This document shows positions 1 through 64,000 of a stretch of 64,000 nt of DNA, one piece after another. Both the position numbers and the translations under genes were made by a program. The notes beneath the pieces are model-generated. The model made no database searches, was not told the origin of the DNA, and saw nothing but the letters and a program-made list of their open reading frames with translations. Positions within the stretch are counted from its first letter, which is position 1. Each line of letters opens with the position of its first letter. Source of the DNA: an uncultured Victivallales bacterium (GTDB lineage Bacteria > Verrucomicrobiota > Lentisphaeria > Victivallales > UBA1829); contig CALXSJ010000002.1 in NCBI GenBank assembly GCA_944391115.1, positions 186,001-250,000 of the forward strand, written 5' to 3'.

Positions 1-496
1 TTCCGGAATGCAGATAGGAGGCGCGGAATTCAAGAATTTCGCCGATTTTCCCTTCGTCCATCAGCTGTTTTGCCCGGAGCGTGACCGGAAAGAAGCGGTT
101 CTGAAGCGTCATCTGCGAAATGCCCTTGTAATTCCGGAGCGCCTCCCGGATCAGCAGGGCCTCTGCCCAGGTCGCCGTGAGCGGCTTGTCGCAGTAGATG
201 TGCTTGTTGTGGCGGATTGCCGACAGGAGCGCCTCGCAGTGGAAATTGTTCGGCGTGCAGATGTCCACAATGTCGATGTCCGGATTTTCCGTGATTTCCC
301 GGTAGTCTGTCACCGCGTGGACTGCGCCGGCCTGCAAAGCGCTCTTTTCCGCAGTCTCCGCTCTGGAGGTGCAGACATGCGTGATTCTGCTGCCGAATTC
401 CCGCTGATCGTAAAAGAGCGGAATGTTCCGGTGCCCGTAGGCGTGAACCTTTCCGATGAATCCGAATCCGATGATGCCGACCGTGTAGATTTTCAT
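1..496 (-). CDS. Gfo/Idh/MocA family oxidoreductase (3' end outside window)
   Basis: Only the N-terminal 165 codons are inside the window. The reverse strand reads MKIYTVGIIGFGFIGKVHAY, a Rossmann nucleotide-binding start (GFGFIG) typical of NAD(P)-dependent sugar or polyol dehydrogenases. The family motif CDKPL (usually EKP) follows a stretch reading DIVDICTPNNFH. The start ATG at 494-496 is the first codon of the conserved fold. The opposite strand is also open over this stretch, but its product is Arg/Cys-rich and has no recognisable fold. The substrate cannot be told. The gene is divergent from another member of the same family at 808, across a spacer with strong hairpins. Confidence 0.9.
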   Translation of the reverse strand, partial: MKIYTVGIIGFGFIGKVHAYGHRNIPLFYDQREFGSRITHVCTSRAETAEKSALQAGAVHAVTDYREITENPDIDIVDICTPNNFHCEALLSAIRHNKHIYCDKPLTATWAEALLIREALRNYKGISQMTLQNRFFPVTLRAKQLMDEGKIGEILEFRASYLHSG

Positions 497-807
497 CCGT
501 TTTTCCTTGTTTTCAGTTAAGGTCTTCTTTTCCGGAATTTAAATCGGGATTTGCTTTTTTCCAGAACATTTTGGAAAATTTCTTCTTTCCTTACTGCTTT
601 CCAATTCCGGTATCCGGTTCATATCGCCGGCGCCCCGGCGGGGCAAAACCTGTCTCCATGCGGGAGGCGTTCCTCCGCGCATCGGAGACGGCGCAAAAGC
701 GCAGGAAGTTTTCCCGTTGAGGGTTGACATTTTCGCTCCAGAGGGTAAATTATACATTGTGTCATGAATTGTTTTATCCAAAATCACAAACAGGAGAGCG
801 TTGCATC
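497..807. other. 311-bp intergenic spacer with three hairpins and a promoter
   Basis: No convincing gene lies here. The stretch holds a GC hairpin near 633-645 (GCCCC-GGC-GGGGC), a long hairpin at 652-689 (GTCTCC and GGAGAC outside; GGAGG-CGTT-CCTCC at the tip, with one or two bulges), a small GCGC-AAAA-GCGC hairpin at 691-702, and the promoter of the gene at 808. The hairpins lie between two divergent genes, so they would be in the leader of the minus-strand gene. They could be a terminator-like or attenuator structure; on the minus strand the large one is followed by only four T's. Confidence 0.55.
724..751 (+). promoter_or_regulatory. sigma70-like promoter for the gene at 808
   Basis: TTGACA at 724-729 and TAAATT at 746-751 are separated by 16 bases. 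The same arrangement (TTGAAA, 16 bases, TAAATTATA) precedes the CpaB operon at 20207-20180. The predicted start lies about 50 bases before the coding start. Confidence 0.55.
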
Positions 808-2331
808 ATGGCGGAAAAAGTCAGAAAGAGTACGGCGAAAACACCTGCGAAACCCGCGGCGAAGAAGGTGGTCAATCTGGCCTTCATCGGCTATGGAATT
901 CAGGCGCGCACCGTGCTGGTGCCGAATTTCATCAAGCAGGAGAATGTTGTCGTCAAGGCCGTTTGCGACTGCGACCGGGTGCGCCGGGAAGCGGGCGTGA
1001 AATATGTCAATGACTATTACAGGAAAAATAAGAAATCCCGCCTTGCCAGATGCGTGGCCGTCGCTGATTTCCGCGATATCATCCGTGACAAGGGAATTGA
1101 CGCGGTCTGCATTGCGACGCCGGATCACTGGCATGCCTACATCTCCTGCGCCGCGATGAAGGCCGGAAAAGATGTCTATTGCGAAAAACCGCTGACCTAT
1201 TCCGTCGAGGAGGCGCTTCTTCTCGTTCAGGCCCAGAAAAAATTCAAGAGCGTTTTCCAGACCGGCGCCATGCAGCGTTCCAGGCGCGAATTCCGCACCG
1301 CCTGCATGATCGTCCGCAACGGTTTCATCGGCGACGTCAAGTATGTCGACTGCAACTACGGCAACGCGTCCGCCCAGAACAATACGGATATCGCCAACTT
1401 CCCCGCGAATCTTGGCGGTCCCTCTCATCCGCATCGCTTCTTCTGCCAGTGGAACGGACCGGAAAAGAAGGTTCAGGACATCGCCACGGAATCCGCGCCC
1501 AACAAGGATGTCGACTGGGACATGTGGCTCGGTCCGGCGCCCTGGTCGCCCTATTCCGACCAGTGCGCACCCCGCAAGGTCGCCAATTTTTATCCGATGT
1601 TCTGGCGTTTTGACGACAATTACGGAACCGGCTACAATGGAGACTGGGGCGCCCACCATCTTGACATCGCGCAGTGGGGTCTTGATCTTGACAAGTCCGG
1701 CCCGGTGAAGGTGATCCGTTCCGACGAGCCCCATTCGACAAATCCGCTGCATGGCGGGCGCCGTCAGTTCGGAATGAAATTCGTTCTCGCCAACGGCTGT
1801 GTCATTCAGCACAATCCGTTCAGCACCTGGGGAACGGTTTTCTATGGAACCAGGGGGATTGTCGCGGTCAATCGCGGACGCATCGCCGTGTGGACGGGCA
1901 GAGGCGTCAAGCCCACGCCTGAGGTCCGCAAGGCTCTGGAGGACGTCTCCTTCAGCAAAATGAAGAAGATTGCCGCATCCGTCGGCGAAGATTACGGTTT
2001 TGATCCCACCCAGAAGAAAGATAACCGCCTTGCGGCATGTCTGGACACGCTGGACAGCTATTTCAAGCTGGCCGACGCCAAGGTTCAGCTTTACCGGAGT
2101 CCGCTTCAGGAGCAGAATTTCATCGAATGCTGCATTTCCCGCAAGCCCACGATTTCCACCGTGGAGACCGGCGCCCGCGCCGCGATCCTCTGTTTGCTCT
2201 GCAATCTGAGTTATGTGTATGACACAGGCTTTGACTGGGATCCGGTCAAGTGCACGTTTGCCAACGGAACCGGCGATCCGGCCTGGCTCAGACGTCCCGT
2301 CAACCGCAACGGCTGGGATATCAAGCTCTGA
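808..2331 (+). CDS. Gfo/Idh/MocA family oxidoreductase, long form with basic N-terminal tail
   Basis: A 507-aa predicted NAD(P)-dependent oxidoreductase. After a Lys/Ala-rich tail of about 22 residues comes the Rossmann motif AFIGYGIQAR, then IATPDHWHAY and the family motif CEKPL. In the C-terminal half GDWGAHHLDIAQWGLD carries the histidines expected in the active site of long members of the family, which often act on sugars or glycosides. The start at 808 is preceded by AGGAGA at the right distance; an upstream in-frame start at 724 would overlap the promoter. The tail is neither a signal peptide nor a Tat motif, so a cytoplasmic location is likely. The gene stands alone between a promoter and a clear terminator. 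Confidence 0.9.
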   Translation: MAEKVRKSTAKTPAKPAAKKVVNLAFIGYGIQARTVLVPNFIKQENVVVKAVCDCDRVRREAGVKYVNDYYRKNKKSRLARCVAVADFRDIIRDKGIDAVCIATPDHWHAYISCAAMKAGKDVYCEKPLTYSVEEALLLVQAQKKFKSVFQTGAMQRSRREFRTACMIVRNGFIGDVKYVDCNYGNASAQNNTDIANFPANLGGPSHPHRFFCQWNGPEKKVQDIATESAPNKDVDWDMWLGPAPWSPYSDQCAPRKVANFYPMFWRFDDNYGTGYNGDWGAHHLDIAQWGLDLDKSGPVKVIRSDEPHSTNPLHGGRRQFGMKFVLANGCVIQHNPFSTWGTVFYGTRGIVAVNRGRIAVWTGRGVKPTPEVRKALEDVSFSKMKKIAASVGEDYGFDPTQKKDNRLAACLDTLDSYFKLADAKVQLYRSPLQEQNFIECCISRKPTISTVETGARAAILCLLCNLSYVYDTGFDWDPVKCTFANGTGDPAWLRRPVNRNGWDIKL

Positions 2332-2383
2332 GTTCTGTCAGGTGAAAAGATTTCCGCGCGAAACGGAGCGCGGAGGTTTCAGA

Positions 2384-2430
2384 AGAGAGTGCTGTTCCGG
2401 GAATCCCCGCGGCAGACACTCTCTTTTTTT
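2384..2430 (+). terminator. Rho-independent terminator
   Basis: AGAGAGTG (2384-2391) pairs perfectly with CACTCTCT (2417-2424) and is followed directly by six more T's. It ends the transcript of the oxidoreductase gene at 808-2331. Confidence 0.85.
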
Positions 2431-2587
2431 GATGGCTCAGTCCCGTTTCCCGCTGAACGGACTGTGCCTCTCTGATGTTCCGGAGCAGCCGTTTCCTTTC
2501 TTGCGGTGTGCTTCCGCCGGTATTCCGGAGTCTGCCTGAAAATTGCGATTGATTCCCGATTTTATCAAAGTATTCACCCCCATCTGC

Positions 2588-2614
2588 TTGACTTTCCGGA
2601 AAAACGAGTATAAT
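2588..2614 (+). promoter_or_regulatory. promoter of the pilin/Tad plus-strand operon
   Basis: A perfect TATAAT at 2609-2614 follows TTGACT at 2588-2593 with a 15-base spacer, slightly short. It lies 47 bases before the first pilin start. The segment 2431-2587 between the preceding terminator and this site shows no gene. Confidence 0.6.
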
Positions 2615-2660
2615 GTATGCCATCGTGCAGTTATTATACCAACCCGGGAGGATTTTTGAA

Positions 2661-2912
2661 ATGAGAATCATGCGTAAAAAACATGCCGTGATGATGGAAT
2701 ATGTCATCATCGCCGTCCTGATTGCCGCGGCGGTTGTGGTCGCCGTCATCATGTTCGGAAAGAATGTCTCGAAGGAAATGAATGTCGCGACGCAGGCCAT
2801 GAGCGATGCGAAAGGCGCGGAGACATCCCAGAAAGCTGTGGAAACGGGAACGGCAAGTGACATCAAGAAGGCCAACGAGCACGAAAAGGCCATGCACAAT
2901 TACGATAAATAA
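2661..2912 (+). CDS. Flp/Tad-type pilin 1 with non-canonical cleavage site
   Basis: An 83-aa protein with a short basic leader (MRIMRKKH) followed by AVMMEYVIIAVLIAAAVVVA, a hydrophobic helix with Glu and Tyr at +5 and +6 when cleaved after His. This is the class III prepilin pattern, but the residue before the cut is His, not the usual Gly. The C-terminal half is hydrophilic, ends EKAMHNYDK and is probably exposed on the fibre. GGGAGG at 2646-2651 is a good ribosome site for the ATG at 2661. It is the first gene of the plus-strand Tad operon and is followed 24 bases later by a close paralogue. It is expected to be the major subunit of a Flp-like fibre. Confidence 0.75.
   Translation: MRIMRKKHAVMMEYVIIAVLIAAAVVVAVIMFGKNVSKEMNVATQAMSDAKGAETSQKAVETGTASDIKKANEHEKAMHNYDK
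2678..2770 (+). repeat. 93-bp exact direct repeat, copy 1
   Basis: These 93 bases are identical to 2954-3046 (offset 276). They cover the prepilin cleavage region and the hydrophobic helix of pilin 1. Confidence 0.95.
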
Positions 2913-2936
2913 GACTCGCAGCCGGGGAACATCAGA

Positions 2937-3188
2937 ATGAGAACCGTTGTCAGAAAACATGCCGTGATGATGGAATATGTCATCATCGCCGTCCTGATTG
3001 CCGCGGCGGTTGTGGTCGCCGTCATCATGTTCGGAAAGAATGTCTCCCATGAAATGAACGTGGCGACAAAGGCCATGAGCGACGCCAAGGGCGCGGAAAA
3101 CTATCAGGGCGAACTCAAGAAAAATGCGGCCGAGGACGTCAAGAAAGCCAACGAACACGAAAAGGCCATGCACAATTACGACAAGTGA
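2937..3188 (+). CDS. Flp/Tad-type pilin 2 with non-canonical cleavage site
   Basis: An 83-aa paralogue of the preceding pilin, with leader MRTVVRKH and then the same AVMMEYVIIAVLIAAAVVVA helix. The residue before the predicted cut is again His. The middle of the exposed half differs (ENYQGELKKNAAEDVKKA instead of ETSQKAVETGTASDIKKA), while the last residues (NEHEKAMHNYDK) are the same. The start ATG at 2937 follows CGGGGAACATCAGA, a modest ribosome site. The tandem copy suggests either dosage or two fibre subunits with different surfaces. Confidence 0.75.
   Translation: MRTVVRKHAVMMEYVIIAVLIAAAVVVAVIMFGKNVSHEMNVATKAMSDAKGAENYQGELKKNAAEDVKKANEHEKAMHNYDK
2954..3046 (+). repeat. 93-bp exact direct repeat, copy 2
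   Basis: Identical to 2678-2770. It lies in the same codons of pilin 2. Recombination between the copies would delete 276 bases and leave one in-frame hybrid pilin. Confidence 0.95.
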
Positions 3189-3262
3189 ACCTTGTTCCGG
3201 CTTTGTTCTTGAAACGGATGCTCGTGCTGCGGGGATCCGTTTTTTTATGGAATGGACTGCGG

Positions 3263-3811
3263 ATGGATTATCTGACACTTGGAAAACTCATTCTGGCTGC
3301 GCCGTGGCTGATTTATCTGTCGGTCCGCGACTTCCGCACCCATGAACTGCCGAACGCATGGGTGTTCGGCGGAATACTTGTGATGCTTGCCCTGGCGCTC
3401 GGCGTCGGCATGCCTTATGCGCTGGCGTCTCTGCTGACGGCGTTTTTTTCCTCGCTTTTCCTGCTGCTGCCTTTTTTCCTCCGGGCGGCGGGCGCCGGTG
3501 ATGTGAAAATGCTGTTTGCGGCCGGTCTGATTGCGGGGCCCGGCAACACGCTGAATCTGATCCTCCTGGTTTCTCTGGCCGGGCTTGTGCTTGCCGTTCT
3601 GATGCTGGCCTTCCGGAAGGTGAACGCTGCGAGAGTGAAGCACTACTGCCGCTGCCTGTTTGATTTCCGCTATGACCGGACGGAAGGAAGGAAAACCTTG
3701 CCGCCTCCCGATGCGGAAAGCTGCCGTGTGCCGTTCGGCGCGGCGATTGCGGCGGGACTTTTTCTGAATCTTCTGATGCAGCTGGTCTATTCTCTGGAGG
3801 GAGCCGGATGA
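3263..3811 (+). CDS. prepilin peptidase, TadV/CpaA type (peptidase A24)
   Basis: A 182-aa polytopic membrane protein expected to cut the leaders of the pilins and pseudopilins at the inner face of the membrane. Two aspartates stand where the A24 aspartyl protease family has its catalytic pair: VRDFRTHELPN near residue 25 and GAGDVKM (the family GxGD motif) near residue 80. The methylase domain of long PilD enzymes is absent, as is usual for Tad peptidases. The start is uncertain: the ATG at 3263 gives a family-like length, but an in-frame GTG at 3185 overlaps the stop of pilin 2. The stop overlaps the start of the next gene (ATGA). Because the local pilins have His before the cut, its specificity may be altered. 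Confidence 0.85.
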   Translation: MDYLTLGKLILAAPWLIYLSVRDFRTHELPNAWVFGGILVMLALALGVGMPYALASLLTAFFSSLFLLLPFFLRAAGAGDVKMLFAAGLIAGPGNTLNLILLVSLAGLVLAVLMLAFRKVNAARVKHYCRCLFDFRYDRTEGRKTLPPPDAESCRVPFGAAIAAGLFLNLLMQLVYSLEGAG

Positions 3812-4488
3812 GGCGGAAAAAAGAAACTTTTCTGAAATCCCGGAAAGGGGCGGCTCTTCTGGAGTTTGTATTCTGCTTCCCGATTCTGTTCGTCCTGTTC
3901 CTGTTTGCCGTCCAGTTCGCATACATCATGATTACCTGGCAGGTCGTGCACTACTCCGCCTACATGGGGGCGCGGTCGGCCATGACGGTCAACAATCTCC
4001 AGCGGAAAAGCCGCGCGGAAACTGTGGCGAAACGGATTCTCGCGGTTGTATCCGGTTCCCCCGCGGACTCGAAGGACGCGAAGGACCGTGCCGACGACAA
4101 ATATATCCGGCTCGACGGCTGGGGGAGACTCCCGAACACGAAATATCTGGATCAGCAGGTCGAAGTGGACATCCCCCTGATCGACGTCGACCCGCGCGGA
4201 CTCCAATGCACGGTCAAGTTCAAGATGTTCCTGCTGGTTCCGGTCGCGGGGCGGATCATCAGCTTCTTCGCAAAGGAAAAAAAGAGCGAGGAGGAGAAGA
4301 AGTGGGAAAAGAAGCTCGACGAACAGGCCTATGCGCTCAATCCCGCGCTGCTGGCGCAATATGCCAATGAGCTGGAAGTGAAGGGCTCCGACAAGAAGGA
4401 GAAGCTCAAATATCCGTATATCACGCTCTCCTCCACCAGCGTGATTGCCATTCCCTACGCGACAAAATTCTATCCGGTGGCGAAATGA
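3808..4488 (+). CDS. TadE-like pseudopilin
   Basis: A 226-aa protein with a basic leader and the class III cleavage motif KG^AALLEF, with Glu at +5 and the normal Gly before the cut, then a hydrophobic helix (FVFCFPILFVLFLFAVQF). The rest is a periplasmic domain rich in Lys/Glu around residues 150-165. TadE family proteins are minor pseudopilins needed to assemble Flp pili. The start overlaps the stop of the peptidase gene and the stop overlaps the next start, both by ATGA, so the genes are translationally coupled. Confidence 0.8.
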   Translation: MRRKKETFLKSRKGAALLEFVFCFPILFVLFLFAVQFAYIMITWQVVHYSAYMGARSAMTVNNLQRKSRAETVAKRILAVVSGSPADSKDAKDRADDKYIRLDGWGRLPNTKYLDQQVEVDIPLIDVDPRGLQCTVKFKMFLLVPVAGRIISFFAKEKKSEEEKKWEKKLDEQAYALNPALLAQYANELEVKGSDKKEKLKYPYITLSSTSVIAIPYATKFYPVAK

Positions 4489-6194
4489 ATCAGGCTTATC
4501 CGACCGTATTCACCGTATTTTCGGGAAAGTGCCGCGAGCTGGTCTCCGACAGCAGGGGCGCGGCGCTTGCGATCACGCTTGCCTTCGTCATGCCGATCTA
4601 TCTTCTGGTGATCGGCATCTACGGCATCGGGGAAGTGGTGCGCAACAAGATCGAACTCCAGAACGCTGCGGACGCGGCCGCCTATTCCGCTTCGGTGGTG
4701 CAGGCGGACTATCTCAGCCGGATCGCGACCGTCAACAAGGCGATGGCATGGACGTATGTGGATCTTCAGAAACGCTCCCTCGATCTGGCCATGGATCTCT
4801 TCTGCAAATACGTTTTCATCCAGTTTCAGAAGGATCTGAACATGGCGCGTCGGAACAACACCCCGTGCCACATGCATGTTCCGGGCCTGCATTACAACTG
4901 CGGAACGGATGTGCTGGTCGATCTCACGGAACTGATGATTCTCGGCACCGGTCTGGGAATACCGGAACTGGCAAAAAAATTTAACGGACAGGAGGCTTTA
5001 GACCGTTTCCTGCTGGCACAGCTGGTGTATACGACAGAGGCGGAATTCAAGGGAAAGGGTTCCATTACGAACACACCGAAAGTTTACGAATACAGTTATG
5101 CCATTACGAAAATGATGGCGAAACTCGATTCATTGCGCAGGGAGTTTCCAAACAAAGTCCGGGAGACCGCACAGAAGATCGCCGCAGCCAACATGATGGA
5201 GTGCAAGGACGATTACATGATCAATGTCACGCTCGGCGACATGACCGGCGCGTTTTTCACGATGCTGCCTTCCGAGGAGAATGAAAAAACGTTCATTTCC
5301 TTTGCGGATCCCACGCTGAAGGACTTTTCCCCGAAGAAGGTGTTCGGTCCCGGAACCGACGACTGGATCGTCAGGAAGGGAATTGCAGGCTTCTGGCGCG
5401 TTTATAACCAGACGAAAACTCATCTGTATGCGGAATGGGACTGGTTCTGGACTCGCTGGGTGCATGTCGATCTGGGCGAATTCCAGCTGCACCTTCCTCC
5501 GATGTTCGGCGGCAACGCCAAACGGGGGCATCCGAAATACCACGGGTATGACAGTTTCTTCCCGCTGATTAAGGAAAATGTGCCGATCGGGCTTCTGGTT
5601 CCGCCCGCGATTCCGCTTACGCTGACACCGCTCTTCTTCGGCAGGGCTGGTTCGATCACGGTTGCGATTGCGCGCAAGACGAGCAATCCGTTTTCCGTGT
5701 TCAGCTGGAGCGGGCGCTCCCTGACGGCGCCGTCGATTCTCTCCGCGTTCAATCCGAGCGTTGCGGGAGGGAACCGCCCGGAATACATGTGTGCCATCGC
5801 CTCCGCCCGTGCCGGCTACAAGCCTTATGAAAAGGACAAAGAGAAAAAGCGCAAGAGCGCCGACTACAATCTCGGCTACACCATCTCCAGCGGCGAGAAG
5901 GAATGGAATCTGGTGGAAACCGACTGGGACGGCGTCATGCTTCCCGTGAAGCACGCCTGGGATCTCTGTGCCGGCGTGGGAGAGGCGCAGGCCTTCACCG
6001 TCGGAAGCGGCAACATTCTCAAGGAGATCATGCTCGACAAGAAGAACTGGGTCGATGCGAAGGGAAAGAAGATCGACGAAAAGAAACTGCCCGACTGGGA
6101 GAAACTCAAACCGCCCGCCGGACTTGTCACGGACAAAGGCGACAAGGACGGCAAACTGCAATGGGATAAACTCCGGGATTATCTGGGACACTGA
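4485..6194 (+). CDS. TadG-like membrane-anchored protein of the Tad locus
   Basis: A 569-aa protein with one N-terminal hydrophobic segment, RGAALAITLAFVMPIYLLVI, that resembles the Flp/Tad helix but has Ile where pilins have Glu at +5. Next comes VRNKIELQNAADAAAYSAS, a sequence typical of TadG and related proteins. The large C-terminal part (about 500 residues) should be periplasmic and has no domain I recognise; the von Willebrand domain of many TadG proteins is not evident. It overlaps the preceding TadE gene by 4 bases, and the next TadE-like gene starts 3 bases after its stop. Confidence 0.7.
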   Translation: MNQAYPTVFTVFSGKCRELVSDSRGAALAITLAFVMPIYLLVIGIYGIGEVVRNKIELQNAADAAAYSASVVQADYLSRIATVNKAMAWTYVDLQKRSLDLAMDLFCKYVFIQFQKDLNMARRNNTPCHMHVPGLHYNCGTDVLVDLTELMILGTGLGIPELAKKFNGQEALDRFLLAQLVYTTEAEFKGKGSITNTPKVYEYSYAITKMMAKLDSLRREFPNKVRETAQKIAAANMMECKDDYMINVTLGDMTGAFFTMLPSEENEKTFISFADPTLKDFSPKKVFGPGTDDWIVRKGIAGFWRVYNQTKTHLYAEWDWFWTRWVHVDLGEFQLHLPPMFGGNAKRGHPKYHGYDSFFPLIKENVPIGLLVPPAIPLTLTPLFFGRAGSITVAIARKTSNPFSVFSWSGRSLTAPSILSAFNPSVAGGNRPEYMCAIASARAGYKPYEKDKEKKRKSADYNLGYTISSGEKEWNLVETDWDGVMLPVKHAWDLCAGVGEAQAFTVGSGNILKEIMLDKKNWVDAKGKKIDEKKLPDWEKLKPPAGLVTDKGDKDGKLQWDKLRDYLGH

Positions 6195-6197
6195 AAC

Positions 6198-6887
6198 ATG
6201 AGGAAAACACTCGACAATCTCTTCCGTTCCCGCCGCGGCTCCGTGCTGATGGAGTTCGTGCTGGTGCTTCCCGTCTATATGGCGACGATCGGCGGCATTC
6301 TGTGGCTCGGCATGAAATCCCTTGATGCGATCAATCTCCGCTCGGCGGATCACTGGGGGGTCTGGATGGCGGGCAGCCGTTTCTCCGCGCGGACACCGGC
6401 GCTGGCGGCCCTTCAGGAGATGTTCCCGCGCACATCGCTTATCACGGCCAGCCAGAAGCGGGCGCTGCATGCCGAACACTCCTATCTCCAGTTCATCGGT
6501 TCCAAAACCACGCTTTACGAAACGCGGCCCGGATTCCTCGACAACTGGATCAATATGCCTTATACGGTCTCCGGAGAGGACAAGCCCTTTTCCATTCCGG
6601 AGTTCCAGATCACCTCCTCCCGTTACGGGAACAAATACACGCAGTGCATCATCATGCGTTCCAAGGGATCCGCCACGGCGAAACGGCACTGGGATCCCAG
6701 TCTCGTTGCCAAACACAAGGTCTGGCAGTTCGATGCCAAGGACGACGAATATCCGAAGGAATGGAAGCTCGAACTGCTGGATGACCCGAAATACACCGAC
6801 GACACGAAAGAGCAGGAGAAGGAGCCTGAAAAGATCAAGTTCTACGAGCGCTTCAAAAAGTATGAACAATGGAGCACGGCGAAGTGA
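6198..6887 (+). CDS. second TadE-like pseudopilin
   Basis: A 229-aa protein with leader MRKTLDNLFRSRRG, cleavage motif G^SVLMEF (Gly before the cut, Glu at +5) and a hydrophobic helix through about residue 40. The exposed part is hydrophilic and ends Lys/Glu-rich. It probably works with the TadE-like protein encoded at 3808 as a minor subunit or tip component. It is in the same operon and overlaps the next coding region by 19 bases. Confidence 0.75.
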   Translation: MRKTLDNLFRSRRGSVLMEFVLVLPVYMATIGGILWLGMKSLDAINLRSADHWGVWMAGSRFSARTPALAALQEMFPRTSLITASQKRALHAEHSYLQFIGSKTTLYETRPGFLDNWINMPYTVSGEDKPFSIPEFQITSSRYGNKYTQCIIMRSKGSATAKRHWDPSLVAKHKVWQFDAKDDEYPKEWKLELLDDPKYTDDTKEQEKEPEKIKFYERFKKYEQWSTAK

Positions 6888-7345
6888 AAACGTTCCCGCT
6901 TTCGATTGCCGTTTTTCTGCTGGTGTTTCTTGGCGGGCTGGGGATGGTTCTGCTGCTGCATGCGCCCGTTCAGGAGAAAAGGAGCGCGGCGCCGCCGCCC
7001 GTTTCCGGCGTTCCCGCGGACGCTCCGCGCGGACTTCCGCCGCTTGTCCTGCCGCCTGGAACGGAGATGCGGCGCTGTCCGGAAAACAGCTGGGAATATA
7101 CCGGCGAAATCCATTCGAATTTTGTTTCCGCCCGCGGGCGGCTGAGTGCGTGGTTTCAGAATTATTCCTGGCGTCCGGAAAAACGGATCACGCTGGACGC
7201 AAGCTTGAAACCGCAGGTGATCCTGACATTTTCCAATCGCGAATATGAACTGACCCTGCTGCTCTGGAAGATCAAAACCGATTTGACCGGATTTTCCTAT
7301 CGGCGGGACAAAAAACCTGAGTGGAAGGGAGAGATGATCCAATGA
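6869..7345 (+). CDS. single-pass membrane protein of the Tad locus, function unknown
   Basis: A 158-aa protein with a hydrophobic segment at about residues 10-31 (LSIAVFLLVFLGGLGMVLLL), a proline-rich linker and a periplasmic domain of about 100 residues containing the stretch TEMRRCPENSWEYTG. I recognise no family. Its position between a TadE-like gene (19-base overlap) and an ATPase gene (ATGA overlap) argues for a structural role in the machine. Confidence 0.6.
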   Translation: MEHGEVKTFPLSIAVFLLVFLGGLGMVLLLHAPVQEKRSAAPPPVSGVPADAPRGLPPLVLPPGTEMRRCPENSWEYTGEIHSNFVSARGRLSAWFQNYSWRPEKRITLDASLKPQVILTFSNREYELTLLLWKIKTDLTGFSYRRDKKPEWKGEMIQ

Positions 7346-8415
7346 ATGACAACGCATCGTTTCTGGTCCTGTTTCTGGCGCCGGTGAAAGAGTATCTGGC
7401 CGATGACGCGGTTTCGGAGATCCTGATTAACGGTCCGTCGCAGATCTACATTGAGCGGAACGGCAGACTGGAAGAGACGGAAGCCCGTTTCGCCAATGAG
7501 GCGCAGCTGAAAGCCGCCGCCGTGAACATTGCAAAATCCGTGGACCGGCAGCTGGACGAGGCGCATCCGGATCTGGATGCGCGCCTCCCGGACGGTTCGC
7601 GCGTTCACGCCACCATTCCTCCGGTCAGCCGCAGCGGCACCATTCTCTCCATCCGGAAATTCAAGAAGGAGATGCTGACGATCGACAAACTCGAATCATT
7701 CGGAAGCATTCCGCATGAAGGCGTTCTTCTTCTGAATGCGATTGTGAAACTGCGGAAGAACACCATTGTCTCCGGCGGCACATCGTCCGGCAAAACCTCG
7801 GTTCTGAACGCGCTGAGCGGACTGATTCCGGACAAGGACCGCATTCTGGTGCTGGAGGACGCCAGCGAACTGCAGCTTCAGCAGAAGCACTGCGTCTATT
7901 TCGAAACCCGGAAGCCGGACAAGAACGGACAGGGCGAATTTTCAATCCGCGATCTGGTGATCGCTTCGCTGCGGCTCCGTCCCGACCGTCTGGTCATCGG
8001 CGAGATCCGCGGCGGCGAGGCGCTTGATCTTCTGCAGGCAATGAATACCGGACACTCCGGCTCCATGTCCACCATTCATGCGAACAGTCCGGTCGACGCG
8101 CTGAGCCGCATGGAGACCTGCGCGATTCTGAGCGGAGCCAGTCTGCCGCTGAACGCCATCCGGATGCAGGTGGCCTCCGCGATCAACTGTGTCGTCCATA
8201 CGATGCGCCTTCCGGACGGATCGAGAAAAATCGTCGAAATCGCCGAAGTCCTGCCGCTGGTTAACGGCGAATATGCGCTCCGCTCCCTGTTGCGCTGGAA
8301 AACGGAATCCGTTGCGCCGGACGGAACCGTCTCCGGGCATTTCCAGCTCGGCGAGGCGCCCTCCTTCCGCGACGCAGCCGGAATCCTGCACCTTGAACTG
8401 CCGGAATATCCATGA
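7342..8415 (+). CDS. short CpaF/TadA-type secretion ATPase (second ATPase of the locus)
   Basis: A 357-aa member of the VirB11/CpaF family that powers Tad and type II/IV secretion machines in the cytoplasm. Walker A is GGTSSGKTS (about residue 150), the Walker B-like segment is RILVLEDASEL, and the signatures LRLRPDRLVIGEIRG and GHSGSMSTIHANSPVDAL are intact. It lacks the long N-terminal region and FHA domain of the other ATPase of this locus (16028-17728). The start at 7342 gives an ATGA overlap with the preceding gene and has GGGAGAG upstream. Which of the two ATPases extends or retracts the fibre cannot be read from the sequence. Confidence 0.9.
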   Translation: MNDNASFLVLFLAPVKEYLADDAVSEILINGPSQIYIERNGRLEETEARFANEAQLKAAAVNIAKSVDRQLDEAHPDLDARLPDGSRVHATIPPVSRSGTILSIRKFKKEMLTIDKLESFGSIPHEGVLLLNAIVKLRKNTIVSGGTSSGKTSVLNALSGLIPDKDRILVLEDASELQLQQKHCVYFETRKPDKNGQGEFSIRDLVIASLRLRPDRLVIGEIRGGEALDLLQAMNTGHSGSMSTIHANSPVDALSRMETCAILSGASLPLNAIRMQVASAINCVVHTMRLPDGSRKIVEIAEVLPLVNGEYALRSLLRWKTESVAPDGTVSGHFQLGEAPSFRDAAGILHLELPEYP

Positions 8416-9266
8416 AAAAATCCGGGGAGGTGCTCTCGTTCTTTTTTGCCGGGGAACGGATTGCCGCCTTTCAGCTGGTCCGGAACCTGCGCGTCCGTGA
8501 ACTTTCCGAGTGCTGGCTTGCGGTGAAACTGGATACGGGGCTTCCCGTTGCGGTTAAATTTCTCCGGAGGGAACACCCGCGGATCCCGCAGTTCTATGAC
8601 ACGGCGGAGTTCCTGCGGACATGCGCATGTCCTTTTCTGATCCATGTGCTGGAGTGCGGGGAGACAGCGCAGATGATGCCTTACGCGGTCATGGAATACG
8701 CAGAAAAAGGAACGCTCCGGAAACGTCTGACGAAAAACGGCCGTCTTCCGTTTCCCGAGGCTGTCCGGCTTCTGCGTGAGATGCTTCTCGCGCTGCAGGC
8801 GCTGCATGAGCACGGTATGGTCCACCGGGATGTCAAGCCGGACAACATCTGGCTGATGTCTGACGGGACTTTCCGCCTGGGCGATCTCGGCACGGTGAAA
8901 CTGCCCGGCTTCACGGAGGAGCCGGGCGCGGTGTTCGGCACAGCCTCCTACCTGTCGCCGGAACAGGCGCGCGATTCAACTTCCGTTGACGCTCGGAGCG
9001 ACCTTTACAGCCTTGGACTGGTCCTCTTTGAAGCCCTGACGGGAAAACGCCGCCGTCCGAGAATGGATAATTTCGCCGACGCGCTCAAGAATGTCCTTGC
9101 CGACCATTCGCCTCCTCCTGTTGCGGATCTGCGTGCCGCTGCGACGGAAAAACTGGTATTTCTGCTGGGCAGGATGATGGAATACGCTCCCGCGCTGCGT
9201 CCGGAGAGCGCCGCGGAGGCGCTTGCGGAACTGAACGCAATGGAATTGCCGGACGGATATTCCTGA
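8412..9266 (+). CDS. Ser/Thr protein kinase (Hanks type) of the Tad locus
   Basis: A 284-aa kinase domain with little else. The catalytic loop HRDVKPDN, the ATP lysine in VAVKF, a DLG in place of DFG, GTASYLSPEQ (APE-like) and DARSDLYSLG are all visible. The glycine-rich loop is poor: the expected stretch reads LRVRELSECW without its glycines. There is no membrane segment or sensor domain, so it should be cytoplasmic. It overlaps the ATPase gene by ATGA and is the last gene of the plus operon. Three proteins with FHA or FHA-like domains (phosphothreonine readers) are encoded in the facing operon, so phospho-control of assembly or secretion is the natural reading. No PP2C phosphatase was found in the window. 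Confidence 0.9.
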   Translation: MKKSGEVLSFFFAGERIAAFQLVRNLRVRELSECWLAVKLDTGLPVAVKFLRREHPRIPQFYDTAEFLRTCACPFLIHVLECGETAQMMPYAVMEYAEKGTLRKRLTKNGRLPFPEAVRLLREMLLALQALHEHGMVHRDVKPDNIWLMSDGTFRLGDLGTVKLPGFTEEPGAVFGTASYLSPEQARDSTSVDARSDLYSLGLVLFEALTGKRRRPRMDNFADALKNVLADHSPPPVADLRAAATEKLVFLLGRMMEYAPALRPESAAEALAELNAMELPDGYS

Positions 9267-9296
9267 ACTTTCCGGCCGTGCGCCGGGAACACTCCT

Positions 9297-10166
9297 TCAG
9301 TTCCCTTCCGGAAGGCGGAATTTTTCCAGAAGCATCTTCCAGCGGGCGGAACTCTCTTTTTTCGCTTTGATTTCTTCCGGTGCAAGGGAGGCGATTTCAA
9401 GAATTTCCCGGTCGGACAGCCGCAGCAGCAGCGGAAGCGCATCCAGTCCCGCCTTGCGCAGATGCTCCGCCGCCCGGGCAAGCCGGCGCCGCAGAACGAG
9501 TTCCCGCAGGATGACGGCAGCGGGAAGAAGGAGCGGGAAAAACCACCCCGGCATTCCTGCGGCGGCAAGACCGGACGCCGCCGCAAGTCCGCCGAAAAAC
9601 AGCGCGGGCAGCTCCCATCGCCGGAACAGATTTCCGATCGTGCGCCGGAACGCGGACGCGTTCACCTGACAGGCGAAATATTCCTCGTAGACGGAGGAGG
9701 GAAACGCTGTTCTTGCCGCGTGAACCATCTCATGCGCAAGAGATTCCGACGCGTCATAGCCCAGTCGTTCCTCCCTGTCTGCAAAGGCGCCGTGCAGAAA
9801 AACGATCGGAAGCAGGCGGTCGATTTCCAGCAGAACGCCGGCGGAAAGAATGCCGGTCTGTTTCGAATCGCAGCGCACGGGAACCCATGCCGCGCGGAAG
9901 CGGTATTTCTCCCAGGTCAGATTGACGGCTTTCCGATGCGCTGCCGGAAGAGGGAAGCGCGCCTGCGCAATCAGCTGCTGAAGATCGGAAGCTCCCTCCT
10001 GAAGCGCGCTCAGTTCGCCGTGCAGTTTTTCCAGCCGTCCGGCAAACTGTTCCGCCGTTTCGCCGGGCGCCGGAAAGAGTCCGGCGGAATCAAACTCCGC
10101 CAGCACTGCGGGAAGTGCATCCGGTGCGCATTCACGGAGCTTTTTCCAGGAGGAGGGCGTTGTCAT
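9297..10166 (-). CDS. membrane protein with HExxH zinc-protease motif
   Basis: A 289-aa protein of no family I recognise. Residues 141-150 read ESLAHEMVHA, a zincin motif with His145, Glu146 and His149, followed 12 residues later by Glu161-Glu162 (EEYFA), a plausible third zinc ligand as in gluzincins. Two hydrophobic segments lie at about residues 187-222, and the C-terminal region is basic and helical. The ATG at 10166 is chosen because it sits just behind the stop of the small pilin-like gene; earlier in-frame codons run into that gene. As the last gene of the minus Tad operon it may process or turn over pilin-type substrates. That role is an inference from position and motif only. Confidence 0.6.
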   Translation of the reverse strand: MTTPSSWKKLRECAPDALPAVLAEFDSAGLFPAPGETAEQFAGRLEKLHGELSALQEGASDLQQLIAQARFPLPAAHRKAVNLTWEKYRFRAAWVPVRCDSKQTGILSAGVLLEIDRLLPIVFLHGAFADREERLGYDASESLAHEMVHAARTAFPSSVYEEYFACQVNASAFRRTIGNLFRRWELPALFFGGLAAASGLAAAGMPGWFFPLLLPAAVILRELVLRRRLARAAEHLRKAGLDALPLLLRLSDREILEIASLAPEEIKAKKESSARWKMLLEKFRLPEGN

Positions 10167-10167
10167 G

Positions 10168-10377
10168 TCATGGAACCGGCAGGGAGATGACGGTGACGAT
10201 ACGCTGGTAAAGCGCAACGATGCTTTTGCCGATCGGCCCGAAGGAACCGCCGCCGAAGCCGGACAGCGAGTAGACGGAAGCGGAGGCCGCAAAAACCAGC
10301 GGCAGAATCGAGCAGAGCAGGATCGTGTATTCCAGAAGAACGCTCCGTTTCCTCGAAATTTTCCGTTTTCCGGTCAT
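10168..10377 (-). CDS. 69-aa pilin-like protein
   Basis: Leader MTGKRKISRKR, then SVLLEYTILLCSILPLVFAA, with Glu-Tyr at +5/+6 when cut after Arg, followed by a Ser/Gly-rich middle and a hydrophobic C-terminus. The pattern matches class III prepilins, but as in the two pilins at 2661 and 2937 the Gly before the cut is missing (Arg here). Its start overlaps the stop of the upstream FHA gene by ATGA, and the next gene starts two bases after its stop. It could be a minor pilin or initiator. Confidence 0.6.
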   Translation of the reverse strand: MTGKRKISRKRSVLLEYTILLCSILPLVFAASASVYSLSGFGGGSFGPIGKSIVALYQRIVTVISLPVP

Positions 10378-12728
10378 TTCTGACTCCAGACCCAGTTGAC
10401 GATGGGGTCGCCCGGAATGCCGTTTGCAAGAACGGCTTCCCCGATGCCTGCCGCGGTCTGCGGTTTCAGCGGATCATATCCTTCCAGCAGGGTCTGCTGT
10501 TTTGTACGGAATGTCTTCCAGGCTGCGGCGTAGCGGCGCATCGTCTCGCGGGAGATCGTCGATGCCGGGGAAAAGTAGAAGAATGCCGCCTTGGCCGCAA
10601 AATAGATCCGTGTCCCGGGGGCGCTCTCCGCTATTTTATCGAGTGCGGCCAGCATGGTTCCGCGGCGTTTCAGCAGTGTTTCGCAGTGCTGCTTGAGTTT
10701 TTTGGTTTCACCGTTCAGCATCCATTGATTTTCGGGCAGTGCAAGCCAGAGGTTTGTTTCCTCCACAGAGCGGTAAAGCGCGGCAAGTGCGATGCAGTCC
10801 GGCTGGAAGTCCAGGCTCGACAGAATGTCGGCGGAATAGATGTTGGTCGGCTGAAGAGCGGACTGCTGAATGATTTCGTAGAAGAAGCGGATGCCGAACA
10901 TCCGGTCATAAGTGCCGGATGGCGTTTTTCTGCGCGGACCGGGCATTTTCCCTTTCAGACAGTCGAAACGGAAGGCCTCCTCCAGGTTTTTTTCGGAGGT
11001 GAAACGCTCCACGATTTCGGGAATTCCGCCCTTGTCCATGCCGTTGTCTTTCAATTTGGCAAGCAGGTATTTCAGATTTTCCATATTGCGGAGAAGCATC
11101 TGCTGGCGTTCTGCAAGCTGATTGCGTTTCTTCAGAATCCGGGAGCTTATCATGCATTCGTCAGTGGAGATTAAGGAAACCGCAGGTCTGATTTCGCTGA
11201 AACGCATTGCGCTCAATGCAGTCTGGTTTGCCATGATGTCGCTCTGATTCTGCTCCAGGCGTTTCAGGAGGTCTGCAAGATCCTGCGCCCGGACGCGGAC
11301 GCTGCCGGAGGCCGTTGCGCCGAGGCGTTTCAGTTCCGCGGCAAGAGTTTTGAAATCCGTCTCTTCCGCATTCAGAAGATCCAGCGCGGCCGTCATTCTG
11401 TCCAGAATTGCGCAGTTGTTTTTCAGTTCCGCCTGCAGTCTGGTGATTTCCTTGCGGAGCGGGAGAAGCCATTCGGGTTCCAGCTCTTCCTTCCGTTTGA
11501 GAATGGGATTTTTTTCCAGTTCCGCCAGCAGACCCTTCTGGGCGGCCGGATCGGAATCCATCGAGGAAAGAATGTCTCGGAGTTTGAACTGCAGATCCAG
11601 CAGCGTTTTTGCATGGCGGACCAGAGCCATGCGCTCATCCACGGTTGCGTCCTCCCAGTTCCATGCGAAACGTTTATCCGCCTCCAGGCGTCCGAAGCAT
11701 TTTGCGGCATCCTGCCATTCGGAATCCTTCAGAAGACGTTTGAATTCATTCCATGCGTCAAGCGTTTTTTCATAGCGCGCGATGTTTTTCAGATGCTCCT
11801 GATGATATTTTTCATACTTCTGGTAGTTCCGCGATCCGGGCATATGATCGAGGACCCGGCGTGCCGCGCCGAATTCCGCGCGGCGGATATAGTATTCCGT
11901 GGCCGCCAGAACCTGGGAGGCCTCGGGCGTTGCGGCGTAGAAGAGGCCGAAGATTCCGAGAATGACGATCACGGTGATTCCCATAATCAGGATTTTGCGT
12001 CCGATTTGCGAACGGGTGTGCGGAACATTGCGGTCTAGGAACATAAGGTCGAAAAAGGCCACTGCGATTTCATCGGAGTCCATCAGCATGCGTTCCTGGC
12101 GTCCCAGTTTCGCGCCGTTGACAAACGTGCCGTTCAGACTGTCAAGATCCCGGATCCAGGATTCCCCGTTTTCCGCAATGCGGATTTCCGCATGGAAGCG
12201 CGAGACGACATCGTCCCGGATGACAATATCGTTTTCCGGCGCGGAACCGATCCGGATGAGATTCTTTTCAAGGCGGACAAGCTCCCCTTCGCGCGGTCCG
12301 TTCAGAAACTCCAGACGATGCACATCGCAGGGCCGTGCATCGTGCAGTTCCGCCGGTTTGACGAACAGTTCGCAGTCGCCGACGGCAATTCTGTCATGCG
12401 GTTTCAGCACATACGAGGAAAGCGTTCTCCCGTGCGCATGCAGAATGTTTTTCCCGCAGGCCTGGACCCGGATTTCACGCGGCAGGAGGCGCAGTTCCGC
12501 CTGATAATCGGAGGATACGCGGTCCTGTTCCGGAACGATCCAGTCATTGTCCGCGGCGCGTCCGATCTTTACGGTTTCACCGAGCGTGTCGGTTCTGGCC
12601 GTGAGAATCAGCCGGCCCCGGCAGCGGAGTTCCAGAATGCGCACATAGGCGCGCTTCGGCTTTTTTTCCGGGGAGGAATGCTCCGTGCCGCCTTCCGTTT
12701 TGTCATGTTTCCGAAACAGTCTTCTCAT
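10374..12728 (-). CDS. double-FHA membrane protein with long helical periplasmic domain
   Basis: A 784-aa protein. Residues about 25-120 form a first FHA-like domain (KIGRAADND), in which the usual SRxH reads SDYQ, so phosphothreonine binding is doubtful. Residues about 137-230 form a canonical FHA domain with IGSAPENDIVI, VSRFHAEI and SLNGTFVNG. One membrane segment follows at about 245-266, then some 500 residues rich in Leu/Glu/Lys, probably helical and outside the inner membrane. An FHA domain in the cytoplasm coupled to a periplasmic arm suits a phospho-responsive linker to the secretion machine. It is coupled to neighbouring genes by ATGA overlaps on both sides. Confidence 0.8.
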   Translation of the reverse strand: MRRLFRKHDKTEGGTEHSSPEKKPKRAYVRILELRCRGRLILTARTDTLGETVKIGRAADNDWIVPEQDRVSSDYQAELRLLPREIRVQACGKNILHAHGRTLSSYVLKPHDRIAVGDCELFVKPAELHDARPCDVHRLEFLNGPREGELVRLEKNLIRIGSAPENDIVIRDDVVSRFHAEIRIAENGESWIRDLDSLNGTFVNGAKLGRQERMLMDSDEIAVAFFDLMFLDRNVPHTRSQIGRKILIMGITVIVILGIFGLFYAATPEASQVLAATEYYIRRAEFGAARRVLDHMPGSRNYQKYEKYHQEHLKNIARYEKTLDAWNEFKRLLKDSEWQDAAKCFGRLEADKRFAWNWEDATVDERMALVRHAKTLLDLQFKLRDILSSMDSDPAAQKGLLAELEKNPILKRKEELEPEWLLPLRKEITRLQAELKNNCAILDRMTAALDLLNAEETDFKTLAAELKRLGATASGSVRVRAQDLADLLKRLEQNQSDIMANQTALSAMRFSEIRPAVSLISTDECMISSRILKKRNQLAERQQMLLRNMENLKYLLAKLKDNGMDKGGIPEIVERFTSEKNLEEAFRFDCLKGKMPGPRRKTPSGTYDRMFGIRFFYEIIQQSALQPTNIYSADILSSLDFQPDCIALAALYRSVEETNLWLALPENQWMLNGETKKLKQHCETLLKRRGTMLAALDKIAESAPGTRIYFAAKAAFFYFSPASTISRETMRRYAAAWKTFRTKQQTLLEGYDPLKPQTAAGIGEAVLANGIPGDPIVNWVWSQK

Positions 12729-14203
12729 TCTTCAATCGTCCAGATGTTTTTCATGATCTTCACATGCCTGTGGTCGTCCGGAGAGGGGAAGCGGCGCAGG
12801 CATTCGCTTACGATCCTGTTCATGCCCGCAGTATTCTCCGCCGTCTGATAGGTCTGATATGCCAGGCAGCACTGCGAATACCAGATCTGCTGCTTCTCCT
12901 TGAACTCCAGCCAGAGAGGCAGTACCGCGGCGGTCAGCACCTCGTCGCGGCTTTCATACGCGCGGCAGAGCAGTGTCCGCAGCATCGCATCCAGGTCATC
13001 CCAGACGGCGACCGCGATATTTTTCCGCAGTTCCTGCGAAGCTCGCTGGAGCAGACGCGTCGAGTCGCCCTCCATTTGCTTTTCCGGGATCTCCCAGTAA
13101 CGGTCCGCCATCGCCGGAGAGACGACAAACGCGCCGAAACTCTGCAGAACCCGGTCGGAGCGCCAGAAATGACCGACCGGAACCTCCCGCAACAGAACCA
13201 GCTCCTTGTCGTGATAGCGCATGTAGCTGGCGTACCCCTGCCAGCGGAAATTTTTGTCCTGCCTGCTGTAGGCGAGACGGTAATAAGGGAAGCCGCCTTC
13301 CGCAGGCCGGTAGAAATCCTGCTTCGGCTCTTCGAGGAATGCGAAGCCCCGCTGTTCGGAAACCCGTTTCCGCCAGTCGTCAAAGCTTTTTTTGCGCGTC
13401 GTCCGGAATCCGTCCGGCACGGTGCTGACCGTGAATACAATGTGGAACGGCACGTCAAAGTTTTTGCCGAGTGCGGTCATGATCTCGCAGTTGTTCCCCT
13501 CGCTTTTCACCACGGTTGCGGACATTTTCGGGAAATAGACAAGGCATTTTCCCCCGGGAGCGATTTCCGTCCGGACCTCCCCGTCGCTGTAGTTGCCGGA
13601 GACTTCGCCCGGCCAGGTGACCGGATTCTCCAGCCGGAGTTCGGAAAGCACATATGAACCCGCCAGAATCAGGACGAACACCAGAATGCCTGTTCCGATG
13701 ACAATCTGTTTCCGGCGTTTCTGACTGCGGTTGAATTTCCGCAGGTCGTCGAGCTCCGCGGCGGAGGCATAGCGCGTGCGGTCTCCCTCCTGCGGATGAT
13801 TGCTCTCCGTGCCGTCGCCGGTCAGTTCCTCGGTCGGTTCCTCGGTGTCGTCTCCGTCTGCCGCAGGGGGAACGGGCGGCGGTGAATCATCCGCTTCGAG
13901 CATAAAGGTCAGCTCTTTGCCGATCCGGACGTCCGCGCCCGGAAGCAGGCAGCGGTCCTCTCCCCCCGGAACCTCCTCGCCGTTCACCAGTGCGGACGCG
14001 TTCTCAAACACGTGCAGCAGAACGCCGGAATCCGACTGCGGCATCAGCGTGACATGTTCCGTTGCGATATCCGTTCCGCCGGGACGGATGTCCGCGTCGC
14101 GCCGCCGCCCGATCACGGTGCCGGAATTCAGAATGGCAAACGTGCGTCCGGCCAACTCGCCGGAGAGGAACTTTATCTTGTAACTGGACGGCGCTTTTTC
14201 CAT
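12725..14203 (-). CDS. FHA-like membrane protein of the Tad locus
   Basis: A 492-aa protein. Residues 1-105 have the size and start of an FHA domain (VIGRRRDADI), but the phospho-binding motifs are weak: ATEHV stands for SRxHA and NASALVNG for NGTxVNG. An acidic linker, a membrane segment at about 166-187 (QIVIGTGILVFVLILAGSYV) and a periplasmic domain of about 300 residues follow. The last codons overlap the start of the next FHA gene by ATGA. Together with the 784-aa protein it may form a transmembrane collar around the TadB/TadC platform; that is inference. Confidence 0.7.
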   Translation of the reverse strand: MEKAPSSYKIKFLSGELAGRTFAILNSGTVIGRRRDADIRPGGTDIATEHVTLMPQSDSGVLLHVFENASALVNGEEVPGGEDRCLLPGADVRIGKELTFMLEADDSPPPVPPAADGDDTEEPTEELTGDGTESNHPQEGDRTRYASAAELDDLRKFNRSQKRRKQIVIGTGILVFVLILAGSYVLSELRLENPVTWPGEVSGNYSDGEVRTEIAPGGKCLVYFPKMSATVVKSEGNNCEIMTALGKNFDVPFHIVFTVSTVPDGFRTTRKKSFDDWRKRVSEQRGFAFLEEPKQDFYRPAEGGFPYYRLAYSRQDKNFRWQGYASYMRYHDKELVLLREVPVGHFWRSDRVLQSFGAFVVSPAMADRYWEIPEKQMEGDSTRLLQRASQELRKNIAVAVWDDLDAMLRTLLCRAYESRDEVLTAAVLPLWLEFKEKQQIWYSQCCLAYQTYQTAENTAGMNRIVSECLRRFPSPDDHRHVKIMKNIWTIEE

Positions 14204-14213
14204 GAAATCCTCC

Positions 14214-15110
14214 TCAGAACAGCGGAACGCCGGCTTCCTTCATCTTGAGGAAGACCGGAGTCAGAATGATGATGAAAACGGCGGGAAGAATGAACAGCGC
14301 CATCGGCAGAAGCATCAGCGAAGGCGCCCGCTGGGCTTTGCATTCGGCCAGTGCGAAACGGGCTTTGCGCATTTCCTCCCCCTGAATCTCCATCGTTTCC
14401 GTCAGCGGCGCGCCCAGTTCGGTTCCCAGCGCAATCGCGGCGGCGAACGAGGTGAATTCCTTGATCTGGATCCGGTCCGCCATGTTCTGCAGCGCAGCGG
14501 TCCGGATCACGCCGAGTTCCATTTCCCGGAGCATCTGGGAATATTCGTCCGTCAGCGGCCCGGCGATTCCCAGCTTGACATAAAAACGGATCGCCGCGGA
14601 AAAATCCAGTCCGCCGCGCATGGCCGAGGCGATCAGGTCGATGGAATAGGGGATCGCCTTCAGGATTTCCATCCGGCGTTTCTGCGCAAGGTTGCCGATC
14701 ATGATGCCGGGTATGCTGCCTCCGACGAATGCGGCGATCAGTGCGGCGATGGGAATGGAAATGCGGTTTTCGCGGTCCGCCAGCAGGGCCGTGACGCATC
14801 CGGCCGCCAGCGCCAGAGCGGCTCCAAGGACCAGCTGGGTGCAGTAGACGGTCCCCGGCGTGAGTTTCAAACCGGCAAAAGTCAGCTTTTTCTGCAGCGC
14901 GGAAGTGTGCCCCCGGAAGACAATCTGGAACAGAGTCCCTATGCCCGCGCTTTCAAAGATATCCGCCAGGGGTTTGACCAGGCGGAAGATCAGCGGGGTG
15001 TTTTCCGGCTTTTCCGCTTTCTTTTCCGGCTTCTCCGCCAGAACGACGAAAAAAAGCGTCGGGAGCAGGACCGCCAGGAAAGTCAGCGCATAAATGAAGA
15101 TCTGTTTCAT
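14214..15110 (-). CDS. TadC-like inner-membrane platform protein (T2SS-F family)
   Basis: A 298-aa protein with hydrophobic segments at the N-terminus (IFIYALTFLAVLLPTLFFVV), in the middle (LVLGAALALAAGCVTALLA) and at the C-terminus (LMLLPMALFILPAVFIIILT). The cytoplasmic part contains RRMEILKAIPYSIDLIASAMRG and GTELGAPLTETMEIQGEEMR, typical of the GspF/TadC fold. The start at 15110 has AAGGTG upstream; in-frame codons further up run into tadB. It pairs with the TadB-like protein encoded 4 bases upstream to form the platform on which the ATPases act. Confidence 0.85.
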   Translation of the reverse strand: MKQIFIYALTFLAVLLPTLFFVVLAEKPEKKAEKPENTPLIFRLVKPLADIFESAGIGTLFQIVFRGHTSALQKKLTFAGLKLTPGTVYCTQLVLGAALALAAGCVTALLADRENRISIPIAALIAAFVGGSIPGIMIGNLAQKRRMEILKAIPYSIDLIASAMRGGLDFSAAIRFYVKLGIAGPLTDEYSQMLREMELGVIRTAALQNMADRIQIKEFTSFAAAIALGTELGAPLTETMEIQGEEMRKARFALAECKAQRAPSLMLLPMALFILPAVFIIILTPVFLKMKEAGVPLF

Positions 15111-15114
15111 TGTT

Positions 15115-16014
15115 TCACACCTTGATGTCCACAATTGTCCGAATTACGAAATAACCGATCACTTCCAGCGTCAGCATCACACCGATGGCGCACCATCCGA
15201 TCAGAGTCTGCACCATCGGCAGCATCAGGTCGTTGTTGATGAAGAAAAGCAGGAGAAATGCCGCCAGCGGCGCCAGCGACATGGCCAGCGCTTCGAAACG
15301 CCCCTGTGCCGTCAGCGCCCGGAGTTTCTGCTGGAATTCCGTCCGTCCCCGGATCATCCAGGTGATTTTCTCCAGCACGTCCACCATGCTTCCGCCGGAC
15401 TGGGTTGTCAGGCGGATGGAAATGATCAGAAGCTGCAGATCCTCGCAGGGAATCCGGTTGTACATGCGCTGGAGCGCTTCCGCCAGTTCCAGACCGAGAC
15501 GGTATTCCCGGATCACAATCATCAGCTCCTCCTTCAGCGGGCCCTCGCAGCGCCGGGAGAACACTTCCAGCGCCTGCGGCAGCGCCTGTCCCGCCCGCAG
15601 TCCGCTGGTCAGCCCGAGCGCGAGATCCAGAATGCTGTTTTCAAACTGTTCCGCGCGTTTGCGCGCCTTGACGGAGAAGTAGAACCAGGGCGCCGTCAGA
15701 CCCAGGGCGAACACCAGGGCTCCGGCGGGCACGATGATCAGCGGTTCGTATACCTGGCAGAACACCAGAGTGGCGACCAGTCCGCCGGACAGCAGGATTC
15801 CCGCGGAAAGCTGAATCTGCTGCAATGTGGTGCGGTTGATGAAGTAGTAGACATTGTTCGCCACTCCTTCGGAACGGTTTTCCCTGATCCTGCGGTCGGT
15901 TTGTTCCAGACTGAACGACTGGATCAGGGAGATGAGAATGTAAATCAGAAGGGCGACGGCGAAAAGCACCAGCAGATACACGCCGTAGCGTTCCGTGATC
16001 GAGACTGAATTCAT
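15115..16014 (-). CDS. TadB-like inner-membrane platform protein (T2SS-F family)
   Basis: A 299-aa protein with hydrophobic segments near residues 12-33 (GVYLLVLFAVALLIYILISL) and 70-110 and a C-terminal pair (MSLAPLAAFLLLFFINNDLM). The T2SS-F core reads ALGLTSGLRAGQALPQALEV and RLTTQSGGSMVDVLEKITWM. The ATG at 16014 was chosen because the in-frame extension to 16152 lies inside the ATPase gene; GAAAGGAG stands just upstream. It is the partner of TadC in the same operon. Confidence 0.87.
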   Translation of the reverse strand: MNSVSITERYGVYLLVLFAVALLIYILISLIQSFSLEQTDRRIRENRSEGVANNVYYFINRTTLQQIQLSAGILLSGGLVATLVFCQVYEPLIIVPAGALVFALGLTAPWFYFSVKARKRAEQFENSILDLALGLTSGLRAGQALPQALEVFSRRCEGPLKEELMIVIREYRLGLELAEALQRMYNRIPCEDLQLLIISIRLTTQSGGSMVDVLEKITWMIRGRTEFQQKLRALTAQGRFEALAMSLAPLAAFLLLFFINNDLMLPMVQTLIGWCAIGVMLTLEVIGYFVIRTIVDIKV

Positions 16015-16027
16015 TCCATGCTCCTTT

Positions 16028-17728
16028 CTACCCTTCCGGCACGAAGACGGACATGTCCAGCTCCAGATCGCCGGCCTGCCGCAGTTCATCGATGAATTTC
16101 GGGATGTTGCCGGTGGCCGTATGCCGTCCGACCACGTGGAATTTCTCGTCAAACCCTTCCTGTTCGAACGTGAAGATGTCCTGCAGGAGAATGGTGCTGC
16201 CTTCCCGTCCGGTCACTTCGGAGATCTTGACGATTTTTCTGGAGCCGTCCGGAAGCCGGGTCTGCTGAACGATCAGGTGAATTGCCGACGCGATCTGTTC
16301 CCGGATTGCCGACGAAGGCAGTTCGAATCCCGCCATCATGACCATGTTTTCGAGACGCGACAGTGCGTCGCGCGGATTGTTCGCGTGGCAGGTGGTCATC
16401 GAGCCGTCATGTCCGGTGTTCATCGCCTGCAGCATGTCGAGAGCCTCCGCGCCGCGGCATTCTCCGACAATGATCCGGTCCGGCCGCATGCGCAGCGTGT
16501 TGATGACCAGATCGCGGATTGTGACACGCCCCTGTCCCTCGACGTTGGCCGGGCGCGCCTCCAGGCGGCAGAGATTCTCATGGCTCAGCTTCAGTTCCGC
16601 CGAATCCTCCACCGTGATGATGCGTTCCTTTTCCGGAATGAACTGCGAGAGAATGTTCAGAAGCGTCGTCTTGCCCGAACCGGTTCCGCCGGACACCAGA
16701 ATGTTGCGCCGTGCGCGGACCGCCTCCCGGAGAAAAAGCGCCATCGGGCGGGTCAGACTTCCGTATCCGATCAGATCTTCATCGGTCAGTTTCCGGGACG
16801 GGAATTTGCGGATGGTCACCAGTGACCCGTCGAGCGCCAGAGGAGGAATGACCGCATTTACCCGGGAACCGTCCTCCAGCCTGGCGTCCACCATCGGGGA
16901 GGCCGCGTCGATATGGCGCCCCAGGGGTTCCACAATGCGCTGAATGATGGACTGCAAATGGGTTTCCCCGTTGAATTTCGCGGCGGAACGGTAGAGCAGT
17001 CCCCTGCTTTCCACAAAGATGTTTTCCGGTCCGTTGATCATGATTTCCGAGATGCTCGTGTCGCGCAGCAGCGGAGAGAGCGGTCCGAGCCCGATCAGGT
17101 CGTCGAGCAGAATCCTCCGGAACTGGTCCAGATTGACGCCGGAAGGAATTTCATGGCGGATTTCCCGCAGAATCCGTTCGACAGTCTCCTCGACCTTCGG
17201 ACGCATTTCACTGCTCGTCATCTCTTTTGCGGAGGAGTTGCCGATATTCAGGAGTTCCAGCACGCGGTTCTGCACCTGTCTTGCAAGACGGATCATTGTG
17301 TCGCTGTAAAGAGCGACGAGGGCGGTCTGCGCGGCATAGACCGGCAGACGGTGTCCTTCCTGAGAGTCCGGCTTCGGTTTTGCCGTTCCGGGGACGCTTC
17401 CGGCGGACTGCGGCGGCACGGACTGCGGAATCGAATCGCTTTCTTTCAGAATCAGCTCCGTTTCCCCGATCTGGATGGTGTCGCCTGACGCAAGTCCGGT
17501 CCGGCCGGAAATGGAATTCCCGTTTACGCGCGTTCCTGTGCGGCTTCCCAGATCTTCCAGGAACACATTGTCTCCGCTCATGGTGATTTCGGCGTGGCGG
17601 CGGGAGACTTTCTTGTCCGCGATGCAGAGTCCGGCGCTTTCGGAACGCCCGATCGTCATGGGGCATTTCCCCTCCAGGGAGACAGTTTTTTCCCCGCCGT
17701 CCGCGGTTTTTACTTTCAGCTGCATCAT
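16028..17728 (-). CDS. FHA-CpaF/TadA fusion ATPase
   Basis: A 566-aa cytoplasmic ATPase. Residues 1-100 are a canonical FHA domain (MTIGRSESAG, KVSRRHAEI, LGSRTGTRVNG), then a Ser/Pro linker, then a complete CpaF ATPase of about 420 residues: INGPENIFVESRG, Walker A SGGTGSGKTT, ITVEDSAELKL, LRMRPDRIIVGECRG and GHDGSMTTCHANNPRDAL. Canonical Tad ATPases lack the FHA domain. With the Ser/Thr kinase encoded at 8412 the fusion suggests that the motor itself is recruited or gated by phosphothreonine. ATG codons at 17728 and 17725 are both possible starts. Confidence 0.92.
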   Translation of the reverse strand: MMQLKVKTADGGEKTVSLEGKCPMTIGRSESAGLCIADKKVSRRHAEITMSGDNVFLEDLGSRTGTRVNGNSISGRTGLASGDTIQIGETELILKESDSIPQSVPPQSAGSVPGTAKPKPDSQEGHRLPVYAAQTALVALYSDTMIRLARQVQNRVLELLNIGNSSAKEMTSSEMRPKVEETVERILREIRHEIPSGVNLDQFRRILLDDLIGLGPLSPLLRDTSISEIMINGPENIFVESRGLLYRSAAKFNGETHLQSIIQRIVEPLGRHIDAASPMVDARLEDGSRVNAVIPPLALDGSLVTIRKFPSRKLTDEDLIGYGSLTRPMALFLREAVRARRNILVSGGTGSGKTTLLNILSQFIPEKERIITVEDSAELKLSHENLCRLEARPANVEGQGRVTIRDLVINTLRMRPDRIIVGECRGAEALDMLQAMNTGHDGSMTTCHANNPRDALSRLENMVMMAGFELPSSAIREQIASAIHLIVQQTRLPDGSRKIVKISEVTGREGSTILLQDIFTFEQEGFDEKFHVVGRHTATGNIPKFIDELRQAGDLELDMSVFVPEG

Positions 17729-17737
17729 AAGCCGTCT

Positions 17738-19321
17738 TTACCAGGTAAACATTTTCAGGAACCAGTTCCGTTCCTCGCGCTCATGCGCCTTTTCACTTTT
17801 TTTCCGGACCGATTCGGAAACCATTTTCTCCGCACCCGCCGTCTCCGCGGACGGGGCGCTTGTCATCTGCACCTTGCGCTCCGCGATTCTGGGACAGGCC
17901 AGAATCAGCAGGACCATCTCCTCTCCCTGTTTTTCCTCGGAGGACAGAAACCAGCTGACGATCGGAACATGGCGCAGAAACGCGTATCCGCTCGGTCCGC
18001 TCTCGGAATAGGTCAGCTCCTTCTGTCCCGCGATGACGGCCGTCTTGTTGAGCGGACAGAAGATTTCCGCCGTGGTCTTTGTGGAGCGCTGGAAATAATC
18101 CTCCTCCTGCTTGATGGGCGCGAGACTCTTTTCCAGATCGAATTCCAGGCGGACCATGTCGGCCCGGACCAGTCCGCCGCGGACCTTCATCTTCAGACCG
18201 AAGTTGATCGGCTGCAGATTTGCCACATCCTGGCTGTAAACCTTGACATTCAGGGTTCCGCCGTTTTCATACACAGCGTATCTGCTGCTGTTGTTGGTGA
18301 GTGTAAGATGGCCCGCGTCGCGGAAATCGGAAATGCCGTTGTTGCCGAAGAATACAAGTGAACCCTTCAAGTCGGTATTGAACTGGGAATAAAGGCCTTT
18401 TCCGTCCGTCGGACCGGTGAGTCCCTCCGGCGCGCCTCCGGCCAGCGCCCGGAACCAGGCGATCAGGTTCCAGGAGAGAACCGTTCCGTCCGCGGACGAG
18501 TTGCCGAGACGTTCCAGCTGCGTCCTTGTCACGCCGACGAACACGACGCCGACATCCAGCTGGGTGTCGGCGATGTTCAGCTCCGTCACCGCTTTCAGGG
18601 CGTTCCCGTTCCATTCCGGGGAGAGCCATGTCTGGGCGGCGAGAATCCGTTTGACCGCGGCAATGTCATTTTCGCAGAGCAGATAGCCGGAAACCGTCAG
18701 AAGGCCGTTCGACACCTCGAGTTTAAGCTGTCCGGGGACATCCGGGGAAATCGTGTCTGCGACCTTGAATCCCGCGCTTTCAAGACGGTTTTTCAAATCC
18801 GTGAAGAGCGCCGGGCCCGGGCGGAACGTCACATAGTTGTGACAGCGGTCCTCATAACGCCTGACAACCCGCCGGAAATATTCCCAGTGTCCCGGTCTGG
18901 TGATCTCTCCGCGCAGCGTCAGGACATTGTCCGAAAGCTCGATTCCGATCTCGGGCAGATCGCCCAGTTCCCTGCTGAGCTCGCGGTAAACCTGCATGAC
19001 GGAACTGGACACGGTCACGCGGAACTCCTTTTTCATCCCGTTTGCCGAAGCCGTTACGACGGCGTTTCCGACCGAGATTCCCTCCAGTTCAAAGGAACGT
19101 CCGTTCACCTGACTGACTTTTGCACAGGACGTGCTTGACTTGCACTGTGCAATCTGGAAGGGCACTTCGAATTTCCGGGATTCCCCGGTGGAGATTGTGA
19201 CGCTTTCCGGCGGCAGCGTCACAGCAGTTCCGTTCCATCCGGGAACGTCCGCGGATCCGGCGCCATGCGCCGGAAACAGAATTCCCGATGCCAGGGCAAG
19301 CAGAGAGAAGAAGATTCTCAT
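17738..19321 (-). CDS. Tad outer-membrane secretin (CpaC/RcpA-like)
   Basis: A 527-aa protein with a cleavable signal peptide (MRIFFSLLALASGILFPAHG). The N-terminal half has repeated small domains, including a BON-like stretch (IELSDNVLTLRGEI). The C-terminal part is the secretin domain: LDVGVVFVGVTRTQLERLG, then strands such as NFGLKMKVRGGLVRADMVRL, and near the end KTAVIAGQKELTYSESG and HVPIVSWFLSSEEKQ. It should form the gated outer-membrane channel. GAGGTG precedes the ATG at 19321; a longer start at 19336 would overlap the cpaB stop by ATGA. Confidence 0.88.
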   Translation of the reverse strand: MRIFFSLLALASGILFPAHGAGSADVPGWNGTAVTLPPESVTISTGESRKFEVPFQIAQCKSSTSCAKVSQVNGRSFELEGISVGNAVVTASANGMKKEFRVTVSSSVMQVYRELSRELGDLPEIGIELSDNVLTLRGEITRPGHWEYFRRVVRRYEDRCHNYVTFRPGPALFTDLKNRLESAGFKVADTISPDVPGQLKLEVSNGLLTVSGYLLCENDIAAVKRILAAQTWLSPEWNGNALKAVTELNIADTQLDVGVVFVGVTRTQLERLGNSSADGTVLSWNLIAWFRALAGGAPEGLTGPTDGKGLYSQFNTDLKGSLVFFGNNGISDFRDAGHLTLTNNSSRYAVYENGGTLNVKVYSQDVANLQPINFGLKMKVRGGLVRADMVRLEFDLEKSLAPIKQEEDYFQRSTKTTAEIFCPLNKTAVIAGQKELTYSESGPSGYAFLRHVPIVSWFLSSEEKQGEEMVLLILACPRIAERKVQMTSAPSAETAGAEKMVSESVRKKSEKAHEREERNWFLKMFTW

Positions 19322-19332
19322 GATTCCACACC

Positions 19333-20133
19333 TCATCTGTGATCTTTGTTCGGGATTTCCGGCAGTTCCGCAGGAACAAGGCCTTTGCGGATTTTCGAGA
19401 AGGTGTCGGCGTTGACGACTCCGCTGTCCTTCCGGTTGAGAGCGGCTGAATCGTTCCGTTTCCGCAGCACCGGATAAAGCTCGGATTCCCGCTGGGCCGC
19501 GATCAGGATCATGGCCTGCTGCGGCGGAAGGGATACGAAAATCGTCCCGCTGGAGCTGCCGCCTTCCCGGAAGGAGCCCTGTTCATTGGCGATGCCGATC
19601 ACTCTTACACACGGCAGAAGGACGGAGGTCTCCCGCGACTCTGTCATTTTCACGCCGGAGCCGTCGCTCTCTTTCATGTTTTTATCGATGGCGACGCTTG
19701 GGGAGACATAGGTGGAAATGATGGCGATCTCGTCATCGGGCATCAGCATCCTGACAAGGGCGGGATCGGAAAAAGTCACGGGAACCGTCCATTCGCCCTG
19801 CCTGGCGCAGTCGCTGAGCGTCGTCTGGATTCTGATGTCGGTCATCAATATGTAGTCATCCTGCGAAACCGCATGCGGCAGCTGCTGGCCGTACGCCAGA
19901 CTGACGTTTTCCCACAGAAGAGCATTTTTCGGAACGGCCGACTGCGGAATGTCCTTGTAGGTGAGCGAGCCCTGTGTCAGTTCGTCATGCGCATTCAGCG
20001 CCCGGGCCGCGACGACGACCGACACTTTGTTTTCCGTATCGTTTTCCTCTTTCTCGAAAAGCAGTTTGCTGACGATGTAAACCGCCGCCAGTCCCAGAAC
20101 CACCGAAACTATCAGGGGAATGATATTTTTCAT
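19333..20133 (-). CDS. CpaB/RcpC-like pilus assembly protein
   Basis: A 266-aa protein with an N-terminal membrane anchor (IIPLIVSVVLGLAAVYIVSK), then a SAF-like domain (VVVAARALNAHDELTQGSL) and a CpaB core region (PALVRMLMPDDEIAIISTYV). CpaB proteins are periplasmic partners of the secretin. First gene of the minus-strand Tad operon, with the promoter at 20180-20207. The ATG at 20133 places the membrane segment directly at the N-terminus. Confidence 0.85.
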   Translation of the reverse strand: MKNIIPLIVSVVLGLAAVYIVSKLLFEKEENDTENKVSVVVAARALNAHDELTQGSLTYKDIPQSAVPKNALLWENVSLAYGQQLPHAVSQDDYILMTDIRIQTTLSDCARQGEWTVPVTFSDPALVRMLMPDDEIAIISTYVSPSVAIDKNMKESDGSGVKMTESRETSVLLPCVRVIGIANEQGSFREGGSSSGTIFVSLPPQQAMILIAAQRESELYPVLRKRNDSAALNRKDSGVVNADTFSKIRKGLVPAELPEIPNKDHR

Positions 20134-20179
20134 TTCTTCTGCCTCATCAGTTAGGATTGCCATATCTCCGGATTGATAT

Positions 20180-20207
20180 AATTTACCGTGCAGGAGATAT
20201 TTTTCAA
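20180..20207 (-). promoter_or_regulatory. promoter of the minus-strand Tad operon
   Basis: On the minus strand TTGAAA (20207-20202) and TAAATT (20185-20180) are 16 bases apart, the same layout and the same TAAATTATA core as the promoter at 724-751. It lies about 47 bases before the cpaB start. Confidence 0.6.
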
Positions 20208-20365
20208 GGATTTCCTTGATTTTTCCCGCGTTTGTATTCCTCCGTATAATGCCGGAATTGTCCTTTCTGCAATTTTGTTCCGCTTCTGTCCGGGAAGATT
20301 GCTTCCGTTCCGAAACTTTTTCAGAAAAAAAATTTTTTCCGGCTTGAAAAAACGGACAAATGTAT

Positions 20366-20384
20366 TAGTTTAGGCGCTAAAATA
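20366..20384. promoter_or_regulatory. palindromic operator before the marR gene
   Basis: TAGTTTAGGCGCTAAAATA is a near-perfect 8-3-8 inverted repeat (TTTAG-GCG-CTAAA is perfect). It sits 24 bases before the MarR start, where such proteins usually bind to repress their own operon. TTGAAA at 20344-20349 could be the -35 element of the promoter it covers. Confidence 0.6.
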
Positions 20385-20407
20385 TTTAGGAGATCGAATC
20401 TTTTAAG

Positions 20408-20911
20408 ATGAAACATTCGGAGACAGACGGAGGAAAGCCGGGAATGGGGAAAACGTATCCGAGGCGCAACTGGGAGCTTCTGTTCCGGAACACGGATCTT
20501 CTGCGCGACCTCTTCGACAAGCACTACCCGCTCAAGTCGAAAAACCAGATTACGATTGCGCAGGTCAAGATGCTGATCTGCGTGATGCGGCACGAACCGG
20601 AAGGGGTCATGCTCAAGGAGATTGCCGGGGAGCTGGATCTGACGCCGGGGGCGGTTTCCCAGATGGTCGAACATCTGGTCCGCATGGAACTGCTGGAACG
20701 CTGCGCATCGGAAAGCGACCGGCGCGCGGTATGCATCAAGCTGAGCCGGAAAGGCCAGGAGATCCGTGCGGTTCATGAAGATTTTTTCAATCGTGTCATC
20801 AATGAATTCATGAAAACGGTTCCGGAGGAGAAGCGGGAGGTTTTCAGCGAGGTTCTGCGATCCATGCACGGTTATCTTGAAAATGAAAAAAAGAAACAGA
20901 CAGGAGCTTGA
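20408..20911 (+). CDS. MarR family transcriptional regulator of RND cassette 1
   Basis: A 167-aa winged-helix regulator. The HTH region reads VMLKEIAGELDLTPGAVSQM (about residues 67-86) and the wing contains ASESDRRAVCIKLSRKGQEI. MarR proteins commonly repress efflux operons until a ligand binds. The gene is directly followed by an RND adaptor whose start lies 4 bases after its stop, and a palindromic site precedes it. The ATG at 20408 lies behind AGGAG at 20388-20392. A paralogous MarR gene heads the second RND cassette at 57523. Confidence 0.88.
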   Translation: MKHSETDGGKPGMGKTYPRRNWELLFRNTDLLRDLFDKHYPLKSKNQITIAQVKMLICVMRHEPEGVMLKEIAGELDLTPGAVSQMVEHLVRMELLERCASESDRRAVCIKLSRKGQEIRAVHEDFFNRVINEFMKTVPEEKREVFSEVLRSMHGYLENEKKKQTGA

Positions 20912-20915
20912 TTTT

Positions 20916-22034
20916 ATGAAAAAACTCATTCTCGTTCTTGCGGCATTCTCCCTTCTTCTGCCCGTTCATGCGCAGGGAAGGAGAGCAGGGCAGTCCGTCA
21001 AACAGAAGGTGAAAGTCGGGAAGGTTTTTGAAACACAGAATATCGAGACGCGCCGCGTGGTCGGATTTGTCACGACGGTTTCGCGCGTGGAGCTCACGAC
21101 GCGCATTTCCGCCGACCTCGAGAAAGTGGGATTCAAGGACGGCGATCTCGTGAAGGCCGGGCAGATGCTCTATCAGTTCGATGACATCCGCTATGCGGCA
21201 GCCGTCAAAAACGCCGAGGCAAAGCTTGCCGAAGTCAAGGCGCGCCTGATCTATGCCGAGAAAAACTACGCCCGCACCAACGAACTTTACAAGAAGGACG
21301 CCGCGTCCAAGGATGCGATGGAGACGACGCTGAGCACGCTTGCCGCCTGCCGTGCGGAACTGCTCGCCGCCGAGGCGAATCTGGTCACCGCGCAGGACGA
21401 TCTCAAGCATACGCGGATTTACGCTCCGATCAGCGGGCGCATCGGTGCAACCAACTATACGGTCGGAAACTATCTGACTCCCTCTTCCGGTGTTCTCGCC
21501 ACGATTATTCAGAGCCAGCCCATCCGGGTGGTTTTCTCCATGAGCAACCGCGACTATGCCAATATGTTCGGCGGACGGGAAGACAACCTCAAAAAGGAGG
21601 CGCGGATCCGGATCCGCCTTGCGAACGGCAGCTATTTCGACGAGGACGGAACAGTGGAATTCATCAATAACGAGGCGAACCAGCGCACCGACAGCATTCA
21701 GATCTACAGCCGTTTCGCAAACAAGGCCGGGCGCCTGATTCCGAACAATGCCGTGACCGTGGAACTTTCCCACAAGATCGGCAAACTGGTTCCCGCGGTT
21801 CTGCCGTCCGCCATCATGCACGATGCGGAGAGCGCCTATGTGTATGTCGTCAAAAACAACAAAATCGAACGGCGCAATGTGGAACTGGGACGCTCCACCG
21901 CGGATGCCCAGCTGATTCTCCACGGCCTGGAAAAGGGGGAACTTGTCGTGACCGACGGTACCCACAAGGTTCTGCCCGGCACGGAGATCATCCCCGAATA
22001 TGACGCAGGCGCCGGAAAAGACGGAGTGAAGTAA
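20916..22034 (+). CDS. RND efflux periplasmic adaptor (membrane fusion protein), cassette 1
   Basis: A 372-aa protein with a Sec signal peptide (MKKLILVLAAFSLLLPVHA^Q) and no lipobox, unlike its counterpart at 57992. The HlyD/AcrA layout is visible: lipoyl half (KVGFKDGDLVKAGQMLYQFD), a coiled-coil hairpin (about residues 85-150), the second lipoyl half (YAPISGRIGATNYTVGNYLT) and beta-barrel and membrane-proximal parts. AGGAG precedes the ATG at 20916. It connects the inner-membrane pump encoded next to an outer-membrane channel, which is not encoded here. Confidence 0.92.
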   Translation: MKKLILVLAAFSLLLPVHAQGRRAGQSVKQKVKVGKVFETQNIETRRVVGFVTTVSRVELTTRISADLEKVGFKDGDLVKAGQMLYQFDDIRYAAAVKNAEAKLAEVKARLIYAEKNYARTNELYKKDAASKDAMETTLSTLAACRAELLAAEANLVTAQDDLKHTRIYAPISGRIGATNYTVGNYLTPSSGVLATIIQSQPIRVVFSMSNRDYANMFGGREDNLKKEARIRIRLANGSYFDEDGTVEFINNEANQRTDSIQIYSRFANKAGRLIPNNAVTVELSHKIGKLVPAVLPSAIMHDAESAYVYVVKNNKIERRNVELGRSTADAQLILHGLEKGELVVTDGTHKVLPGTEIIPEYDAGAGKDGVK

Positions 22035-22035
22035 G

Positions 22036-25000
22036 ATGTTCTCGCGGATTTTCATTGAAAGGCCGCGCTTCGCCATCGTCATCAGCATTGTGATGGTGCT
22101 TGCGGGAATTCTCAGTGTGAGGCAGCTTCCGGTCGCCGAATACCCGGAAATCGCGCCGCCGTCCATTTATGTGAGCGCAACTTATACCGGAGCCAGCGCA
22201 CAGGTCGTTGCCGACACGGTCGCGCTTCCGCTGGAAGACCAGATCAACGGCGTCGAGGATCTTCTCTACTACTCCTCCACCTGCGACAACAGCGGAAACT
22301 ACGGATGCACCATCACCTTCAAGACCGGCATTGATTCGGATATTGCGATGGTCAACGTGCAGAACGCGATCAAGCGCGCCGAACCGAAGCTGCCCGAAGA
22401 CGTGACGAAGGTCGGCATCACCGTAGAGAAACGTTCCAGCGATATTCTTCTGTTCGTCGCCTTTCTCACAGACGGGAAGGAAATGGACATTCTCGGGCTC
22501 AACACCTATATCAAGACGACCGTCGTCGACCCTTTGAGCCGCATTGACGGCGTCGCGAGCGCCGAGCTGATGGCCGCCAAGGAATATTCGATGCGCATCT
22601 GGCTGGACCCGCTGCGCATGTCCGCGCTCGGCATCTCGACGACCGATATCGCCAATGCCGTGGCGGGCCAGAATATCCAGGCAGCCGCCGGAACCATCGG
22701 CTCGGAAAACAGCAACCAGTTCATCCAGTACAAAATCAATGTTCAGGGGCGTCTGAAAACGGTTGACGAATTCAATGAAATCGTGGTCCGCAACACCGGA
22801 AACGGCGACATCGTGACGCTGGCGGACGTTGCGCGCGTGGAACTCGGTTCAAAGGAATACGCCGGAACCGCGACCTTCAACGGCGAGGAATCCGTCGCGC
22901 TGACGGTTTACCGCAATACCGATTCCAACGCCCTGGCGACCGTGAAGGGCGTCAAGGCGAAGATCGAGGAGATCGCCAAACGCTTTCCGGCAGGCGTCAC
23001 CTATCAGATTGCCTACGATCCGACCGAATTCATCAGCGTGACGCTGGAGGAGATCGTGGTGACGCTCATTGTGGCGCTGCTTCTGGTCGTCCTGATCACC
23101 TACCTCTTCCTTCAGGACTGGCGCGCGACTCTTATTCCGTCTGTGGCGATTCCCATCGCCCTGATGGGAACGTTCCCGTTCATGATGGCGATCGACTACA
23201 GCATCAATGTGCTGACGATGTTCGGACTGATTCTGGTGGTCGGATCGCTCTGCGACGACGCCATTGTCGTTGTGGAGAACTGTCAGGCGCTGATGGAGCG
23301 CGAAAAACTTTCTCCGAAGGAGGCCGCGCTCAAGTCGATGCAGCAGATCACCGGCGCGATCATCGCGACGACGCTGGTTACAGTCGCCTGCTATGCGCCG
23401 CTGGCCTTCTACGGCGGCATGGTAGGAAACATCTACATGCAGTTTGCCGTGACAATGTGCATTTCGCTCTGCCTTTCCGCCGTGGTGGCAATGACGCTGA
23501 GCCCCGCGCTCTGCGCATGCATTCTGCACAAGCCGGCCGAGCATCCGCCGCTTGCCTTCAAGCCTTTCAACGTCACGCTTGACGCTTCCCGCAAAATCTA
23601 TCTGTTCTGTGTCAGACTGCTTGTCCGCAGGGCGCTTCTCACGATTCTCATTTTCGCGGGTGCGATGACTGCGGCGTATTTCCTCTACAAAGACCTGCCG
23701 AGCTCCTTCCTTCCGACCGAGGACAAGGGTGCGTTCATGTGCAACATCGAACTGCCGCCCGGAGCGACGCTCGCCCGCACGGAAAGCGTGCTTGCCGAAT
23801 TCCGTGAACGTCTGAAGGGCGTCAAGGGAATCAAAAGTCACATCATGGTTTCCGGATTCAGTTTCATGAACGGAAACGGGGAAAACTTCGGACTGGCCAT
23901 TATCAAGCTGGACCCGTGGGATCAGCGCAAAACTCCGGAGCTCCAGCTTGAGTCGATTCAGACGGAAGTCCAGAAGCGGGCCAACGAGATTGCCGCCGCG
24001 CGGATCATGTGTTTCACGCCCCCCGCGATCATGGGGCTCGGCGTGACCGGCGGCGCCACCTTCATGCTGAGCGGTGACGGCGAAGTTGATCCGGCGGAAC
24101 TCTCCCGGACCGCGAAGCAGTTTGCGCTTGATCTTTCCGCCAAGCCCGAGACGCTGTATGCAATGTCCACCTACAACGCCGACACGCCGCAGCTCTATCT
24201 GGACATCGACCGGAAGAAGGCGGAAACCCTCGGCGTTTCAACCGGAACGATCTATTCGACGCTTCAGAGCAAGCTGGCCTCCTTCTACATCAACGACTTC
24301 AACATCATGGGCAACACGTTCTACGTCAAGATGCAGTCCACCAACGAACATCGCGTCTCCCAGGACGACATTCTGGACATCCAGGTGCCGAACAGCTCCG
24401 GGGAAATGGTGCCGCTGAGTTCGCTTGCGACCCTCCGCTATATTGTCGGTCCGCAGCGCATCCAGCGGTTCAACAAGTACACCTCCGCGGAAATGAACGC
24501 GCAGGCCGCGAAGGGGGTCAGCAGCAGCGTGCTGATGAACGTGATTGAAAATATGAAGCTCCCGTCGAAATACCATATCGAGTGGACCGGCATGAGTTAT
24601 CAGGAACGCCTGAATCAGGGGCAGATCGTCTTCCTGATGGCGACGGCGATGCTGTTCGCCTACCTGTTCCTTGTGGCGCAGTATGAGAGCTGGACGATTC
24701 CGGTTCCCGTAATGCTGTCGGTCGGCTTCGCCGTGCTCGGCGCGCTGCTCGGACTGACGCTTCTGAAGGAGAGCCTGAGCATTTACGCCCAGCTCGGAAT
24801 GGTCATGCTGATCGGACTTTCCGCCAAAAACGCAATCCTGATGGTCGAGTTCTCCAAACAGCAGCGTGAAAGCGGGCTTTCCGTCACGGAATCCGCGATG
24901 AACGGCGCGAACCTGCGTTACCGCGCGGTGCTGATGACGGCATGGAGCTTCCTCTTCGGCGTGTTCCCGCTGGTGGTCGCTTCCGGCGCAGGCGCGGGAA

Positions 25001-25146
25001 GCCGCAAGGCCATCGGCATCACAACCTTCTCGGGGATGCTGCTGGCGACGCTGGTCGGCATTATCTTCACTCCGGCGCTGTATGCGGTATGCCAGCGTCT
25101 CCGCGAATGGGTGAAAGCGAAAATCCACTGGAAAAAGGCGGAATGA
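22036..25146 (+). CDS. RND multidrug efflux transporter (HAE1/AcrB family), cassette 1
   Basis: A 1036-aa proton-driven pump of typical family length. It starts MFSRIFIERPRFAIVISIVM, has the proton-relay pair in GSLCDDAIVVVEN and the matching lysine in GLSAKNAILMVEFSK, and ends with the usual last membrane segments. The domain order with two large periplasmic loops is intact. The start is one base after the adaptor stop. The substrate cannot be read; solvents, bile salts or drugs are common for the family. No outer-membrane TolC-type gene follows. Confidence 0.95.
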   Translation: MFSRIFIERPRFAIVISIVMVLAGILSVRQLPVAEYPEIAPPSIYVSATYTGASAQVVADTVALPLEDQINGVEDLLYYSSTCDNSGNYGCTITFKTGIDSDIAMVNVQNAIKRAEPKLPEDVTKVGITVEKRSSDILLFVAFLTDGKEMDILGLNTYIKTTVVDPLSRIDGVASAELMAAKEYSMRIWLDPLRMSALGISTTDIANAVAGQNIQAAAGTIGSENSNQFIQYKINVQGRLKTVDEFNEIVVRNTGNGDIVTLADVARVELGSKEYAGTATFNGEESVALTVYRNTDSNALATVKGVKAKIEEIAKRFPAGVTYQIAYDPTEFISVTLEEIVVTLIVALLLVVLITYLFLQDWRATLIPSVAIPIALMGTFPFMMAIDYSINVLTMFGLILVVGSLCDDAIVVVENCQALMEREKLSPKEAALKSMQQITGAIIATTLVTVACYAPLAFYGGMVGNIYMQFAVTMCISLCLSAVVAMTLSPALCACILHKPAEHPPLAFKPFNVTLDASRKIYLFCVRLLVRRALLTILIFAGAMTAAYFLYKDLPSSFLPTEDKGAFMCNIELPPGATLARTESVLAEFRERLKGVKGIKSHIMVSGFSFMNGNGENFGLAIIKLDPWDQRKTPELQLESIQTEVQKRANEIAAARIMCFTPPAIMGLGVTGGATFMLSGDGEVDPAELSRTAKQFALDLSAKPETLYAMSTYNADTPQLYLDIDRKKAETLGVSTGTIYSTLQSKLASFYINDFNIMGNTFYVKMQSTNEHRVSQDDILDIQVPNSSGEMVPLSSLATLRYIVGPQRIQRFNKYTSAEMNAQAAKGVSSSVLMNVIENMKLPSKYHIEWTGMSYQERLNQGQIVFLMATAMLFAYLFLVAQYESWTIPVPVMLSVGFAVLGALLGLTLLKESLSIYAQLGMVMLIGLSAKNAILMVEFSKQQRESGLSVTESAMNGANLRYRAVLMTAWSFLFGVFPLVVASGAGAGSRKAIGITTFSGMLLATLVGIIFTPALYAVCQRLREWVKAKIHWKKAE

Positions 25147-25260
25147 ACAGCTGGATTCCGATCCGTTTCGACTCCGGAATACCGGAAGTGCGGCGCTCCG
25201 CCTTTTCCGGTTTCCGGCTTCCCGGGCCCGTTTTCTGTCCGGGGGAGGGTTGAGCCGGCA

Positions 25261-25977
25261 ATGGAGGCGAGTCCGGAGGCCCGCCGCAGCCGTGCGGTGT
25301 TTCTCTGTTCCATGGGAGCGATCGCTCTGTTTCTCGGTTTTGTGCCCGTGCTTCTGGGACATGTTTCCGGAGCGCTTGCGCAATGGCCCCCATGGCTGGG
25401 AATTCTCATCCGGACCGTTCCGCTTCAGATTGCCTATTTCTGCGCCGTCCTTCTTCCTTCTGCAAAAATATGTCCGGAGGTTCCGCTGGCGGAACAGCTG
25501 GATCTTCTCCCCCCCCGGAATGCATGGCGCACGTTCGGGCTGGTATCCTGCGGGGTCCTGTTTCTGTATCCGCTTCTGGGGACGGTGACTTTCCTGACGG
25601 GAAAGATTCTGGAGCTGCTCCGCATTCCGGCGGAACCCCAGATGCTGGCGCTTCTGCTCCGGAATGGAGATTCCGCCTCAATTCTTGTGATTGCCGCAAC
25701 AGGGATTCTGCTGGCTCCTGCCGGAGAGGAACTGGTGTTCCGTCATGCGGTTTTCAATCATTTCCGGCGTTTTGCCTCCCCGTTCGCCGCGGCCTGCGTC
25801 AGTGGATTTCTGTTTGCCGCCGTTCATTTCAACGTTTTGAATTTTCCGGCGCTTTTTCTGCTGGCGCTTTTCCTGCAGTTCGTCTGCTGCCGGACGGGGT
25901 CGCTTCTCTGCGCCATTTACGCGCATGCCCTGTACAACGCGCTTTCAGTGTGTCTGCTGCTCTGTTTCCGGAGCTGA
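25261..25977 (+). CDS. CPBP family intramembrane metalloprotease
   Basis: A 238-aa membrane protein with about seven hydrophobic segments. The three family motifs are present in order: GEELVFRHAVF (EExxxR), FAAVHF (FxxxH) and HALYNAL (HxxxN). CPBP proteins are related to CAAX prenyl proteases and can cleave membrane substrates; in bacteria many are of unknown target. It follows the RND pump gene by 114 bases, with GGGGGAGGG about 14 bases before the ATG, so it may be co-transcribed with the efflux genes. Confidence 0.82.
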   Translation: MEASPEARRSRAVFLCSMGAIALFLGFVPVLLGHVSGALAQWPPWLGILIRTVPLQIAYFCAVLLPSAKICPEVPLAEQLDLLPPRNAWRTFGLVSCGVLFLYPLLGTVTFLTGKILELLRIPAEPQMLALLLRNGDSASILVIAATGILLAPAGEELVFRHAVFNHFRRFASPFAAACVSGFLFAAVHFNVLNFPALFLLALFLQFVCCRTGSLLCAIYAHALYNALSVCLLLCFRS

Positions 25978-26053
25978 AAAGGAGATGCGGCGGAAGGATT
26001 TTCCTCCCTGTTCCGCAAGGCATTTTTCCGTCCGGTAAAAATTGCTCCGGGTG

Positions 26054-27628
26054 TCATTCCAGCAGAAAGACTGCGCCCTCTTTCGACTCGTATACGGTTT
26101 TCCAGTCGTTTCGTTTCAGAAGATTGACGAAGCTCTCCCGCTTCGCCAGCAGAACGGCGTATTTCGCATGGGTCAGGCGTCCCAGCAGCTTGTCGCTGTT
26201 CCGGACGCGTTCGATGTTCAGCAGAAGTTTTTCCACTTTTTTTGCATGCCTGCCGTCAAGCGCGAACGAAAACACCGGGTCCATTCCCCAGAGATAATAG
26301 TTGCGGTCGTTGGCATGGAAAATCGTCGGAAAATCGCCCCAGTTCAGGTTTACGACCGTCGTTTCCGGCGGAAGGTTCTCCCGCATCCATTTTCCGATTC
26401 CGTCCGCCGGGTGGACCATGGCCGGCGTGAGCATCAGATTCAGACCGGACGAGACGATGCCGAGGAGAATTGCCGCAAGCGTTCCCGCCAGGAGCATTTT
26501 CCATGGTTTTGCCCGGAGCGGGAGCAGAAGATCGGCGCGGAAGGCCTCGTGGAAGACAAGGGCCGCGAACAGGGTCATGAACGGCACCGCGTATTCCACG
26601 GTCCGGAGCGCGGCAAACATCCCGCACGTGAAAAGCACGGCGAGAAATCCGACCGCCTTGATCCGGGGTTCCAGCGCGGACCAGCCGCGCAGAATCGCCA
26701 GACGGCAGAAGCACAGGAGCGTCAGATAGGCGAGGATGTAGAACGGGAGCATGGATTTATGCCAGCGGAATTTCGGCGCAAGCATTTCCATCGGAAGCAG
26801 TTCCGAACTGACTTTGTGGAGATTGTCCGTGAAGAGCGGTCCGAAGAGCGCGTCGAAGGACTGGACTTTCCAGATGACGAACGAGTTCGGGAACTGCGGA
26901 TGGATCAGCAGTCCCAGCATGACGCCGGCGAACGCCGCCGCCGGAATCCAGAACACTTTTGCCGAATCCCGCCGGAAATACGCGAGCGCGAATACGAACG
27001 CGGGAATCACGATGAACTGCGGGTTGGAGTAGGTCCATGCATACAGGAAGGAGAGGCCTCCCGCGCATGCGATCCGGAAACGGACCGTCCCTTCCGAAAG
27101 CAGGGCGCATGTCACCAGAAGGAAGGCGATGGACAGCACATGCGGGCGCATCATCATCAGCCGGAACATGAAATTCGCAGCGATGAAAGGCATCAGAATG
27201 GAGAACAGCAGGATGAAGGGAGGGGAAACCCCCATGCGCCGCATGGCGAAAATGAATGCCAGCAGAGCGCATGCGATCAGCAGAAGCGATTGCAGGTGAA
27301 ACGGCGCGCCGGTCGGCAGGCACAGCAGTTTCTGTATCTCATGAACGATCCAGAGCGCGCCGTGGAACAGGAGTTCCTTGTCTGCAAAGCGGTCGTTCCA
27401 GACGGACATGGTGAGCCATGGAAATTTCTTCGCGCAGAAGACGGACGGACCCAGTTCCGCCATTTTCATGTGATAATACGCATCGCCGTCCGTTTCGCCT
27501 CCGTCCATGACAAGCGGCCTGAGGACGCAGAGCCAGGCGAACGGAATTGCGAAGGCGAGAAACAGAAAGAGCCGCGTCTGGCATTTTCCCGGTTTTTCAA
27601 AAAGTTCCCGACTGGAAAGGCTGTTCAT
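26054..27628 (-). CDS. multi-pass GT-C-like glycosyltransferase
   Basis: A 524-aa integral membrane protein with 10 or more hydrophobic segments. After the first segment comes GGETDGDAYYHMKMAELG, an acidic motif in the first periplasmic loop like that of GT-C transferases (STT3/PglB, mannosyltransferases). The C-terminal third has a soluble-looking domain (PETTVVNLNWGDFPTIFHAN, VFSFALDGRHAKKVEKLL) and ends ESKEGAVFLLE. The start at 27628 is the first Met before the hydrophobic region; a reading frame extending upstream runs into the MTA phosphorylase gene. The opposite strand is also open for about 600 codons but encodes an Arg/His/Gln-rich product without a fold. Substrate unknown; surface glycan or protein glycosylation is a guess. 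Confidence 0.65.
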   Translation of the reverse strand: MNSLSSRELFEKPGKCQTRLFLFLAFAIPFAWLCVLRPLVMDGGETDGDAYYHMKMAELGPSVFCAKKFPWLTMSVWNDRFADKELLFHGALWIVHEIQKLLCLPTGAPFHLQSLLLIACALLAFIFAMRRMGVSPPFILLFSILMPFIAANFMFRLMMMRPHVLSIAFLLVTCALLSEGTVRFRIACAGGLSFLYAWTYSNPQFIVIPAFVFALAYFRRDSAKVFWIPAAAFAGVMLGLLIHPQFPNSFVIWKVQSFDALFGPLFTDNLHKVSSELLPMEMLAPKFRWHKSMLPFYILAYLTLLCFCRLAILRGWSALEPRIKAVGFLAVLFTCGMFAALRTVEYAVPFMTLFAALVFHEAFRADLLLPLRAKPWKMLLAGTLAAILLGIVSSGLNLMLTPAMVHPADGIGKWMRENLPPETTVVNLNWGDFPTIFHANDRNYYLWGMDPVFSFALDGRHAKKVEKLLLNIERVRNSDKLLGRLTHAKYAVLLAKRESFVNLLKRNDWKTVYESKEGAVFLLE

Positions 27629-27639
27629 GCGCGCATCAC

Positions 27640-28527
27640 TTACCTGATGTATTTGCCGATGAGAGGGGCAAGGCGTTTCCGCAGATGCGGCGCAATGGCG
27701 TCCCTGCGCGTGATGACGGCTCCGTCCAGTGCGCGGCCGCAGTCGCATTTCCGTTCCATCGCATGGAATTCCTCTGCCGCGTGCCGGATGATCCGGGCGG
27801 CGAGCGCGAGATTGGCCTCGAAGTTCTCCTCGATCATTCCGACCGTCACGAAATCGTTGTGCGGGCGCCACGAATCGTAGTCGGTGACCATTGCCACTGT
27901 GCTGTAGCAGATTTCCGCTTCGCGGGCGAGTTTCGCCTCGCCGAGATTGGTCATGCCGATGACATCAAATCCCATCTGATGGTAGATGCGGGATTCCGCC
28001 GCGGTGGAAAAGGCCGGCCCTTCGATATTTACATAAACGCCGCCGCGGTGGACGGTCGGGCGTTTCCCCGTATCGAGCAGCTCGTCTGCCGCCTGTTCCG
28101 CAATTTTCGCAGCAAACGCCGCAAGTTCGGGACAGACCGGTTTTGCAAACGGGATGTGGGCGACGATTCCGTCCCCGAAGAAGGTGTGTGCGGCGCTCTG
28201 TTTGGTCCGGTCGTAAAACTGGTCGATTACGACAATGTCGCGCGGGGCGTAGCGTTCCTGGAGGCTGCCGACCGCGGAAAGGCTGAGGATGTGCGTCACT
28301 CCGAGGTTTTTCAGCGCATAGATGTTTGCCTTGTGATTGATTTCCGACGGTGCGATGACATGTCCCTGTCCGTGCCGGGAGAGAAACACCAGGGAGGTCT
28401 CTCCGATCGTGCCTTCCACAAGCTGGTCGGACGGTCTTCCGAACGGGGTGTCCTGCATATGCGCATGGAGATTTTCCAGTCCGTCGATGTTTTCCAGGCC
28501 GCTGCCTCCGATGATTCCCAGTTTCAT
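27640..28527 (-). CDS. 5'-methylthioadenosine phosphorylase (PNP/MTAP family 2)
   Basis: A 295-aa cytoplasmic enzyme that splits methylthioadenosine (or a purine nucleoside) with phosphate in methionine salvage. Motifs read MKLGIIGGSGLENIDGLE, SRHGQGH (phosphate site), YVNIEGPAFSTAAESR and VIGMTNLGEAKLAREAEICY, which match MTAP closely. MTNLGEA and the downstream VTDYDSW favour MTAP over guanosine/inosine phosphorylases. GGAGG precedes the ATG at 28527, and a promoter lies at 28553-28580. The membrane glycosyltransferase gene starts 11 bases after its stop. Confidence 0.9.
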   Translation of the reverse strand: MKLGIIGGSGLENIDGLENLHAHMQDTPFGRPSDQLVEGTIGETSLVFLSRHGQGHVIAPSEINHKANIYALKNLGVTHILSLSAVGSLQERYAPRDIVVIDQFYDRTKQSAAHTFFGDGIVAHIPFAKPVCPELAAFAAKIAEQAADELLDTGKRPTVHRGGVYVNIEGPAFSTAAESRIYHQMGFDVIGMTNLGEAKLAREAEICYSTVAMVTDYDSWRPHNDFVTVGMIEENFEANLALAARIIRHAAEEFHAMERKCDCGRALDGAVITRRDAIAPHLRKRLAPLIGKYIR

Positions 28528-28552
28528 AGTGCCTCCTTCGTTGGTGTCCGAA

Positions 28553-28580
28553 AAATAACATGGGCGGAGGCGTTTTTCAA
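28553..28580 (-). promoter_or_regulatory. promoter of the MTA phosphorylase gene
   Basis: On the minus strand TTGAAA (28580-28575) and TTATTT (28558-28553) are 16 bases apart, about 25 bases before the coding start. Confidence 0.5.
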
Positions 28581-28741
28581 ATCCCGGAACGGTTTGTTTC
28601 CAAGGAAAATAAAAAGTTGACGGTTCCCGGGATTGCAAAAGCCGGGAAACGGATTACTGTAATCTTCATGCGGGCGTTTGCTTGTCTTGTCGTCTTCCCG
28701 TCGCATCGGGGGCGTTGCAACTCAGAACAGAGAGGGGAGCC

Positions 28742-29986
28742 ATGCGGAAAAAAATCCATTCGGTGTTTTTACTTTTGAGCATATGCCTGTTTTCCATTTC
28801 CCGCGCGGACGATTTTGATGATTTTGAACAGGCGGTTGCGCGGGTCGCGACGAATTACAACCGGGCCGTGGATTCCCGCGGAACGCGTTTCGAGAAAAGT
28901 TACAAACAGCATGTGAGCGCCATGTGCGAACTGGCGAAAAAGGTGCAGGACTCCATCGACCGCCTGAAACTTGGTGCGGATCTGGACATGGTCTGGATCA
29001 CGGAGGAAATCCGCCAGATCTATAACGAGAACAACAAGGATTTCAAGGCCGGTCAGAACCGTTTGAAACGCATGGTGGGACGTTCGCGGGATCCCACCAC
29101 GCTTTTTAAAATCATCGCCGAGGACATCAAAACTCTGAAAACCATGCGCTTTACCACGGACAACGGCGGCGCCGTGAAAGATTCGCTGATGGTCAAGCGC
29201 CGGCTGCTCGCATACAACCGCATGCTCAGGTTTTTCATGAAATATCAGTCTTCCTACCGGCGCCGGAAGGACGATGATTCGTTCCGGAAACTGTTTGACC
29301 GCCGGATGACCGCTCTGGAAAATCTGGCCGGCTCTCTGGATTCCGATCTCCGGAGCAAGAACCCGAATGCGGGAATTCAGGTGAAACTCGCCGAGGAAAC
29401 TTCGATCATGCTGAAAAATTTTGAGGAGCTTTACAAGTCCCAGCTGAAAAAGAAGACCTACACCGTGAGGCGTGCGGGTGAAAATACTACCGTCAGCGCG
29501 CTCAGTTCCGAAATGCATTTTGCGCTTCAGAATATCCGGAAGTTCCTGATTGAACTGGACAATGCGGGTGTTGAAACGGATCCTGCGGGAAAGGAGACCG
29601 CAGAGTCTGCCGTGCAGAAGGAGTCCGCTTCCATGGAGAACCGGTATGAAAAAATGTCTCCGGAGGAACTGAATGCGGAACTGAGCCGGCGGCGCAGGGA
29701 GATTTACCGTTCAAACACGTCCATGGACGGTTTCGACCGCGATGTGCTTGCCGAGTATCTTGCCTCTCTTTCACGGGAACAGCGGAAACAGTATAACAAA
29801 TATCTGCGGGAGTACCGTGACGAGGGTCTCAAGAACAATCAGGCGATCCGTTCGGCGGTTCTCAGGCTCCATACCGGACTGATCAGCGGGAAGAACACGA
29901 TGACGGCCAGGGAGATGACCGAGGCGCTGCTGCGTCTGGACAAGCTGAAAAAGAAAGAACTCAAGGAGCTTGACGTCCTGGACTGA
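28742..29986 (+). CDS. secreted helical protein of unknown function
   Basis: A 414-aa protein with a clear signal peptide (MRKKIHSVFLLLSICLFSISRA, cut before DDFDD). The mature part is rich in Lys, Arg, Glu and Leu with heptad-like stretches, probably mostly alpha-helical, with no cysteine pair, enzyme motif or membrane segment. GAGGGGAG precedes the ATG at 28742. Residues in the C-terminal third (SPEELNAELSRRRREIYRSN) also look coiled-coil. I do not recognise a family. It stands alone, with an AraC gene 43 bases downstream. Confidence 0.75.
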   Translation: MRKKIHSVFLLLSICLFSISRADDFDDFEQAVARVATNYNRAVDSRGTRFEKSYKQHVSAMCELAKKVQDSIDRLKLGADLDMVWITEEIRQIYNENNKDFKAGQNRLKRMVGRSRDPTTLFKIIAEDIKTLKTMRFTTDNGGAVKDSLMVKRRLLAYNRMLRFFMKYQSSYRRRKDDDSFRKLFDRRMTALENLAGSLDSDLRSKNPNAGIQVKLAEETSIMLKNFEELYKSQLKKKTYTVRRAGENTTVSALSSEMHFALQNIRKFLIELDNAGVETDPAGKETAESAVQKESASMENRYEKMSPEELNAELSRRRREIYRSNTSMDGFDRDVLAEYLASLSREQRKQYNKYLREYRDEGLKNNQAIRSAVLRLHTGLISGKNTMTAREMTEALLRLDKLKKKELKELDVLD

Positions 29987-30029
29987 ATCGTGCGGTTCGG
30001 CCGGGAGCGGGCGGGAAAAACCGGTTCCT

Positions 30030-30926
30030 ATGGAAATTGATCCGGATGTGAAAAGAAGCATTTTTGAAACGGATGAGACATGGGCCGCCTCCGGTCTGCT
30101 GTTCGCATCCCGGAAACCGCATCTGCATTCCATGCTCGCCGGCTGCGGATACGAGACAAGGCGTTCCACCGCCTATGATTTCAGCGGACTTTCCCGCGGA
30201 TCCGCCGAGTTTGCGATTTTCCAGTACACCATTTCCGGCGAGGGATCTCTGGATTACGAGGGACGCACCTTCAAGATGCGGGCCGGAGAGGCGATGCTCC
30301 TGCATGTCCCCCACAATCACCGTTATTATCTGGCACCGGATTCCGGATACTGGCGTCTGCTGTTTTTCACCATCTTCGGAATGGAGGCCGTCCGGCTGAT
30401 GCGCGAGGCGGAGACGGCATACGGGCCTGTCATCCGCCTTGAGCCGGAGTCCCCGCTGCTTCTCTATATCTTTTCCGTTTTTTCCGAACTGAAACGTTCC
30501 GGCATGCGTTCCCAGTTTCGCGCATCGGCGACGGCATACCGGTTTGTCATGATGCTTCATGAATGCTTTTCCTATGCGTCCGTGTCAGGATCGCAGCGTG
30601 ATACCGCCTTCCTCCGGACCGTTCTGGATTTCTGCACCCGGCATCTGGCGGATGACATCAGCGTGGACGACATTGCCCGTGCGGCGGGATACAGCCGTTA
30701 CCACTTTTCCCGGATTTTCCATCAGGTCTACGGGATGCCCCCTTCGAAATTTCTTGCCGAACTGCGCCTGAAATCCGCAGTCCGTATTTTGCAGATGGAG
30801 TGCTGCACGATCAAGGAGACCGCCGCAAGATGCGGTTTCAAGGATGAAAGCTATTTCTGCAAGGTGTTCCGCAAAGCGCACGGCGTCTCTCCGGATGCGT
30901 TCCGGAAAGTTCCAGCGGAACAGTAA
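30030..30926 (+). CDS. AraC family transcriptional regulator
   Basis: A 298-aa regulator. The N-terminal half has a cupin-like ligand-binding part (MRAGEAMLLHVPHNHRYY). The C-terminal half carries two HTH units: ISVDDIARAAGYSRYHFSRI followed by CTIKETAARCGFKDESYFCK and the closing KVFRKAHGVSPDAFRK. Such proteins usually sense a sugar and activate nearby catabolic genes; the target is not evident because the neighbours are a secreted protein and a tRNA. The ATG at 30030 was chosen to fit the domain, and an upstream frame extension overlaps the preceding gene. Confidence 0.88.
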   Translation: MEIDPDVKRSIFETDETWAASGLLFASRKPHLHSMLAGCGYETRRSTAYDFSGLSRGSAEFAIFQYTISGEGSLDYEGRTFKMRAGEAMLLHVPHNHRYYLAPDSGYWRLLFFTIFGMEAVRLMREAETAYGPVIRLEPESPLLLYIFSVFSELKRSGMRSQFRASATAYRFVMMLHECFSYASVSGSQRDTAFLRTVLDFCTRHLADDISVDDIARAAGYSRYHFSRIFHQVYGMPPSKFLAELRLKSAVRILQMECCTIKETAARCGFKDESYFCKVFRKAHGVSPDAFRKVPAEQ

Positions 30927-30966
30927 CGGCAATTCCGCCCGATCCGGCTGCCGCATGCGGAAAAAG

Positions 30967-31040
30967 TGGAGCGGGTGAAGGGAATCGAACCCTCATACTC
31001 AGCTTGGGAAGCTGGTGCACTGCCACTGTGCTACACCCGC
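30967..31040 (-). tRNA. tRNA-Gly (anticodon CCC)
   Basis: The minus strand folds as a tRNA: acceptor GCGGGTG paired with CACCCGC, D-arm AGCACAGTGGCAGTGCA, anticodon loop TTCCCAA (anticodon CCC), T-arm AGGGTTCGATTCCCT, discriminator T and an encoded CCA. Confidence 0.95.
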
Positions 31041-31103
31041 GAATGATAATGTGGTAAGATACTCTGCTTTTTGTTTCAGTCAAGAGCAATTTGAAAGGAA
31101 AAA

Positions 31104-31140
31104 CAAAAAAAACCGGAACCTGTCGCCGGGTTCCGGTTTT
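31104..31140 (-). terminator. Rho-independent terminator after the ferredoxin gene
   Basis: AACCGGAACC (31111-31120) pairs perfectly with GGTTCCGGTT (31129-31138). On the minus strand the stem is followed by a run of T's (A-run at 31105-31112 on the plus strand). Confidence 0.9.
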
Positions 31141-31157
31141 CTGATTCGAAATGCCGG

Positions 31158-31328
31158 TTACTGGGAGATCGCTTCCGCAGGGCATTCGCCAACGCAGGCG
31201 CCGCAGTCAATGCATTTGCCATCATCCACGTGCGCTTTCCCGTCAACCATGGAAATCGCCTCAACCGGGCAGGCGCCTGTGCAGGCTTCGCATCCGACGC
31301 ATTTCGTTTCGTCAACTTTAGCCGCCAT
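31158..31328 (-). CDS. 2[4Fe-4S] bacterial ferredoxin
   Basis: A 56-aa electron carrier with the two classical cluster motifs: CVGCEACTGACP and CIDCGACVGECP. Each gives three cysteines to one cluster and the fourth to the other. The size and sequence match clostridial-type ferredoxins of anaerobes, which points to a fermentative or anaerobic host. GAGGAGG precedes the ATG at 31328. It has its own promoter and a strong terminator. Confidence 0.97.
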   Translation of the reverse strand: MAAKVDETKCVGCEACTGACPVEAISMVDGKAHVDDGKCIDCGACVGECPAEAISQ

Positions 31329-31382
31329 AATAAAAACCTCCTCTTTTGGATTTGTTGAAAAAGATAAAACCAAAGTCCTGTA

Positions 31383-31410
31383 AAATAACGCCGCATCCCG
31401 GATTCGTCAA
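31383..31410 (-). promoter_or_regulatory. promoter of the ferredoxin gene
   Basis: On the minus strand TTGACG (31410-31405) and TTATTT (31388-31383) are 16 bases apart, about 55 bases before the coding start. Confidence 0.55.
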
Positions 31411-31556
31411 GCCTCTTATTCCGTTTTTTCATGAGATTTCCCGCTCCGCGTCTCCGGTCCGGAACCTCTCCGCTCCGGAAGCGGAAGCTTGAAACGACGA
31501 CTTTTCCCGGCAGGGAGCGGAAGCAATGCGGGAAAACGGGAATGCGACACGGACGT

Positions 31557-32198
31557 TCATTGCAGCAGAGGCGCCGCCGCCTTGAGCCAGGCATCGGCAA
31601 TCAGCTGATGTCCGGCGGGCATCGGATGCACGCCGTCCGCCAGCCAGTGCTCCTGCGGCGCCACGTTCAAAGCATTGTTCAGAACGCTTTGCAGGGGTAC
31701 AAAAACGGCATGGTAGTCATTCGCGATTCTGCGGACAACTTCACCGCGCTGCGCGATCTCGTCCAGCCAGTCCTCACTGACTGCGCCGAATGGGAAGACG
31801 AAAGGTTCGAGAAGGACAATGCCGATATCCGGAAGCTCCTTCAGCGTCCAGTCCATCAGCATGCGGTAGAACTGTTCATAGCGCGGCACTTCGACGCCGT
31901 TGCGTCTTGATTTTTCATGCCAGGTGTCGTTTACGCCGATCAGAATGCTCAGGATGTCGGGGTGCAGATTGATGCAGTCGGCTTTCCAGCGGGCATAGAG
32001 ATCGACGATCCTGTTTCCGCTGATTCCGAAGTTGTAAAACTGAAAATCCCTGCCTCTGTCGCAGAGAAGGCGGGTTGCAATGAGGTAGGGATATCCCGGT
32101 CCGAGTCCTGTGCGGGGGTATCCCGGATCCGTGATTTCAAGACGTGCGCGGCCGCAATCCGTAATGGAATCGCCCTGGAAAAGAATTGTCTTTGTCAT
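31557..32198 (-). CDS. SGNH/GDSL family hydrolase
   Basis: A 213-aa esterase-like protein without signal peptide. The four SGNH blocks are visible: FQGDSITD (nucleophile Ser), FGISGNR, IGVNDTW and ADGVHP (catalytic Asp and His). Such enzymes remove acetyl or acyl groups from glycans or esters; the exact substrate is unknown. It starts 24 bases after the dapA stop, so it may be part of the dapF-dapA transcript. Confidence 0.9.
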   Translation of the reverse strand: MTKTILFQGDSITDCGRARLEITDPGYPRTGLGPGYPYLIATRLLCDRGRDFQFYNFGISGNRIVDLYARWKADCINLHPDILSILIGVNDTWHEKSRRNGVEVPRYEQFYRMLMDWTLKELPDIGIVLLEPFVFPFGAVSEDWLDEIAQRGEVVRRIANDYHAVFVPLQSVLNNALNVAPQEHWLADGVHPMPAGHQLIADAWLKAAAPLLQ

Positions 32199-32222
32199 TT
32201 TTTCTGAACTTGCCGTGGATGA

Positions 32223-33095
32223 TTATACATTTCGGATGCAGGCGGAAATCGTTTTCCGGAGTTTTTCCCGGTTTGCGTCGGAAAGCGGACAGAGCGGAAG
32301 ACGGTATTCCTCTTCGATCATGCCGAGCATCGCCATGGCGGCTTTGACCGGAATCGGATTCGACTCAATGAAGAGATCCTTGAAGAGGCGCCAGTATTTC
32401 CTGTGAAGGGCCGCTGCCTCGGTAAAATTGCCTGCGGCGCACGCATCCGTCATTTTCTTGAGTTCGGCGGGAATGATGTTGGATGCCACGCTGATGACGC
32501 CTTTTGCTCCGAGCAGCATCATGGGGACCGTCAGACTGTCGTCGCCGCACATGATGGACGTTTCGCAGAGGCTGAGAATTTCGGAGACCCGTTCCACGGA
32601 TCCCGCGGCTTCCTTCACGCCGAGCACGTTGGTGTTTTTCACCAGACGGGCCACCGTTTCCGCCGCGATTCCGACTCCGGTCCGTCCGGGGACGTTGTAC
32701 AGCACGATCGGAATGCCGCAGGTGTCGGCGATTGTGGAGAAATGGCGGTAGATCCCTTCCTGCGTGGGTTTGTTGTAATAGGGCGTGACCTGGAGCGAGC
32801 AGTCTGCGCCGACGCTTTTGGCATGTTTTGTCAGGATGATGGCTTCCGCCGTGGAATTCGCGCCGGTTCCGGCCATGATTCTGCATCGTCCGGCCGCTGC
32901 GGCGATTGTTTCCTCAATGACTTTCATGTGCTCTTCCGCATCCAGAGTCGGCGATTCCCCGGTCGTTCCGACTGGCACAATGCCGTCGACTCCGCCCTGA
33001 ATCTGCATTTCCACAATTTCCCGCAGCTTTCCGTAATCCACAGCGCCTTTGGAAAGCGGTGTGACCATCGCGGTGTATACGCCCTTGAGTTCCAT
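32223..33095 (-). CDS. dapA: 4-hydroxy-tetrahydrodipicolinate synthase
   Basis: A 290-aa enzyme that condenses aspartate semialdehyde with pyruvate in lysine and diaminopimelate synthesis. The Schiff-base lysine is Lys161 in VLGVKEAAGS, Tyr133 is in VLYNVPGRTG and the substrate motif GTTGES is at about 43-48; both key residues have the E. coli numbering. The gene starts 15 bases after the dapF stop. Together they support peptidoglycan with meso-DAP. Confidence 0.95.
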   Translation of the reverse strand: MELKGVYTAMVTPLSKGAVDYGKLREIVEMQIQGGVDGIVPVGTTGESPTLDAEEHMKVIEETIAAAAGRCRIMAGTGANSTAEAIILTKHAKSVGADCSLQVTPYYNKPTQEGIYRHFSTIADTCGIPIVLYNVPGRTGVGIAAETVARLVKNTNVLGVKEAAGSVERVSEILSLCETSIMCGDDSLTVPMMLLGAKGVISVASNIIPAELKKMTDACAAGNFTEAAALHRKYWRLFKDLFIESNPIPVKAAMAMLGMIEEEYRLPLCPLSDANREKLRKTISACIRNV

Positions 33096-33110
33096 AACAA
33101 AGTCCTTGCT

Positions 33111-33944
33111 TTATATTGAATAATCCTGATTCCGTTTACAAAGTTCCCCGTCGAAGACCGTTACAGCGGGTCCGGTCAGAAAAACTCCTTTTAAAATATT
33201 ACATTCTTTGATTATTTCAATCTCCAGAACGTCTCCACCCCGGGAAAGTATCGAGAGTTTTTCCGGGAAACCGAAAAACAGGTGCAGAACCGCGCCGGTC
33301 GAGGCGCAGCCGGTGCCGCAGGCGAGAGTTTCGTCTTCCACGCCGCGTTCGTAAGTCCGCACGGCTGCCGGACGGTTCCGGTTGGAGAAGGAAACGAAGT
33401 CCACGTTGGCTCCTTCCGGCTGAAAGCGCGCATGAAACCGCAGGCGGCGGCCTTCTGCGCGGACATCAAGCGTTTCGAGATCCGGGACGATTTTGATCAG
33501 ATGGGGCACTCCTGTCGTGCCCTTGTAAACGGTTTCGGCGTTTTCCAGTTCGTATTTCTGAAACGGTTCGGTGACAGGCAGTTCAATTTTTACGGATTCG
33601 CCGGTATCATCCATGATTTCCGTCCGGAGGAGATTTCCGCCGGCGAGGAAATCCAAATTTTTCCTGCCGTGCCCCAATCCTTTCCGGAAAGCGAAAGCGG
33701 CCGCGCATCGCAGGCCGTTTCCGCAGACAGCGGCCGCGGATCCGTCGCTGTTGAAATAATCCATCCGGATGATGTTTTCATCCGGATTTTTTTTCAGAAA
33801 TATGACTCCGTCCGCGCCGATGCCGAGATGGCGGTTGCAGAGATGTGCAATGAAGCGGGGGGAACGGTTTGCTCCGGATGCGGAATCATCGACGAGGACG
33901 AAATCATTTCCCGCGCCGTGCATTTTTGAAAACAGCATTTTCAT
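33111..33944 (-). CDS. dapF: diaminopimelate epimerase
   Basis: A 277-aa enzyme that converts LL-DAP to meso-DAP using two cysteines. They are seen in GNGLRC (Cys80) and ACGTGC (Cys209). The N-terminus MLFSKMHGAGNDFVLVDD is typical of the family. The ATG at 33944 (or 33938) fits; longer in-frame codons upstream have no family similarity. It is the first gene of a dapF-dapA(-SGNH) operon, divergent from the tRNA-Arg gene. Confidence 0.95.
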   Translation of the reverse strand: MKMLFSKMHGAGNDFVLVDDSASGANRSPRFIAHLCNRHLGIGADGVIFLKKNPDENIIRMDYFNSDGSAAAVCGNGLRCAAAFAFRKGLGHGRKNLDFLAGGNLLRTEIMDDTGESVKIELPVTEPFQKYELENAETVYKGTTGVPHLIKIVPDLETLDVRAEGRRLRFHARFQPEGANVDFVSFSNRNRPAAVRTYERGVEDETLACGTGCASTGAVLHLFFGFPEKLSILSRGGDVLEIEIIKECNILKGVFLTGPAVTVFDGELCKRNQDYSI

Positions 33945-34071
33945 ATTCCTTCTCCCTGTCGGTGAGAAAAATACCATTGGAACGGGAATATGCAAATTAT
34001 CTTATAAAAAACTTTACTTTAATTGTTGATTTTTTTGAGTCCGGAGCTAAAGTACATGACTTCCGTATGAT

Positions 34072-34147
<76 letters not shown>

Positions 34148-34219
34148 TTCATTATCAAGCACTTACAAATAAAATACATTCCCTGATTTTTTTCATTTTG
34201 TTGCTTTTTTGCTGCAGAA

Positions 34220-34262
34220 AACATCCCGTATGGATGCGACAGAGGCCGTACGGGATGTTTTT
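34220..34262 (+). terminator. Rho-independent terminator after tRNA-Arg
   Basis: AACATCCCGTA (34220-34230) pairs perfectly with TACGGGATGTT (34249-34259), followed by T's to 34262. It lies 72 bases after the tRNA. The remaining 262 bases to 34524 show no gene, RNA fold or clear promoter. Confidence 0.85.
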
Positions 34263-34524
34263 GTCTGAAGGCTGATTGACACGCGTATATGTTGACACTC
34301 CGTGTGAATTCCGGAACCGCCCGGAGATGAACTGCGCCATATTCCGCCGCCTTGTCCGCGCTCCATGATTGAACTTTCTTTTCCCGTTCCGATTGCGGCG
34401 CATCGGATTGGGCCGGTGGAAAATCCGGCGGTTCCTTTCCGGTAAAATGTCCGTATTTTCCCCGCTTCGAAACCGATGGAAGGCGCCGGTTTCGAAGCAT
34501 GCGGAGAAAGAAACGGCGCTTTCG

Positions 34525-35604
34525 TCAGAAGGAAACCGTCCGCGGCATCGGAGCCGGACGGCTGCAGGTGGTCTCAAGCTCGATGAAACGCTTTTCCGCG
34601 CAGGAGCGTTCCATGGCGCAGAGGATTTCCAGCACGTGCATGGCGAATGTCGCGGAACACCGCGGCTCTCTGCCGTGCTCAATGGCGTCCGCCAGTTCGG
34701 CAATCCCGAGTCCGCGGGTGATCGTTCCGTAACCGTAAGGCGAGATTTTTTCCTCCCACTGCGGCGCATTCTCCGTAAAGGTGAATACGCTTTTCCCGAA
34801 TCCGGAAGGTTCCGGCAGACGGAGCGTGCCACGGGAGCCGTAAAGCTCGATTCTCGGATTGGAATGGGCGCGGACATCAAAACTGGTGTTCAGCGTGACA
34901 ACCGCGCCGCAGGCGAATTCGACAATTCCCTGCAGATGCGTGTCTACCTCGACGGGGAAGCGTTTCCCTTTGCTTTTTCCCGCAATGCAGATCCGTTCGG
35001 AATCCAGACGCCCGCCCATGCATCCCACCCGGACGGCCGGACCGAGAATGCTGCAGAGCGCGGAAAAGTAATAGGCCCCCATGTCCATGAGCGGCCCCCC
35101 TCCCTTGCGGAAGAAAAAGTCGATGTTCGGATGGTCCGAAACGAATCCCACGCAGTTCATGATGGAAGCCGTTCCGCCGAAGAATCTGCCGAACACTCCC
35201 TGATCCGTCAGCTCGCGCGCATACTGCTGGGAGGCTCCGAGAAAGGAATCCGGCGCGGAGGCCGCATACAGACCGCATTCTCCGGCTTTGCGGAACACTT
35301 TCTTCGCATCCTCCATTGTAAGGGCGAACACTTTTTCGCAATACACATGTTTCCCCGCCTCCAGCGCACGCAGGTTCAAGGCCGTGTGAGCCTGCGGCGG
35401 AGTCAGGTTCAAAATGATTGCCAGTTCGGGATCCGCGAAAAGTTCATCCAGGGAAACGGCGGTCAGATGAAACTGCTCCGCCCGTTTCCGGGCGAGTTCC
35501 GGAACCAGATCGGCGCATTTCACGATCCTGAAGTTTCCGAACTGTTCCGAACAGGAGAGATACACCTCGCTGATCGCCCCGCATCCAACCAGACCGACCT
35601 TCAT
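34525..35604 (-). CDS. Gfo/Idh/MocA family oxidoreductase
   Basis: A 359-aa NAD(P)-dependent dehydrogenase. Rossmann motif VGLVGCGAISEVY, then GKHVYCEKVFALT, where the usual EKP reads EKV (the lysine is kept), and GGPLMDMGAYYFSALCSILG in the C-terminal domain. The long frame open on the other strand (about 790 codons across this and the next gene) is Arg/His-rich and not credible. The start is at 35604, 3 bases after the stop of the upstream oxidoreductase, so the two form an operon controlled from the divergent region at 36907-36957. Confidence 0.92.
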   Translation of the reverse strand: MKVGLVGCGAISEVYLSCSEQFGNFRIVKCADLVPELARKRAEQFHLTAVSLDELFADPELAIILNLTPPQAHTALNLRALEAGKHVYCEKVFALTMEDAKKVFRKAGECGLYAASAPDSFLGASQQYARELTDQGVFGRFFGGTASIMNCVGFVSDHPNIDFFFRKGGGPLMDMGAYYFSALCSILGPAVRVGCMGGRLDSERICIAGKSKGKRFPVEVDTHLQGIVEFACGAVVTLNTSFDVRAHSNPRIELYGSRGTLRLPEPSGFGKSVFTFTENAPQWEEKISPYGYGTITRGLGIAELADAIEHGREPRCSATFAMHVLEILCAMERSCAEKRFIELETTCSRPAPMPRTVSF

Positions 35605-35607
35605 CGC

Positions 35608-36825
35608 TTATTTCCCTCCGTTCAGAATGTCCTTCAGATCATCGGGCACAATTTCCGCAAGCGGAACAAAACGGCCCGCTTTCGCGCTTTCCATGGCCGC
35701 CAGTCCGAGCGCCTCCGCCAGAAAAGCCTGGGCGACGGTGGTGTAAGGCTGTGTTTCCGCTCCGGTCATCAGAGAATGGAAATGCCGCGCGAGATAAGGT
35801 CCTCCGTTGTAATGGATTTTCCCGAAGTAATGGTATTTGCGGATGTCGGTCTTTCCTTCCAGATTCCGCGGGTAATAATGGATGACCCCCTGGAAATCGG
35901 GCGCGGCTGCCATTTCGATGAAGAGCGCCCCTTCCGTTCCGATGATTTCATAGGTCCGGGAACGGCCGGACTGGCGGGAGAAATAATTGTGGGAATAAGA
36001 ACCGAAAATCCCGCCGGAACACTGAATCAGGCAGCTCTCATTGTCGGGAACGTCCACCTCCTTTGCAAAAACGCAGAGGTCGTTGGTCACGTCGATGTCC
36101 TTGAAGTTGTCGGCGGCACTCCGGTGCGACAGATTCGCCGAGCTGCATTTCAGGATGTCCGGGCAGCCGGAGCAGCAGAGATCGTCCGGACGCGTTCCGC
36201 CGTACAGCTGTCTCCGCGAAATCATGACGACGCTTTCCGGCATCGCTCCGGTCAGGAAGAGCGCCACATCGAGGTCGTGCGTCGCCTTTTCAATCATATG
36301 CCCTCCGCCTTTCGCGATCGAACGGCGGAAGGTGTGGTACATCGCTCCGGCGTCCATCCGCTGGGTGAACTCGAACGAGCAGACCTTTCCGATTTTGCCC
36401 TCTTCGATCATGCGTTTCGCCTCCTGCATGATCGGAGCATACCGCATGACATGGTCCACGAGAATGATTCCCTTGTGTTCCCGGGCGAAACGGACAATCC
36501 GGACAATGTTTTCCAGCGTCGTGTCAAGCGGTTTCTCCAGCAGGATCGGATTGGAGAAATCCTTCAGCTCCCTGAGATTTTCATAGTGCATGAAATTCGG
36601 AGACGCGATCAGAATGCCGTCCGGCTTCGCCTGTTCCAGCAGTTCGGCGATAGTCTTGAAGCGGGGAACCTGGAACTGATTCCATTCGCAGCCCTGCTGA
36701 TACTTCAGATCATCGGGTTCCACCACGCCCGCGACTGAGATCATGCCGCATGTGGCCTCCCGGAATTCCAGCGCGTGGCGCTTGCCCATCTCTCCGAAAC
36801 CGATGATTCCGATCCGTTTTTCCAT
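35608..36825 (-). CDS. Gfo/Idh/MocA family oxidoreductase with Cys-rich insertion
   Basis: A 405-aa dehydrogenase. Rossmann motif RIGIIGFGEMGKRH, then PILLEKPLDTT, and MIEKATHDLDVALFLTG with the family histidine-aspartate pair. An insertion around residues 216-228 reads LCCSGCPDILKCS, placing four cysteines (217, 218, 221, 227) close enough to bind a metal or Fe-S cluster, which is unusual for the family. AGGAG stands 9 bases before the ATG at 36825; in-frame codons further upstream overlap the promoter. The pair of dehydrogenases next to an AraC gene suggests uptake and oxidation-epimerisation of a particular sugar or cyclitol. Confidence 0.92.
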   Translation of the reverse strand: MEKRIGIIGFGEMGKRHALEFREATCGMISVAGVVEPDDLKYQQGCEWNQFQVPRFKTIAELLEQAKPDGILIASPNFMHYENLRELKDFSNPILLEKPLDTTLENIVRIVRFAREHKGIILVDHVMRYAPIMQEAKRMIEEGKIGKVCSFEFTQRMDAGAMYHTFRRSIAKGGGHMIEKATHDLDVALFLTGAMPESVVMISRRQLYGGTRPDDLCCSGCPDILKCSSANLSHRSAADNFKDIDVTNDLCVFAKEVDVPDNESCLIQCSGGIFGSYSHNYFSRQSGRSRTYEIIGTEGALFIEMAAAPDFQGVIHYYPRNLEGKTDIRKYHYFGKIHYNGGPYLARHFHSLMTGAETQPYTTVAQAFLAEALGLAAMESAKAGRFVPLAEIVPDDLKDILNGGK

Positions 36826-36906
36826 GGCTTTCATCTCCTGTTGTTTGCCGGCACTCGAGTCCCGTTCACGGTTCAGCGCGTCAGGTCGTGCCGCTCTTTT
36901 TTTCAT

Positions 36907-36935
36907 ATTATACTTGATTCCGCTGGAAAACACAA
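36907..36935 (-). promoter_or_regulatory. promoter of the two-gene oxidoreductase operon
   Basis: On the minus strand TTGTGT (36935-36930) and a perfect TATAAT (36912-36907) are 17 bases apart. The palindrome at 36934-36957 touches its -35 element from upstream, a place suited to an activator. Confidence 0.65.
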
Positions 36936-36941
36936 TATATT
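36914..36941 (+). promoter_or_regulatory. promoter of the divergent AraC gene
   Basis: TTGATT (36914-36919) and TATATT (36936-36941) are 16 bases apart. The -10 element lies inside the palindrome, so protein bound there would block this promoter. Confidence 0.5.
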
Positions 36942-36957
36942 CCATTTGGAGTATATT
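36934..36957. promoter_or_regulatory. palindromic operator between divergent promoters
   Basis: AATATATTCC-ATTT-GGAGTATATT is a 10-4-10 inverted repeat with one mismatch. It overlaps the -10 of the plus promoter and the edge of the -35 of the minus promoter, a layout for self-repression plus activation by the AraC protein encoded at 36977. Confidence 0.6.
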
Positions 36958-36976
36958 GACAAAATATTGGATAAAA

Positions 36977-37867
36977 ATGCCAAAAAATAGAACAGAAAAC
37001 AATCCCTTCCGCCATATCCGGACGGAAGGAACGCATTATGCCGAGGAGATCCGGCTGGAAAGCTGGCGTCTTGCCCGGCCCGTCCGCGGCCTGCTGCATC
37101 TTTTCGGCTGCGGGGAGTCCGTCTTCCGGCCCGGCGCGGAAATCCCGATCGAACACCCCTACTGGGCGGTTCAGTGGATTACCGAAGGCGGCGGTGTCCT
37201 GCATTGCGGCGGCGGGCGGTTCCGCCTCAGGAAAGGAGATGTTTTTCTGGCATCTCCGGATTCGCCTTACACGTTCCGGCTCTCCCAGAAGGATTTCCTG
37301 AAAAAGAAATATCTGCTTTTTGACCACGGCCCGCTGATGTCCCTTGTCGGGAATCAGGAGGCGCTGCGCAGGCAGGATATCCTGCATCCGGCGGAACAGG
37401 AGCGGATCGCCGGGATTTTCGACAGGATCCAGCAGACGGTTTCCGTCCGCACGCCCTGTCAGAGCGTCGAGCTTTCCAATCTCGGCTACGCCCTGTTTGC
37501 AGAACTGGCATCGCAGATGGGGCGGGACGGGAAAAAAGGAGAATTCGAAATGATTCTGGAGGAGATCATGAGTCATCTCGGCGCCGGTTATTCCCTGGAT
37601 TCCCTTGCCGGACAGTTTCATGTGGGGAAACGGACCTTGAACCGGCTTTTCCGGAAATACGTGAACTGCACGCCTGTGCAGTATCTGATCCGGATGCGTC
37701 TGGAATACGCCGCGCAGCTTCTTTCCCTCAATACGCATGACATACAGTCCGTCGCGGAGGAGTGCGGCTATCGCGACGCCGCTTTTTTTTCCCGGGAATT
37801 CAAGCGCCGCTACGGTGTTTCCCCCCGGGATTTCCACAGGAAACAGCTGCATGCCGGGGGAAAGTGA
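36977..37867 (+). CDS. AraC family transcriptional regulator
   Basis: A 296-aa regulator. The N-terminal part resembles a cupin sensing domain (GGRFRLRKGDVFLASPDSPY). The C-terminal part has two HTH units (YSLDSLAGQFHVGKRTLNRL, HDIQSVAEECGYRDAAFFSR) ending FKRRYGVSPRDFHR. The ATG at 36977 starts only 19 bases after the operator palindrome and has only a weak ribosome site (TTGGA). It is divergent from two Gfo/Idh/MocA genes, its likely targets. Confidence 0.9.
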   Translation: MPKNRTENNPFRHIRTEGTHYAEEIRLESWRLARPVRGLLHLFGCGESVFRPGAEIPIEHPYWAVQWITEGGGVLHCGGGRFRLRKGDVFLASPDSPYTFRLSQKDFLKKKYLLFDHGPLMSLVGNQEALRRQDILHPAEQERIAGIFDRIQQTVSVRTPCQSVELSNLGYALFAELASQMGRDGKKGEFEMILEEIMSHLGAGYSLDSLAGQFHVGKRTLNRLFRKYVNCTPVQYLIRMRLEYAAQLLSLNTHDIQSVAEECGYRDAAFFSREFKRRYGVSPRDFHRKQLHAGGK

Positions 37868-37909
37868 AATGCAGATGCGGGGAGGGAATTTTTTCCCGGA
37901 AAAAGCGGC

Positions 37910-38599
37910 TCAGCCTTCCGGCGGCGGTTCGGCACGGAGCATTCCGTCTTTCAGTTCGACGGTCCGGTCGGCAAGGCCTGCCACGAATTTATCATGCGTG
38001 ACCATGAGGATTGTCACGCCGGCGTTTGCGTGCAGTTCCTGAAAGATGTCGAGAATGCCCTGTCCCGTCACGGAATCCAGATTCCCGGTCGGTTCATCGG
38101 CCAGGAGCAGTTCCGGCGCATTCATCAGGGAACGGGCGATTGCGGCCCGCTGCTGTTCGCCGCCGGACAGTTCGCCGGCACGGTGTTTCAGACGGTGCGC
38201 AAGTCCGACTCTTTCCAGCAGAGCGCACGCTTTTTCCCGCGCCTCTTTTTTCGTCATGCCGTCCAGCATGGCGGGGAGCATCACATTCTCGCAGATGCTG
38301 AGTTCGGGAAGCATGTGGTATGCCTGAAAGACAAATCCGATTTTCCTGCGGCGGAACGCCACGGTCTCCCGGGAGGAGAGCGCCAGAACGTCCGCGCCGC
38401 CGATGGAAAGCGTTCCCGCGTCGGGCCGCGAGATGGTGCCCAGAATGTCCAGCAGCGTCGTTTTCCCGCTTCCGGACGATCCGAGAAGCGCGACCCATTC
38501 ACCCCGTTCCGCGGAAAGCGAAACGCTTTTGAGCACTTCCACTTTCTGCGAACTGATTTTGAATGATTTCGAGATGTTTTCCGCATTCAGGTAAAGCAT
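37910..38599 (-). CDS. lolD: LolD-type lipoprotein-release ABC ATPase
   Basis: A 229-aa ATP-binding subunit. Walker [10 protein letters not shown], signature [15 protein letters not shown], Walker [14 protein letters not shown] and the switch histidine in VTHD are intact. The Q-loop region reads [21 protein letters not shown], typical of the LolD/MacB group. GGGAG precedes the ATG at 38599; an earlier ATG at 38626 overlaps lolC. With the permease encoded just upstream it would extract lipoproteins from the inner membrane. Confidence 0.88.
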
Positions 38600-38618
38600 G
38601 GTTCCAGTCTCCCGTGTC

Positions 38619-39902
38619 TCATTCATAGCGCAGAGCCTTCGAGGGGTCCAGTTTTGCGGCGCGCAGCGCGGGAATCACGCCGCCGAACGTGCACAGAAGG
38701 ACGGAAATCAGTCCGATCCACAGAAGATCCGTGGCAATGATCCGCGCGGGCAGCTCATCAAACAGGTAAATCTCCTGTGGGAAAATCTCCTGTCCGGTCA
38801 GAAAGCGCAGCGCGCGCAGAATGCTCATGCGGTAGATCACCACCAGTGTTCCCAGCACGATTCCCGATGCGGTGCCGATCACGCCGACGTAGAAACCCTG
38901 AAGGATGAAGATGCGCATGACCGTTCCGGAAGTTGCGCCCATCGCCTTCAGGAGCCCGATCTCGCGCGTCTTCTGAATCACCTGCGTAATCAGCGTGTTC
39001 GTGATGCTGAACGCCGCGACCAGCACGATGAACACCAGCAGGAAGAACTGCATGTTCTTTTCCACCGCCAGCACCCCCAGGATCCTGCCGTTGATCTCCT
39101 TCCACGATTCGATGAAATAGAGGGGCGCGGTTTCCTTCAGGCTTTTCCGCATGGCCGACATGAATCTGTCCATATGGAACGGATCGTCCGTCCAGACGTA
39201 GATCGCGGTCGCCGTTCCCCAGTCGAGTCCAAAGAGTTCATCCGCGTCGTCCAGGTTCATGAACAGGAAATCGCGGTCGAAATCGTACTTGCGGAAATTG
39301 GAAATTCCGGTGATCCGGAATTCCGAAGGCAGATAGAGTTCGGAATTTTTCGCCAGTTCGATTTTGCCGTCCTTGTTCCGTCTGAAGAGTTTTGCGATGT
39401 TCGTCGAGGAGTGGATCAGGATCCGGTCTCCTACGTTCAGCCCGAGTTCGCGCGCGATGACGTAGCTGACGATCACCTCGCCGCGTTTCAGAGAGTATTT
39501 CCCCGCAAACACGACATCGTCCAGACGCAGGCGGTTCGTCGTGCGCGCCGGGTCAAACCCGATGACGGCCTTCGGCACGAACGTGTCGTTCTTCTGGAGC
39601 AGCACGGGCGCGATGACGGTCGGCAGAGCCTCGCCGCCCGCCTTCTCGACCATCGCCGCAATCCGGTCCGGATCGTCGATCACCATCGTGCGGAATTTCG
39701 GACGGATCTGCGCATGGGAGGTCGTATCGAGCAGTTTGTCCCGCATCTTGTCGGAGAATCCGCTCATCACCGCGAGAACGACGATCAGCACCGCGACGCC
39801 GAGCGCCACGCCGATCACGGAGATCAGCGTGATGACCGAAACCGCGCTGCGCTTCGGTTTGAAATATTTCCACGAGAGAAAAAATTCTGTTCTGATATCC
39901 AT
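38619..39902 (-). CDS. lolC: LolC/LolE-type lipoprotein-release permease
   Basis: A 427-aa MacB/FtsX-like permease with the usual plan: an N-terminal membrane segment (VITLISVIGVALGVAVLIVV), a large periplasmic domain, and three C-terminal segments including TREIGLLKAMGATSGTVMRI, the loop that contacts the ATPase. A single permease suggests a LolC-type homodimer (LolF-like) rather than separate LolC and LolE. The start at 39902 is the Met directly before the conserved RTEFFLSWKYFKPKR; a Met 21 codons upstream is possible. Confidence 0.88.
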   Translation of the reverse strand: MDIRTEFFLSWKYFKPKRSAVSVITLISVIGVALGVAVLIVVLAVMSGFSDKMRDKLLDTTSHAQIRPKFRTMVIDDPDRIAAMVEKAGGEALPTVIAPVLLQKNDTFVPKAVIGFDPARTTNRLRLDDVVFAGKYSLKRGEVIVSYVIARELGLNVGDRILIHSSTNIAKLFRRNKDGKIELAKNSELYLPSEFRITGISNFRKYDFDRDFLFMNLDDADELFGLDWGTATAIYVWTDDPFHMDRFMSAMRKSLKETAPLYFIESWKEINGRILGVLAVEKNMQFFLLVFIVLVAAFSITNTLITQVIQKTREIGLLKAMGATSGTVMRIFILQGFYVGVIGTASGIVLGTLVVIYRMSILRALRFLTGQEIFPQEIYLFDELPARIIATDLLWIGLISVLLCTFGGVIPALRAAKLDPSKALRYE

Positions 39903-40046
39903 TTCTTCTGAAACCTTGTTTCTGAATCCGGGTAAGGTATCACCCGTTTTGCGTTTTTTCATCCCCGGAACCCTGTATTTTCCGGAAAAAAGCGTGTATA
40001 TTACAGGAAAAAAAGCGGCTTGCCGCGGGATGATGCGGGAAATCCA

Positions 40047-42293
40047 ATGAGAAAAAATCAGCTTTCGGAAATTGAACTGCTTGCTCCGGCGGGAAATATG
40101 GCAAGCGCGCTTGCCGCGTTCGACGCGGGCGCGGACGCCGTGTACTGCGGACTGAAACAGTTCAATGCCAGGGAACGTTCCGAAAATTTCACGGCGCGCG
40201 AAATGGCGAAACTCATTGAACATGCGCACCGGAACGGGAAACGCGTCCATGTGACCTTCAATACCCTTGTCAGGGAGTCCGAACTCCTTTCCGCGGCGGA
40301 ATCGCTTGCCGTGCTGACGGATCTGCGCCCGGACGCCGTCATCGTGCAGGACATCGGCATTGTGTCCGTCATCCGGGATTTCTTCCCGGATCTTGTGATC
40401 CATGCTTCGACGCAGATGGGAATTCACAATTCCGCCGGACTGGAAAGCGCGTGCGCCATGGGCGTGAAGCGGGTGATTCTGGAACGGCAGGTCACGCTCG
40501 GGGAAATCAGCGCGATGACCGGAAACGGAACGCGTCTTCCTCTGGAACTGGAAGTCTTTGTGCACGGCGCGCTCTGCTGCTGTCTTTCGGGCTCCTGCCT
40601 GTTCTCCTCATGGCTCGGCGGATGGAGCGGCAACCGCGGCAAGTGCAAGCAGCCTTGCCGGCGGCGTTATTTCCGTGCGGAGGATCCGGCAGAAAAACAG
40701 GGCGCGTTTCTGTTTTCCCCCGACGATCTCTGCGCCGTCGATCTTCTGGAGGAGTTCCGGAAAGCGGGCGTCTGCTCCTTCAAGATCGAAGGCAGACTCC
40801 GCCGCGCCGACTATGTCTCGCGGACCGTCGCCGCCTACCGCCGCGTCATGGACGCTTCTCCCGAACACCGTGCCGAGGCGCGGAAGGAGGCGAAGGAGAT
40901 TCTGCGCGGAGCTTATACACGGAAACTCTCCCTCGGCTTTTATACTGCGGATTCGGCGGAAAATCTGGTCCGGCGCGACGCGGTCGGACCTTCCGGGCTG
41001 TACTGCGGCAGAGTCGTGTCCGCGCGTCCGGACGGATTTTCCGCACTCCTGACAAAACGTCTGCATGTCGGCGATACCATCCGCGTCCAGGCGCTTTCCG
41101 ACTCCGGCGACGGCACCACCCTTTCCGTTCTGCGCCTTCTTGCCGGCGGAAAACCTGTGATGAAGGCGCTTCCCGGGGAAACCTGTTTCATCGGCACGGA
41201 GAAACCGGTACCGAAGGATGCGCTGCTCTACAAAACCGGAGAGTCCTCTTCCGATTATGCGAAACGCATTGCCGCGCTTCCCGAACCCCGGATTCCTCTG
41301 GATCTGGAAATTGCAGTGTCACGCGGTATTTTTTCCGTCACCGTCAGGAATCTCGCGCGGGAGATGCACTGGGAGACGCCTGCTGCATTTTCCGAGGCGC
41401 TGAAGAATCCGCTGCAATGCGAAACGCTCCGGGAGGAGTTTTCCGCGCGCGTTTCGGAACGCTTTTCCCTCGGCGAATGCCGTGTGCGCATTGCGGAAAA
41501 TCCTTTTGTTCCCGCCGGGGAACTCAAGAAGATCCGCCGCGCCTTCTGGCAGTGGGCGGATGCCGCCGTGACCCGGGAAAACGCCGTGTGGAAGGGGAAA
41601 GACGCGCTGGAGAAGTTGATCCGCTTTTACCGTTCGCGGAATCCGGGACACCCGCCGCTTTTCCCGGACTGCGCCGCGCTCGGAAAAAACATGCACGGCT
41701 CCTTTGCGCCCGCGGCGGCGCGGGAGCTTGCTGATGTGGAGTCTTCCTCCGAGGAGGTGATCCTGCCATCCTTTGTCCCGGAAGGCGGGCTGGACTCCCT
41801 GCGCGCGTCAATCAGGGAAAGGATTCTGCAAGGCAGCCGGGTCTTCCGCATCACATCGCTCTTTCAGTTCGCGCTGCTGAGGGAGTCCGGCGTCACCCTC
41901 CGGACAACCTTCCCGTTCCCCGCTGCGAACTCCTTTGCCGTTCTGGAATGCAGGCGTCTCGGCGCTTCCGGCGTGCAGGCATGGATTGAGCTCGGGGCCG
42001 GGGACCTGCGCGATTTGAGCCGTCATGCGGCGCTTCCGCTGGAGCTGTATGCATACGGGCGGCCTCCGTTGTTTGCCACACGCGCCTTTCTGCATGCGGC
42101 AGGTGGAATCGCGGATGTCCGGGACAACCGCTTTACCCTGCGGAAGAACGGCGTCCTGACCGTGATTCTGCCGGAACGCCCGATGAGGATCGAAGAGGAG
42201 ATTGCGTCATATTCGCATTTCATCGACCTGCGGCATGCCCGGGCGGATGAAACGGAGACTTCCGAATTCAATTTCCGGCGGGGGCTTTCCTGA
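40047..42293 (+). CDS. peptidase U32 family protein (RlhA-like, with DUF3656-type region)
   Basis: A 748-aa protein with an N-terminal TIM-barrel-like U32 domain: IELLAPAGNMASALAAFDAG, AVYCGLKQFNAR, VILERQVTLGEI and the signature LELEVFVHGALCCCLSGSC. Cysteines near residues 177, 184, 200 and 204 match the Fe-S site of U32 proteins. Members with this long C-terminal part include RlhA, which hydroxylates 23S rRNA C2501, and related tRNA hydroxylases; protease activity is only historical. It is divergent from lolC; TATATT at 39997-40002 may be its -10 element. Confidence 0.85.
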   Translation: MRKNQLSEIELLAPAGNMASALAAFDAGADAVYCGLKQFNARERSENFTAREMAKLIEHAHRNGKRVHVTFNTLVRESELLSAAESLAVLTDLRPDAVIVQDIGIVSVIRDFFPDLVIHASTQMGIHNSAGLESACAMGVKRVILERQVTLGEISAMTGNGTRLPLELEVFVHGALCCCLSGSCLFSSWLGGWSGNRGKCKQPCRRRYFRAEDPAEKQGAFLFSPDDLCAVDLLEEFRKAGVCSFKIEGRLRRADYVSRTVAAYRRVMDASPEHRAEARKEAKEILRGAYTRKLSLGFYTADSAENLVRRDAVGPSGLYCGRVVSARPDGFSALLTKRLHVGDTIRVQALSDSGDGTTLSVLRLLAGGKPVMKALPGETCFIGTEKPVPKDALLYKTGESSSDYAKRIAALPEPRIPLDLEIAVSRGIFSVTVRNLAREMHWETPAAFSEALKNPLQCETLREEFSARVSERFSLGECRVRIAENPFVPAGELKKIRRAFWQWADAAVTRENAVWKGKDALEKLIRFYRSRNPGHPPLFPDCAALGKNMHGSFAPAAARELADVESSSEEVILPSFVPEGGLDSLRASIRERILQGSRVFRITSLFQFALLRESGVTLRTTFPFPAANSFAVLECRRLGASGVQAWIELGAGDLRDLSRHAALPLELYAYGRPPLFATRAFLHAAGGIADVRDNRFTLRKNGVLTVILPERPMRIEEEIASYSHFIDLRHARADETETSEFNFRRGLS

Positions 42294-42309
42294 AACACGT
42301 TTCCGCTTT

Positions 42310-44100
42310 TCAGCTGTTTTCCCGGCAGTTCAGCGGGAACTGAATGTAAAAATCGCTTCCCTTTCCCGGTTCGCTGACAACGCCGGCTTTTCCGCCGTGG
42401 AAGAGCGCCACGTGTTTGACGATTGCCAGCCCGAGTCCGGTTCCGCCGAGCTTGCGGCTCCGGGCTTTGTCCACGCGGTAGAACCGTTCGAAAACGCGTT
42501 CCTGATGTTCCTTTGCAATGCCGATTCCATGATCCTCCACGTCGATCCGCGCAAGAGCGCCGTCCAGACATCGCAGGGAAATTTTCACTTCGGAATTTTC
42601 GCCGCTGTATTTGACGGCGTTGTCGATCAGATTGACAACCGCCTGTTCCAGCAGCCGCGCATCGGCGTGCGCCGTCACGCTGCCGGTGATCTCAAGATTG
42701 AGACGGATGTTTTTCTCCTCTGCGCGCGGGCGGCAGAGTTCGACCGCTTCGCGGAGCACGCCCTCGATGGAGAGTTCCGGCATTTCTCCTTCCGAACTCA
42801 GGCGCTTGTGCTCCAGATTGGAGAGACTCAGAATATCCTGGACAAGCGCATTCAGACGGGTCGCCTGCTGCGTGATGATTTTCAGGAAACGCGCCTGCGC
42901 CTCCTGATCGCCGCGGGCGTTTTCCAGCGTTTCGACGGCGGCGACAATGGAGGTGAGCGGCGTTTTGATCTCGTGCGAGACATCGGCGATGAAGTCGCGC
43001 CGGAACTCCTCGAGTTTCCGGATCACGGTAATGTCGGTCAGCACCAGAAGCACGCCGGGGCGGCGTTTCTCCCCGAGATTCAAACGGCCCGCGCGTGCAA
43101 TGAAACTGCGCGGTCCGTCCGGCATGTTCAGCGTCAGTTCGGCCTCGCAGATGCTGTCGGAGCTCTTTGCCTCTTCGGTCAGGCGGATCAGTTCGCGGCT
43201 GCCTGTGACCGCGGCAAAGGAGAGTTCGTGCTCCCCGGTTCCGGTGAAGTGGAACATCGTTTCGGCGGCCCTGTTCCAGCGTTTGATGGTTCCGTTGCCC
43301 TTGACGAGGATGACACCTTCGGTCATGCTCGAAAGAATCGCGTCGCGTTCATTTTTTTCGCGGGTGATTTTGGAGAGTTTCGCCTTGAGTTCTTCGCTCA
43401 TCGAGTTCAGGGCGAGGGCAAGCGTGCGCACTTCGCCGTTTGACGGTATGGGGAGGCTTACGTCGTAATTCCCGTGTGCGACCTTTTCCGCCGCGCGCCG
43501 CAGTTCGTCCAGCGGATGCGTGACAAGCCGGAAGAGATAAAAGGCGAGTCCCGCCGCAGCCAGCGCGCCGATGACTCCCGCCAGCAGAATGGTCCGGAAC
43601 GCCTGTTTCAGCAGAACACCGAGCCGGGCGGATCCGACTGCCGTCCGGATGCAGTAGGTTTTCCCGTTGACGACGACCGGCATGGCATAATAGGACATGT
43701 CGGTTCCAAGCGTGCTGCTGTACCGGGTCGCTCCGGACGCGGTGCCCGCGAGCGCGGCGGCGATTTCCGGCCGTTCCAGGTGATTTTCCATGAAATGAGG
43801 ATCGTTTTCGGATTCCGCAAGAATTTTTCCTTTCTCGTCGATGACCGTCACGCGGATGTTCATCTGCTTTGCGGCGTCGGCGCAGTACGCGCGCAGTTTT
43901 TCATATTCGCCGCGCCGGATGTATTCCTTCACAAGATCGCGCATGAGGAAATCGCGTGCCGCAAGACCGGCGCGGACCGTTTCAAAGTATCCTTCTTCCA
44001 GATTGACCGCCTGGCGGTAGACCGCGAACAGCAGCAGCGCGACGGCGAGAAGGAGGAAAAGCGGGAGATAGATGAACAGTCTGACATTGAATGTTTTCAT
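42310..44100 (-). CDS. phoR: PhoR-like sensor histidine kinase
   Basis: A 596-aa membrane kinase. Membrane segments lie at about residues 8-28 and 170-193 and enclose a periplasmic sensor of about 140 residues. HAMP follows (about 193-245), then a PAS domain (about 250-360), the HisKA motif DVSHEIKTPLTS with His376, and the ATPase boxes NLIDNAVKYS, DHGIGIAKEH and GGTGLGLAIVKH. The architecture and the partner gene at 44104 (3-base gap) fit PhoR of the phosphate-starvation system. No pst transport genes are in the window, so the phosphate role rests on similarity and on the Pho-box-like site upstream. Confidence 0.85.
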   Translation of the reverse strand: MKTFNVRLFIYLPLFLLLAVALLLFAVYRQAVNLEEGYFETVRAGLAARDFLMRDLVKEYIRRGEYEKLRAYCADAAKQMNIRVTVIDEKGKILAESENDPHFMENHLERPEIAAALAGTASGATRYSSTLGTDMSYYAMPVVVNGKTYCIRTAVGSARLGVLLKQAFRTILLAGVIGALAAAGLAFYLFRLVTHPLDELRRAAEKVAHGNYDVSLPIPSNGEVRTLALALNSMSEELKAKLSKITREKNERDAILSSMTEGVILVKGNGTIKRWNRAAETMFHFTGTGEHELSFAAVTGSRELIRLTEEAKSSDSICEAELTLNMPDGPRSFIARAGRLNLGEKRRPGVLLVLTDITVIRKLEEFRRDFIADVSHEIKTPLTSIVAAVETLENARGDQEAQARFLKIITQQATRLNALVQDILSLSNLEHKRLSSEGEMPELSIEGVLREAVELCRPRAEEKNIRLNLEITGSVTAHADARLLEQAVVNLIDNAVKYSGENSEVKISLRCLDGALARIDVEDHGIGIAKEHQERVFERFYRVDKARSRKLGGTGLGLAIVKHVALFHGGKAGVVSEPGKGSDFYIQFPLNCRENS

Positions 44101-44103
44101 GCT

Positions 44104-44805
44104 TCACGGCTCCTGTGTGAAACGGTATCCGATGCCGCGGACGGTTTCGATCAGTTCGCCGAATCCGCCCATTTTCCGGCGGAGTCCGACGATCTGCACA
44201 TCCACGGCGCGCTCCGTTACGGGATAATCGTCTCCGCGCACCGCGTTTACGATCTGGCTGCGCGTGAACACCCATCCGGGGCGTTTCGCCAGATGATAGA
44301 GGATGTTGAATTCGGAACAGGTGAGGTCCAGTTCATGGCCGTCCAGGCTTGCGGCGCGTCGCACAGCGTTCATGTGGAGCGGTCCCCTTACGAGTTCCTT
44401 CTCATCCGCGGGAGTCTCCGCAAGCGCGGCGATGCGCCGGAGCACCGCGTGAATGCGCGCCGTCAGGATCTTCGGGCTGAACGGTTTGGTGATGTAATCG
44501 TCGGCGCCGAGCTCCAGGCCGATCACGATGTCGCTTTCCTCGCTTTTCGCAGTCAGCATGATGACGGGAATCCGCCGCGTGGCCGGATCGTTCTTGAGGT
44601 TCCGGCAGACCGTCAGACCGTCCATGCCGGGCAGCATCAGATCCAGCAGGATCAGATCCGGCTTGTAGGTGACGGCGTTCTCCAGTGCGGACTCTCCGTT
44701 CTCGCAGCAGACGGGAACCAGAAATCCCTCCCGCAGCAGATTGTAGCGGATCAGTTCCTGGATGGACTCCTCGTCCTCCACGACCATGATTCTTTCTCTG
44801 CTCAT
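44104..44805 (-). CDS. phoB: PhoB-like response regulator (OmpR family)
   Basis: A 233-aa regulator. The receiver domain (about 1-120) has the acidic pocket VVEDEE, the phospho-acceptor Asp55 in LILLDLMLPGMDG and the switch lysine in DDYITKPF. The C-terminal winged-helix domain reads LTCSEFNILYHLAKRPGWVF and ERAVDVQIVGLRRKMG, typical of PhoB/OmpR. GGAAAGG precedes the ATG at 44805. It is the first gene of the two-gene operon with the kinase at 42310. Confidence 0.88.
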   Translation of the reverse strand: MSRERIMVVEDEESIQELIRYNLLREGFLVPVCCENGESALENAVTYKPDLILLDLMLPGMDGLTVCRNLKNDPATRRIPVIMLTAKSEESDIVIGLELGADDYITKPFSPKILTARIHAVLRRIAALAETPADEKELVRGPLHMNAVRRAASLDGHELDLTCSEFNILYHLAKRPGWVFTRSQIVNAVRGDDYPVTERAVDVQIVGLRRKMGGFGELIETVRGIGYRFTQEP

Positions 44806-44926
44806 GATATCCCTTTCCAGGTTTTCAATGCCGTATTTTCTTTTCAGTAAAATAACCCGGCAATCTCTTTTTTCAATCGGGGATCCGTCCGTCCTCCGGG
44901 AGGCGGCTTCCCCGTTTTCTCAAAGT

Positions 44927-44954
44927 AATATACCTTCCGGGAATTCAGGAAAAA
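44927..44954 (-). promoter_or_regulatory. candidate promoter of phoB-phoR
   Basis: On the minus strand TATATT (44932-44927) follows a weak -35 (TTTTTC, 44954-44949) by 16 bases. A weak -35 with activator boxes just upstream (44963-44980) is usual for PhoB-dependent promoters. The rest of the 336-base gap 44806-45141 holds only the leader of phoB and the mraZ control region. Confidence 0.4.
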
Positions 44955-44962
44955 TTAAGCCC

Positions 44963-44980
44963 CTGTTAAATTTCTGTTAA
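44963..44980. promoter_or_regulatory. Pho-box-like direct repeat
   Basis: CTGTTAA-ATTT-CTGTTAA: two identical 7-base repeats with a 4-base spacer, the 11-base period of PhoB boxes (E. coli half-site CTGTCAT). It lies upstream of phoB, suggesting self-control; it is also 107 bases from the mraZ promoter. Confidence 0.5.
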
Positions 44981-45086
44981 AACCGCGCGCGCCGGAAATG
45001 CCGTCTGACCATTGCCCCGGGAGTCCGCCCGGTCTTCATTTTTCCTGAAATTATGGAAAAATATCATGTTTATTTTGAAAAATGAT

Positions 45087-45114
45087 TTGATTTTGGATAA
45101 AAATGGAATATAAT
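45087..45114 (+). promoter_or_regulatory. mraZ promoter
   Basis: TTGATT (45087-45092) and a perfect TATAAT (45109-45114) are 16 bases apart, 28 bases before the mraZ start. The MraZ boxes overlap it. Confidence 0.7.
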
Positions 45115-45128
45115 GGAACATAATGGAA
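45094..45128 (+). promoter_or_regulatory. four phased MraZ-like boxes
   Basis: TGGAT, TGGAA, TGGAA and TGGAA start at 45094, 45104, 45114 and 45124, exactly 10 bases apart. Known MraZ sites are TGGGN repeats with 5-base spacers before mraZ; here the core is TGGAW. Their overlap with the promoter fits repression by MraZ. Confidence 0.75.
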
Positions 45129-45141
45129 CAAGGAGAAGCAA

Positions 45142-45621
45142 ATGCTCGCCTTTTGCGGTCTTGACAGGTGCTCTGTTGACGCCAACGGAAGAATCAAGCT
45201 CAGTCCCCGGGTGATCGAGGATTTTGCCCGCCGGGGGAGCGACGTTGTGCTCCATTGTCTGCCGGAAGGCGCGGTGGCGGTTTATCCGGAGGACATTTAT
45301 CTGGCGATGCGCAGCGCGGTGCCGGATCCGGCGAAGCGTGCGGCGGAAAGCGTGGTCTTCCGCAGAAGTCTGCGCCGGTTCGGCGCCTGGAGCCAGTCGG
45401 AGCGGATTTCCGCGCAGGGGCGGATCACCCTTCCCGCAGAATACCGGGAGCATGCCGGACTTGTTCCGGGGAGTGACGCCATGGTGGTCGGCAATGAGAT
45501 CGGCGTTGAAATCTGGAGCCGGGAACGGTGGCTCGCGGAACAGCAGATGATTCTGGAACATGAACGCGAAAAGGGTGAACGGGAAATGGAATCCGACCTG
45601 GAAACAGGGCGGAGCATTTGA
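45142..45621 (+). CDS. mraZ: transcriptional regulator MraZ
   Basis: A 159-aa protein with two SpoVT-AbrB-like halves. The first contains VDANGRIKLSPRVIEDF, the second SAQGRITLPAEYREHAGL, the family DxxGRxxLP motif. MraZ heads the division and cell-wall cluster in most bacteria and represses it. AGGAG precedes the ATG at 45142. Here it is not followed by rsmH (mraW) but by a small membrane protein, a PBP-like protein and a SEDS protein. The C-terminal tail is rich in Glu/Arg. Confidence 0.92.
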   Translation: MLAFCGLDRCSVDANGRIKLSPRVIEDFARRGSDVVLHCLPEGAVAVYPEDIYLAMRSAVPDPAKRAAESVVFRRSLRRFGAWSQSERISAQGRITLPAEYREHAGLVPGSDAMVVGNEIGVEIWSRERWLAEQQMILEHEREKGEREMESDLETGRSI

Positions 45622-45675
45622 CGCGGAACCTGTGGGAAATTTATCATTTTTGAGCGGAAAGGAGCGGGGAGGGCA

Positions 45676-45951
45676 ATGGAATCGGTCAGAAAAAACGGCC
45701 GCGGCATGCATTATGTTCTCTGCGCGGCGATCCTGCTTCTTTCCCTTCTGCTGCTCGGCGCAGGACGGTTTCGGGAAGATCTGACCAGCCGCCGCATCCG
45801 TGCCGAGCAGACGAAGACGGCATGCCGGGAAGCTGTTGCGGCACTGGAAAATGGAATTGCGGAGCGGTATCGGCAAAGCTGGTCCGAACTGGCCGGAGCG
45901 GAGCCGGAGCTTTTCCTCCGGGCATGCTCCGCGGGCATGAAGCCGCAATGA
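45676..45951 (+). CDS. small single-pass membrane protein (FtsL-like position)
   Basis: A 91-aa protein with a basic start, one membrane segment at about residues 12-30 (HYVLCAAILLLSLLLLGAG) and a periplasmic helical part rich in Ala, Glu and Arg. Size, topology and place between mraZ and a PBP-like gene match FtsL, but FtsL is poorly conserved, so the identity stays open. GGAGCGGGGAGGG lies before the ATG at 45676. Its stop is 16 bases before the next start. Confidence 0.5.
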   Translation: MESVRKNGRGMHYVLCAAILLLSLLLLGAGRFREDLTSRRIRAEQTKTACREAVAALENGIAERYRQSWSELAGAEPELFLRACSAGMKPQ

Positions 45952-45967
45952 GGTGATTCCGGACGGG

Positions 45968-46693
45968 ATGCGCGGGACCATGGCTGCCGGCGGCTTCAAA
46001 CTGAAAACATTGATGATCCTTTCTTTCCTGCTGACGTGGGCGGCCGTTGCGGCCGCCCATGTCTTTTATTATGCGGTTGCGCGGCGGGATCAATCTTTGA
46101 CGGATGCGCGGCGCATCGCATGGCGCGAAGCGGAGATTCCCGCCCTGCGCGGTCGGATCCTGGACCGGAACGGCATTCCGGCCGCCTGGTCCGAACTGTA
46201 TCATGAACTCATTCTGGAGAGAATCCCGGATTCCCCCCGTCGGCGCGAGAATCTCCGGCAGCGCATGGAGCGCGTTCTTCCCGGAGCGCCGGCATGGACG
46301 GGAAAGCCGCCGATTCTTCTGAAGAGCAATCTGGCTCCTGATGAGATTGTTTTGTTTGCGCGTGAATTCCGCCTTTTCCCGGAAGTGCGAATTGTTCCCG
46401 CCATGCGCCGGGTGGCCGCAGGATCTTCGGAAATCCGGGAAAGGATCGGGAAGACCGCGGAAAACAACGCGGGGGAGATTGTGGGGATTTCCGGACTGGA
46501 ACGGAAATATGATATGGAACTTTCCGGAAGGGCCGGCAGAGTGATCGTGATGCTGGACCGGAACGGGAACTGGTGCAATGAGACGCTTCGCATCACGCGC
46601 AGGGCGGAGAACGGGAAGGACGTTACGGCGGATTTCGCCCTGCCGGCGGGAACGGAGGCGTCCGGGGAGCGGTTTGAGCATGCGGAAAATTAG
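45968..46693 (+). CDS. class B PBP-like protein lacking the transpeptidase domain
   Basis: A 241-aa protein with one membrane segment (LMILSFLLTWAAVAAAHVFY) followed by sequences of the N-terminal pedestal of FtsI/PBP2: EIPALRGRILDRNGIPAA (family RGxIxDRNG) and later GISGLERKYDMELSGRAGR (family GxxGLEyxyd...LxGxxG). It then stops: the transpeptidase domain with SxxK, SxN and KTGT is missing. The next gene starts 14 bases before its stop in another frame, so no remnant of the domain remains and this is not a simple frameshift. It may act as a non-catalytic activator of the SEDS protein. Starts at 45953 (GTG) or 45980 are possible. Confidence 0.7.
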   Translation: MRGTMAAGGFKLKTLMILSFLLTWAAVAAAHVFYYAVARRDQSLTDARRIAWREAEIPALRGRILDRNGIPAAWSELYHELILERIPDSPRRRENLRQRMERVLPGAPAWTGKPPILLKSNLAPDEIVLFAREFRLFPEVRIVPAMRRVAAGSSEIRERIGKTAENNAGEIVGISGLERKYDMELSGRAGRVIVMLDRNGNWCNETLRITRRAENGKDVTADFALPAGTEASGERFEHAEN

Positions 46694-47777
46694 ATTTTCC
46701 ATCCCGCTCGGCGGAGAATCGGGGCCGCTGCTTCCTTTCGCAGCACTGCTGATTCTGATTGTCGCCGGACTGCTCGGCTGCCTTTCCATTTACAGTGCGC
46801 GGGCCTTTTCCGAAGCGCCGCTTGTTTTCGCCATGAAGCAGCTGGTCTGGCTGGGGGGCGGTATTGCAGTGTTTCTTGCCGCCGGACTGGTTCCTTTCTC
46901 CTGGTACCGGAGGGGGGCCGCCGGACTTTTCCTTTTCACGCTGCTTTCCCTGCTTCTTGTGCTGTTTTTCGGCGTTGAGATCAACGGAATGCACGGCTGG
47001 TTCCGTCTGACGGAGACACTCTGCGTCCAGCCTTCGGAATTCGGGAAAGTGTTTTTTCTGCTCTGGCTGAGCGTTGCCGCATCCGCAGATTCCGCAGCTT
47101 CGTTCCGGAAGACTCTTTTTCTGTTCGGAATGAGTTTTCTTGCCATATTGTTATTGATGATGGAACCGGACTTCGGCGGCGCACTGGTGTTTTTCGCCGC
47201 GTTTCTGATTGTCATGGCGGTCTCCGGCGCAAATTTCCGCCATCTTGCCGCCGCGGTGGCACTTCTCGCCGTTTGCGGGGTGATTTTCATTGCGCTCAAC
47301 GATTACGCATTGCTCCGCATTCTCGGTTATCTCGATCCGGAAGGGGGATACGGAGTCGACGCATGGCACATCAAACAGTTTCAATACACGATGGCGCACG
47401 GAGGCTGGAGCGGATCCGCATGGGGCAGCGCTCTCTGGTCGAGCGCGTTTCTCCCGCTGCCGCATACCGATTCGCTGTTCGCCTCCATGGTGGAATCGAC
47501 GGGTTTCATCGGCGGGATGATCGTTATCTGCGGATTCGCCGCAATGGGAGCCGGCTTCACGGCAATGTCGTGGAAAATCCGGGATGACGCCGGACGCGTG
47601 TTTGTTTTCGGCGTCGGCGCCATGTATCTGGTTCAGGCGCTGATTCACATCAGCGTCAACAGCGTCCTTCTGCCGCCGACCGGTGTGACATTGCCGCTTC
47701 TGAGTTACGGAGGAAGCTCCCTGCTTTCCGTCATGCTTGCCTTCGGCATGGCTTTCAGCGCGGCAAAGGAGGAATGA
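46680..47777 (+). CDS. SEDS family peptidoglycan glycosyltransferase (FtsW/RodA)
   Basis: A 365-aa membrane protein with about ten hydrophobic segments. It carries the polymerase motif MEPDFGGALV with the catalytic Asp, QPSEFGKVFFLLWLS, and near the end GVTLPLLSYGGSSLLSVMLA. SEDS proteins polymerise lipid II with a class B PBP partner. Here the only PBP-like gene beside it lacks its transpeptidase domain. The gene overlaps it by 14 bases. FtsW and RodA cannot be told apart with confidence; the mraZ context favours FtsW. Confidence 0.9.
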   Translation: MRKIRFSIPLGGESGPLLPFAALLILIVAGLLGCLSIYSARAFSEAPLVFAMKQLVWLGGGIAVFLAAGLVPFSWYRRGAAGLFLFTLLSLLLVLFFGVEINGMHGWFRLTETLCVQPSEFGKVFFLLWLSVAASADSAASFRKTLFLFGMSFLAILLLMMEPDFGGALVFFAAFLIVMAVSGANFRHLAAAVALLAVCGVIFIALNDYALLRILGYLDPEGGYGVDAWHIKQFQYTMAHGGWSGSAWGSALWSSAFLPLPHTDSLFASMVESTGFIGGMIVICGFAAMGAGFTAMSWKIRDDAGRVFVFGVGAMYLVQALIHISVNSVLLPPTGVTLPLLSYGGSSLLSVMLAFGMAFSAAKEE

Positions 47778-47832
47778 AGCCCGCTGCGGAAATGCAGGAC
47801 CGCGCCGGGCTGATGGACAAAAGGAGCAGATC

Positions 47833-48657
47833 ATGATTCTCAGCGCAAGCAGACGTACGGATATTCCCGCTTTTTACGGGGACTGGTTTCTGGAATCCCT
47901 GAAAAAGGGATCCCTCTCCGTCCGGAATCCGTTCAATCCAAAACAGATCAGAACGGTCGTCCTTTCGCCGGACACGGTGGACTGCATCGTCTTCTGGACC
48001 AAGAATCCCGCGCCGCTGATGCCGCGTCTTCCGGAAATAGACCGCATGGGATACCGCTATTATTTTCAGTTCACGCTGAACCCCTACGGCAGGGAGATCG
48101 AAAGAAATCTGCCTCCGAAATCCGGACTGGTCCGTGTCTTTCAGCGTCTTTCGCGGCTGATTGGAAAGGAAAAAGTCGTCTGGCGCTATGATCCGGTTCT
48201 GTTCACTTCCGCACTGGACCCGGACTGGCATGCCGCTCAGTTCCGCGCCCTGGCGGAACAGCTGGGAGGTTTTACGGAACGCTGTGTCGTCAGCTTTCTT
48301 GATTTCTACCGGAAAACGGAGCGCAACATGGCCGGCAGCGGCATCTTTCCACCGGATGAATCCATGACGGCGGCCGTTTCCGAAGCGTTTCTGCGGATTG
48401 CCGGAGAAAACGGCCTGGAACTCCGGTCCTGCTGCGAGATGCTCGCCCGATACGGGATTCCCGCCGGCGCCTGCGTCGATCCGGATCGGATCGCCCGGAT
48501 TTCCGGAAAGAGTCTGAAACGCGGGAAAGACGCAGGCCAGAGGAAGCTCTGTCATTGCGCGCCGAGCGTGGACATCGGTTCCTACAATACCTGTCCGGCC
48601 GGCTGTATTTACTGCTACGCCAACGCGAAAGCCGCGGAGCGGAAAATCCCGCGGTGA
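47833..48657 (+). CDS. DUF1848 family protein
   Basis: A 274-aa protein starting MILSASRRTDIPAFYGDWF, the signature of DUF1848, with VFWTKNPAPLMPRL and WRYDPVLFTS in the core and a C-terminal cysteine cluster CHCAPSVDIGSYNTCPAGC followed by YCYAN. The cysteines resemble a radical-SAM-type or other Fe-S site at the C-terminus. No biochemical role is established that I know of. AAAGGAG precedes the ATG at 47833. It is 55 bases after the SEDS gene and convergent with the CapA-like gene. Confidence 0.85.
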   Translation: MILSASRRTDIPAFYGDWFLESLKKGSLSVRNPFNPKQIRTVVLSPDTVDCIVFWTKNPAPLMPRLPEIDRMGYRYYFQFTLNPYGREIERNLPPKSGLVRVFQRLSRLIGKEKVVWRYDPVLFTSALDPDWHAAQFRALAEQLGGFTERCVVSFLDFYRKTERNMAGSGIFPPDESMTAAVSEAFLRIAGENGLELRSCCEMLARYGIPAGACVDPDRIARISGKSLKRGKDAGQRKLCHCAPSVDIGSYNTCPAGCIYCYANAKAAERKIPR

Positions 48658-48689
48658 ACTGCTCCGTCATTGCGGCGCGGCTTGCCGGT

Positions 48690-49913
48690 TTACATCCAGG
48701 GCGGATCCTGGAGCGCGAGAATTTCGGGAAGCAGTTTTCCGGCTTCGCCGATACGGCGCTCTTCCACCAGGCGCAGCGTCTGTTTCAGCATGTCGCTGTG
48801 CGCTTCGCAGGTGAAAAGATTCCGGCACGGCAGCCAGGATTTGACGATTTCCTGTCTGGTCCAGTCCGGCGGCCAGTTTTCCACTTTTTCCCGGTTCAGG
48901 CACGAAAGGTAGCTGATGCCTGAACGGGTGCACCAGGCTTCAAAGCAGCGCTGGAGCAGATCCGGATTCCGGATGGGCGCCGAGATTTTTTCGTAATATT
49001 CGAAAAACAGCTTTTCCTCTCCGGGATTCAGCGGGGTGATTGCATTCGTATCGAATTTATACGGCAGAAGTTCAAGCGCGTAAATGCCTTTTTCATCGCA
49101 GAAAAACTTGCTGAGATAGCCTGTATTCCAGCATTTGGGATGCGGCACCGGATAGGGAAAATAAAAATTGCCGGGGGAATAAACAATCGGGACATTCCCG
49201 AAAATCTCGCATCCGGCGCAGCAGTGCGTATGGCATCCCCAGACAATGTCCGCTCCCGCGGCGGCATACTCGCGGTAGAGTTCCACCATGCGCGGAGAGG
49301 GATAGGCGTAGTATTCATGTCCGCCGTGAATGGCGGCGATCACAATGTCCGCGTTCTTTTTCGCCTCTCGGATCTGGCGGATGTTGGCGAAGGGGTGCAT
49401 GGGCGCGACACCGGGTTTGTCCGGTCCGGCGGTTCCGAATTCGTTTTCCGCGAAATTGACGATCGCGATTCCGAAGCCGTTCCGTTCCAGGAAGAGCGTT
49501 TTCCGGGCATCCTCCAGGTTTTTCCCCGCTCCCGCGTGTCGGAATCCGGCATTTTCAATATGAAAGATCGTTTCCAGAACCGCATCCGGACCGAAATCGC
49601 CGACATGATTGTTGGCAAGCAGCATCACGTCAATCCCCAGAGCTCTGCCGAAATTCAGACATTCCGGCGGGCATTTCAGATTGGGTCCGGATTTGTCGAT
49701 CGGCGTGTCCGTCTCCGTCAGAGCCGTTTCCCACTGCATGATTTTCAGATCGGCGGACGCGAGGAAGGGTTTGACGTCCGCGGCCAGTTCTTCCGCATGG
49801 TGAATCGTCCGCTCCCGGGACTCGGGAGACTTCGGGCAGACATCTCCGGTGAAGGCGATTGAAAATGTTTTTCCGACCGGTTCACGAAGTTTCATCATCC
49901 TGTTCTGAAACAT
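48690..49913 (-). CDS. CapA family protein (PGA_cap metallophosphatase-like)
   Basis: A 407-aa protein without a signal peptide. The domain starts FSIAFTGDVCP and has the metal-site motifs MQWETALT, LLANNHVGDFG, IAAIHGGHEY and WGCHTHCCAGCEIF with YSPGNFYF, the pattern of the CapA/PgsA superfamily linked to poly-gamma-glutamate or other polysaccharide export. AGGAAG precedes the ATG at 49913. The absence of other capsule genes makes the role uncertain. Confidence 0.85.
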   Translation of the reverse strand: MFQNRMMKLREPVGKTFSIAFTGDVCPKSPESRERTIHHAEELAADVKPFLASADLKIMQWETALTETDTPIDKSGPNLKCPPECLNFGRALGIDVMLLANNHVGDFGPDAVLETIFHIENAGFRHAGAGKNLEDARKTLFLERNGFGIAIVNFAENEFGTAGPDKPGVAPMHPFANIRQIREAKKNADIVIAAIHGGHEYYAYPSPRMVELYREYAAAGADIVWGCHTHCCAGCEIFGNVPIVYSPGNFYFPYPVPHPKCWNTGYLSKFFCDEKGIYALELLPYKFDTNAITPLNPGEEKLFFEYYEKISAPIRNPDLLQRCFEAWCTRSGISYLSCLNREKVENWPPDWTRQEIVKSWLPCRNLFTCEAHSDMLKQTLRLVEERRIGEAGKLLPEILALQDPPWM

Positions 49914-50071
49914 GATACTCTTCCTTTTGATTTCCGGATGCATCTTTGCCTGGAGAAACGGTTTTTCTTAAAAATAAATGTTTCCGATGATATTTTCAAG
50001 CCGGGACGAAACGGAGTTTTCATTTTCTGAAACAGGATGTCCGCATGCCGGGAACCGCGCGGGCGGCTTTT

Positions 50072-51241
50072 TCACACAAAACTGTGCGTAATCTGAATTT
50101 GCGTGCCGACCCGCGGATCATGTTCGCGGAGCTGCACGGTGATCCGCCGGATCAACTCTTCGCCGCCGAGGAAAAATTTCCGAGGGACAAGCAGCTGGAA
50201 ATTCAGAAGGATCTGTTCTCCGGACTGTTCCAGGCGGAAGTCGTAAACCTTCAGTTCCGGATCCAGCGCGCCGATCAGATCCTCCGTCAGCGTGCGCCAG
50301 CGTTTCAGCTCGGGGTCCTGCGAGGAGAACGGGTCGCAGTGCAGCAGCAGGCGCACGGGCATATGGCGGGCGATTTCGACTTCCGCGGCCTCCAGGGCAT
50401 CATGAATCTGGACCATGTCGCTTTTTTCCGGATTGATTTCGGCATGCGCGGTCGCGAAGTAGCGGTCCGGTCCGTAGCTGTGGACGATGATGTCGTGGAC
50501 GCCGCAGATGTCCCTGCATTGAAGGAGCCGTTCCCGGATCTCGTTCACCAGTTTCCGGTCCGGGCATTCCCCGAGAAGCGGATTGATGATTTCCCGCACC
50601 ACCTTCGCTCCGCCGAAAATGATGAAAAGCGCCACCAGAAGACCGGCGAGTCCGTCCACGGGGAAAGTGGTGTAGTGTGAAATGACGAGGGAGAGAATCA
50701 CAAGCGACGTCGTCAGAATGTCGCTCAGGCTGTCGAAGGCGACGGCATGAATGGTTTTCGACGCGATTTTCCCCGCAACCTTCCGGTAGACGAAAAACAT
50801 CCAGAGCTTGACCGGAAGCGTCGCCAGCAGGAAGGCGAGGGCGGCCGTTGTCATTTCGATCCGCGCCGGATGGATCAGACGCTCGAAGGAGAGTTTGAGA
50901 AAATCGAGTCCGACGGCGATGATGATGACCGCCACGATCAGTCCCGCGACATATTCGAGCCGTCCGTGCCCGAACGGATGTTCGTCGTCGGCCGGCTTGT
51001 CGGCGAATTTGAAGCCGAACAGCGTGATGACCGCCGATCCCGCGTCCGAGAGGTTGTTTACCGCGTCCGCAGTCACCGCGATACTTCCGGTCAGAATCCC
51101 GACCGACACTTTGACGGCGCACAGCACAAGATTGGTCAGAATGCCGTACCAGCCGCAGAACACTCCATAGGCGGTTCTGCCCCGGGACGACGTCACATCG
51201 CCGGGGTTCCGCAGAAAAAGCCGGATCAGCAGTTCATTCAT
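50072..51241 (-). CDS. cation diffusion facilitator (Zn/Fe/Mn efflux)
   Basis: A 389-aa transporter with six membrane segments. Metal-site motifs are DAVNNLSDAGSAVITLFGFK in segment 2 and HAVAFDSLSDILTTS in segment 5; the signature HPFGHGRLEYVAG is present. A cytoplasmic C-terminal domain of about 180 residues, longer than usual, contains HDIIVHSYGPDRYFATAHAE. It should export divalent metals in exchange for protons. It is divergent from the IclR gene. Confidence 0.92.
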   Translation of the reverse strand: MNELLIRLFLRNPGDVTSSRGRTAYGVFCGWYGILTNLVLCAVKVSVGILTGSIAVTADAVNNLSDAGSAVITLFGFKFADKPADDEHPFGHGRLEYVAGLIVAVIIIAVGLDFLKLSFERLIHPARIEMTTAALAFLLATLPVKLWMFFVYRKVAGKIASKTIHAVAFDSLSDILTTSLVILSLVISHYTTFPVDGLAGLLVALFIIFGGAKVVREIINPLLGECPDRKLVNEIRERLLQCRDICGVHDIIVHSYGPDRYFATAHAEINPEKSDMVQIHDALEAAEVEIARHMPVRLLLHCDPFSSQDPELKRWRTLTEDLIGALDPELKVYDFRLEQSGEQILLNFQLLVPRKFFLGGEELIRRITVQLREHDPRVGTQIQITHSFV

Positions 51242-51378
51242 GATTTCTCCTTTGCATGCAAACAGATACTATATCCGGAAAGGATGCTGATTGCAAACGC
51301 TTTTTTTCTTTCTGCCGGTTTTTTTGTCCGCATCCATCCTGTCCGTCTGCCGTATTGCCGGAACTTTTCAGAAATTTT

Positions 51379-51408
51379 TTGTTTCTCTCCTTGATTTCAT
51401 TTTATAAT
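51379..51408 (+). promoter_or_regulatory. promoter of the IclR-GH20-MurQ/GKRP operon
   Basis: TTGTTT (51379-51384) and a perfect TATAAT (51403-51408) are 18 bases apart, in an AT-rich stretch 50 bases before the IclR start. Confidence 0.5.
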
Positions 51409-51458
51409 ATGTTATTTTAAAATTGAAATACAAAATAATAATTTTATATTATGAAATT

Positions 51459-52172
51459 ATGACAAAATCCCTTCACAAGGCGCTTGACATTCTGGAGTAT
51501 GTGGTTCTCCAGTGCGGACGGCATGTGACGCCGAGCGAGGTGGCGGAGTATGCGCGACTGAACGCCGCAACCTGCACGCGGATCATGGGCGAACTGGTGG
51601 AACGCGGATATCTGGACAAGATTTCCCGGAAAGCCGGTTACGCCCCCGGTCCGATGGTGGTTTCGCTCGCGACGCGCGACAACTGCTACAGACGTCTTGC
51701 CGCTGCCGCGAACGAGCCGGTCCGGGCGCTTGCCGAACGCCTCCGCATGGCGGTGAATCTCGCTGTGATGAACCGCGACCGGCGGATCATGCTCTGCTTT
51801 CACTCCGCGCGCCGGAACTGGAAGGTCTGGAACAGTTTCATGTTCGGACAGGATCATGCGGCGACCGCGACCGGCTGGCTTCTGCTTTCCGCGATGGAGG
51901 AGGAGGCCGCCATGCGGATCATCCGGGAGAAGCGCCTTCCGATCACGCGGGATGATCTGAAACGCGTCTCCGGACAAGGCTTTGTCGATTTTGTCTCTCC
52001 CGGCGATTCCATCCGGGTGATGGGGCATCTGATCCGTCTGGACGGTTATCCGCCCGCCGCGATCGGATTCGGCATTCTGCCGGAGGACGATCCCGCGGAG
52101 GTTCTGAAACTCTCGGAGGAAACCGCGCGGCGGATCATCCGGAATCTGACCCCGGAGACACGGGCTTATTGA
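51459..52172 (+). CDS. IclR family transcriptional regulator
   Basis: A 237-aa regulator. The HTH region reads VTPSEVAEYARLNAATCTRI (about residues 24-43), followed by a ligand-binding domain of about 160 residues (MAVNLAVMNRDRRIMLCFHS, FGQDHAATATGWLLLSAM). IclR proteins often repress sugar or aromatic catabolic operons. The ATG at 51459 is preferred because upstream in-frame codons lie in the AT-rich control region. Downstream genes suggest an amino-sugar ligand. Confidence 0.88.
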   Translation: MTKSLHKALDILEYVVLQCGRHVTPSEVAEYARLNAATCTRIMGELVERGYLDKISRKAGYAPGPMVVSLATRDNCYRRLAAAANEPVRALAERLRMAVNLAVMNRDRRIMLCFHSARRNWKVWNSFMFGQDHAATATGWLLLSAMEEEAAMRIIREKRLPITRDDLKRVSGQGFVDFVSPGDSIRVMGHLIRLDGYPPAAIGFGILPEDDPAEVLKLSEETARRIIRNLTPETRAY

Positions 52173-52213
52173 AAGAGAACTTTTCTTTATCAAACAAGTG
52201 GAAAGGATATGAA

Positions 52214-54079
52214 ATGAATCTGATCTGGAATGCGCGGAACACTCCCTCGGAACTGCATCCGGTCCTGAGGGCGCTCGGCGAGGAATATCCTCTGATGGAA
52301 GGGTCGCAGGGCGTCTGCCTGAGCTTTGAGAAGGTCCCGGAAACGGAGACGCTCCGCGTGACCCGGCACGGAGACGCGTTTCTCGTGACATACGGCGATG
52401 CCTCATTTGCCGCGCGCGGGGTCGCCTACGCCCTGTCCGGGCAGGAGTGCGACGAGCGGATCTACTTCCGCACGCACGGAATTCTGCTGGACTGCTCCCG
52501 GACGTTCGTGGTGCGCCCGGATTATTTCAAGCGCTGGCTCCGGCGTCTCGCCCTGCTCGGCTACAACATGGCGATGCTTTATACGAAGGACGCCTACCAG
52601 GTGCCCGGCGAGACCTATTTCGGATACATGCGCGGCGCATACTCCATGGAGGAGATCCGGGAAATCGACGCGTATGCGAAAAAGCTCGGCATCGAGATGA
52701 TCGCGTCGATTCAGGCGCTCGGGCACCTGGAGCCGATTCTGCGCTGGGGGGCTTATTACGAAGTCAGGGACACGGACAATGTGATCCTGGTGGATTGTGA
52801 AAAATCCTATGTTCTGCTGGAGAAGATGATCCGTTTCTGGAGCGAGGCGCTCGGCACCCGCCGGATTCATCTGGGCATGGACGAGACGCACGACCTCGGG
52901 CGCGGCAGATTCATGGACATGCACGGCTATGAGCGGCCTTTCGACATTTACAACCGCCATCTGAAGCGTCTCTGCGGAATCTGCGAGAAATACAGCCTCA
53001 GGCCGATCATCTGGAACGACATGTATTTCCGCTACGCGAACACGGCGCAGGACTATTACGACGCGAATTCCCCGATCCCGCAGGATGTGAAGGACGCGAT
53101 CCCGAAAACGGTTCAGCTTTCCTACTGGGATTATTATCACCGCGACGAGGAGACCTATCTGAAAATGCTGGACCGGACACGCGGCCTGAACGGCGGGGAG
53201 CCGTTCATGGCGTCCGGCATCTGGACCTGGTCGCGCCTCTGGTACGATGCGGAACAGACCCTTGCCACGGTGAAACCCTGCATTGACGCCTGCCGCCGTC
53301 GGAAGATCCGCGACATGGTGTACACCATGTGGGGTGACGACGGGGGCTACTGCGAATTTGAATCCGCATTCGCCGGGATGGCGTGGGCGGCGGACTGCGC
53401 CTTCAACGGCGAAGTCTCCGAGGAGCGTCTGAGCCCGCTTTACCGCGTGGTCTGCGGAACCTCCTACGAACTGCAGACCGAGCTCGGGAAAATGGAAATT
53501 GCATACCGGGGGGATGCAAAGGGGAAATGGTTCAATGTCAATGCGCCGTCCGTGCTCTGGGACGATCCGCTGATGGGAATCGTCTGGCATGAAATGCTTG
53601 CGCGCGATCCGGACGTCTGGCGCAATGCCCTTGAAACTTACCGCGCCTTGCGCGATAGGGCGGAGGCGCACCGGGAAGACCGTGCGGCGGGGATTGTCAA
53701 CCACGCGTGGAACATCCTGAACGTGCTGGCGAAGAAGGTGGAACTGCGCCTTGTGCTGCTGAACGCCTATGGCAAGCGGGATTTCTCCACGCTCGGTGTC
53801 GTCGCGGAAAAATATGTCCCGGAGGTGATTGACGCCCTGGAGGGGCTCAACGACTCCTTCCGCGACCAGTGGTTCCGCGGTTATAAATCCTACGGGCTGG
53901 AAATCATGCAGATCCGCCTTGCTGGGCTTCGCGAGCGGTACACCGAGCTGGCGCGCCGGATCGGCGAACTGCTCGACGGACGGATCGACCGGATCGACGA
54001 ACTGGAGCTCCGGCCGGAGACTGTCGGACTCGGCGAAACGCGCTACCGCATGATCGCCACGGGCGGCTGGTTTGTTTAA
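52214..54079 (+). CDS. GH20-like beta-N-acetylhexosaminidase, cytoplasmic
   Basis: A 621-aa protein with no signal peptide. A small N-terminal domain is followed by a barrel starting RTHGILLDCSRTFVV. The catalytic Asp-Glu pair of GH20-type hexosaminidases is seen in IHLGMDETHD (Asp223, Glu224). The first barrel also has MIASIQALGHLEPILRW, as in GH20 relatives. A large helical C-terminal region (about 430-620) is unlike secreted hexosaminidases. AAAGGATATGAA precedes the ATG at 52214. Being cytoplasmic it would act on imported N-acetylhexosaminides, phosphorylated or not. The next gene codes for a MurQ/GKRP-like protein. Confidence 0.82.
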   Translation: MNLIWNARNTPSELHPVLRALGEEYPLMEGSQGVCLSFEKVPETETLRVTRHGDAFLVTYGDASFAARGVAYALSGQECDERIYFRTHGILLDCSRTFVVRPDYFKRWLRRLALLGYNMAMLYTKDAYQVPGETYFGYMRGAYSMEEIREIDAYAKKLGIEMIASIQALGHLEPILRWGAYYEVRDTDNVILVDCEKSYVLLEKMIRFWSEALGTRRIHLGMDETHDLGRGRFMDMHGYERPFDIYNRHLKRLCGICEKYSLRPIIWNDMYFRYANTAQDYYDANSPIPQDVKDAIPKTVQLSYWDYYHRDEETYLKMLDRTRGLNGGEPFMASGIWTWSRLWYDAEQTLATVKPCIDACRRRKIRDMVYTMWGDDGGYCEFESAFAGMAWAADCAFNGEVSEERLSPLYRVVCGTSYELQTELGKMEIAYRGDAKGKWFNVNAPSVLWDDPLMGIVWHEMLARDPDVWRNALETYRALRDRAEAHREDRAAGIVNHAWNILNVLAKKVELRLVLLNAYGKRDFSTLGVVAEKYVPEVIDALEGLNDSFRDQWFRGYKSYGLEIMQIRLAGLRERYTELARRIGELLDGRIDRIDELELRPETVGLGETRYRMIATGGWFV

Positions 54080-54146
54080 GTTCCGGAATTTGAAAAATGG
54101 TGTTTTGCATGGACCGCATTGGTTTTTAAAATTAAGGTGTTGAAAG

Positions 54147-55823
54147 ATGAGTGAAGAGTCTGATCGTCAGGCAGTGAATTTCATGGAAAACGAAACCCAG
54201 TTCCATCTCGGCTTTCTGCCGACGGAACAGTCCAGTCCGCTGACGCGGAATCTGGATCGCGAATTCGCGTCCGGCAGCGGGAACGGCGTGCGCTGTCTCC
54301 AGCGCGTCGACCGCAATGTGCTTGAGATGGCGGTCCGCATTTTCCGGAGCGAAGCGTTTCGGAAACTGGTGGAGACCGGAAAGGAAACGATCGGCAGCGG
54401 CGGGAAAATCGTGTTTTCCGGCTGCGGCGCAACGGGACGTCTGAGCATTCTGCTGGAATGCATGTGGCGCGACTGCTGCGCGGAACATCCCTCCGTCGCG
54501 CGGCATGCGGACCAGGTGTTCAGCATCATGACCGGCGGCGATTACGCGCTTGTCCGTTCCGTGGAGTTTTTCGAGGATTATCAGGAGTTCGGGCGCCGGC
54601 AGGTGCGGGAAACGGGAATGTCCGGGAACGACATGCTGGTCGCGATCACCGAAGGCGGCGAAACCTCCTCCGTGCTCGGCACCGTGGACGAGGCGCTCCG
54701 GTGCGGCTCGAAAGTTTTTCTGCTGTTCAACAATCCCGCCGATCTGCTGGCGGAGCATCTGGAGCGTTCCCGCCGGGCGATCCGGAATCCCGCGGTCTGC
54801 GTGCTGGATCTCTCCTGCGGCCCGATGGCGCTTGCCGGATCGACACGGATGCAGGCGACGACCTCCGAACAGCTGGTGGCCGGAGCCGCGCTGGAGCTTG
54901 TCATGTGTTCTCTTCTGCATGCGCCCGCGCCGGATTACGCAAAGGCGTTTGAAACCCTGCTCGGAGAACTCGAGGCGTCCGCGGATGCAATCGCCTCCTA
55001 TATCGACTTTGAGTCCGGCGTCTACCGGAACAGAGGAAAGATCACCTATTTTGCGGATGATTATCTGCTGGATATCTTCACCGACACGACGGAACGTTCC
55101 CCGACCTTCATGCTTCCGCCGTTCCGGAAAAAGGACGACCTTGTTTCGCCTCCTCCGTGGGCGTTTGTCAAGAATCCGCTGCGTTCGACTCCGGAGGTCT
55201 GGGCGCACGGCATGCATCGCGCGCTGCGCTGTCTGGAATGGACGCCGGAGGACTACAGGCAGATGGGCGCCCCCGCGGCGATTCAGGGCAATCCTCCGAA
55301 AATCGCCGCAACCGAACTCCTGAAATTCGAGGTCGGGAACGAGTCCGTGGCGGAACGCTGCGATTCCGGAGAGGACGGCGCCGTTCTTGTGACGGTCGGA
55401 GGCCGGGGGGACGGTCCGCATCTTCAGGAGGCGTTTGACGCGATCTCCGCCGGGTTCCGCTTCCGGAAACGTCTTGCAGTCGGCGGAAACGGCTCCGCCG
55501 ATTTCAAAATCTCCGTTTCCTGCGCGGATTCGCCGCTGCACCTCATGTTCCATATGGCCGTGAAGCTGGTCCTGAACACCGCCTCGACGGGAATCATGGT
55601 GAAGCTCGGGCGCGTGACGGGAAACTGGATGAGCTGGGTCGATGTGACCAACAAGAAGCTGATGGACCGGGGAATCCGGCTGATTTCCGAAATCGGCGGT
55701 CTGGACTACGGCGAAAGCTGCAGGCGGCTTTTCGCGGCGGTCGAGGAGCTTGCGGCAAGTCCGGCTCCGGCAAAGGAGAAGCCTTCCGCCGTCCAGCATG
55801 TGCTGAACGGTCTGCGGAAATGA
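54147..55823 (+). CDS. MurQ/GKRP-like SIS-domain protein
   Basis: A 558-aa protein with sugar-phosphate isomerase (SIS) motifs of N-acetylmuramate-6-phosphate etherase: SGCGATGRLSILLE, then LAGSTRMQATTSEQ, and near the C-terminus NTASTGIMVKLGRVTGNWMS with TNKKLMDRGIRLI. In MurQ (about 300 aa) the last two blocks adjoin; here about 200 residues lie between them, as in glucokinase regulatory proteins that have two SIS domains. The MurQ stretch with its catalytic Glu (DASE) reads LECM here, so etherase activity is doubtful. In an operon with IclR and a GH20 enzyme it may be an amino-sugar-phosphate sensor or a modified etherase. Confidence 0.78.
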   Translation: MSEESDRQAVNFMENETQFHLGFLPTEQSSPLTRNLDREFASGSGNGVRCLQRVDRNVLEMAVRIFRSEAFRKLVETGKETIGSGGKIVFSGCGATGRLSILLECMWRDCCAEHPSVARHADQVFSIMTGGDYALVRSVEFFEDYQEFGRRQVRETGMSGNDMLVAITEGGETSSVLGTVDEALRCGSKVFLLFNNPADLLAEHLERSRRAIRNPAVCVLDLSCGPMALAGSTRMQATTSEQLVAGAALELVMCSLLHAPAPDYAKAFETLLGELEASADAIASYIDFESGVYRNRGKITYFADDYLLDIFTDTTERSPTFMLPPFRKKDDLVSPPPWAFVKNPLRSTPEVWAHGMHRALRCLEWTPEDYRQMGAPAAIQGNPPKIAATELLKFEVGNESVAERCDSGEDGAVLVTVGGRGDGPHLQEAFDAISAGFRFRKRLAVGGNGSADFKISVSCADSPLHLMFHMAVKLVLNTASTGIMVKLGRVTGNWMSWVDVTNKKLMDRGIRLISEIGGLDYGESCRRLFAAVEELAASPAPAKEKPSAVQHVLNGLRK

Positions 55824-55880
55824 CTCCGGCGCGGCGGGCGCCTGCTTCGCGGTTTTTCTCTCTTCCGGACTGTTTTTCTG

Positions 55881-55909
55881 TTGAAATCGGCGGCAGATGA
55901 CGGTATATT
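55881..55909 (+). promoter_or_regulatory. promoter of the Cys/Met PLP gene
   Basis: TTGAAA (55881-55886) and TATATT (55904-55909) are 17 bases apart, 33 bases before the coding start. Confidence 0.6.
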
Positions 55910-55942
55910 TCCGACTTGGCTATGAAACAAGGAGGCGGAAGC

Positions 55943-57220
55943 ATGAATCAGAAACTGAAGCTGGAAACCCTGGCCGTGCAGGCCGGATACACGCCGGAAA
56001 ACGGCGGCCCGCGCGTGGTGCCGATTGCGCAGAGCACGACCTACAAATACGACGACGCACAGAGCGTCGCCGACCTGTTCGACCTGAAACGTCCCGGATT
56101 TTTCTATACGCGGCTTGCCAATCCGACGGTGGACTGCTTTGAAAAGAAGATCGCCGCGCTGGAGGGCGGCGTCGCCGCGGTCGCGACGAGTTCCGGTCAG
56201 AACGCGAACACGCTGGCGATCATGAACATAGCGCGCAGCGGCGATCATATTGTGGCGATTTCCAGTCTGTATGGCGGAACGGTCTCGCTGTTTTCCAACA
56301 CGCTGAAGAAAATGGGCGTGGAATTTACCTTTGTTCTGCCCGATGCGCCGATCGGGGAGCTCGAGGCGGCAATCCGGCCGAACACGAAGGCGATTTTCGC
56401 CGAAGTTCTTGCGAACCCGGCGCTGATCGTCCTGGACATTGAAAAGATGGCGCAGACCGCCCACCGGCACGGGCTTCCGCTGATCGTGGACAACACATTC
56501 CCGACGCCGTTTCTCTGCCGTCCGTTCGAGTTCGGCGCGGATATCGTGACGCACTCCACCACGAAGTATATCGACGGACACGCCACCAGCGTCGGCGGAA
56601 TTGTCGTCGAAAAGGGCGGATTCGACTGGGGCAACGGCAAGTTTCCGGAATTCGTCAATCCGGATGAGAGTTATCACGGGCTTGTCTATACGAAGAATTT
56701 TCCGGAGGCGCCGTACTCCGTGAAACTGCGCGTCCAGTGGATCCGCGATCTCGGCACGCCGATGATGCCGTTCAATGCGTTTCTTTCCATGGTCGGAGTC
56801 GAGACTCTGCATGTCAGGATGGAGCGGCACTGTCAGAACGCGCTTGCGCTGGCGGAGTTCCTCGAATCCCATCCGAAGGTGGCCTGGGTGAATTATCCCG
56901 GTTTGAAATCCAGTCCGCAGCATGCGCTGGCGCGGAAATACATGCCGCGCGGCGCCAGCGGAGTGCTCTGTTTCGGTGTGAAAGGCGGCAAAGAGGCCGG
57001 AGAAAAGGTCATGAACGGATTGAAAATCGCATCGATTGTGGTGCATGTCGCGGACATCCGCACCGGCGTGCTGCATCCGGCGAGCATGACACACCGCCAG
57101 CTCAGCGAGCAGGAGCTGATCGCCGCCGGCGTGTCGCCGGATCTGATCCGCGTTTCCGTCGGCATTGAACATATCGACGACTTGAAGGCTGATTTCGATC
57201 AGGCTCTGCGTCAGGCATAG
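55943..57220 (+). CDS. O-acetylhomoserine sulfhydrylase-like Cys/Met metabolism PLP enzyme
   Basis: A 425-aa pyridoxal-phosphate enzyme. It begins LETLAVQAGYTPENGGPRVV and has the PLP lysine in THSTTKYIDGHAT and the family blocks SSGQNANTLAIMNI and LIVDNTFPTPFLCRPFEFGA. Length and motifs favour O-acetylhomoserine aminocarboxypropyltransferase, which makes homocysteine (or methionine) from sulfide; methionine gamma-lyase is the main alternative. AAGGAGG precedes the ATG at 55943. It is monocistronic, with its own promoter and terminator. Confidence 0.9.
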   Translation: MNQKLKLETLAVQAGYTPENGGPRVVPIAQSTTYKYDDAQSVADLFDLKRPGFFYTRLANPTVDCFEKKIAALEGGVAAVATSSGQNANTLAIMNIARSGDHIVAISSLYGGTVSLFSNTLKKMGVEFTFVLPDAPIGELEAAIRPNTKAIFAEVLANPALIVLDIEKMAQTAHRHGLPLIVDNTFPTPFLCRPFEFGADIVTHSTTKYIDGHATSVGGIVVEKGGFDWGNGKFPEFVNPDESYHGLVYTKNFPEAPYSVKLRVQWIRDLGTPMMPFNAFLSMVGVETLHVRMERHCQNALALAEFLESHPKVAWVNYPGLKSSPQHALARKYMPRGASGVLCFGVKGGKEAGEKVMNGLKIASIVVHVADIRTGVLHPASMTHRQLSEQELIAAGVSPDLIRVSVGIEHIDDLKADFDQALRQA

Positions 57221-57282
57221 CATGATCTCCCGGGCTGTGCCGCCTCCGGGCTTTTCCCGCCTCGGAGGCGGTTCTTCCGGAA

Positions 57283-57333
57283 GGAAACGCCGCGCCGTGT
57301 TTTTCTGCGCGGCATTTCCGCCTTTTCTTTTTT
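57283..57333 (+). terminator. terminator after the Cys/Met PLP gene
   Basis: GGAAA-C-GCCGCGC (57283-57295) pairs with GCGCGGC-A-TTTCC (57307-57319) with one mismatch, and is followed by a T-rich tract (CCTTTTCTTTTTTC). Confidence 0.7.
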
Positions 57334-57432
57334 CTGTATTCTCCAGCTTTTCCATTGCTCCTGCCGGACACGTGCCGGCTTCCGTTTCCGCCGCGCTTTC
57401 CTCTTCCGGGAGTTTTTTTTGAAAAAAACGAT

Positions 57433-57453
57433 TTTTGAAATTGCTTTTCAAAA
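57433..57453. promoter_or_regulatory. palindromic operator before the second marR gene
   Basis: TTTTGAAA-TTGCT-TTTCAAAA is a perfect 8-5-8 inverted repeat, 69 bases before the MarR start. It differs in sequence from the site at 20366-20384. Confidence 0.5.
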
Positions 57454-57522
57454 CGAAATGTAATATATTTACCGCCCCAAAATAATTTAAAAAATGAAAT
57501 ATCCCCTGAGGAGCAGCCTGAA

Positions 57523-58005
57523 ATGAAGTCCGAGGCAACGGAATTCTGGCGTTTGTTGTTTAATCTTGTGGATGACTTTCGTGAACTTGCGGCCCGCCGT
57601 AACCGGAATCTGGAGATGACGGAATTCGCCAATGTCACAGTGGGACAGATGCGCGTCCTGAAAGCCATTTTCGCCTTTGAGGAAAAATATCCGGACGGCG
57701 TGATGCTCAAGCTTCTTGCGGAAAAAGTGAACCTGACTCCCGGAGCGGCGTCCATCATCGTCGACACGCTGGTGAAACAGGGAATTCTGGACCGGCGGAC
57801 CAGCGAGGTCGACCGGCGCGCCGTCTGCATCGGACTTTCCGAACAGGGGAAGAAGATCATTGCCTGCTACGGCGACTTCTTCACCGGAGTGACCGCCGGT
57901 TTTCTGGGGGGTGTTTCCCGTGAAGAATATGAATCCATGATGAAACTGCTGACGAAATTCAATCAGAATATTTTAAAGATGAAGGATGAAAATGAAAATC
58001 AGTAA
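57523..58005 (+). CDS. MarR family transcriptional regulator of RND cassette 2
   Basis: A 160-aa winged-helix regulator. The HTH reads VMLKLLAEKVNLTPGAASII and the wing TSEVDRRAVCIGLSEQGKKI, closely like the MarR protein at 20408. GAGGAG precedes the ATG at 57523. The last codons overlap the start of the adaptor gene by 14 bases. It probably represses this cassette until an inducer binds. Confidence 0.88.
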   Translation: MKSEATEFWRLLFNLVDDFRELAARRNRNLEMTEFANVTVGQMRVLKAIFAFEEKYPDGVMLKLLAEKVNLTPGAASIIVDTLVKQGILDRRTSEVDRRAVCIGLSEQGKKIIACYGDFFTGVTAGFLGGVSREEYESMMKLLTKFNQNILKMKDENENQ

Positions 58006-59155
58006 CGCCGTTCTGCTGTCCGCCGCCGCTGCCGCGGGCATACTGCTGAGTGCCTGCCGTGAAAAAGTTCAGGAAAGACGCGTTGTGCCGCCCGCCATTG
58101 TCACGGAGTTCACCGTTGACGAAATGCTTCCGCAGGTGACCAAGGAATATGTCGGACACGTCCGCGCCAAGGGCGAGATTCCGATTCCGGTCCGCATTTC
58201 CGGAATCATCAAGAAGATGAACTTCAACGACGGCGACATGGTCAAGAAGGGCGATCTGCTGTTCGAGATCGAGGATGACGAATATGTGGCGAATGTCGCC
58301 GCGGCCAAAGCGCTGGTCGATCAGTACAAGGCGGAGCTCGAATACGCGGAAACGAACTTCAGACGCCAGAGCACGCTTGCGGAAAAAAATGCGACCGCGC
58401 GCGCCTCCCGCGACGACGCCGTAAGACTCTACCATGCGACAAAGGCGAAACTCGCCGAGGCGGAAGCCAAACTCATGAGCGCGAAAATCGAACTTGGCTA
58501 TACCAGGATCTATGCGGAAATCGACGGGCGCATGGGCAAGGCGACCTATTCTCCTGGCAACTATGTCACTCCCTCGAGCAGCGCGCTTGTGACGCTTGTG
58601 CAGGTGACGCCGGTCAACATCCGCTTCCCCGTCAGTGAGCGCGACCTCCTGACCATGTTCGGCAGCGTCAAGGGCGTCCGCGAGAAGGCGGAACTCAAGA
58701 TCCGCACCGCCGACGGGAAGATGCACGACGGCTGGACGGAGCTTCTTCTCGTTGACAACAAGACCGACACCTCGACCGGCACGATCGCGATCTGGTTTTC
58801 CGCCGACAATTCGGACCAGAAGCTGATTCCCGGCGGATTCGTCACGGTCTATCTCAGCGAAAAGCAGCCGCACAAGCTTCCGTTTGTCCCGAACACCGCG
58901 GTCATGACCGACCAGAAGGGCAGTTATGTGTATGTGCTGGACCGGGAAAACAAGGTTTCGCGGCGCAATGTGGAACTCGGGCCTCTTGTGGAATTGAATC
59001 AGACCATTGTGTCCGGACTGAAAAAAGGCGAACGCGTGGTGGCGACCGGAACGCATAAGACGCGTCCCGGGCTGATTGTCGCGCCGGTGAACGCCGCCGG
59101 GAAGACGCCGGAGAAATCCGCTCAGACGCCCTCCGCGAAGGAGTCCGGCAAATGA
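57992..59155 (+). CDS. RND efflux adaptor lipoprotein (membrane fusion protein), cassette 2
   Basis: A 387-aa protein with a lipoprotein signal peptide (lipobox LLSAC, Cys at about residue 22), so it should be anchored to the inner membrane by lipid, unlike the adaptor of cassette 1. The lipoyl halves are IKKMNFNDGDMVKKGDLLFE and YAEIDGRMGKATYSPGNYVT with a coiled-coil hairpin between. The C-terminal tail is Lys/Ser/Pro-rich. GAAGGA stands just before the ATG at 57992; an ATG at 57986 is an alternative. Confidence 0.92.
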   Translation: MKISNAVLLSAAAAAGILLSACREKVQERRVVPPAIVTEFTVDEMLPQVTKEYVGHVRAKGEIPIPVRISGIIKKMNFNDGDMVKKGDLLFEIEDDEYVANVAAAKALVDQYKAELEYAETNFRRQSTLAEKNATARASRDDAVRLYHATKAKLAEAEAKLMSAKIELGYTRIYAEIDGRMGKATYSPGNYVTPSSSALVTLVQVTPVNIRFPVSERDLLTMFGSVKGVREKAELKIRTADGKMHDGWTELLLVDNKTDTSTGTIAIWFSADNSDQKLIPGGFVTVYLSEKQPHKLPFVPNTAVMTDQKGSYVYVLDRENKVSRRNVELGPLVELNQTIVSGLKKGERVVATGTHKTRPGLIVAPVNAAGKTPEKSAQTPSAKESGK

Positions 59156-62100
59156 TTTCGGAGATTTTCATCGAACGGCCGAAACTGGCGATGGTGATCT
59201 CCATCGTCATCATGATCGGCGGCATTCTCTGCATCACGAAGGTGCCTGTGGCGGAATATCCGGAGATCACGCCGCCGCAGATCAACGTTTCGGCCACCTA
59301 TCCCGGCGCCAGCGCGCAGGTGATCGCGGACACTGTCGCGGCTCCGATCGAAACGGAGGTCAACGGCGTTGAAAACATGATTTACTTCTCCTCCCGTTCG
59401 GACAACAGCGGCAACTACTCGCTTGACCTGACATTCGAACCCGGCACCGATCAGGATATCGCGATGGTCAACGTGCAGAACGCCGTGAACCGCGCCGAGC
59501 CGGTGCTTCCGGAGGAGGTCGTCTCGCTCGGGCTGAACGTGAGAAAACGCAGCGGAGACATTCTCGGCGTCTTTGTCTTCACGGCCGATGAAGGAACGAT
59601 GTCCCGCCTTGACCTCAGCAACTATGTCGCGCGGAATATCCGCGAACCGGTCGCGCGCGTCCCCGGCGTGGCGCAGGCATATATCTTCGGCGAGCTCAAA
59701 TACAGCATGCGAATCTGGCTCGACCCGCTCAAGATGTCCGCGATGAACATCAGCGTGGACGAGGTCGCCGCCGCGATCACGAGCCAGAACCTGCAGGCGG
59801 CCGCCGGCGCGGTCGGCACCGAATTCAGCCATGACAAGATGCAGTTCAAAGTCAACGTGGTCGGGCGCCTGAGCAATGTGGACGAGTTCCGGAACATCGT
59901 CGTCCGGAGCGGAGACATGGCCCGGCAGGTGCGCATCGGCGACATCGCGCGCGTGGAACTCGGCTCCGACTCCTATTCCGGCTCCAGCTACTACAACGGC
60001 AAGGAGTGCATCGGCATGGCGGTCTACCGCAACAATGACGCCAACGCGCTGAACGTCATCAACGCTGTGAAGAAGGAGCTTGAAAATCTCAGCCGTTACT
60101 TCCCGCCGGGCGTCAGCTATCTGATGTCCTACGATCCGACCAGCTTCATCCGCGCGGCGATGGCGGAAATCATTGAGACGCTCCTGATTACATTCGTCCT
60201 CGTCGTGCTGATCACCTATCTCTTCCTGCAGGACTGGCGCGCGACGCTGATTCCCACCCTGGCGATTCCCGTCGCCCTGGTCGGCACGTTCGTTTTCATG
60301 GTCGCCCTGGGCATGAGCATGAACATCCTGACGATGTTCGCGCTGATTCTGGTGATCGGCTCGCTGGTGGACGACGCGATCATCGTGGTTGAAAACACCA
60401 TGCGCCTGATCGAGGAGGAGAATCTCTCCCCGAAGGAGGCGTCGATCAAGAGCATGCGCCAGATCACGGGAGCCATCATCGCGACGACGCTTGTGACCGT
60501 CGCCATCTACGCGCCGATCGGTTTCTACGGCGGCATGGTGGGGACGATCTACATGCAGTTTTCGATCACGATCTGCATTTCGCTGATTCTTTCGGCGGTT
60601 GTCGCGCTTTCCCTGAGTCCGGCGCTCTGTTCTCTGATTTTGCGCCCGCACCAGGAGCCGGCAAAAGTCTTCAAGCCCTTCAACGTCTGTCTTGACTTCT
60701 CCAAGAACATCTTTCTTTCATGTGCCGGTTTTCTGGTCCGCCGGGTGCTTCTGACCGTCGTCCTTTTCGGCGCGGTGCTTGCACTGAACTACATCATCTT
60801 CGACCGGACGCCGTCGGCCTTTCTCCCGCAGGAGGACAAGGGGGCGATTCTTGCGGAAATCGAACTGCCTCCGGGCTCCTCGCTGATCCGCACGAACAAG
60901 GCGCTGCTGGAGGCGGCCGGAAAATTCGGCAAGCTCAGGGGCGTGAGCGACGTCTTCTGCGTCAGCGGGTTCAGCTTCATGAGCGGCAACGGCGAAAACG
61001 TCGGCATCCTGATCCTGACGCTGGACGACTGGAGCAAGCGGAAAACTCCGGATCTTGCGATCGAATCCATTCTGGCGAAGGCGCAGCAGATCGGTCTCTC
61101 TCTGCCAGACGCCCGGATCGACGCGTTCATTCCGCCCGCCATCATGGGGCTGGGCGTGACCGGAGGCGTCACTTTCGTGCTGGAGGATGTGCAGGGACGC
61201 TCCGCGCAGGAACTGGCCAATGTTCTCAACCCGTTCATTTTCGAGCTCAATTCGCTGCCTGACGTGCAGTATGCGTTCAGCAAGTTCGATGTGAACACGC
61301 CTCAGATCGAGCTGACGCTCGACCGCAAGAAAGCCGAGGCGCTCGGCGTGCCGGTCAAGCGTGTGTTCGCCGCGCTCCAGTACAATCTTGCGTCCACCCC
61401 GGTCAACGATTTCAACATCGGCGGATTCACCTACAAGGTGAAGATGCAGTCCGATCTGAAGGAACGGCGCGACATCCGCAGCATCGAACAGCTTCTGGTG
61501 CAGAGCGACAGCGGCGGCATGGTTCCGCTGAGCTCGGTTGCAACGGTGAAATACATCTCCGGTCCCCGTCAGATCTCGCGTTTCACGCAGTATCTGAACG
61601 CCTCCGTCGCCGTCATGGGCAAACCGTTTGTCAGCAGCGGTTCCCTGATGAAGCAGATTCAGGCGCTTGCCGACGAGAAACTGCCGGAAGGCTACCGGAT
61701 CGCATGGACGGACATGAGCTATCAGGAGGCGCACAATCAGGGCAAGATCGGCATGCTTCTGGCGCTGGCCTTCATTTTCGGATATCTGTTTCTTGTCGGA
61801 CAGTATGAAAGCTGGACGATTCCGGTTCCCGTGGTGCTTTCCGTCGCGGTGGCGACGCTGGGCGGCTTCATCGGGCTCTACATCTGGAACCTGCCGCTGA
61901 GCATCTATGCGCAGCTGGGACTGGTCATGCTGATCGGGCTGGCCAGCAAGAATGCCATTCTGATGGTGGAGTTCTCCAAGCAGGAGCGTGAAGCCGGCGT
62001 GCCGGTCCGGGATGCGGCGATCCGCGGCGGGCGCGCCCGGTACCGCGCGGTTCTGATGACGGCCTATTCGTTTGTGATCGGCGTTTTCCCGATGGTGATC

Positions 62101-62265
62101 GCGACCGGTGCGGGCGCAGGCAGCCGCCGGGCGATCGGCGTGACGACCTTCTGCGGCATGGTGCTGGCCACGCTGGTGGGCATCGTGTTCATTCCCGCGC
62201 TCTATTCCATCTGCCAGACTCTGCGCGAAAAGGGGCATGGACTGTTCCGGAAGCATGGCGCCTGA
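59152..62265 (+). CDS. RND multidrug efflux transporter (HAE1/AcrB family), cassette 2
   Basis: A 1037-aa pump starting MISEIFIERPKLAMVISIVI. The proton-relay Asp pair is in GSLVDDAIIVVEN and the lysine in GLASKNAILMVEFSK. The length is almost the same as that of the pump at 22036, so the two cassettes are paralogous. The start overlaps the adaptor stop by ATGA. A dedicated outer-membrane channel is missing here too, so both pumps may share one encoded elsewhere. The opposite strand is open for long stretches but reads as His/Arg/Asp-rich shadow. Confidence 0.95.
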   Translation: MISEIFIERPKLAMVISIVIMIGGILCITKVPVAEYPEITPPQINVSATYPGASAQVIADTVAAPIETEVNGVENMIYFSSRSDNSGNYSLDLTFEPGTDQDIAMVNVQNAVNRAEPVLPEEVVSLGLNVRKRSGDILGVFVFTADEGTMSRLDLSNYVARNIREPVARVPGVAQAYIFGELKYSMRIWLDPLKMSAMNISVDEVAAAITSQNLQAAAGAVGTEFSHDKMQFKVNVVGRLSNVDEFRNIVVRSGDMARQVRIGDIARVELGSDSYSGSSYYNGKECIGMAVYRNNDANALNVINAVKKELENLSRYFPPGVSYLMSYDPTSFIRAAMAEIIETLLITFVLVVLITYLFLQDWRATLIPTLAIPVALVGTFVFMVALGMSMNILTMFALILVIGSLVDDAIIVVENTMRLIEEENLSPKEASIKSMRQITGAIIATTLVTVAIYAPIGFYGGMVGTIYMQFSITICISLILSAVVALSLSPALCSLILRPHQEPAKVFKPFNVCLDFSKNIFLSCAGFLVRRVLLTVVLFGAVLALNYIIFDRTPSAFLPQEDKGAILAEIELPPGSSLIRTNKALLEAAGKFGKLRGVSDVFCVSGFSFMSGNGENVGILILTLDDWSKRKTPDLAIESILAKAQQIGLSLPDARIDAFIPPAIMGLGVTGGVTFVLEDVQGRSAQELANVLNPFIFELNSLPDVQYAFSKFDVNTPQIELTLDRKKAEALGVPVKRVFAALQYNLASTPVNDFNIGGFTYKVKMQSDLKERRDIRSIEQLLVQSDSGGMVPLSSVATVKYISGPRQISRFTQYLNASVAVMGKPFVSSGSLMKQIQALADEKLPEGYRIAWTDMSYQEAHNQGKIGMLLALAFIFGYLFLVGQYESWTIPVPVVLSVAVATLGGFIGLYIWNLPLSIYAQLGLVMLIGLASKNAILMVEFSKQEREAGVPVRDAAIRGGRARYRAVLMTAYSFVIGVFPMVIATGAGAGSRRAIGVTTFCGMVLATLVGIVFIPALYSICQTLREKGHGLFRKHGA

Positions 62266-62280
62266 GTGTTTTGACGCACT

Positions 62281-63141
62281 TCAGAATTCCGGACATGTCC
62301 GGTAGGGCTCCGGTTTTTTCTCCTCCGGCGCGGGCGGTCTCGCCTGTGCCGGGAACTGGTTCCGGTAGCTGCGGGGCGCGGCGCCGGTTTTCCGTTTGAA
62401 ATAATTCGAGAAATAATACTGGTCGGAAAACGAGAGGCGCGCGGCGATCTCCTTGATGGAGAGTCTGGAGTACAGCAGCAGGCGTTTCGCGGTTTCGATC
62501 TTCTTGTTCATCAGGTATTCATAGGGTGTGGTCTGGAACGCATGGCGGAAGGAGCGGATCAGATGCGCCTCGGAAAACCCCTTTTTTCCGGCGTAGTGTT
62601 CCAGATTGAAGCCGTTTTCCAGAGATTCGTCCAGCGCGTTTTTCAGTTCTTCGACTTCCGGGGGGAGTTCCGTTGTCATGCCGTGCACGATGCGCGCGGC
62701 CTCCTCGACGAACTGGTGGAAGATCAGAGCCGCCTGCCGGTTGGCGTCCGGGGAATTGTGATTGACCGCAAGCATGGATTCGAAATGCTTTTTCAGTCCC
62801 GGACAGTTCGGGATGTAATAGACCTCCTCGAGAGAGTATGCGCGGAGCAGATAGTGCATCATGTCGCCGCTGATGACGAAGAAGAGTTTCTGCCACGGAT
62901 TGCCGCGGTCCGGCCAGTAGGTGTGCGTGCTGTACTGGGACAGCACATAGACGCTGTCTTTTTCCGGATGGTAGGAGTGTCCGTTGATTTCCAGACCGCC
63001 CGCTCCGGAACTGACGTATTCGACGGTGCACTGCTGATAATTCGTGCGCGTGATGCTTCCCGTCCGGCTGTTTGCCGCGGCTGTCGTCGCCGCGAAAAAC
63101 TGGAAGGGAAAGGCTGTCTCCTGGGACGGATTTCGAGTCAT
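62281..63141 (-). CDS. AraC family transcriptional regulator
   Basis: A 286-aa regulator. The N-terminal sensing part has VEYVSSGAGGLEINGHSYHP and LSQYSTHTYWPDRG. The DNA-binding part reads FNLEHYAGKKGFSEAHLIRS and LSIKEIAARLSFSDQYYFSN, ending YFKRKTGAAPRSYR. It is divergent from a Gfo/Idh/MocA gene, its probable target. An in-frame TTG at 63150 is a less likely start. Confidence 0.9.
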   Translation of the reverse strand: MTRNPSQETAFPFQFFAATTAAANSRTGSITRTNYQQCTVEYVSSGAGGLEINGHSYHPEKDSVYVLSQYSTHTYWPDRGNPWQKLFFVISGDMMHYLLRAYSLEEVYYIPNCPGLKKHFESMLAVNHNSPDANRQAALIFHQFVEEAARIVHGMTTELPPEVEELKNALDESLENGFNLEHYAGKKGFSEAHLIRSFRHAFQTTPYEYLMNKKIETAKRLLLYSRLSIKEIAARLSFSDQYYFSNYFKRKTGAAPRSYRNQFPAQARPPAPEEKKPEPYRTCPEF

Positions 63142-63263
63142 TTCAGTCAAGATTGCTCATCCTTTGTCGTATTTTATTCATGGATTTTACCGGGATGAAT
63201 CCGTCTTTTTATTTGATGTTTCCCATAAAGATACTACATTATATCACGGATGAGGGAAAAAAG

Positions 63264-63283
63264 CAACCAACCAACCAACCAAC
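63264..63283 (+). repeat. tetranucleotide repeat (CAAC)5
   Basis: Five exact copies of CAAC lie in the leader of the next gene, 22 bases before its start codon and just upstream of its ribosome site. Confidence 0.9.
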
Positions 63284-63305
63284 TTATTTCAGAGGAGTTT
63301 TTGGA

Positions 63306-64000
63306 ATGGAAACATTGAAAGTGGGACTCATCGCGACAGGCGGGCGCGGGCACAACGGATGGCAGGCGCATCAGCCGGAAAAAGGCGTCACGATCGTTGC
63401 GGGGGCCGACATCGCGCCGGCGGCGCGCGAGGAGTTCAAGGAGAAGTTCCCTGAAGCCAAGGTGTTCGAAGATTACCGGGAACTTCTGAAAATGGATGAA
63501 ATCGGCGCTGTTTTCATTTCCACTCCCGATTACCTGCATGAGGAGATGGCGATTGACGCCCTCAAGGCCGGCAAGGCGATTTATCTGGAAAAACCCATGG
63601 CGATCACGATCGAAGGCTGCGACCGCATTCTCAGAACCGCCATGGAAACCGGATCCAAGCTTTTCATCGGCCACAACATGCGTCATTTTCCCGTCGTTCT
63701 CAAAATGCGGGAGATCATTCAGTCCGGCATCATCGGCGACATTCAGGTCGGCTGGACCCGCCATTTCATCGGTTACGGCGGCGACGCCTATTTCCGCGAC
63801 TGGCATTCCGAACAGCGTTATTCCAACGGGCTCCTGCTCCAGAAAGGCGCGCATGACATCGATGTCATGCACTGGCTGATGGGCACCTATACGAAATCCG
63901 TGGTCGGCATGGGCATGCTTTCCGTATACGACAAGTGCGGCAGACGCTCTCCCGAGACACCCGGGTGCGCGAAATGGGACGCCGCGCAGTATCCTCCGCT
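63306..64000 (+). CDS. Gfo/Idh/MocA family oxidoreductase (3' end outside window)
   Basis: The first 231 codons are present. Rossmann motif KVGLIATGGRGHNGWQAHQP is close to the GxGxxG pattern, then ISTPDYLHEE, IYLEKPMAITI and QKGAHDIDVMHWLMG with the family His-Asp pair. AGAGGAG at 63290-63296 precedes the ATG at 63306. Regulation is probably by the divergent AraC protein; TTGATG/TACATT with a 16-base spacer at 63212-63239 is a weak candidate promoter. Confidence 0.92.
   Translation, partial: METLKVGLIATGGRGHNGWQAHQPEKGVTIVAGADIAPAAREEFKEKFPEAKVFEDYRELLKMDEIGAVFISTPDYLHEEMAIDALKAGKAIYLEKPMAITIEGCDRILRTAMETGSKLFIGHNMRHFPVVLKMREIIQSGIIGDIQVGWTRHFIGYGGDAYFRDWHSEQRYSNGLLLQKGAHDIDVMHWLMGTYTKSVVGMGMLSVYDKCGRRSPETPGCAKWDAAQYPP

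Follow-up and report, generated by a model that had tools for sequence, protein, structure and literature searches.

The window, a 64,000-nucleotide stretch of DNA from an uncultured Victivallales bacterium, carries two convergent operons (2661-9266 on the + strand and 20133-9300 on the - strand), identified from the list of open reading frames (ORFs) and a Pfam profile search. Together, at 2661-20133, they encode a type IVb (Tad/Flp) pilus machine with the following genes:

2661..2912, +: Flp-type major pilin 1 (PF04964, 19.9 bits); prepilin site ...KH/AVMMEY, with His, not Gly, at -1
2937..3188, +: Flp-type major pilin 2 (PF04964, 18.3 bits); same atypical His(-1) site
3185..3811, +: A24 prepilin peptidase, TadV/CpaA-like (PF01478, 49 bits)
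3808..4488, +: TadE-like pseudopilin (PF07811, 39 bits)
4485..6194, +: TadG-like protein (PF13400, 27.8 bits); 28% identity to the paralogue on contig C25
6198..6887, +: second TadE-like pseudopilin (PF07811, 21.4 bits, slightly below cut-off; over cut-off in a whole-genome search)
6869..7345, +: unk7, conserved in most sibling loci, function unassigned, one transmembrane (TM)-like segment
7321..8415, +: ATP1, a second CpaF-type ATPase, without an FHA domain (PF00437, T2SSE, 183 bits)
8412..9266, +: soluble Hanks-type Ser/Thr kinase (PF00069, 114.5 bits)
9300..10262, -: HExxH (SLAHEMVHA) membrane protein, putative metalloprotease; in 14/14 window-type loci examined
10168..10377, -: small pilin-like inner-membrane protein (SVLLEYTILL); in 13/13 sibling loci searched
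10374..12728, -: FHA2x, with two FHA domains (85 bits in all), one TM segment and then a large helical domain
12725..14203, -: FHA1x, with a degenerate FHA domain (17.3 bits; cut-off 20.7), disordered linker, TM segment and periplasmic domain
14214..15134, -: TadC-type platform protein (PF00482, T2SSF, 48 bits)
15115..16014, -: TadB-type platform protein (PF00482, T2SSF, 50 bits)
16028..17728, -: main CpaF motor ATPase with N-terminal FHA domain (T2SSE, 213 bits; FHA, 66.5 bits)
17738..19336, -: secretin, CpaC/RcpA-like (PF00263, 31 bits)
19333..20133, -: CpaB/RcpC (NCBIfam TIGR03177, 74.3 bits; cut-off 71)

Pfam and NCBIfam matches confirmed, each in its place, the pilins, A24 peptidase, TadE/TadG-like proteins, CpaF-type ATPases, TadB, TadC, secretin, CpaB and kinase that an initial annotation had read from this DNA. 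Two conserved genes were absent from its gene list, those for the small pilin-like protein and the HExxH protein, the latter confined to window-type loci. A CpaF/TadA-type ATPase occurs with two T2SSF platform proteins, TadB and TadC; secretin and CpaB both score above cut-off, and PF07811 and PF13400 detect the TadE/TadG pseudopilins. The same components make up the Tad/Flp pili of Caulobacter (Cpa) and Aggregatibacter (Tad), to which the window locus adds the kinase, two FHA membrane proteins and the second CpaF-type ATPase. It differs further in its major pilins: both keep the EY and the hydrophobic part, with PF04964 matches that are weak and below cut-off, but the -1 residue is His in 8/8 window-type pilins and Gly in 23 of 26 other entries. 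Neither TadZ/CpaE nor TadD was recognised among the ORFs of the locus (ORF list and Pfam); these two proteins are not universal in Tad systems. ATP1 has an intact Walker A motif (GGTSSGKT) and RPDRLVIGEIR stretch, and scores below cut-off against the NCBIfam TadA family. A suspected fusion to the ATPase in another locus (L126) was rejected, its extra N terminus having no Pfam match. A promoter scan was uninformative (5 sites against 4.7 expected), and terminator-like sites numbered 38 against 22.9 expected.

With 13 kinase matches in 3.66 Mb, the chance of finding a kinase inside any 20 kb is about 7%; because dozens of genomes contain the same gene set, the association at this locus is more than chance. 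Sequence comparison places the machine family in Lentisphaeria and in some other classes of the same phylum. The core CpaB-secretin-FHA_CpaF-TadB-TadC-FHA1x-FHA2x is present in every type-A locus long enough to show it. The linkage of kinase and FHA genes to Tad genes, seen in the initial annotation for this one locus, holds in relatives, including those of other classes: a kinase is linked in 37 type-A loci (13 window-type, 11 C25-type, 3 multi-kinase, 7 from other families or genera of the class and 3 from other classes of the phylum), which share descent and are not independent counts. In the other families of the class, a genome-wide kinase search and an inspection of longer regions located the kinase at the operon's distal end, a short way outside the 20-kb stretch. 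In one genome (G339) the operons lie on separate contigs, yet unk7-ATP1-kinase is retained. A kinase is missing from two type-A loci of the class (L075/L111 and L076/L112) and from the type-B Tad loci, which do have FHA proteins.

A phosphatase (PP2C) and a second ATPase usually accompany the linked kinase; the phosphatase occurs with the core in 9 C25-type, 3 multi-kinase and 10 other loci of the class and in 2 from other classes. The genome from which the window comes also carries, on contig C25, a complete paralogous locus that has a kinase and a PP2C and whose three FHA proteins all have FHA domains bearing Arg and Ser. A membrane kinase, a PP2C and an FHA protein encoded with a surface machine are also the elements of the threonine phosphorylation pathway of type VI secretion (PpkA, PppA and Fha); the full set is found in the C25 paralogue and most relatives, except that the machine here is a Tad pilus, and the window copy lacks the phosphatase, as do all window-type loci, and the receptor part of the kinase. 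By comparison with its relatives and its C25 sister copy, the window locus is, on sequence grounds, a derived, simplified branch from which much of the putative switch has been lost.

The linked kinases apparently belong to one clade. In a tree with few background kinases, 5 others from the same genome, the locus kinases fall on one side (SH-aLRT 94, not starred); the window-type kinases form a single clade (SH-aLRT 100), and their nearest neighbours are kinases that also adjoin ATP1 (87). The C25 paralogue and the N-type kinases have a TM-like segment, which the window kinase lacks, and TxxT[MIV][VIL] motifs precede the kinase domain in C25-type and multi-kinase loci.

As initially annotated, three proteins of the window locus have FHA or FHA-like domains. 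The two in FHA2x and the one in CpaF are above cut-off; for 12725-14203, 'FHA-like' is the right term because its 17.3 bits lie under 20.7. In alignments, the FHA domain of CpaF retains the Arg, Ser, Arg and His of the phosphothreonine pocket in 13/13 siblings and 44/44 type-A loci; in type-B loci, which are without the kinase, its Arg is gone in 14/14. Where the SxNGT loop normally has its first Asn, the CpaF domain has another residue, Thr in 10/13. CpaF is the only one of the four FHA pockets in the window locus with Arg, Ser and His all intact. The binding Ser of FHA1x is absent in all 16 window-type copies. FHA2x-a keeps Arg and Ser in the window, where Gln replaces His, and most siblings have lost the Ser as well; in FHA2x-b, Ser replaces Arg in all siblings and the Arg is missing in nearly all loci. 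By contrast, nearly all loci that are not window-type retain Arg and Ser in FHA1x and FHA2x-a.

The linker of FHA1x contains a candidate phosphosite. In the window copy it reads T143-R-Y-A-S-x-x-E, and this TRxAS motif stands out in an otherwise variable linker, with Thr in 40 of 41 sequences, Arg and Ala in 37 and Glu in 39. The segment is predicted to be disordered (pLDDT < 50). The motif is recognisable in loci of other classes of the phylum and absent from the FHA proteins of the kinase-less type-B loci. Together with the intact CpaF FHA domain, the TRxAS Thr suggests phospho-dependent docking of the motor, although the conservation may instead be structural, since the S-x-x-E at the end of the motif often serves as a helix N-cap.

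We propose that engagement of the motor with the inner-membrane platform is governed in this Tad family by a Ser/Thr kinase and usually also a PP2C, a reading to which we give an even chance. In the ancestral arrangement, a membrane-spanning receptor kinase would phosphorylate the TRxAS Thr in the cytoplasmic linker of FHA1x and the TxxT motifs of its own N-terminal extension. The FHA domain of the main CpaF would then bind the phosphothreonine, recruiting CpaF to the TadB/TadC platform or keeping it there, and PP2C would reverse the phosphorylation. The FHA-less ATP1, encoded beside the kinase, may drive an opposite or later step, such as retraction. The window copy would keep both ends of this link, the CpaF FHA domain and the Thr, with a divergent soluble kinase. 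More tentatively, and as something possible rather than probable, the whole phylum-wide family may work in this way, with phosphothreonine loading the motor, PP2C resetting it and the second CpaF-type ATPase providing a separate stroke.

Tad motors with FHA domains have been described before, in class III CpaF and Kil, without a known kinase. Class III CpaF proteins share the N-terminal FHA domain, linker and CpaF core of the window protein; they are reported mostly from betaproteobacteria, with no linked kinase described (PMC12019362), whereas the window FHA-CpaF sits in a kinase-bearing locus. We found no description of a linked kinase for a Tad system with FHA domains in the open-licence literature searched. 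Here a kinase, in most cases its phosphatase, an FHA-bearing motor and a candidate phosphosite are conserved together, so that control of a type IV filament motor by phosphorylation is open to direct test, and the four states of the circuit (complete, multi-kinase, reduced and kinase-less) amount to a natural experiment on which parts are required. If the proposal is right, no earlier type IV filament known to us has a motor under a clutch of kinase, phosphatase and FHA domains, and the window type would illustrate how that clutch is stripped to one reader and one site.

Phosphorylation control of the pilus is thus plausible from sequence, and the initial claim of a phosphorylation switch divides in two. 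For the family it is likely, given the kinase/FHA linkage, the PP2C in most loci and the CpaF pocket kept throughout type A. For the window copy it is uncertain: the three FHA domains other than that of CpaF each miss one residue, there is no phosphatase and kinase motifs have been lost. The window kinase keeps the beta3 Lys, HRD..N, DLG and SPE motifs, but its activity is not to be assumed because the Gly-rich loop, alphaC Glu and activation-loop Thr are missing. These losses are common to all 13 aligned window-type kinases, and the branch leading to them is long (1.57 changes per column). Together with the missing PP2C and the degraded FHA1x and FHA2x-a pockets, they leave a substantial, if lesser, possibility that the switch has decayed in the window type, the kinase serving as a pseudokinase scaffold in a machine no longer under phospho-control; this would be compatible with the proposed clutch elsewhere in the family. 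Such decay sits less well with the beta3 Lys, HRD Asp, Asn and DFG-position Asp kept in 13/13 of these kinases, with a gene that is intact across two families, and with the full retention of the CpaF FHA domain and the FHA1x Thr.

The FHA domains could instead be structural adaptors: FHA1x and FHA2x would form a ring in the inner membrane, and the kinase, PP2C and ATP1 would act elsewhere. The FHA-like domain of SctD/YscD, the inner-ring protein of type III secretion, is structural, and FHA1x shares its cytoplasmic FHA fold, single TM segment and periplasmic domain; indeed, FHA1x and FHA2x are both built as FHA-TM-periplasmic. The sole NCBIfam model to match FHA1x is SctD/YscD (25.7 bits, below cut-off), and YscD ranks second in its fold search. 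Kinship of the periplasmic parts is not implied, the fold searches of FHA1x and FHA2x being dominated by their FHA domains; a tblastn search of FHA2x against plasmids likewise gave matches at the level of the FHA domain only. The near-universal loss of the FHA2x-b Arg and the pairing of FHA proteins with no kinase in type-B loci also fit adaptors. We nevertheless consider this explanation fairly unlikely: a purely structural role would put no constraint on Arg, Ser and His, but the CpaF domain retains all three in every type-A locus, almost every locus outside the window type has Arg and Ser in FHA1x and FHA2x-a, and the kinase, mostly with PP2C, is linked across classes.

The suggestion in the initial annotation of a contact or secretion device found no support, and contact-triggered killing or secretion as by Kil of Myxococcus xanthus is very improbable here: Kil, compared by its published description, is also Tad-like, with several FHA proteins and an FHA domain fused to its CpaF ATPase, but it has one ATPase and no TadG, against two ATPases and a TadG-like protein here, Kil-type loci are reported solely from delta-proteobacterial predators (PMC8460266), no effector or toxin gene was recognised in the window locus by Pfam and nothing ties the locus to prey contact. 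The Kil authors propose a signalling cascade and do not mention a kinase (PMC8460266). Also in keeping with a Kil-like device, some relatives outside the window type carry a large variable gene among the minor pilins, with weak lipase similarity in two cases.

By its parts, the locus at 2661-20133 of the window (contig C2:186001-250000) is a Tad pilus, which lies in a 3.66-Mb genome (44 contigs, 95% complete) and is divided between two operons:

2661-9266, plus strand: pilin, pilin, A24 peptidase, TadE, TadG, TadE2, the conserved protein unk7, ATPase 1 (a second CpaF-type ATPase, without FHA) and kinase
20133-9300, minus strand: CpaB, secretin, FHA-CpaF (the main motor ATPase), TadB, TadC, FHA1x, FHA2x, small pilin-like protein and HExxH membrane protein

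Every gene named in the initial annotation was borne out by open reading frames and Pfam and NCBIfam searches; the small pilin-like and HExxH membrane proteins, conserved across sibling loci, had been overlooked. The nearest named relative locus is that of the uncultured Victivallales MAG BRZ_N__bin192 (TadC 92% identical). FHA1x is predicted to comprise an FHA domain, a linker, a transmembrane (TM) helix and a periplasmic domain (mean pLDDT 85.6), and FHA2x two FHA domains (FHA2x-a and FHA2x-b), a TM segment and a large helical part (85.7). The PDB fold matches of both are FHA domains (GarA, OdhI), with YscD ranked second for FHA1x. Just past the locus (20408-25146), the translations, judged by eye, suggest a MarR-like regulator, a periplasmic adaptor and an RND transporter.

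Genome-wide searches for FHA and kinase domains led to contig C25, where the same machine occupies one long operon:

C25 operon, first part: pilins, A24 peptidase, TadE, TadG, TadE2, 1101-aa receptor-like kinase, CpaB, secretin, FHA-CpaF
C25 operon, remainder: TadB, TadC, FHA1x, FHA2x, PP2C phosphatase, kinase-like protein, ATPase 1

Its receptor-like kinase has one TM-like segment and Sel1 repeats, its kinase-like protein has HGD in place of HRD, and identity to the window proteins runs from 24% (FHA1x) to 57% (ATPase 1). Upstream lies a sigma-70-like factor (L030:11517-12334) with a small protein, possibly its anti-sigma partner; unlike this operon, the window operon has no adjoining sigma factor. 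A third Tad locus, on contig C7, is reduced to CpaB, FHA-CpaF, TadB, TadC and one FHA protein, with no adjoining kinase.

In a TadC profile search over 149 genomes of the class, matches fell into two groups, type A (window- and C25-like) and type B (C7-like). We fetched sixty stretches, none longer than 20 kb, and annotated them with HMMs built on the proteins of the window, C25 and C7; the stretches were afterwards lengthened and the survey broadened to the phylum. The FHA core was common to all type-A loci of sufficient length. Counting loci that are not independent, many on short contigs and all annotated from few seeds, we found a core-linked kinase in 13 window-type, 11 C25-type and 3 multi-kinase loci (some of whose kinases are FHA-fused), and in ten more loci, 7 from the class and 3 from other classes, mostly with PP2C, ATPase 1 and kinase in that order at the 3′ end. 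One further window-type genome has its two operons on separate contigs, with unk7–ATPase 1–kinase intact. No kinase was within reach in two type-A loci of the class (L075/L111 and L076/L112) or in the fetched stretch of two loci of other classes (L122-L125); in the remaining type-A loci the contig end was too near for a call. The expectation that kinase and FHA genes are conserved with the Tad genes in relatives thus held for most assessable type-A loci, other classes included. With 13 kinase matches in 3.66 Mb, a given 20-kb stretch would contain one by chance with a probability of about 0.07. No kinase lies in any of the 15 type-B stretches, which taken alone is weak evidence, because random placement at this genome's kinase density predicts about one. 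FHA–kinase fusions in or beside Tad loci (L077:1883-3667, L074:15955-19797, L118:6164-7924) further tie the two activities, and a conventional Tad locus of the same genus (L087/L114, G043:C23), with no kinase, FHA1x or FHA2x and no FHA on CpaF, could serve as an internal control.

In a tree whose outside set was five other kinases of the genome only, all locus kinases fell on one side of those five (94, not starred). The window-type kinases formed one clade (100), nearest the kinases of the ATPase 1–kinase arrangement (87). They retain Lys, HRD, Asn, D[LF]G and SPE, lack the αC Glu and the activation-loop threonines, and carry a conserved stretch in place of the Gly loop (LRVRELSECW in the window). 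They also have no TM-like segment, unlike those C25-type, N-type and outgroup kinases that were checked. Sequence patterns of the form TxxT[MIV][VIL] lie N-terminal of the kinase domain in C25-type and multi-kinase kinases.

We then counted key FHA residues over the alignments. The CpaF FHA domain of type A keeps Arg, Ser, Arg and His in 44/44 sequences, with the first Asn of the SxNGT loop substituted; that of type B is missing the Arg in 14/14. Arg and Ser are retained by FHA1x and FHA2x-a in the C25-type and multi-kinase loci and, outside the window type, in nearly all the rest. In FHA2x-b, Ser stands in place of Arg in every window-type, C25-type and multi-kinase locus and in 11 of the 16 remaining ones. 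The Ser is gone from window-type FHA1x (16/16) and from FHA2x-a in 12 of 14. The window's own FHA2x-a is among the two exceptions and carries Gln at the His position; only one of the four FHA pockets in the window locus combines Arg, Ser and His. Because the window type is one clade, its pocket losses represent one history, not many.

The linker of FHA1x, between FHA and TM helix, contains the motif TRxASxEE amid variable sequence (Thr 40/41, Glu 39/41, Arg 37/41, Ala 37/41, Ser 34/41). In the FHA1x model residues 107-146 have pLDDT below 50, and a helix begins at 148. The motif is recognizable in two loci of other classes; type-B FHA proteins lack it, and in L076, a locus without a kinase, it is degraded. 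Its Thr is, from sequence, a candidate phosphosite. Gene linkage, residue conservation and predicted disorder at the site are observed; phosphorylation, binding and a role for ATPase 1 are inferred. The most likely scheme for the family is a phospho-circuit in which the receptor kinase would act on the linker Thr, the CpaF FHA would bind it, PP2C would reverse the kinase step and ATPase 1 would be a second motor. The window copy would retain the reader (CpaF FHA) and the site, with an altered kinase.

FHA-fused CpaF has been described as class III (PMC12019362). Kil combines an FHA-fused ATPase with FHA proteins; the paper on it suggests a signalling cascade from the parallel with type VI secretion and mentions no kinase (PMC8460266). 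The contact-device reading of the initial annotation found no support, and ATPase number and TadG place the window locus outside Kil. The Tad locus plausibly works like the phosphorylation pathway of type VI secretion (see also PMC8460266); our search of open-licence papers found no description of a Tad-linked kinase and phosphatase.

At position −1 of the prepilin site (KH/AVMMEY), His replaces Gly in all eight window-type major pilins (2661-3188 in the window; also those of L119-L121); the specificity of the A24 peptidase may be altered. Gly stands at −1 in 23 of 26 pilin entries of other types (some counted twice) and is retained in the TadE-like proteins. Other families of the class carry a large gene of highly variable sequence amid the minor pilins (L107:13904-16189, L111:3224-5035, L106:12627-16019, L105:2537-4657), two with weak lipase-like matches and others with amphipathic-helix repeats; it possibly encodes a tip or cargo protein.
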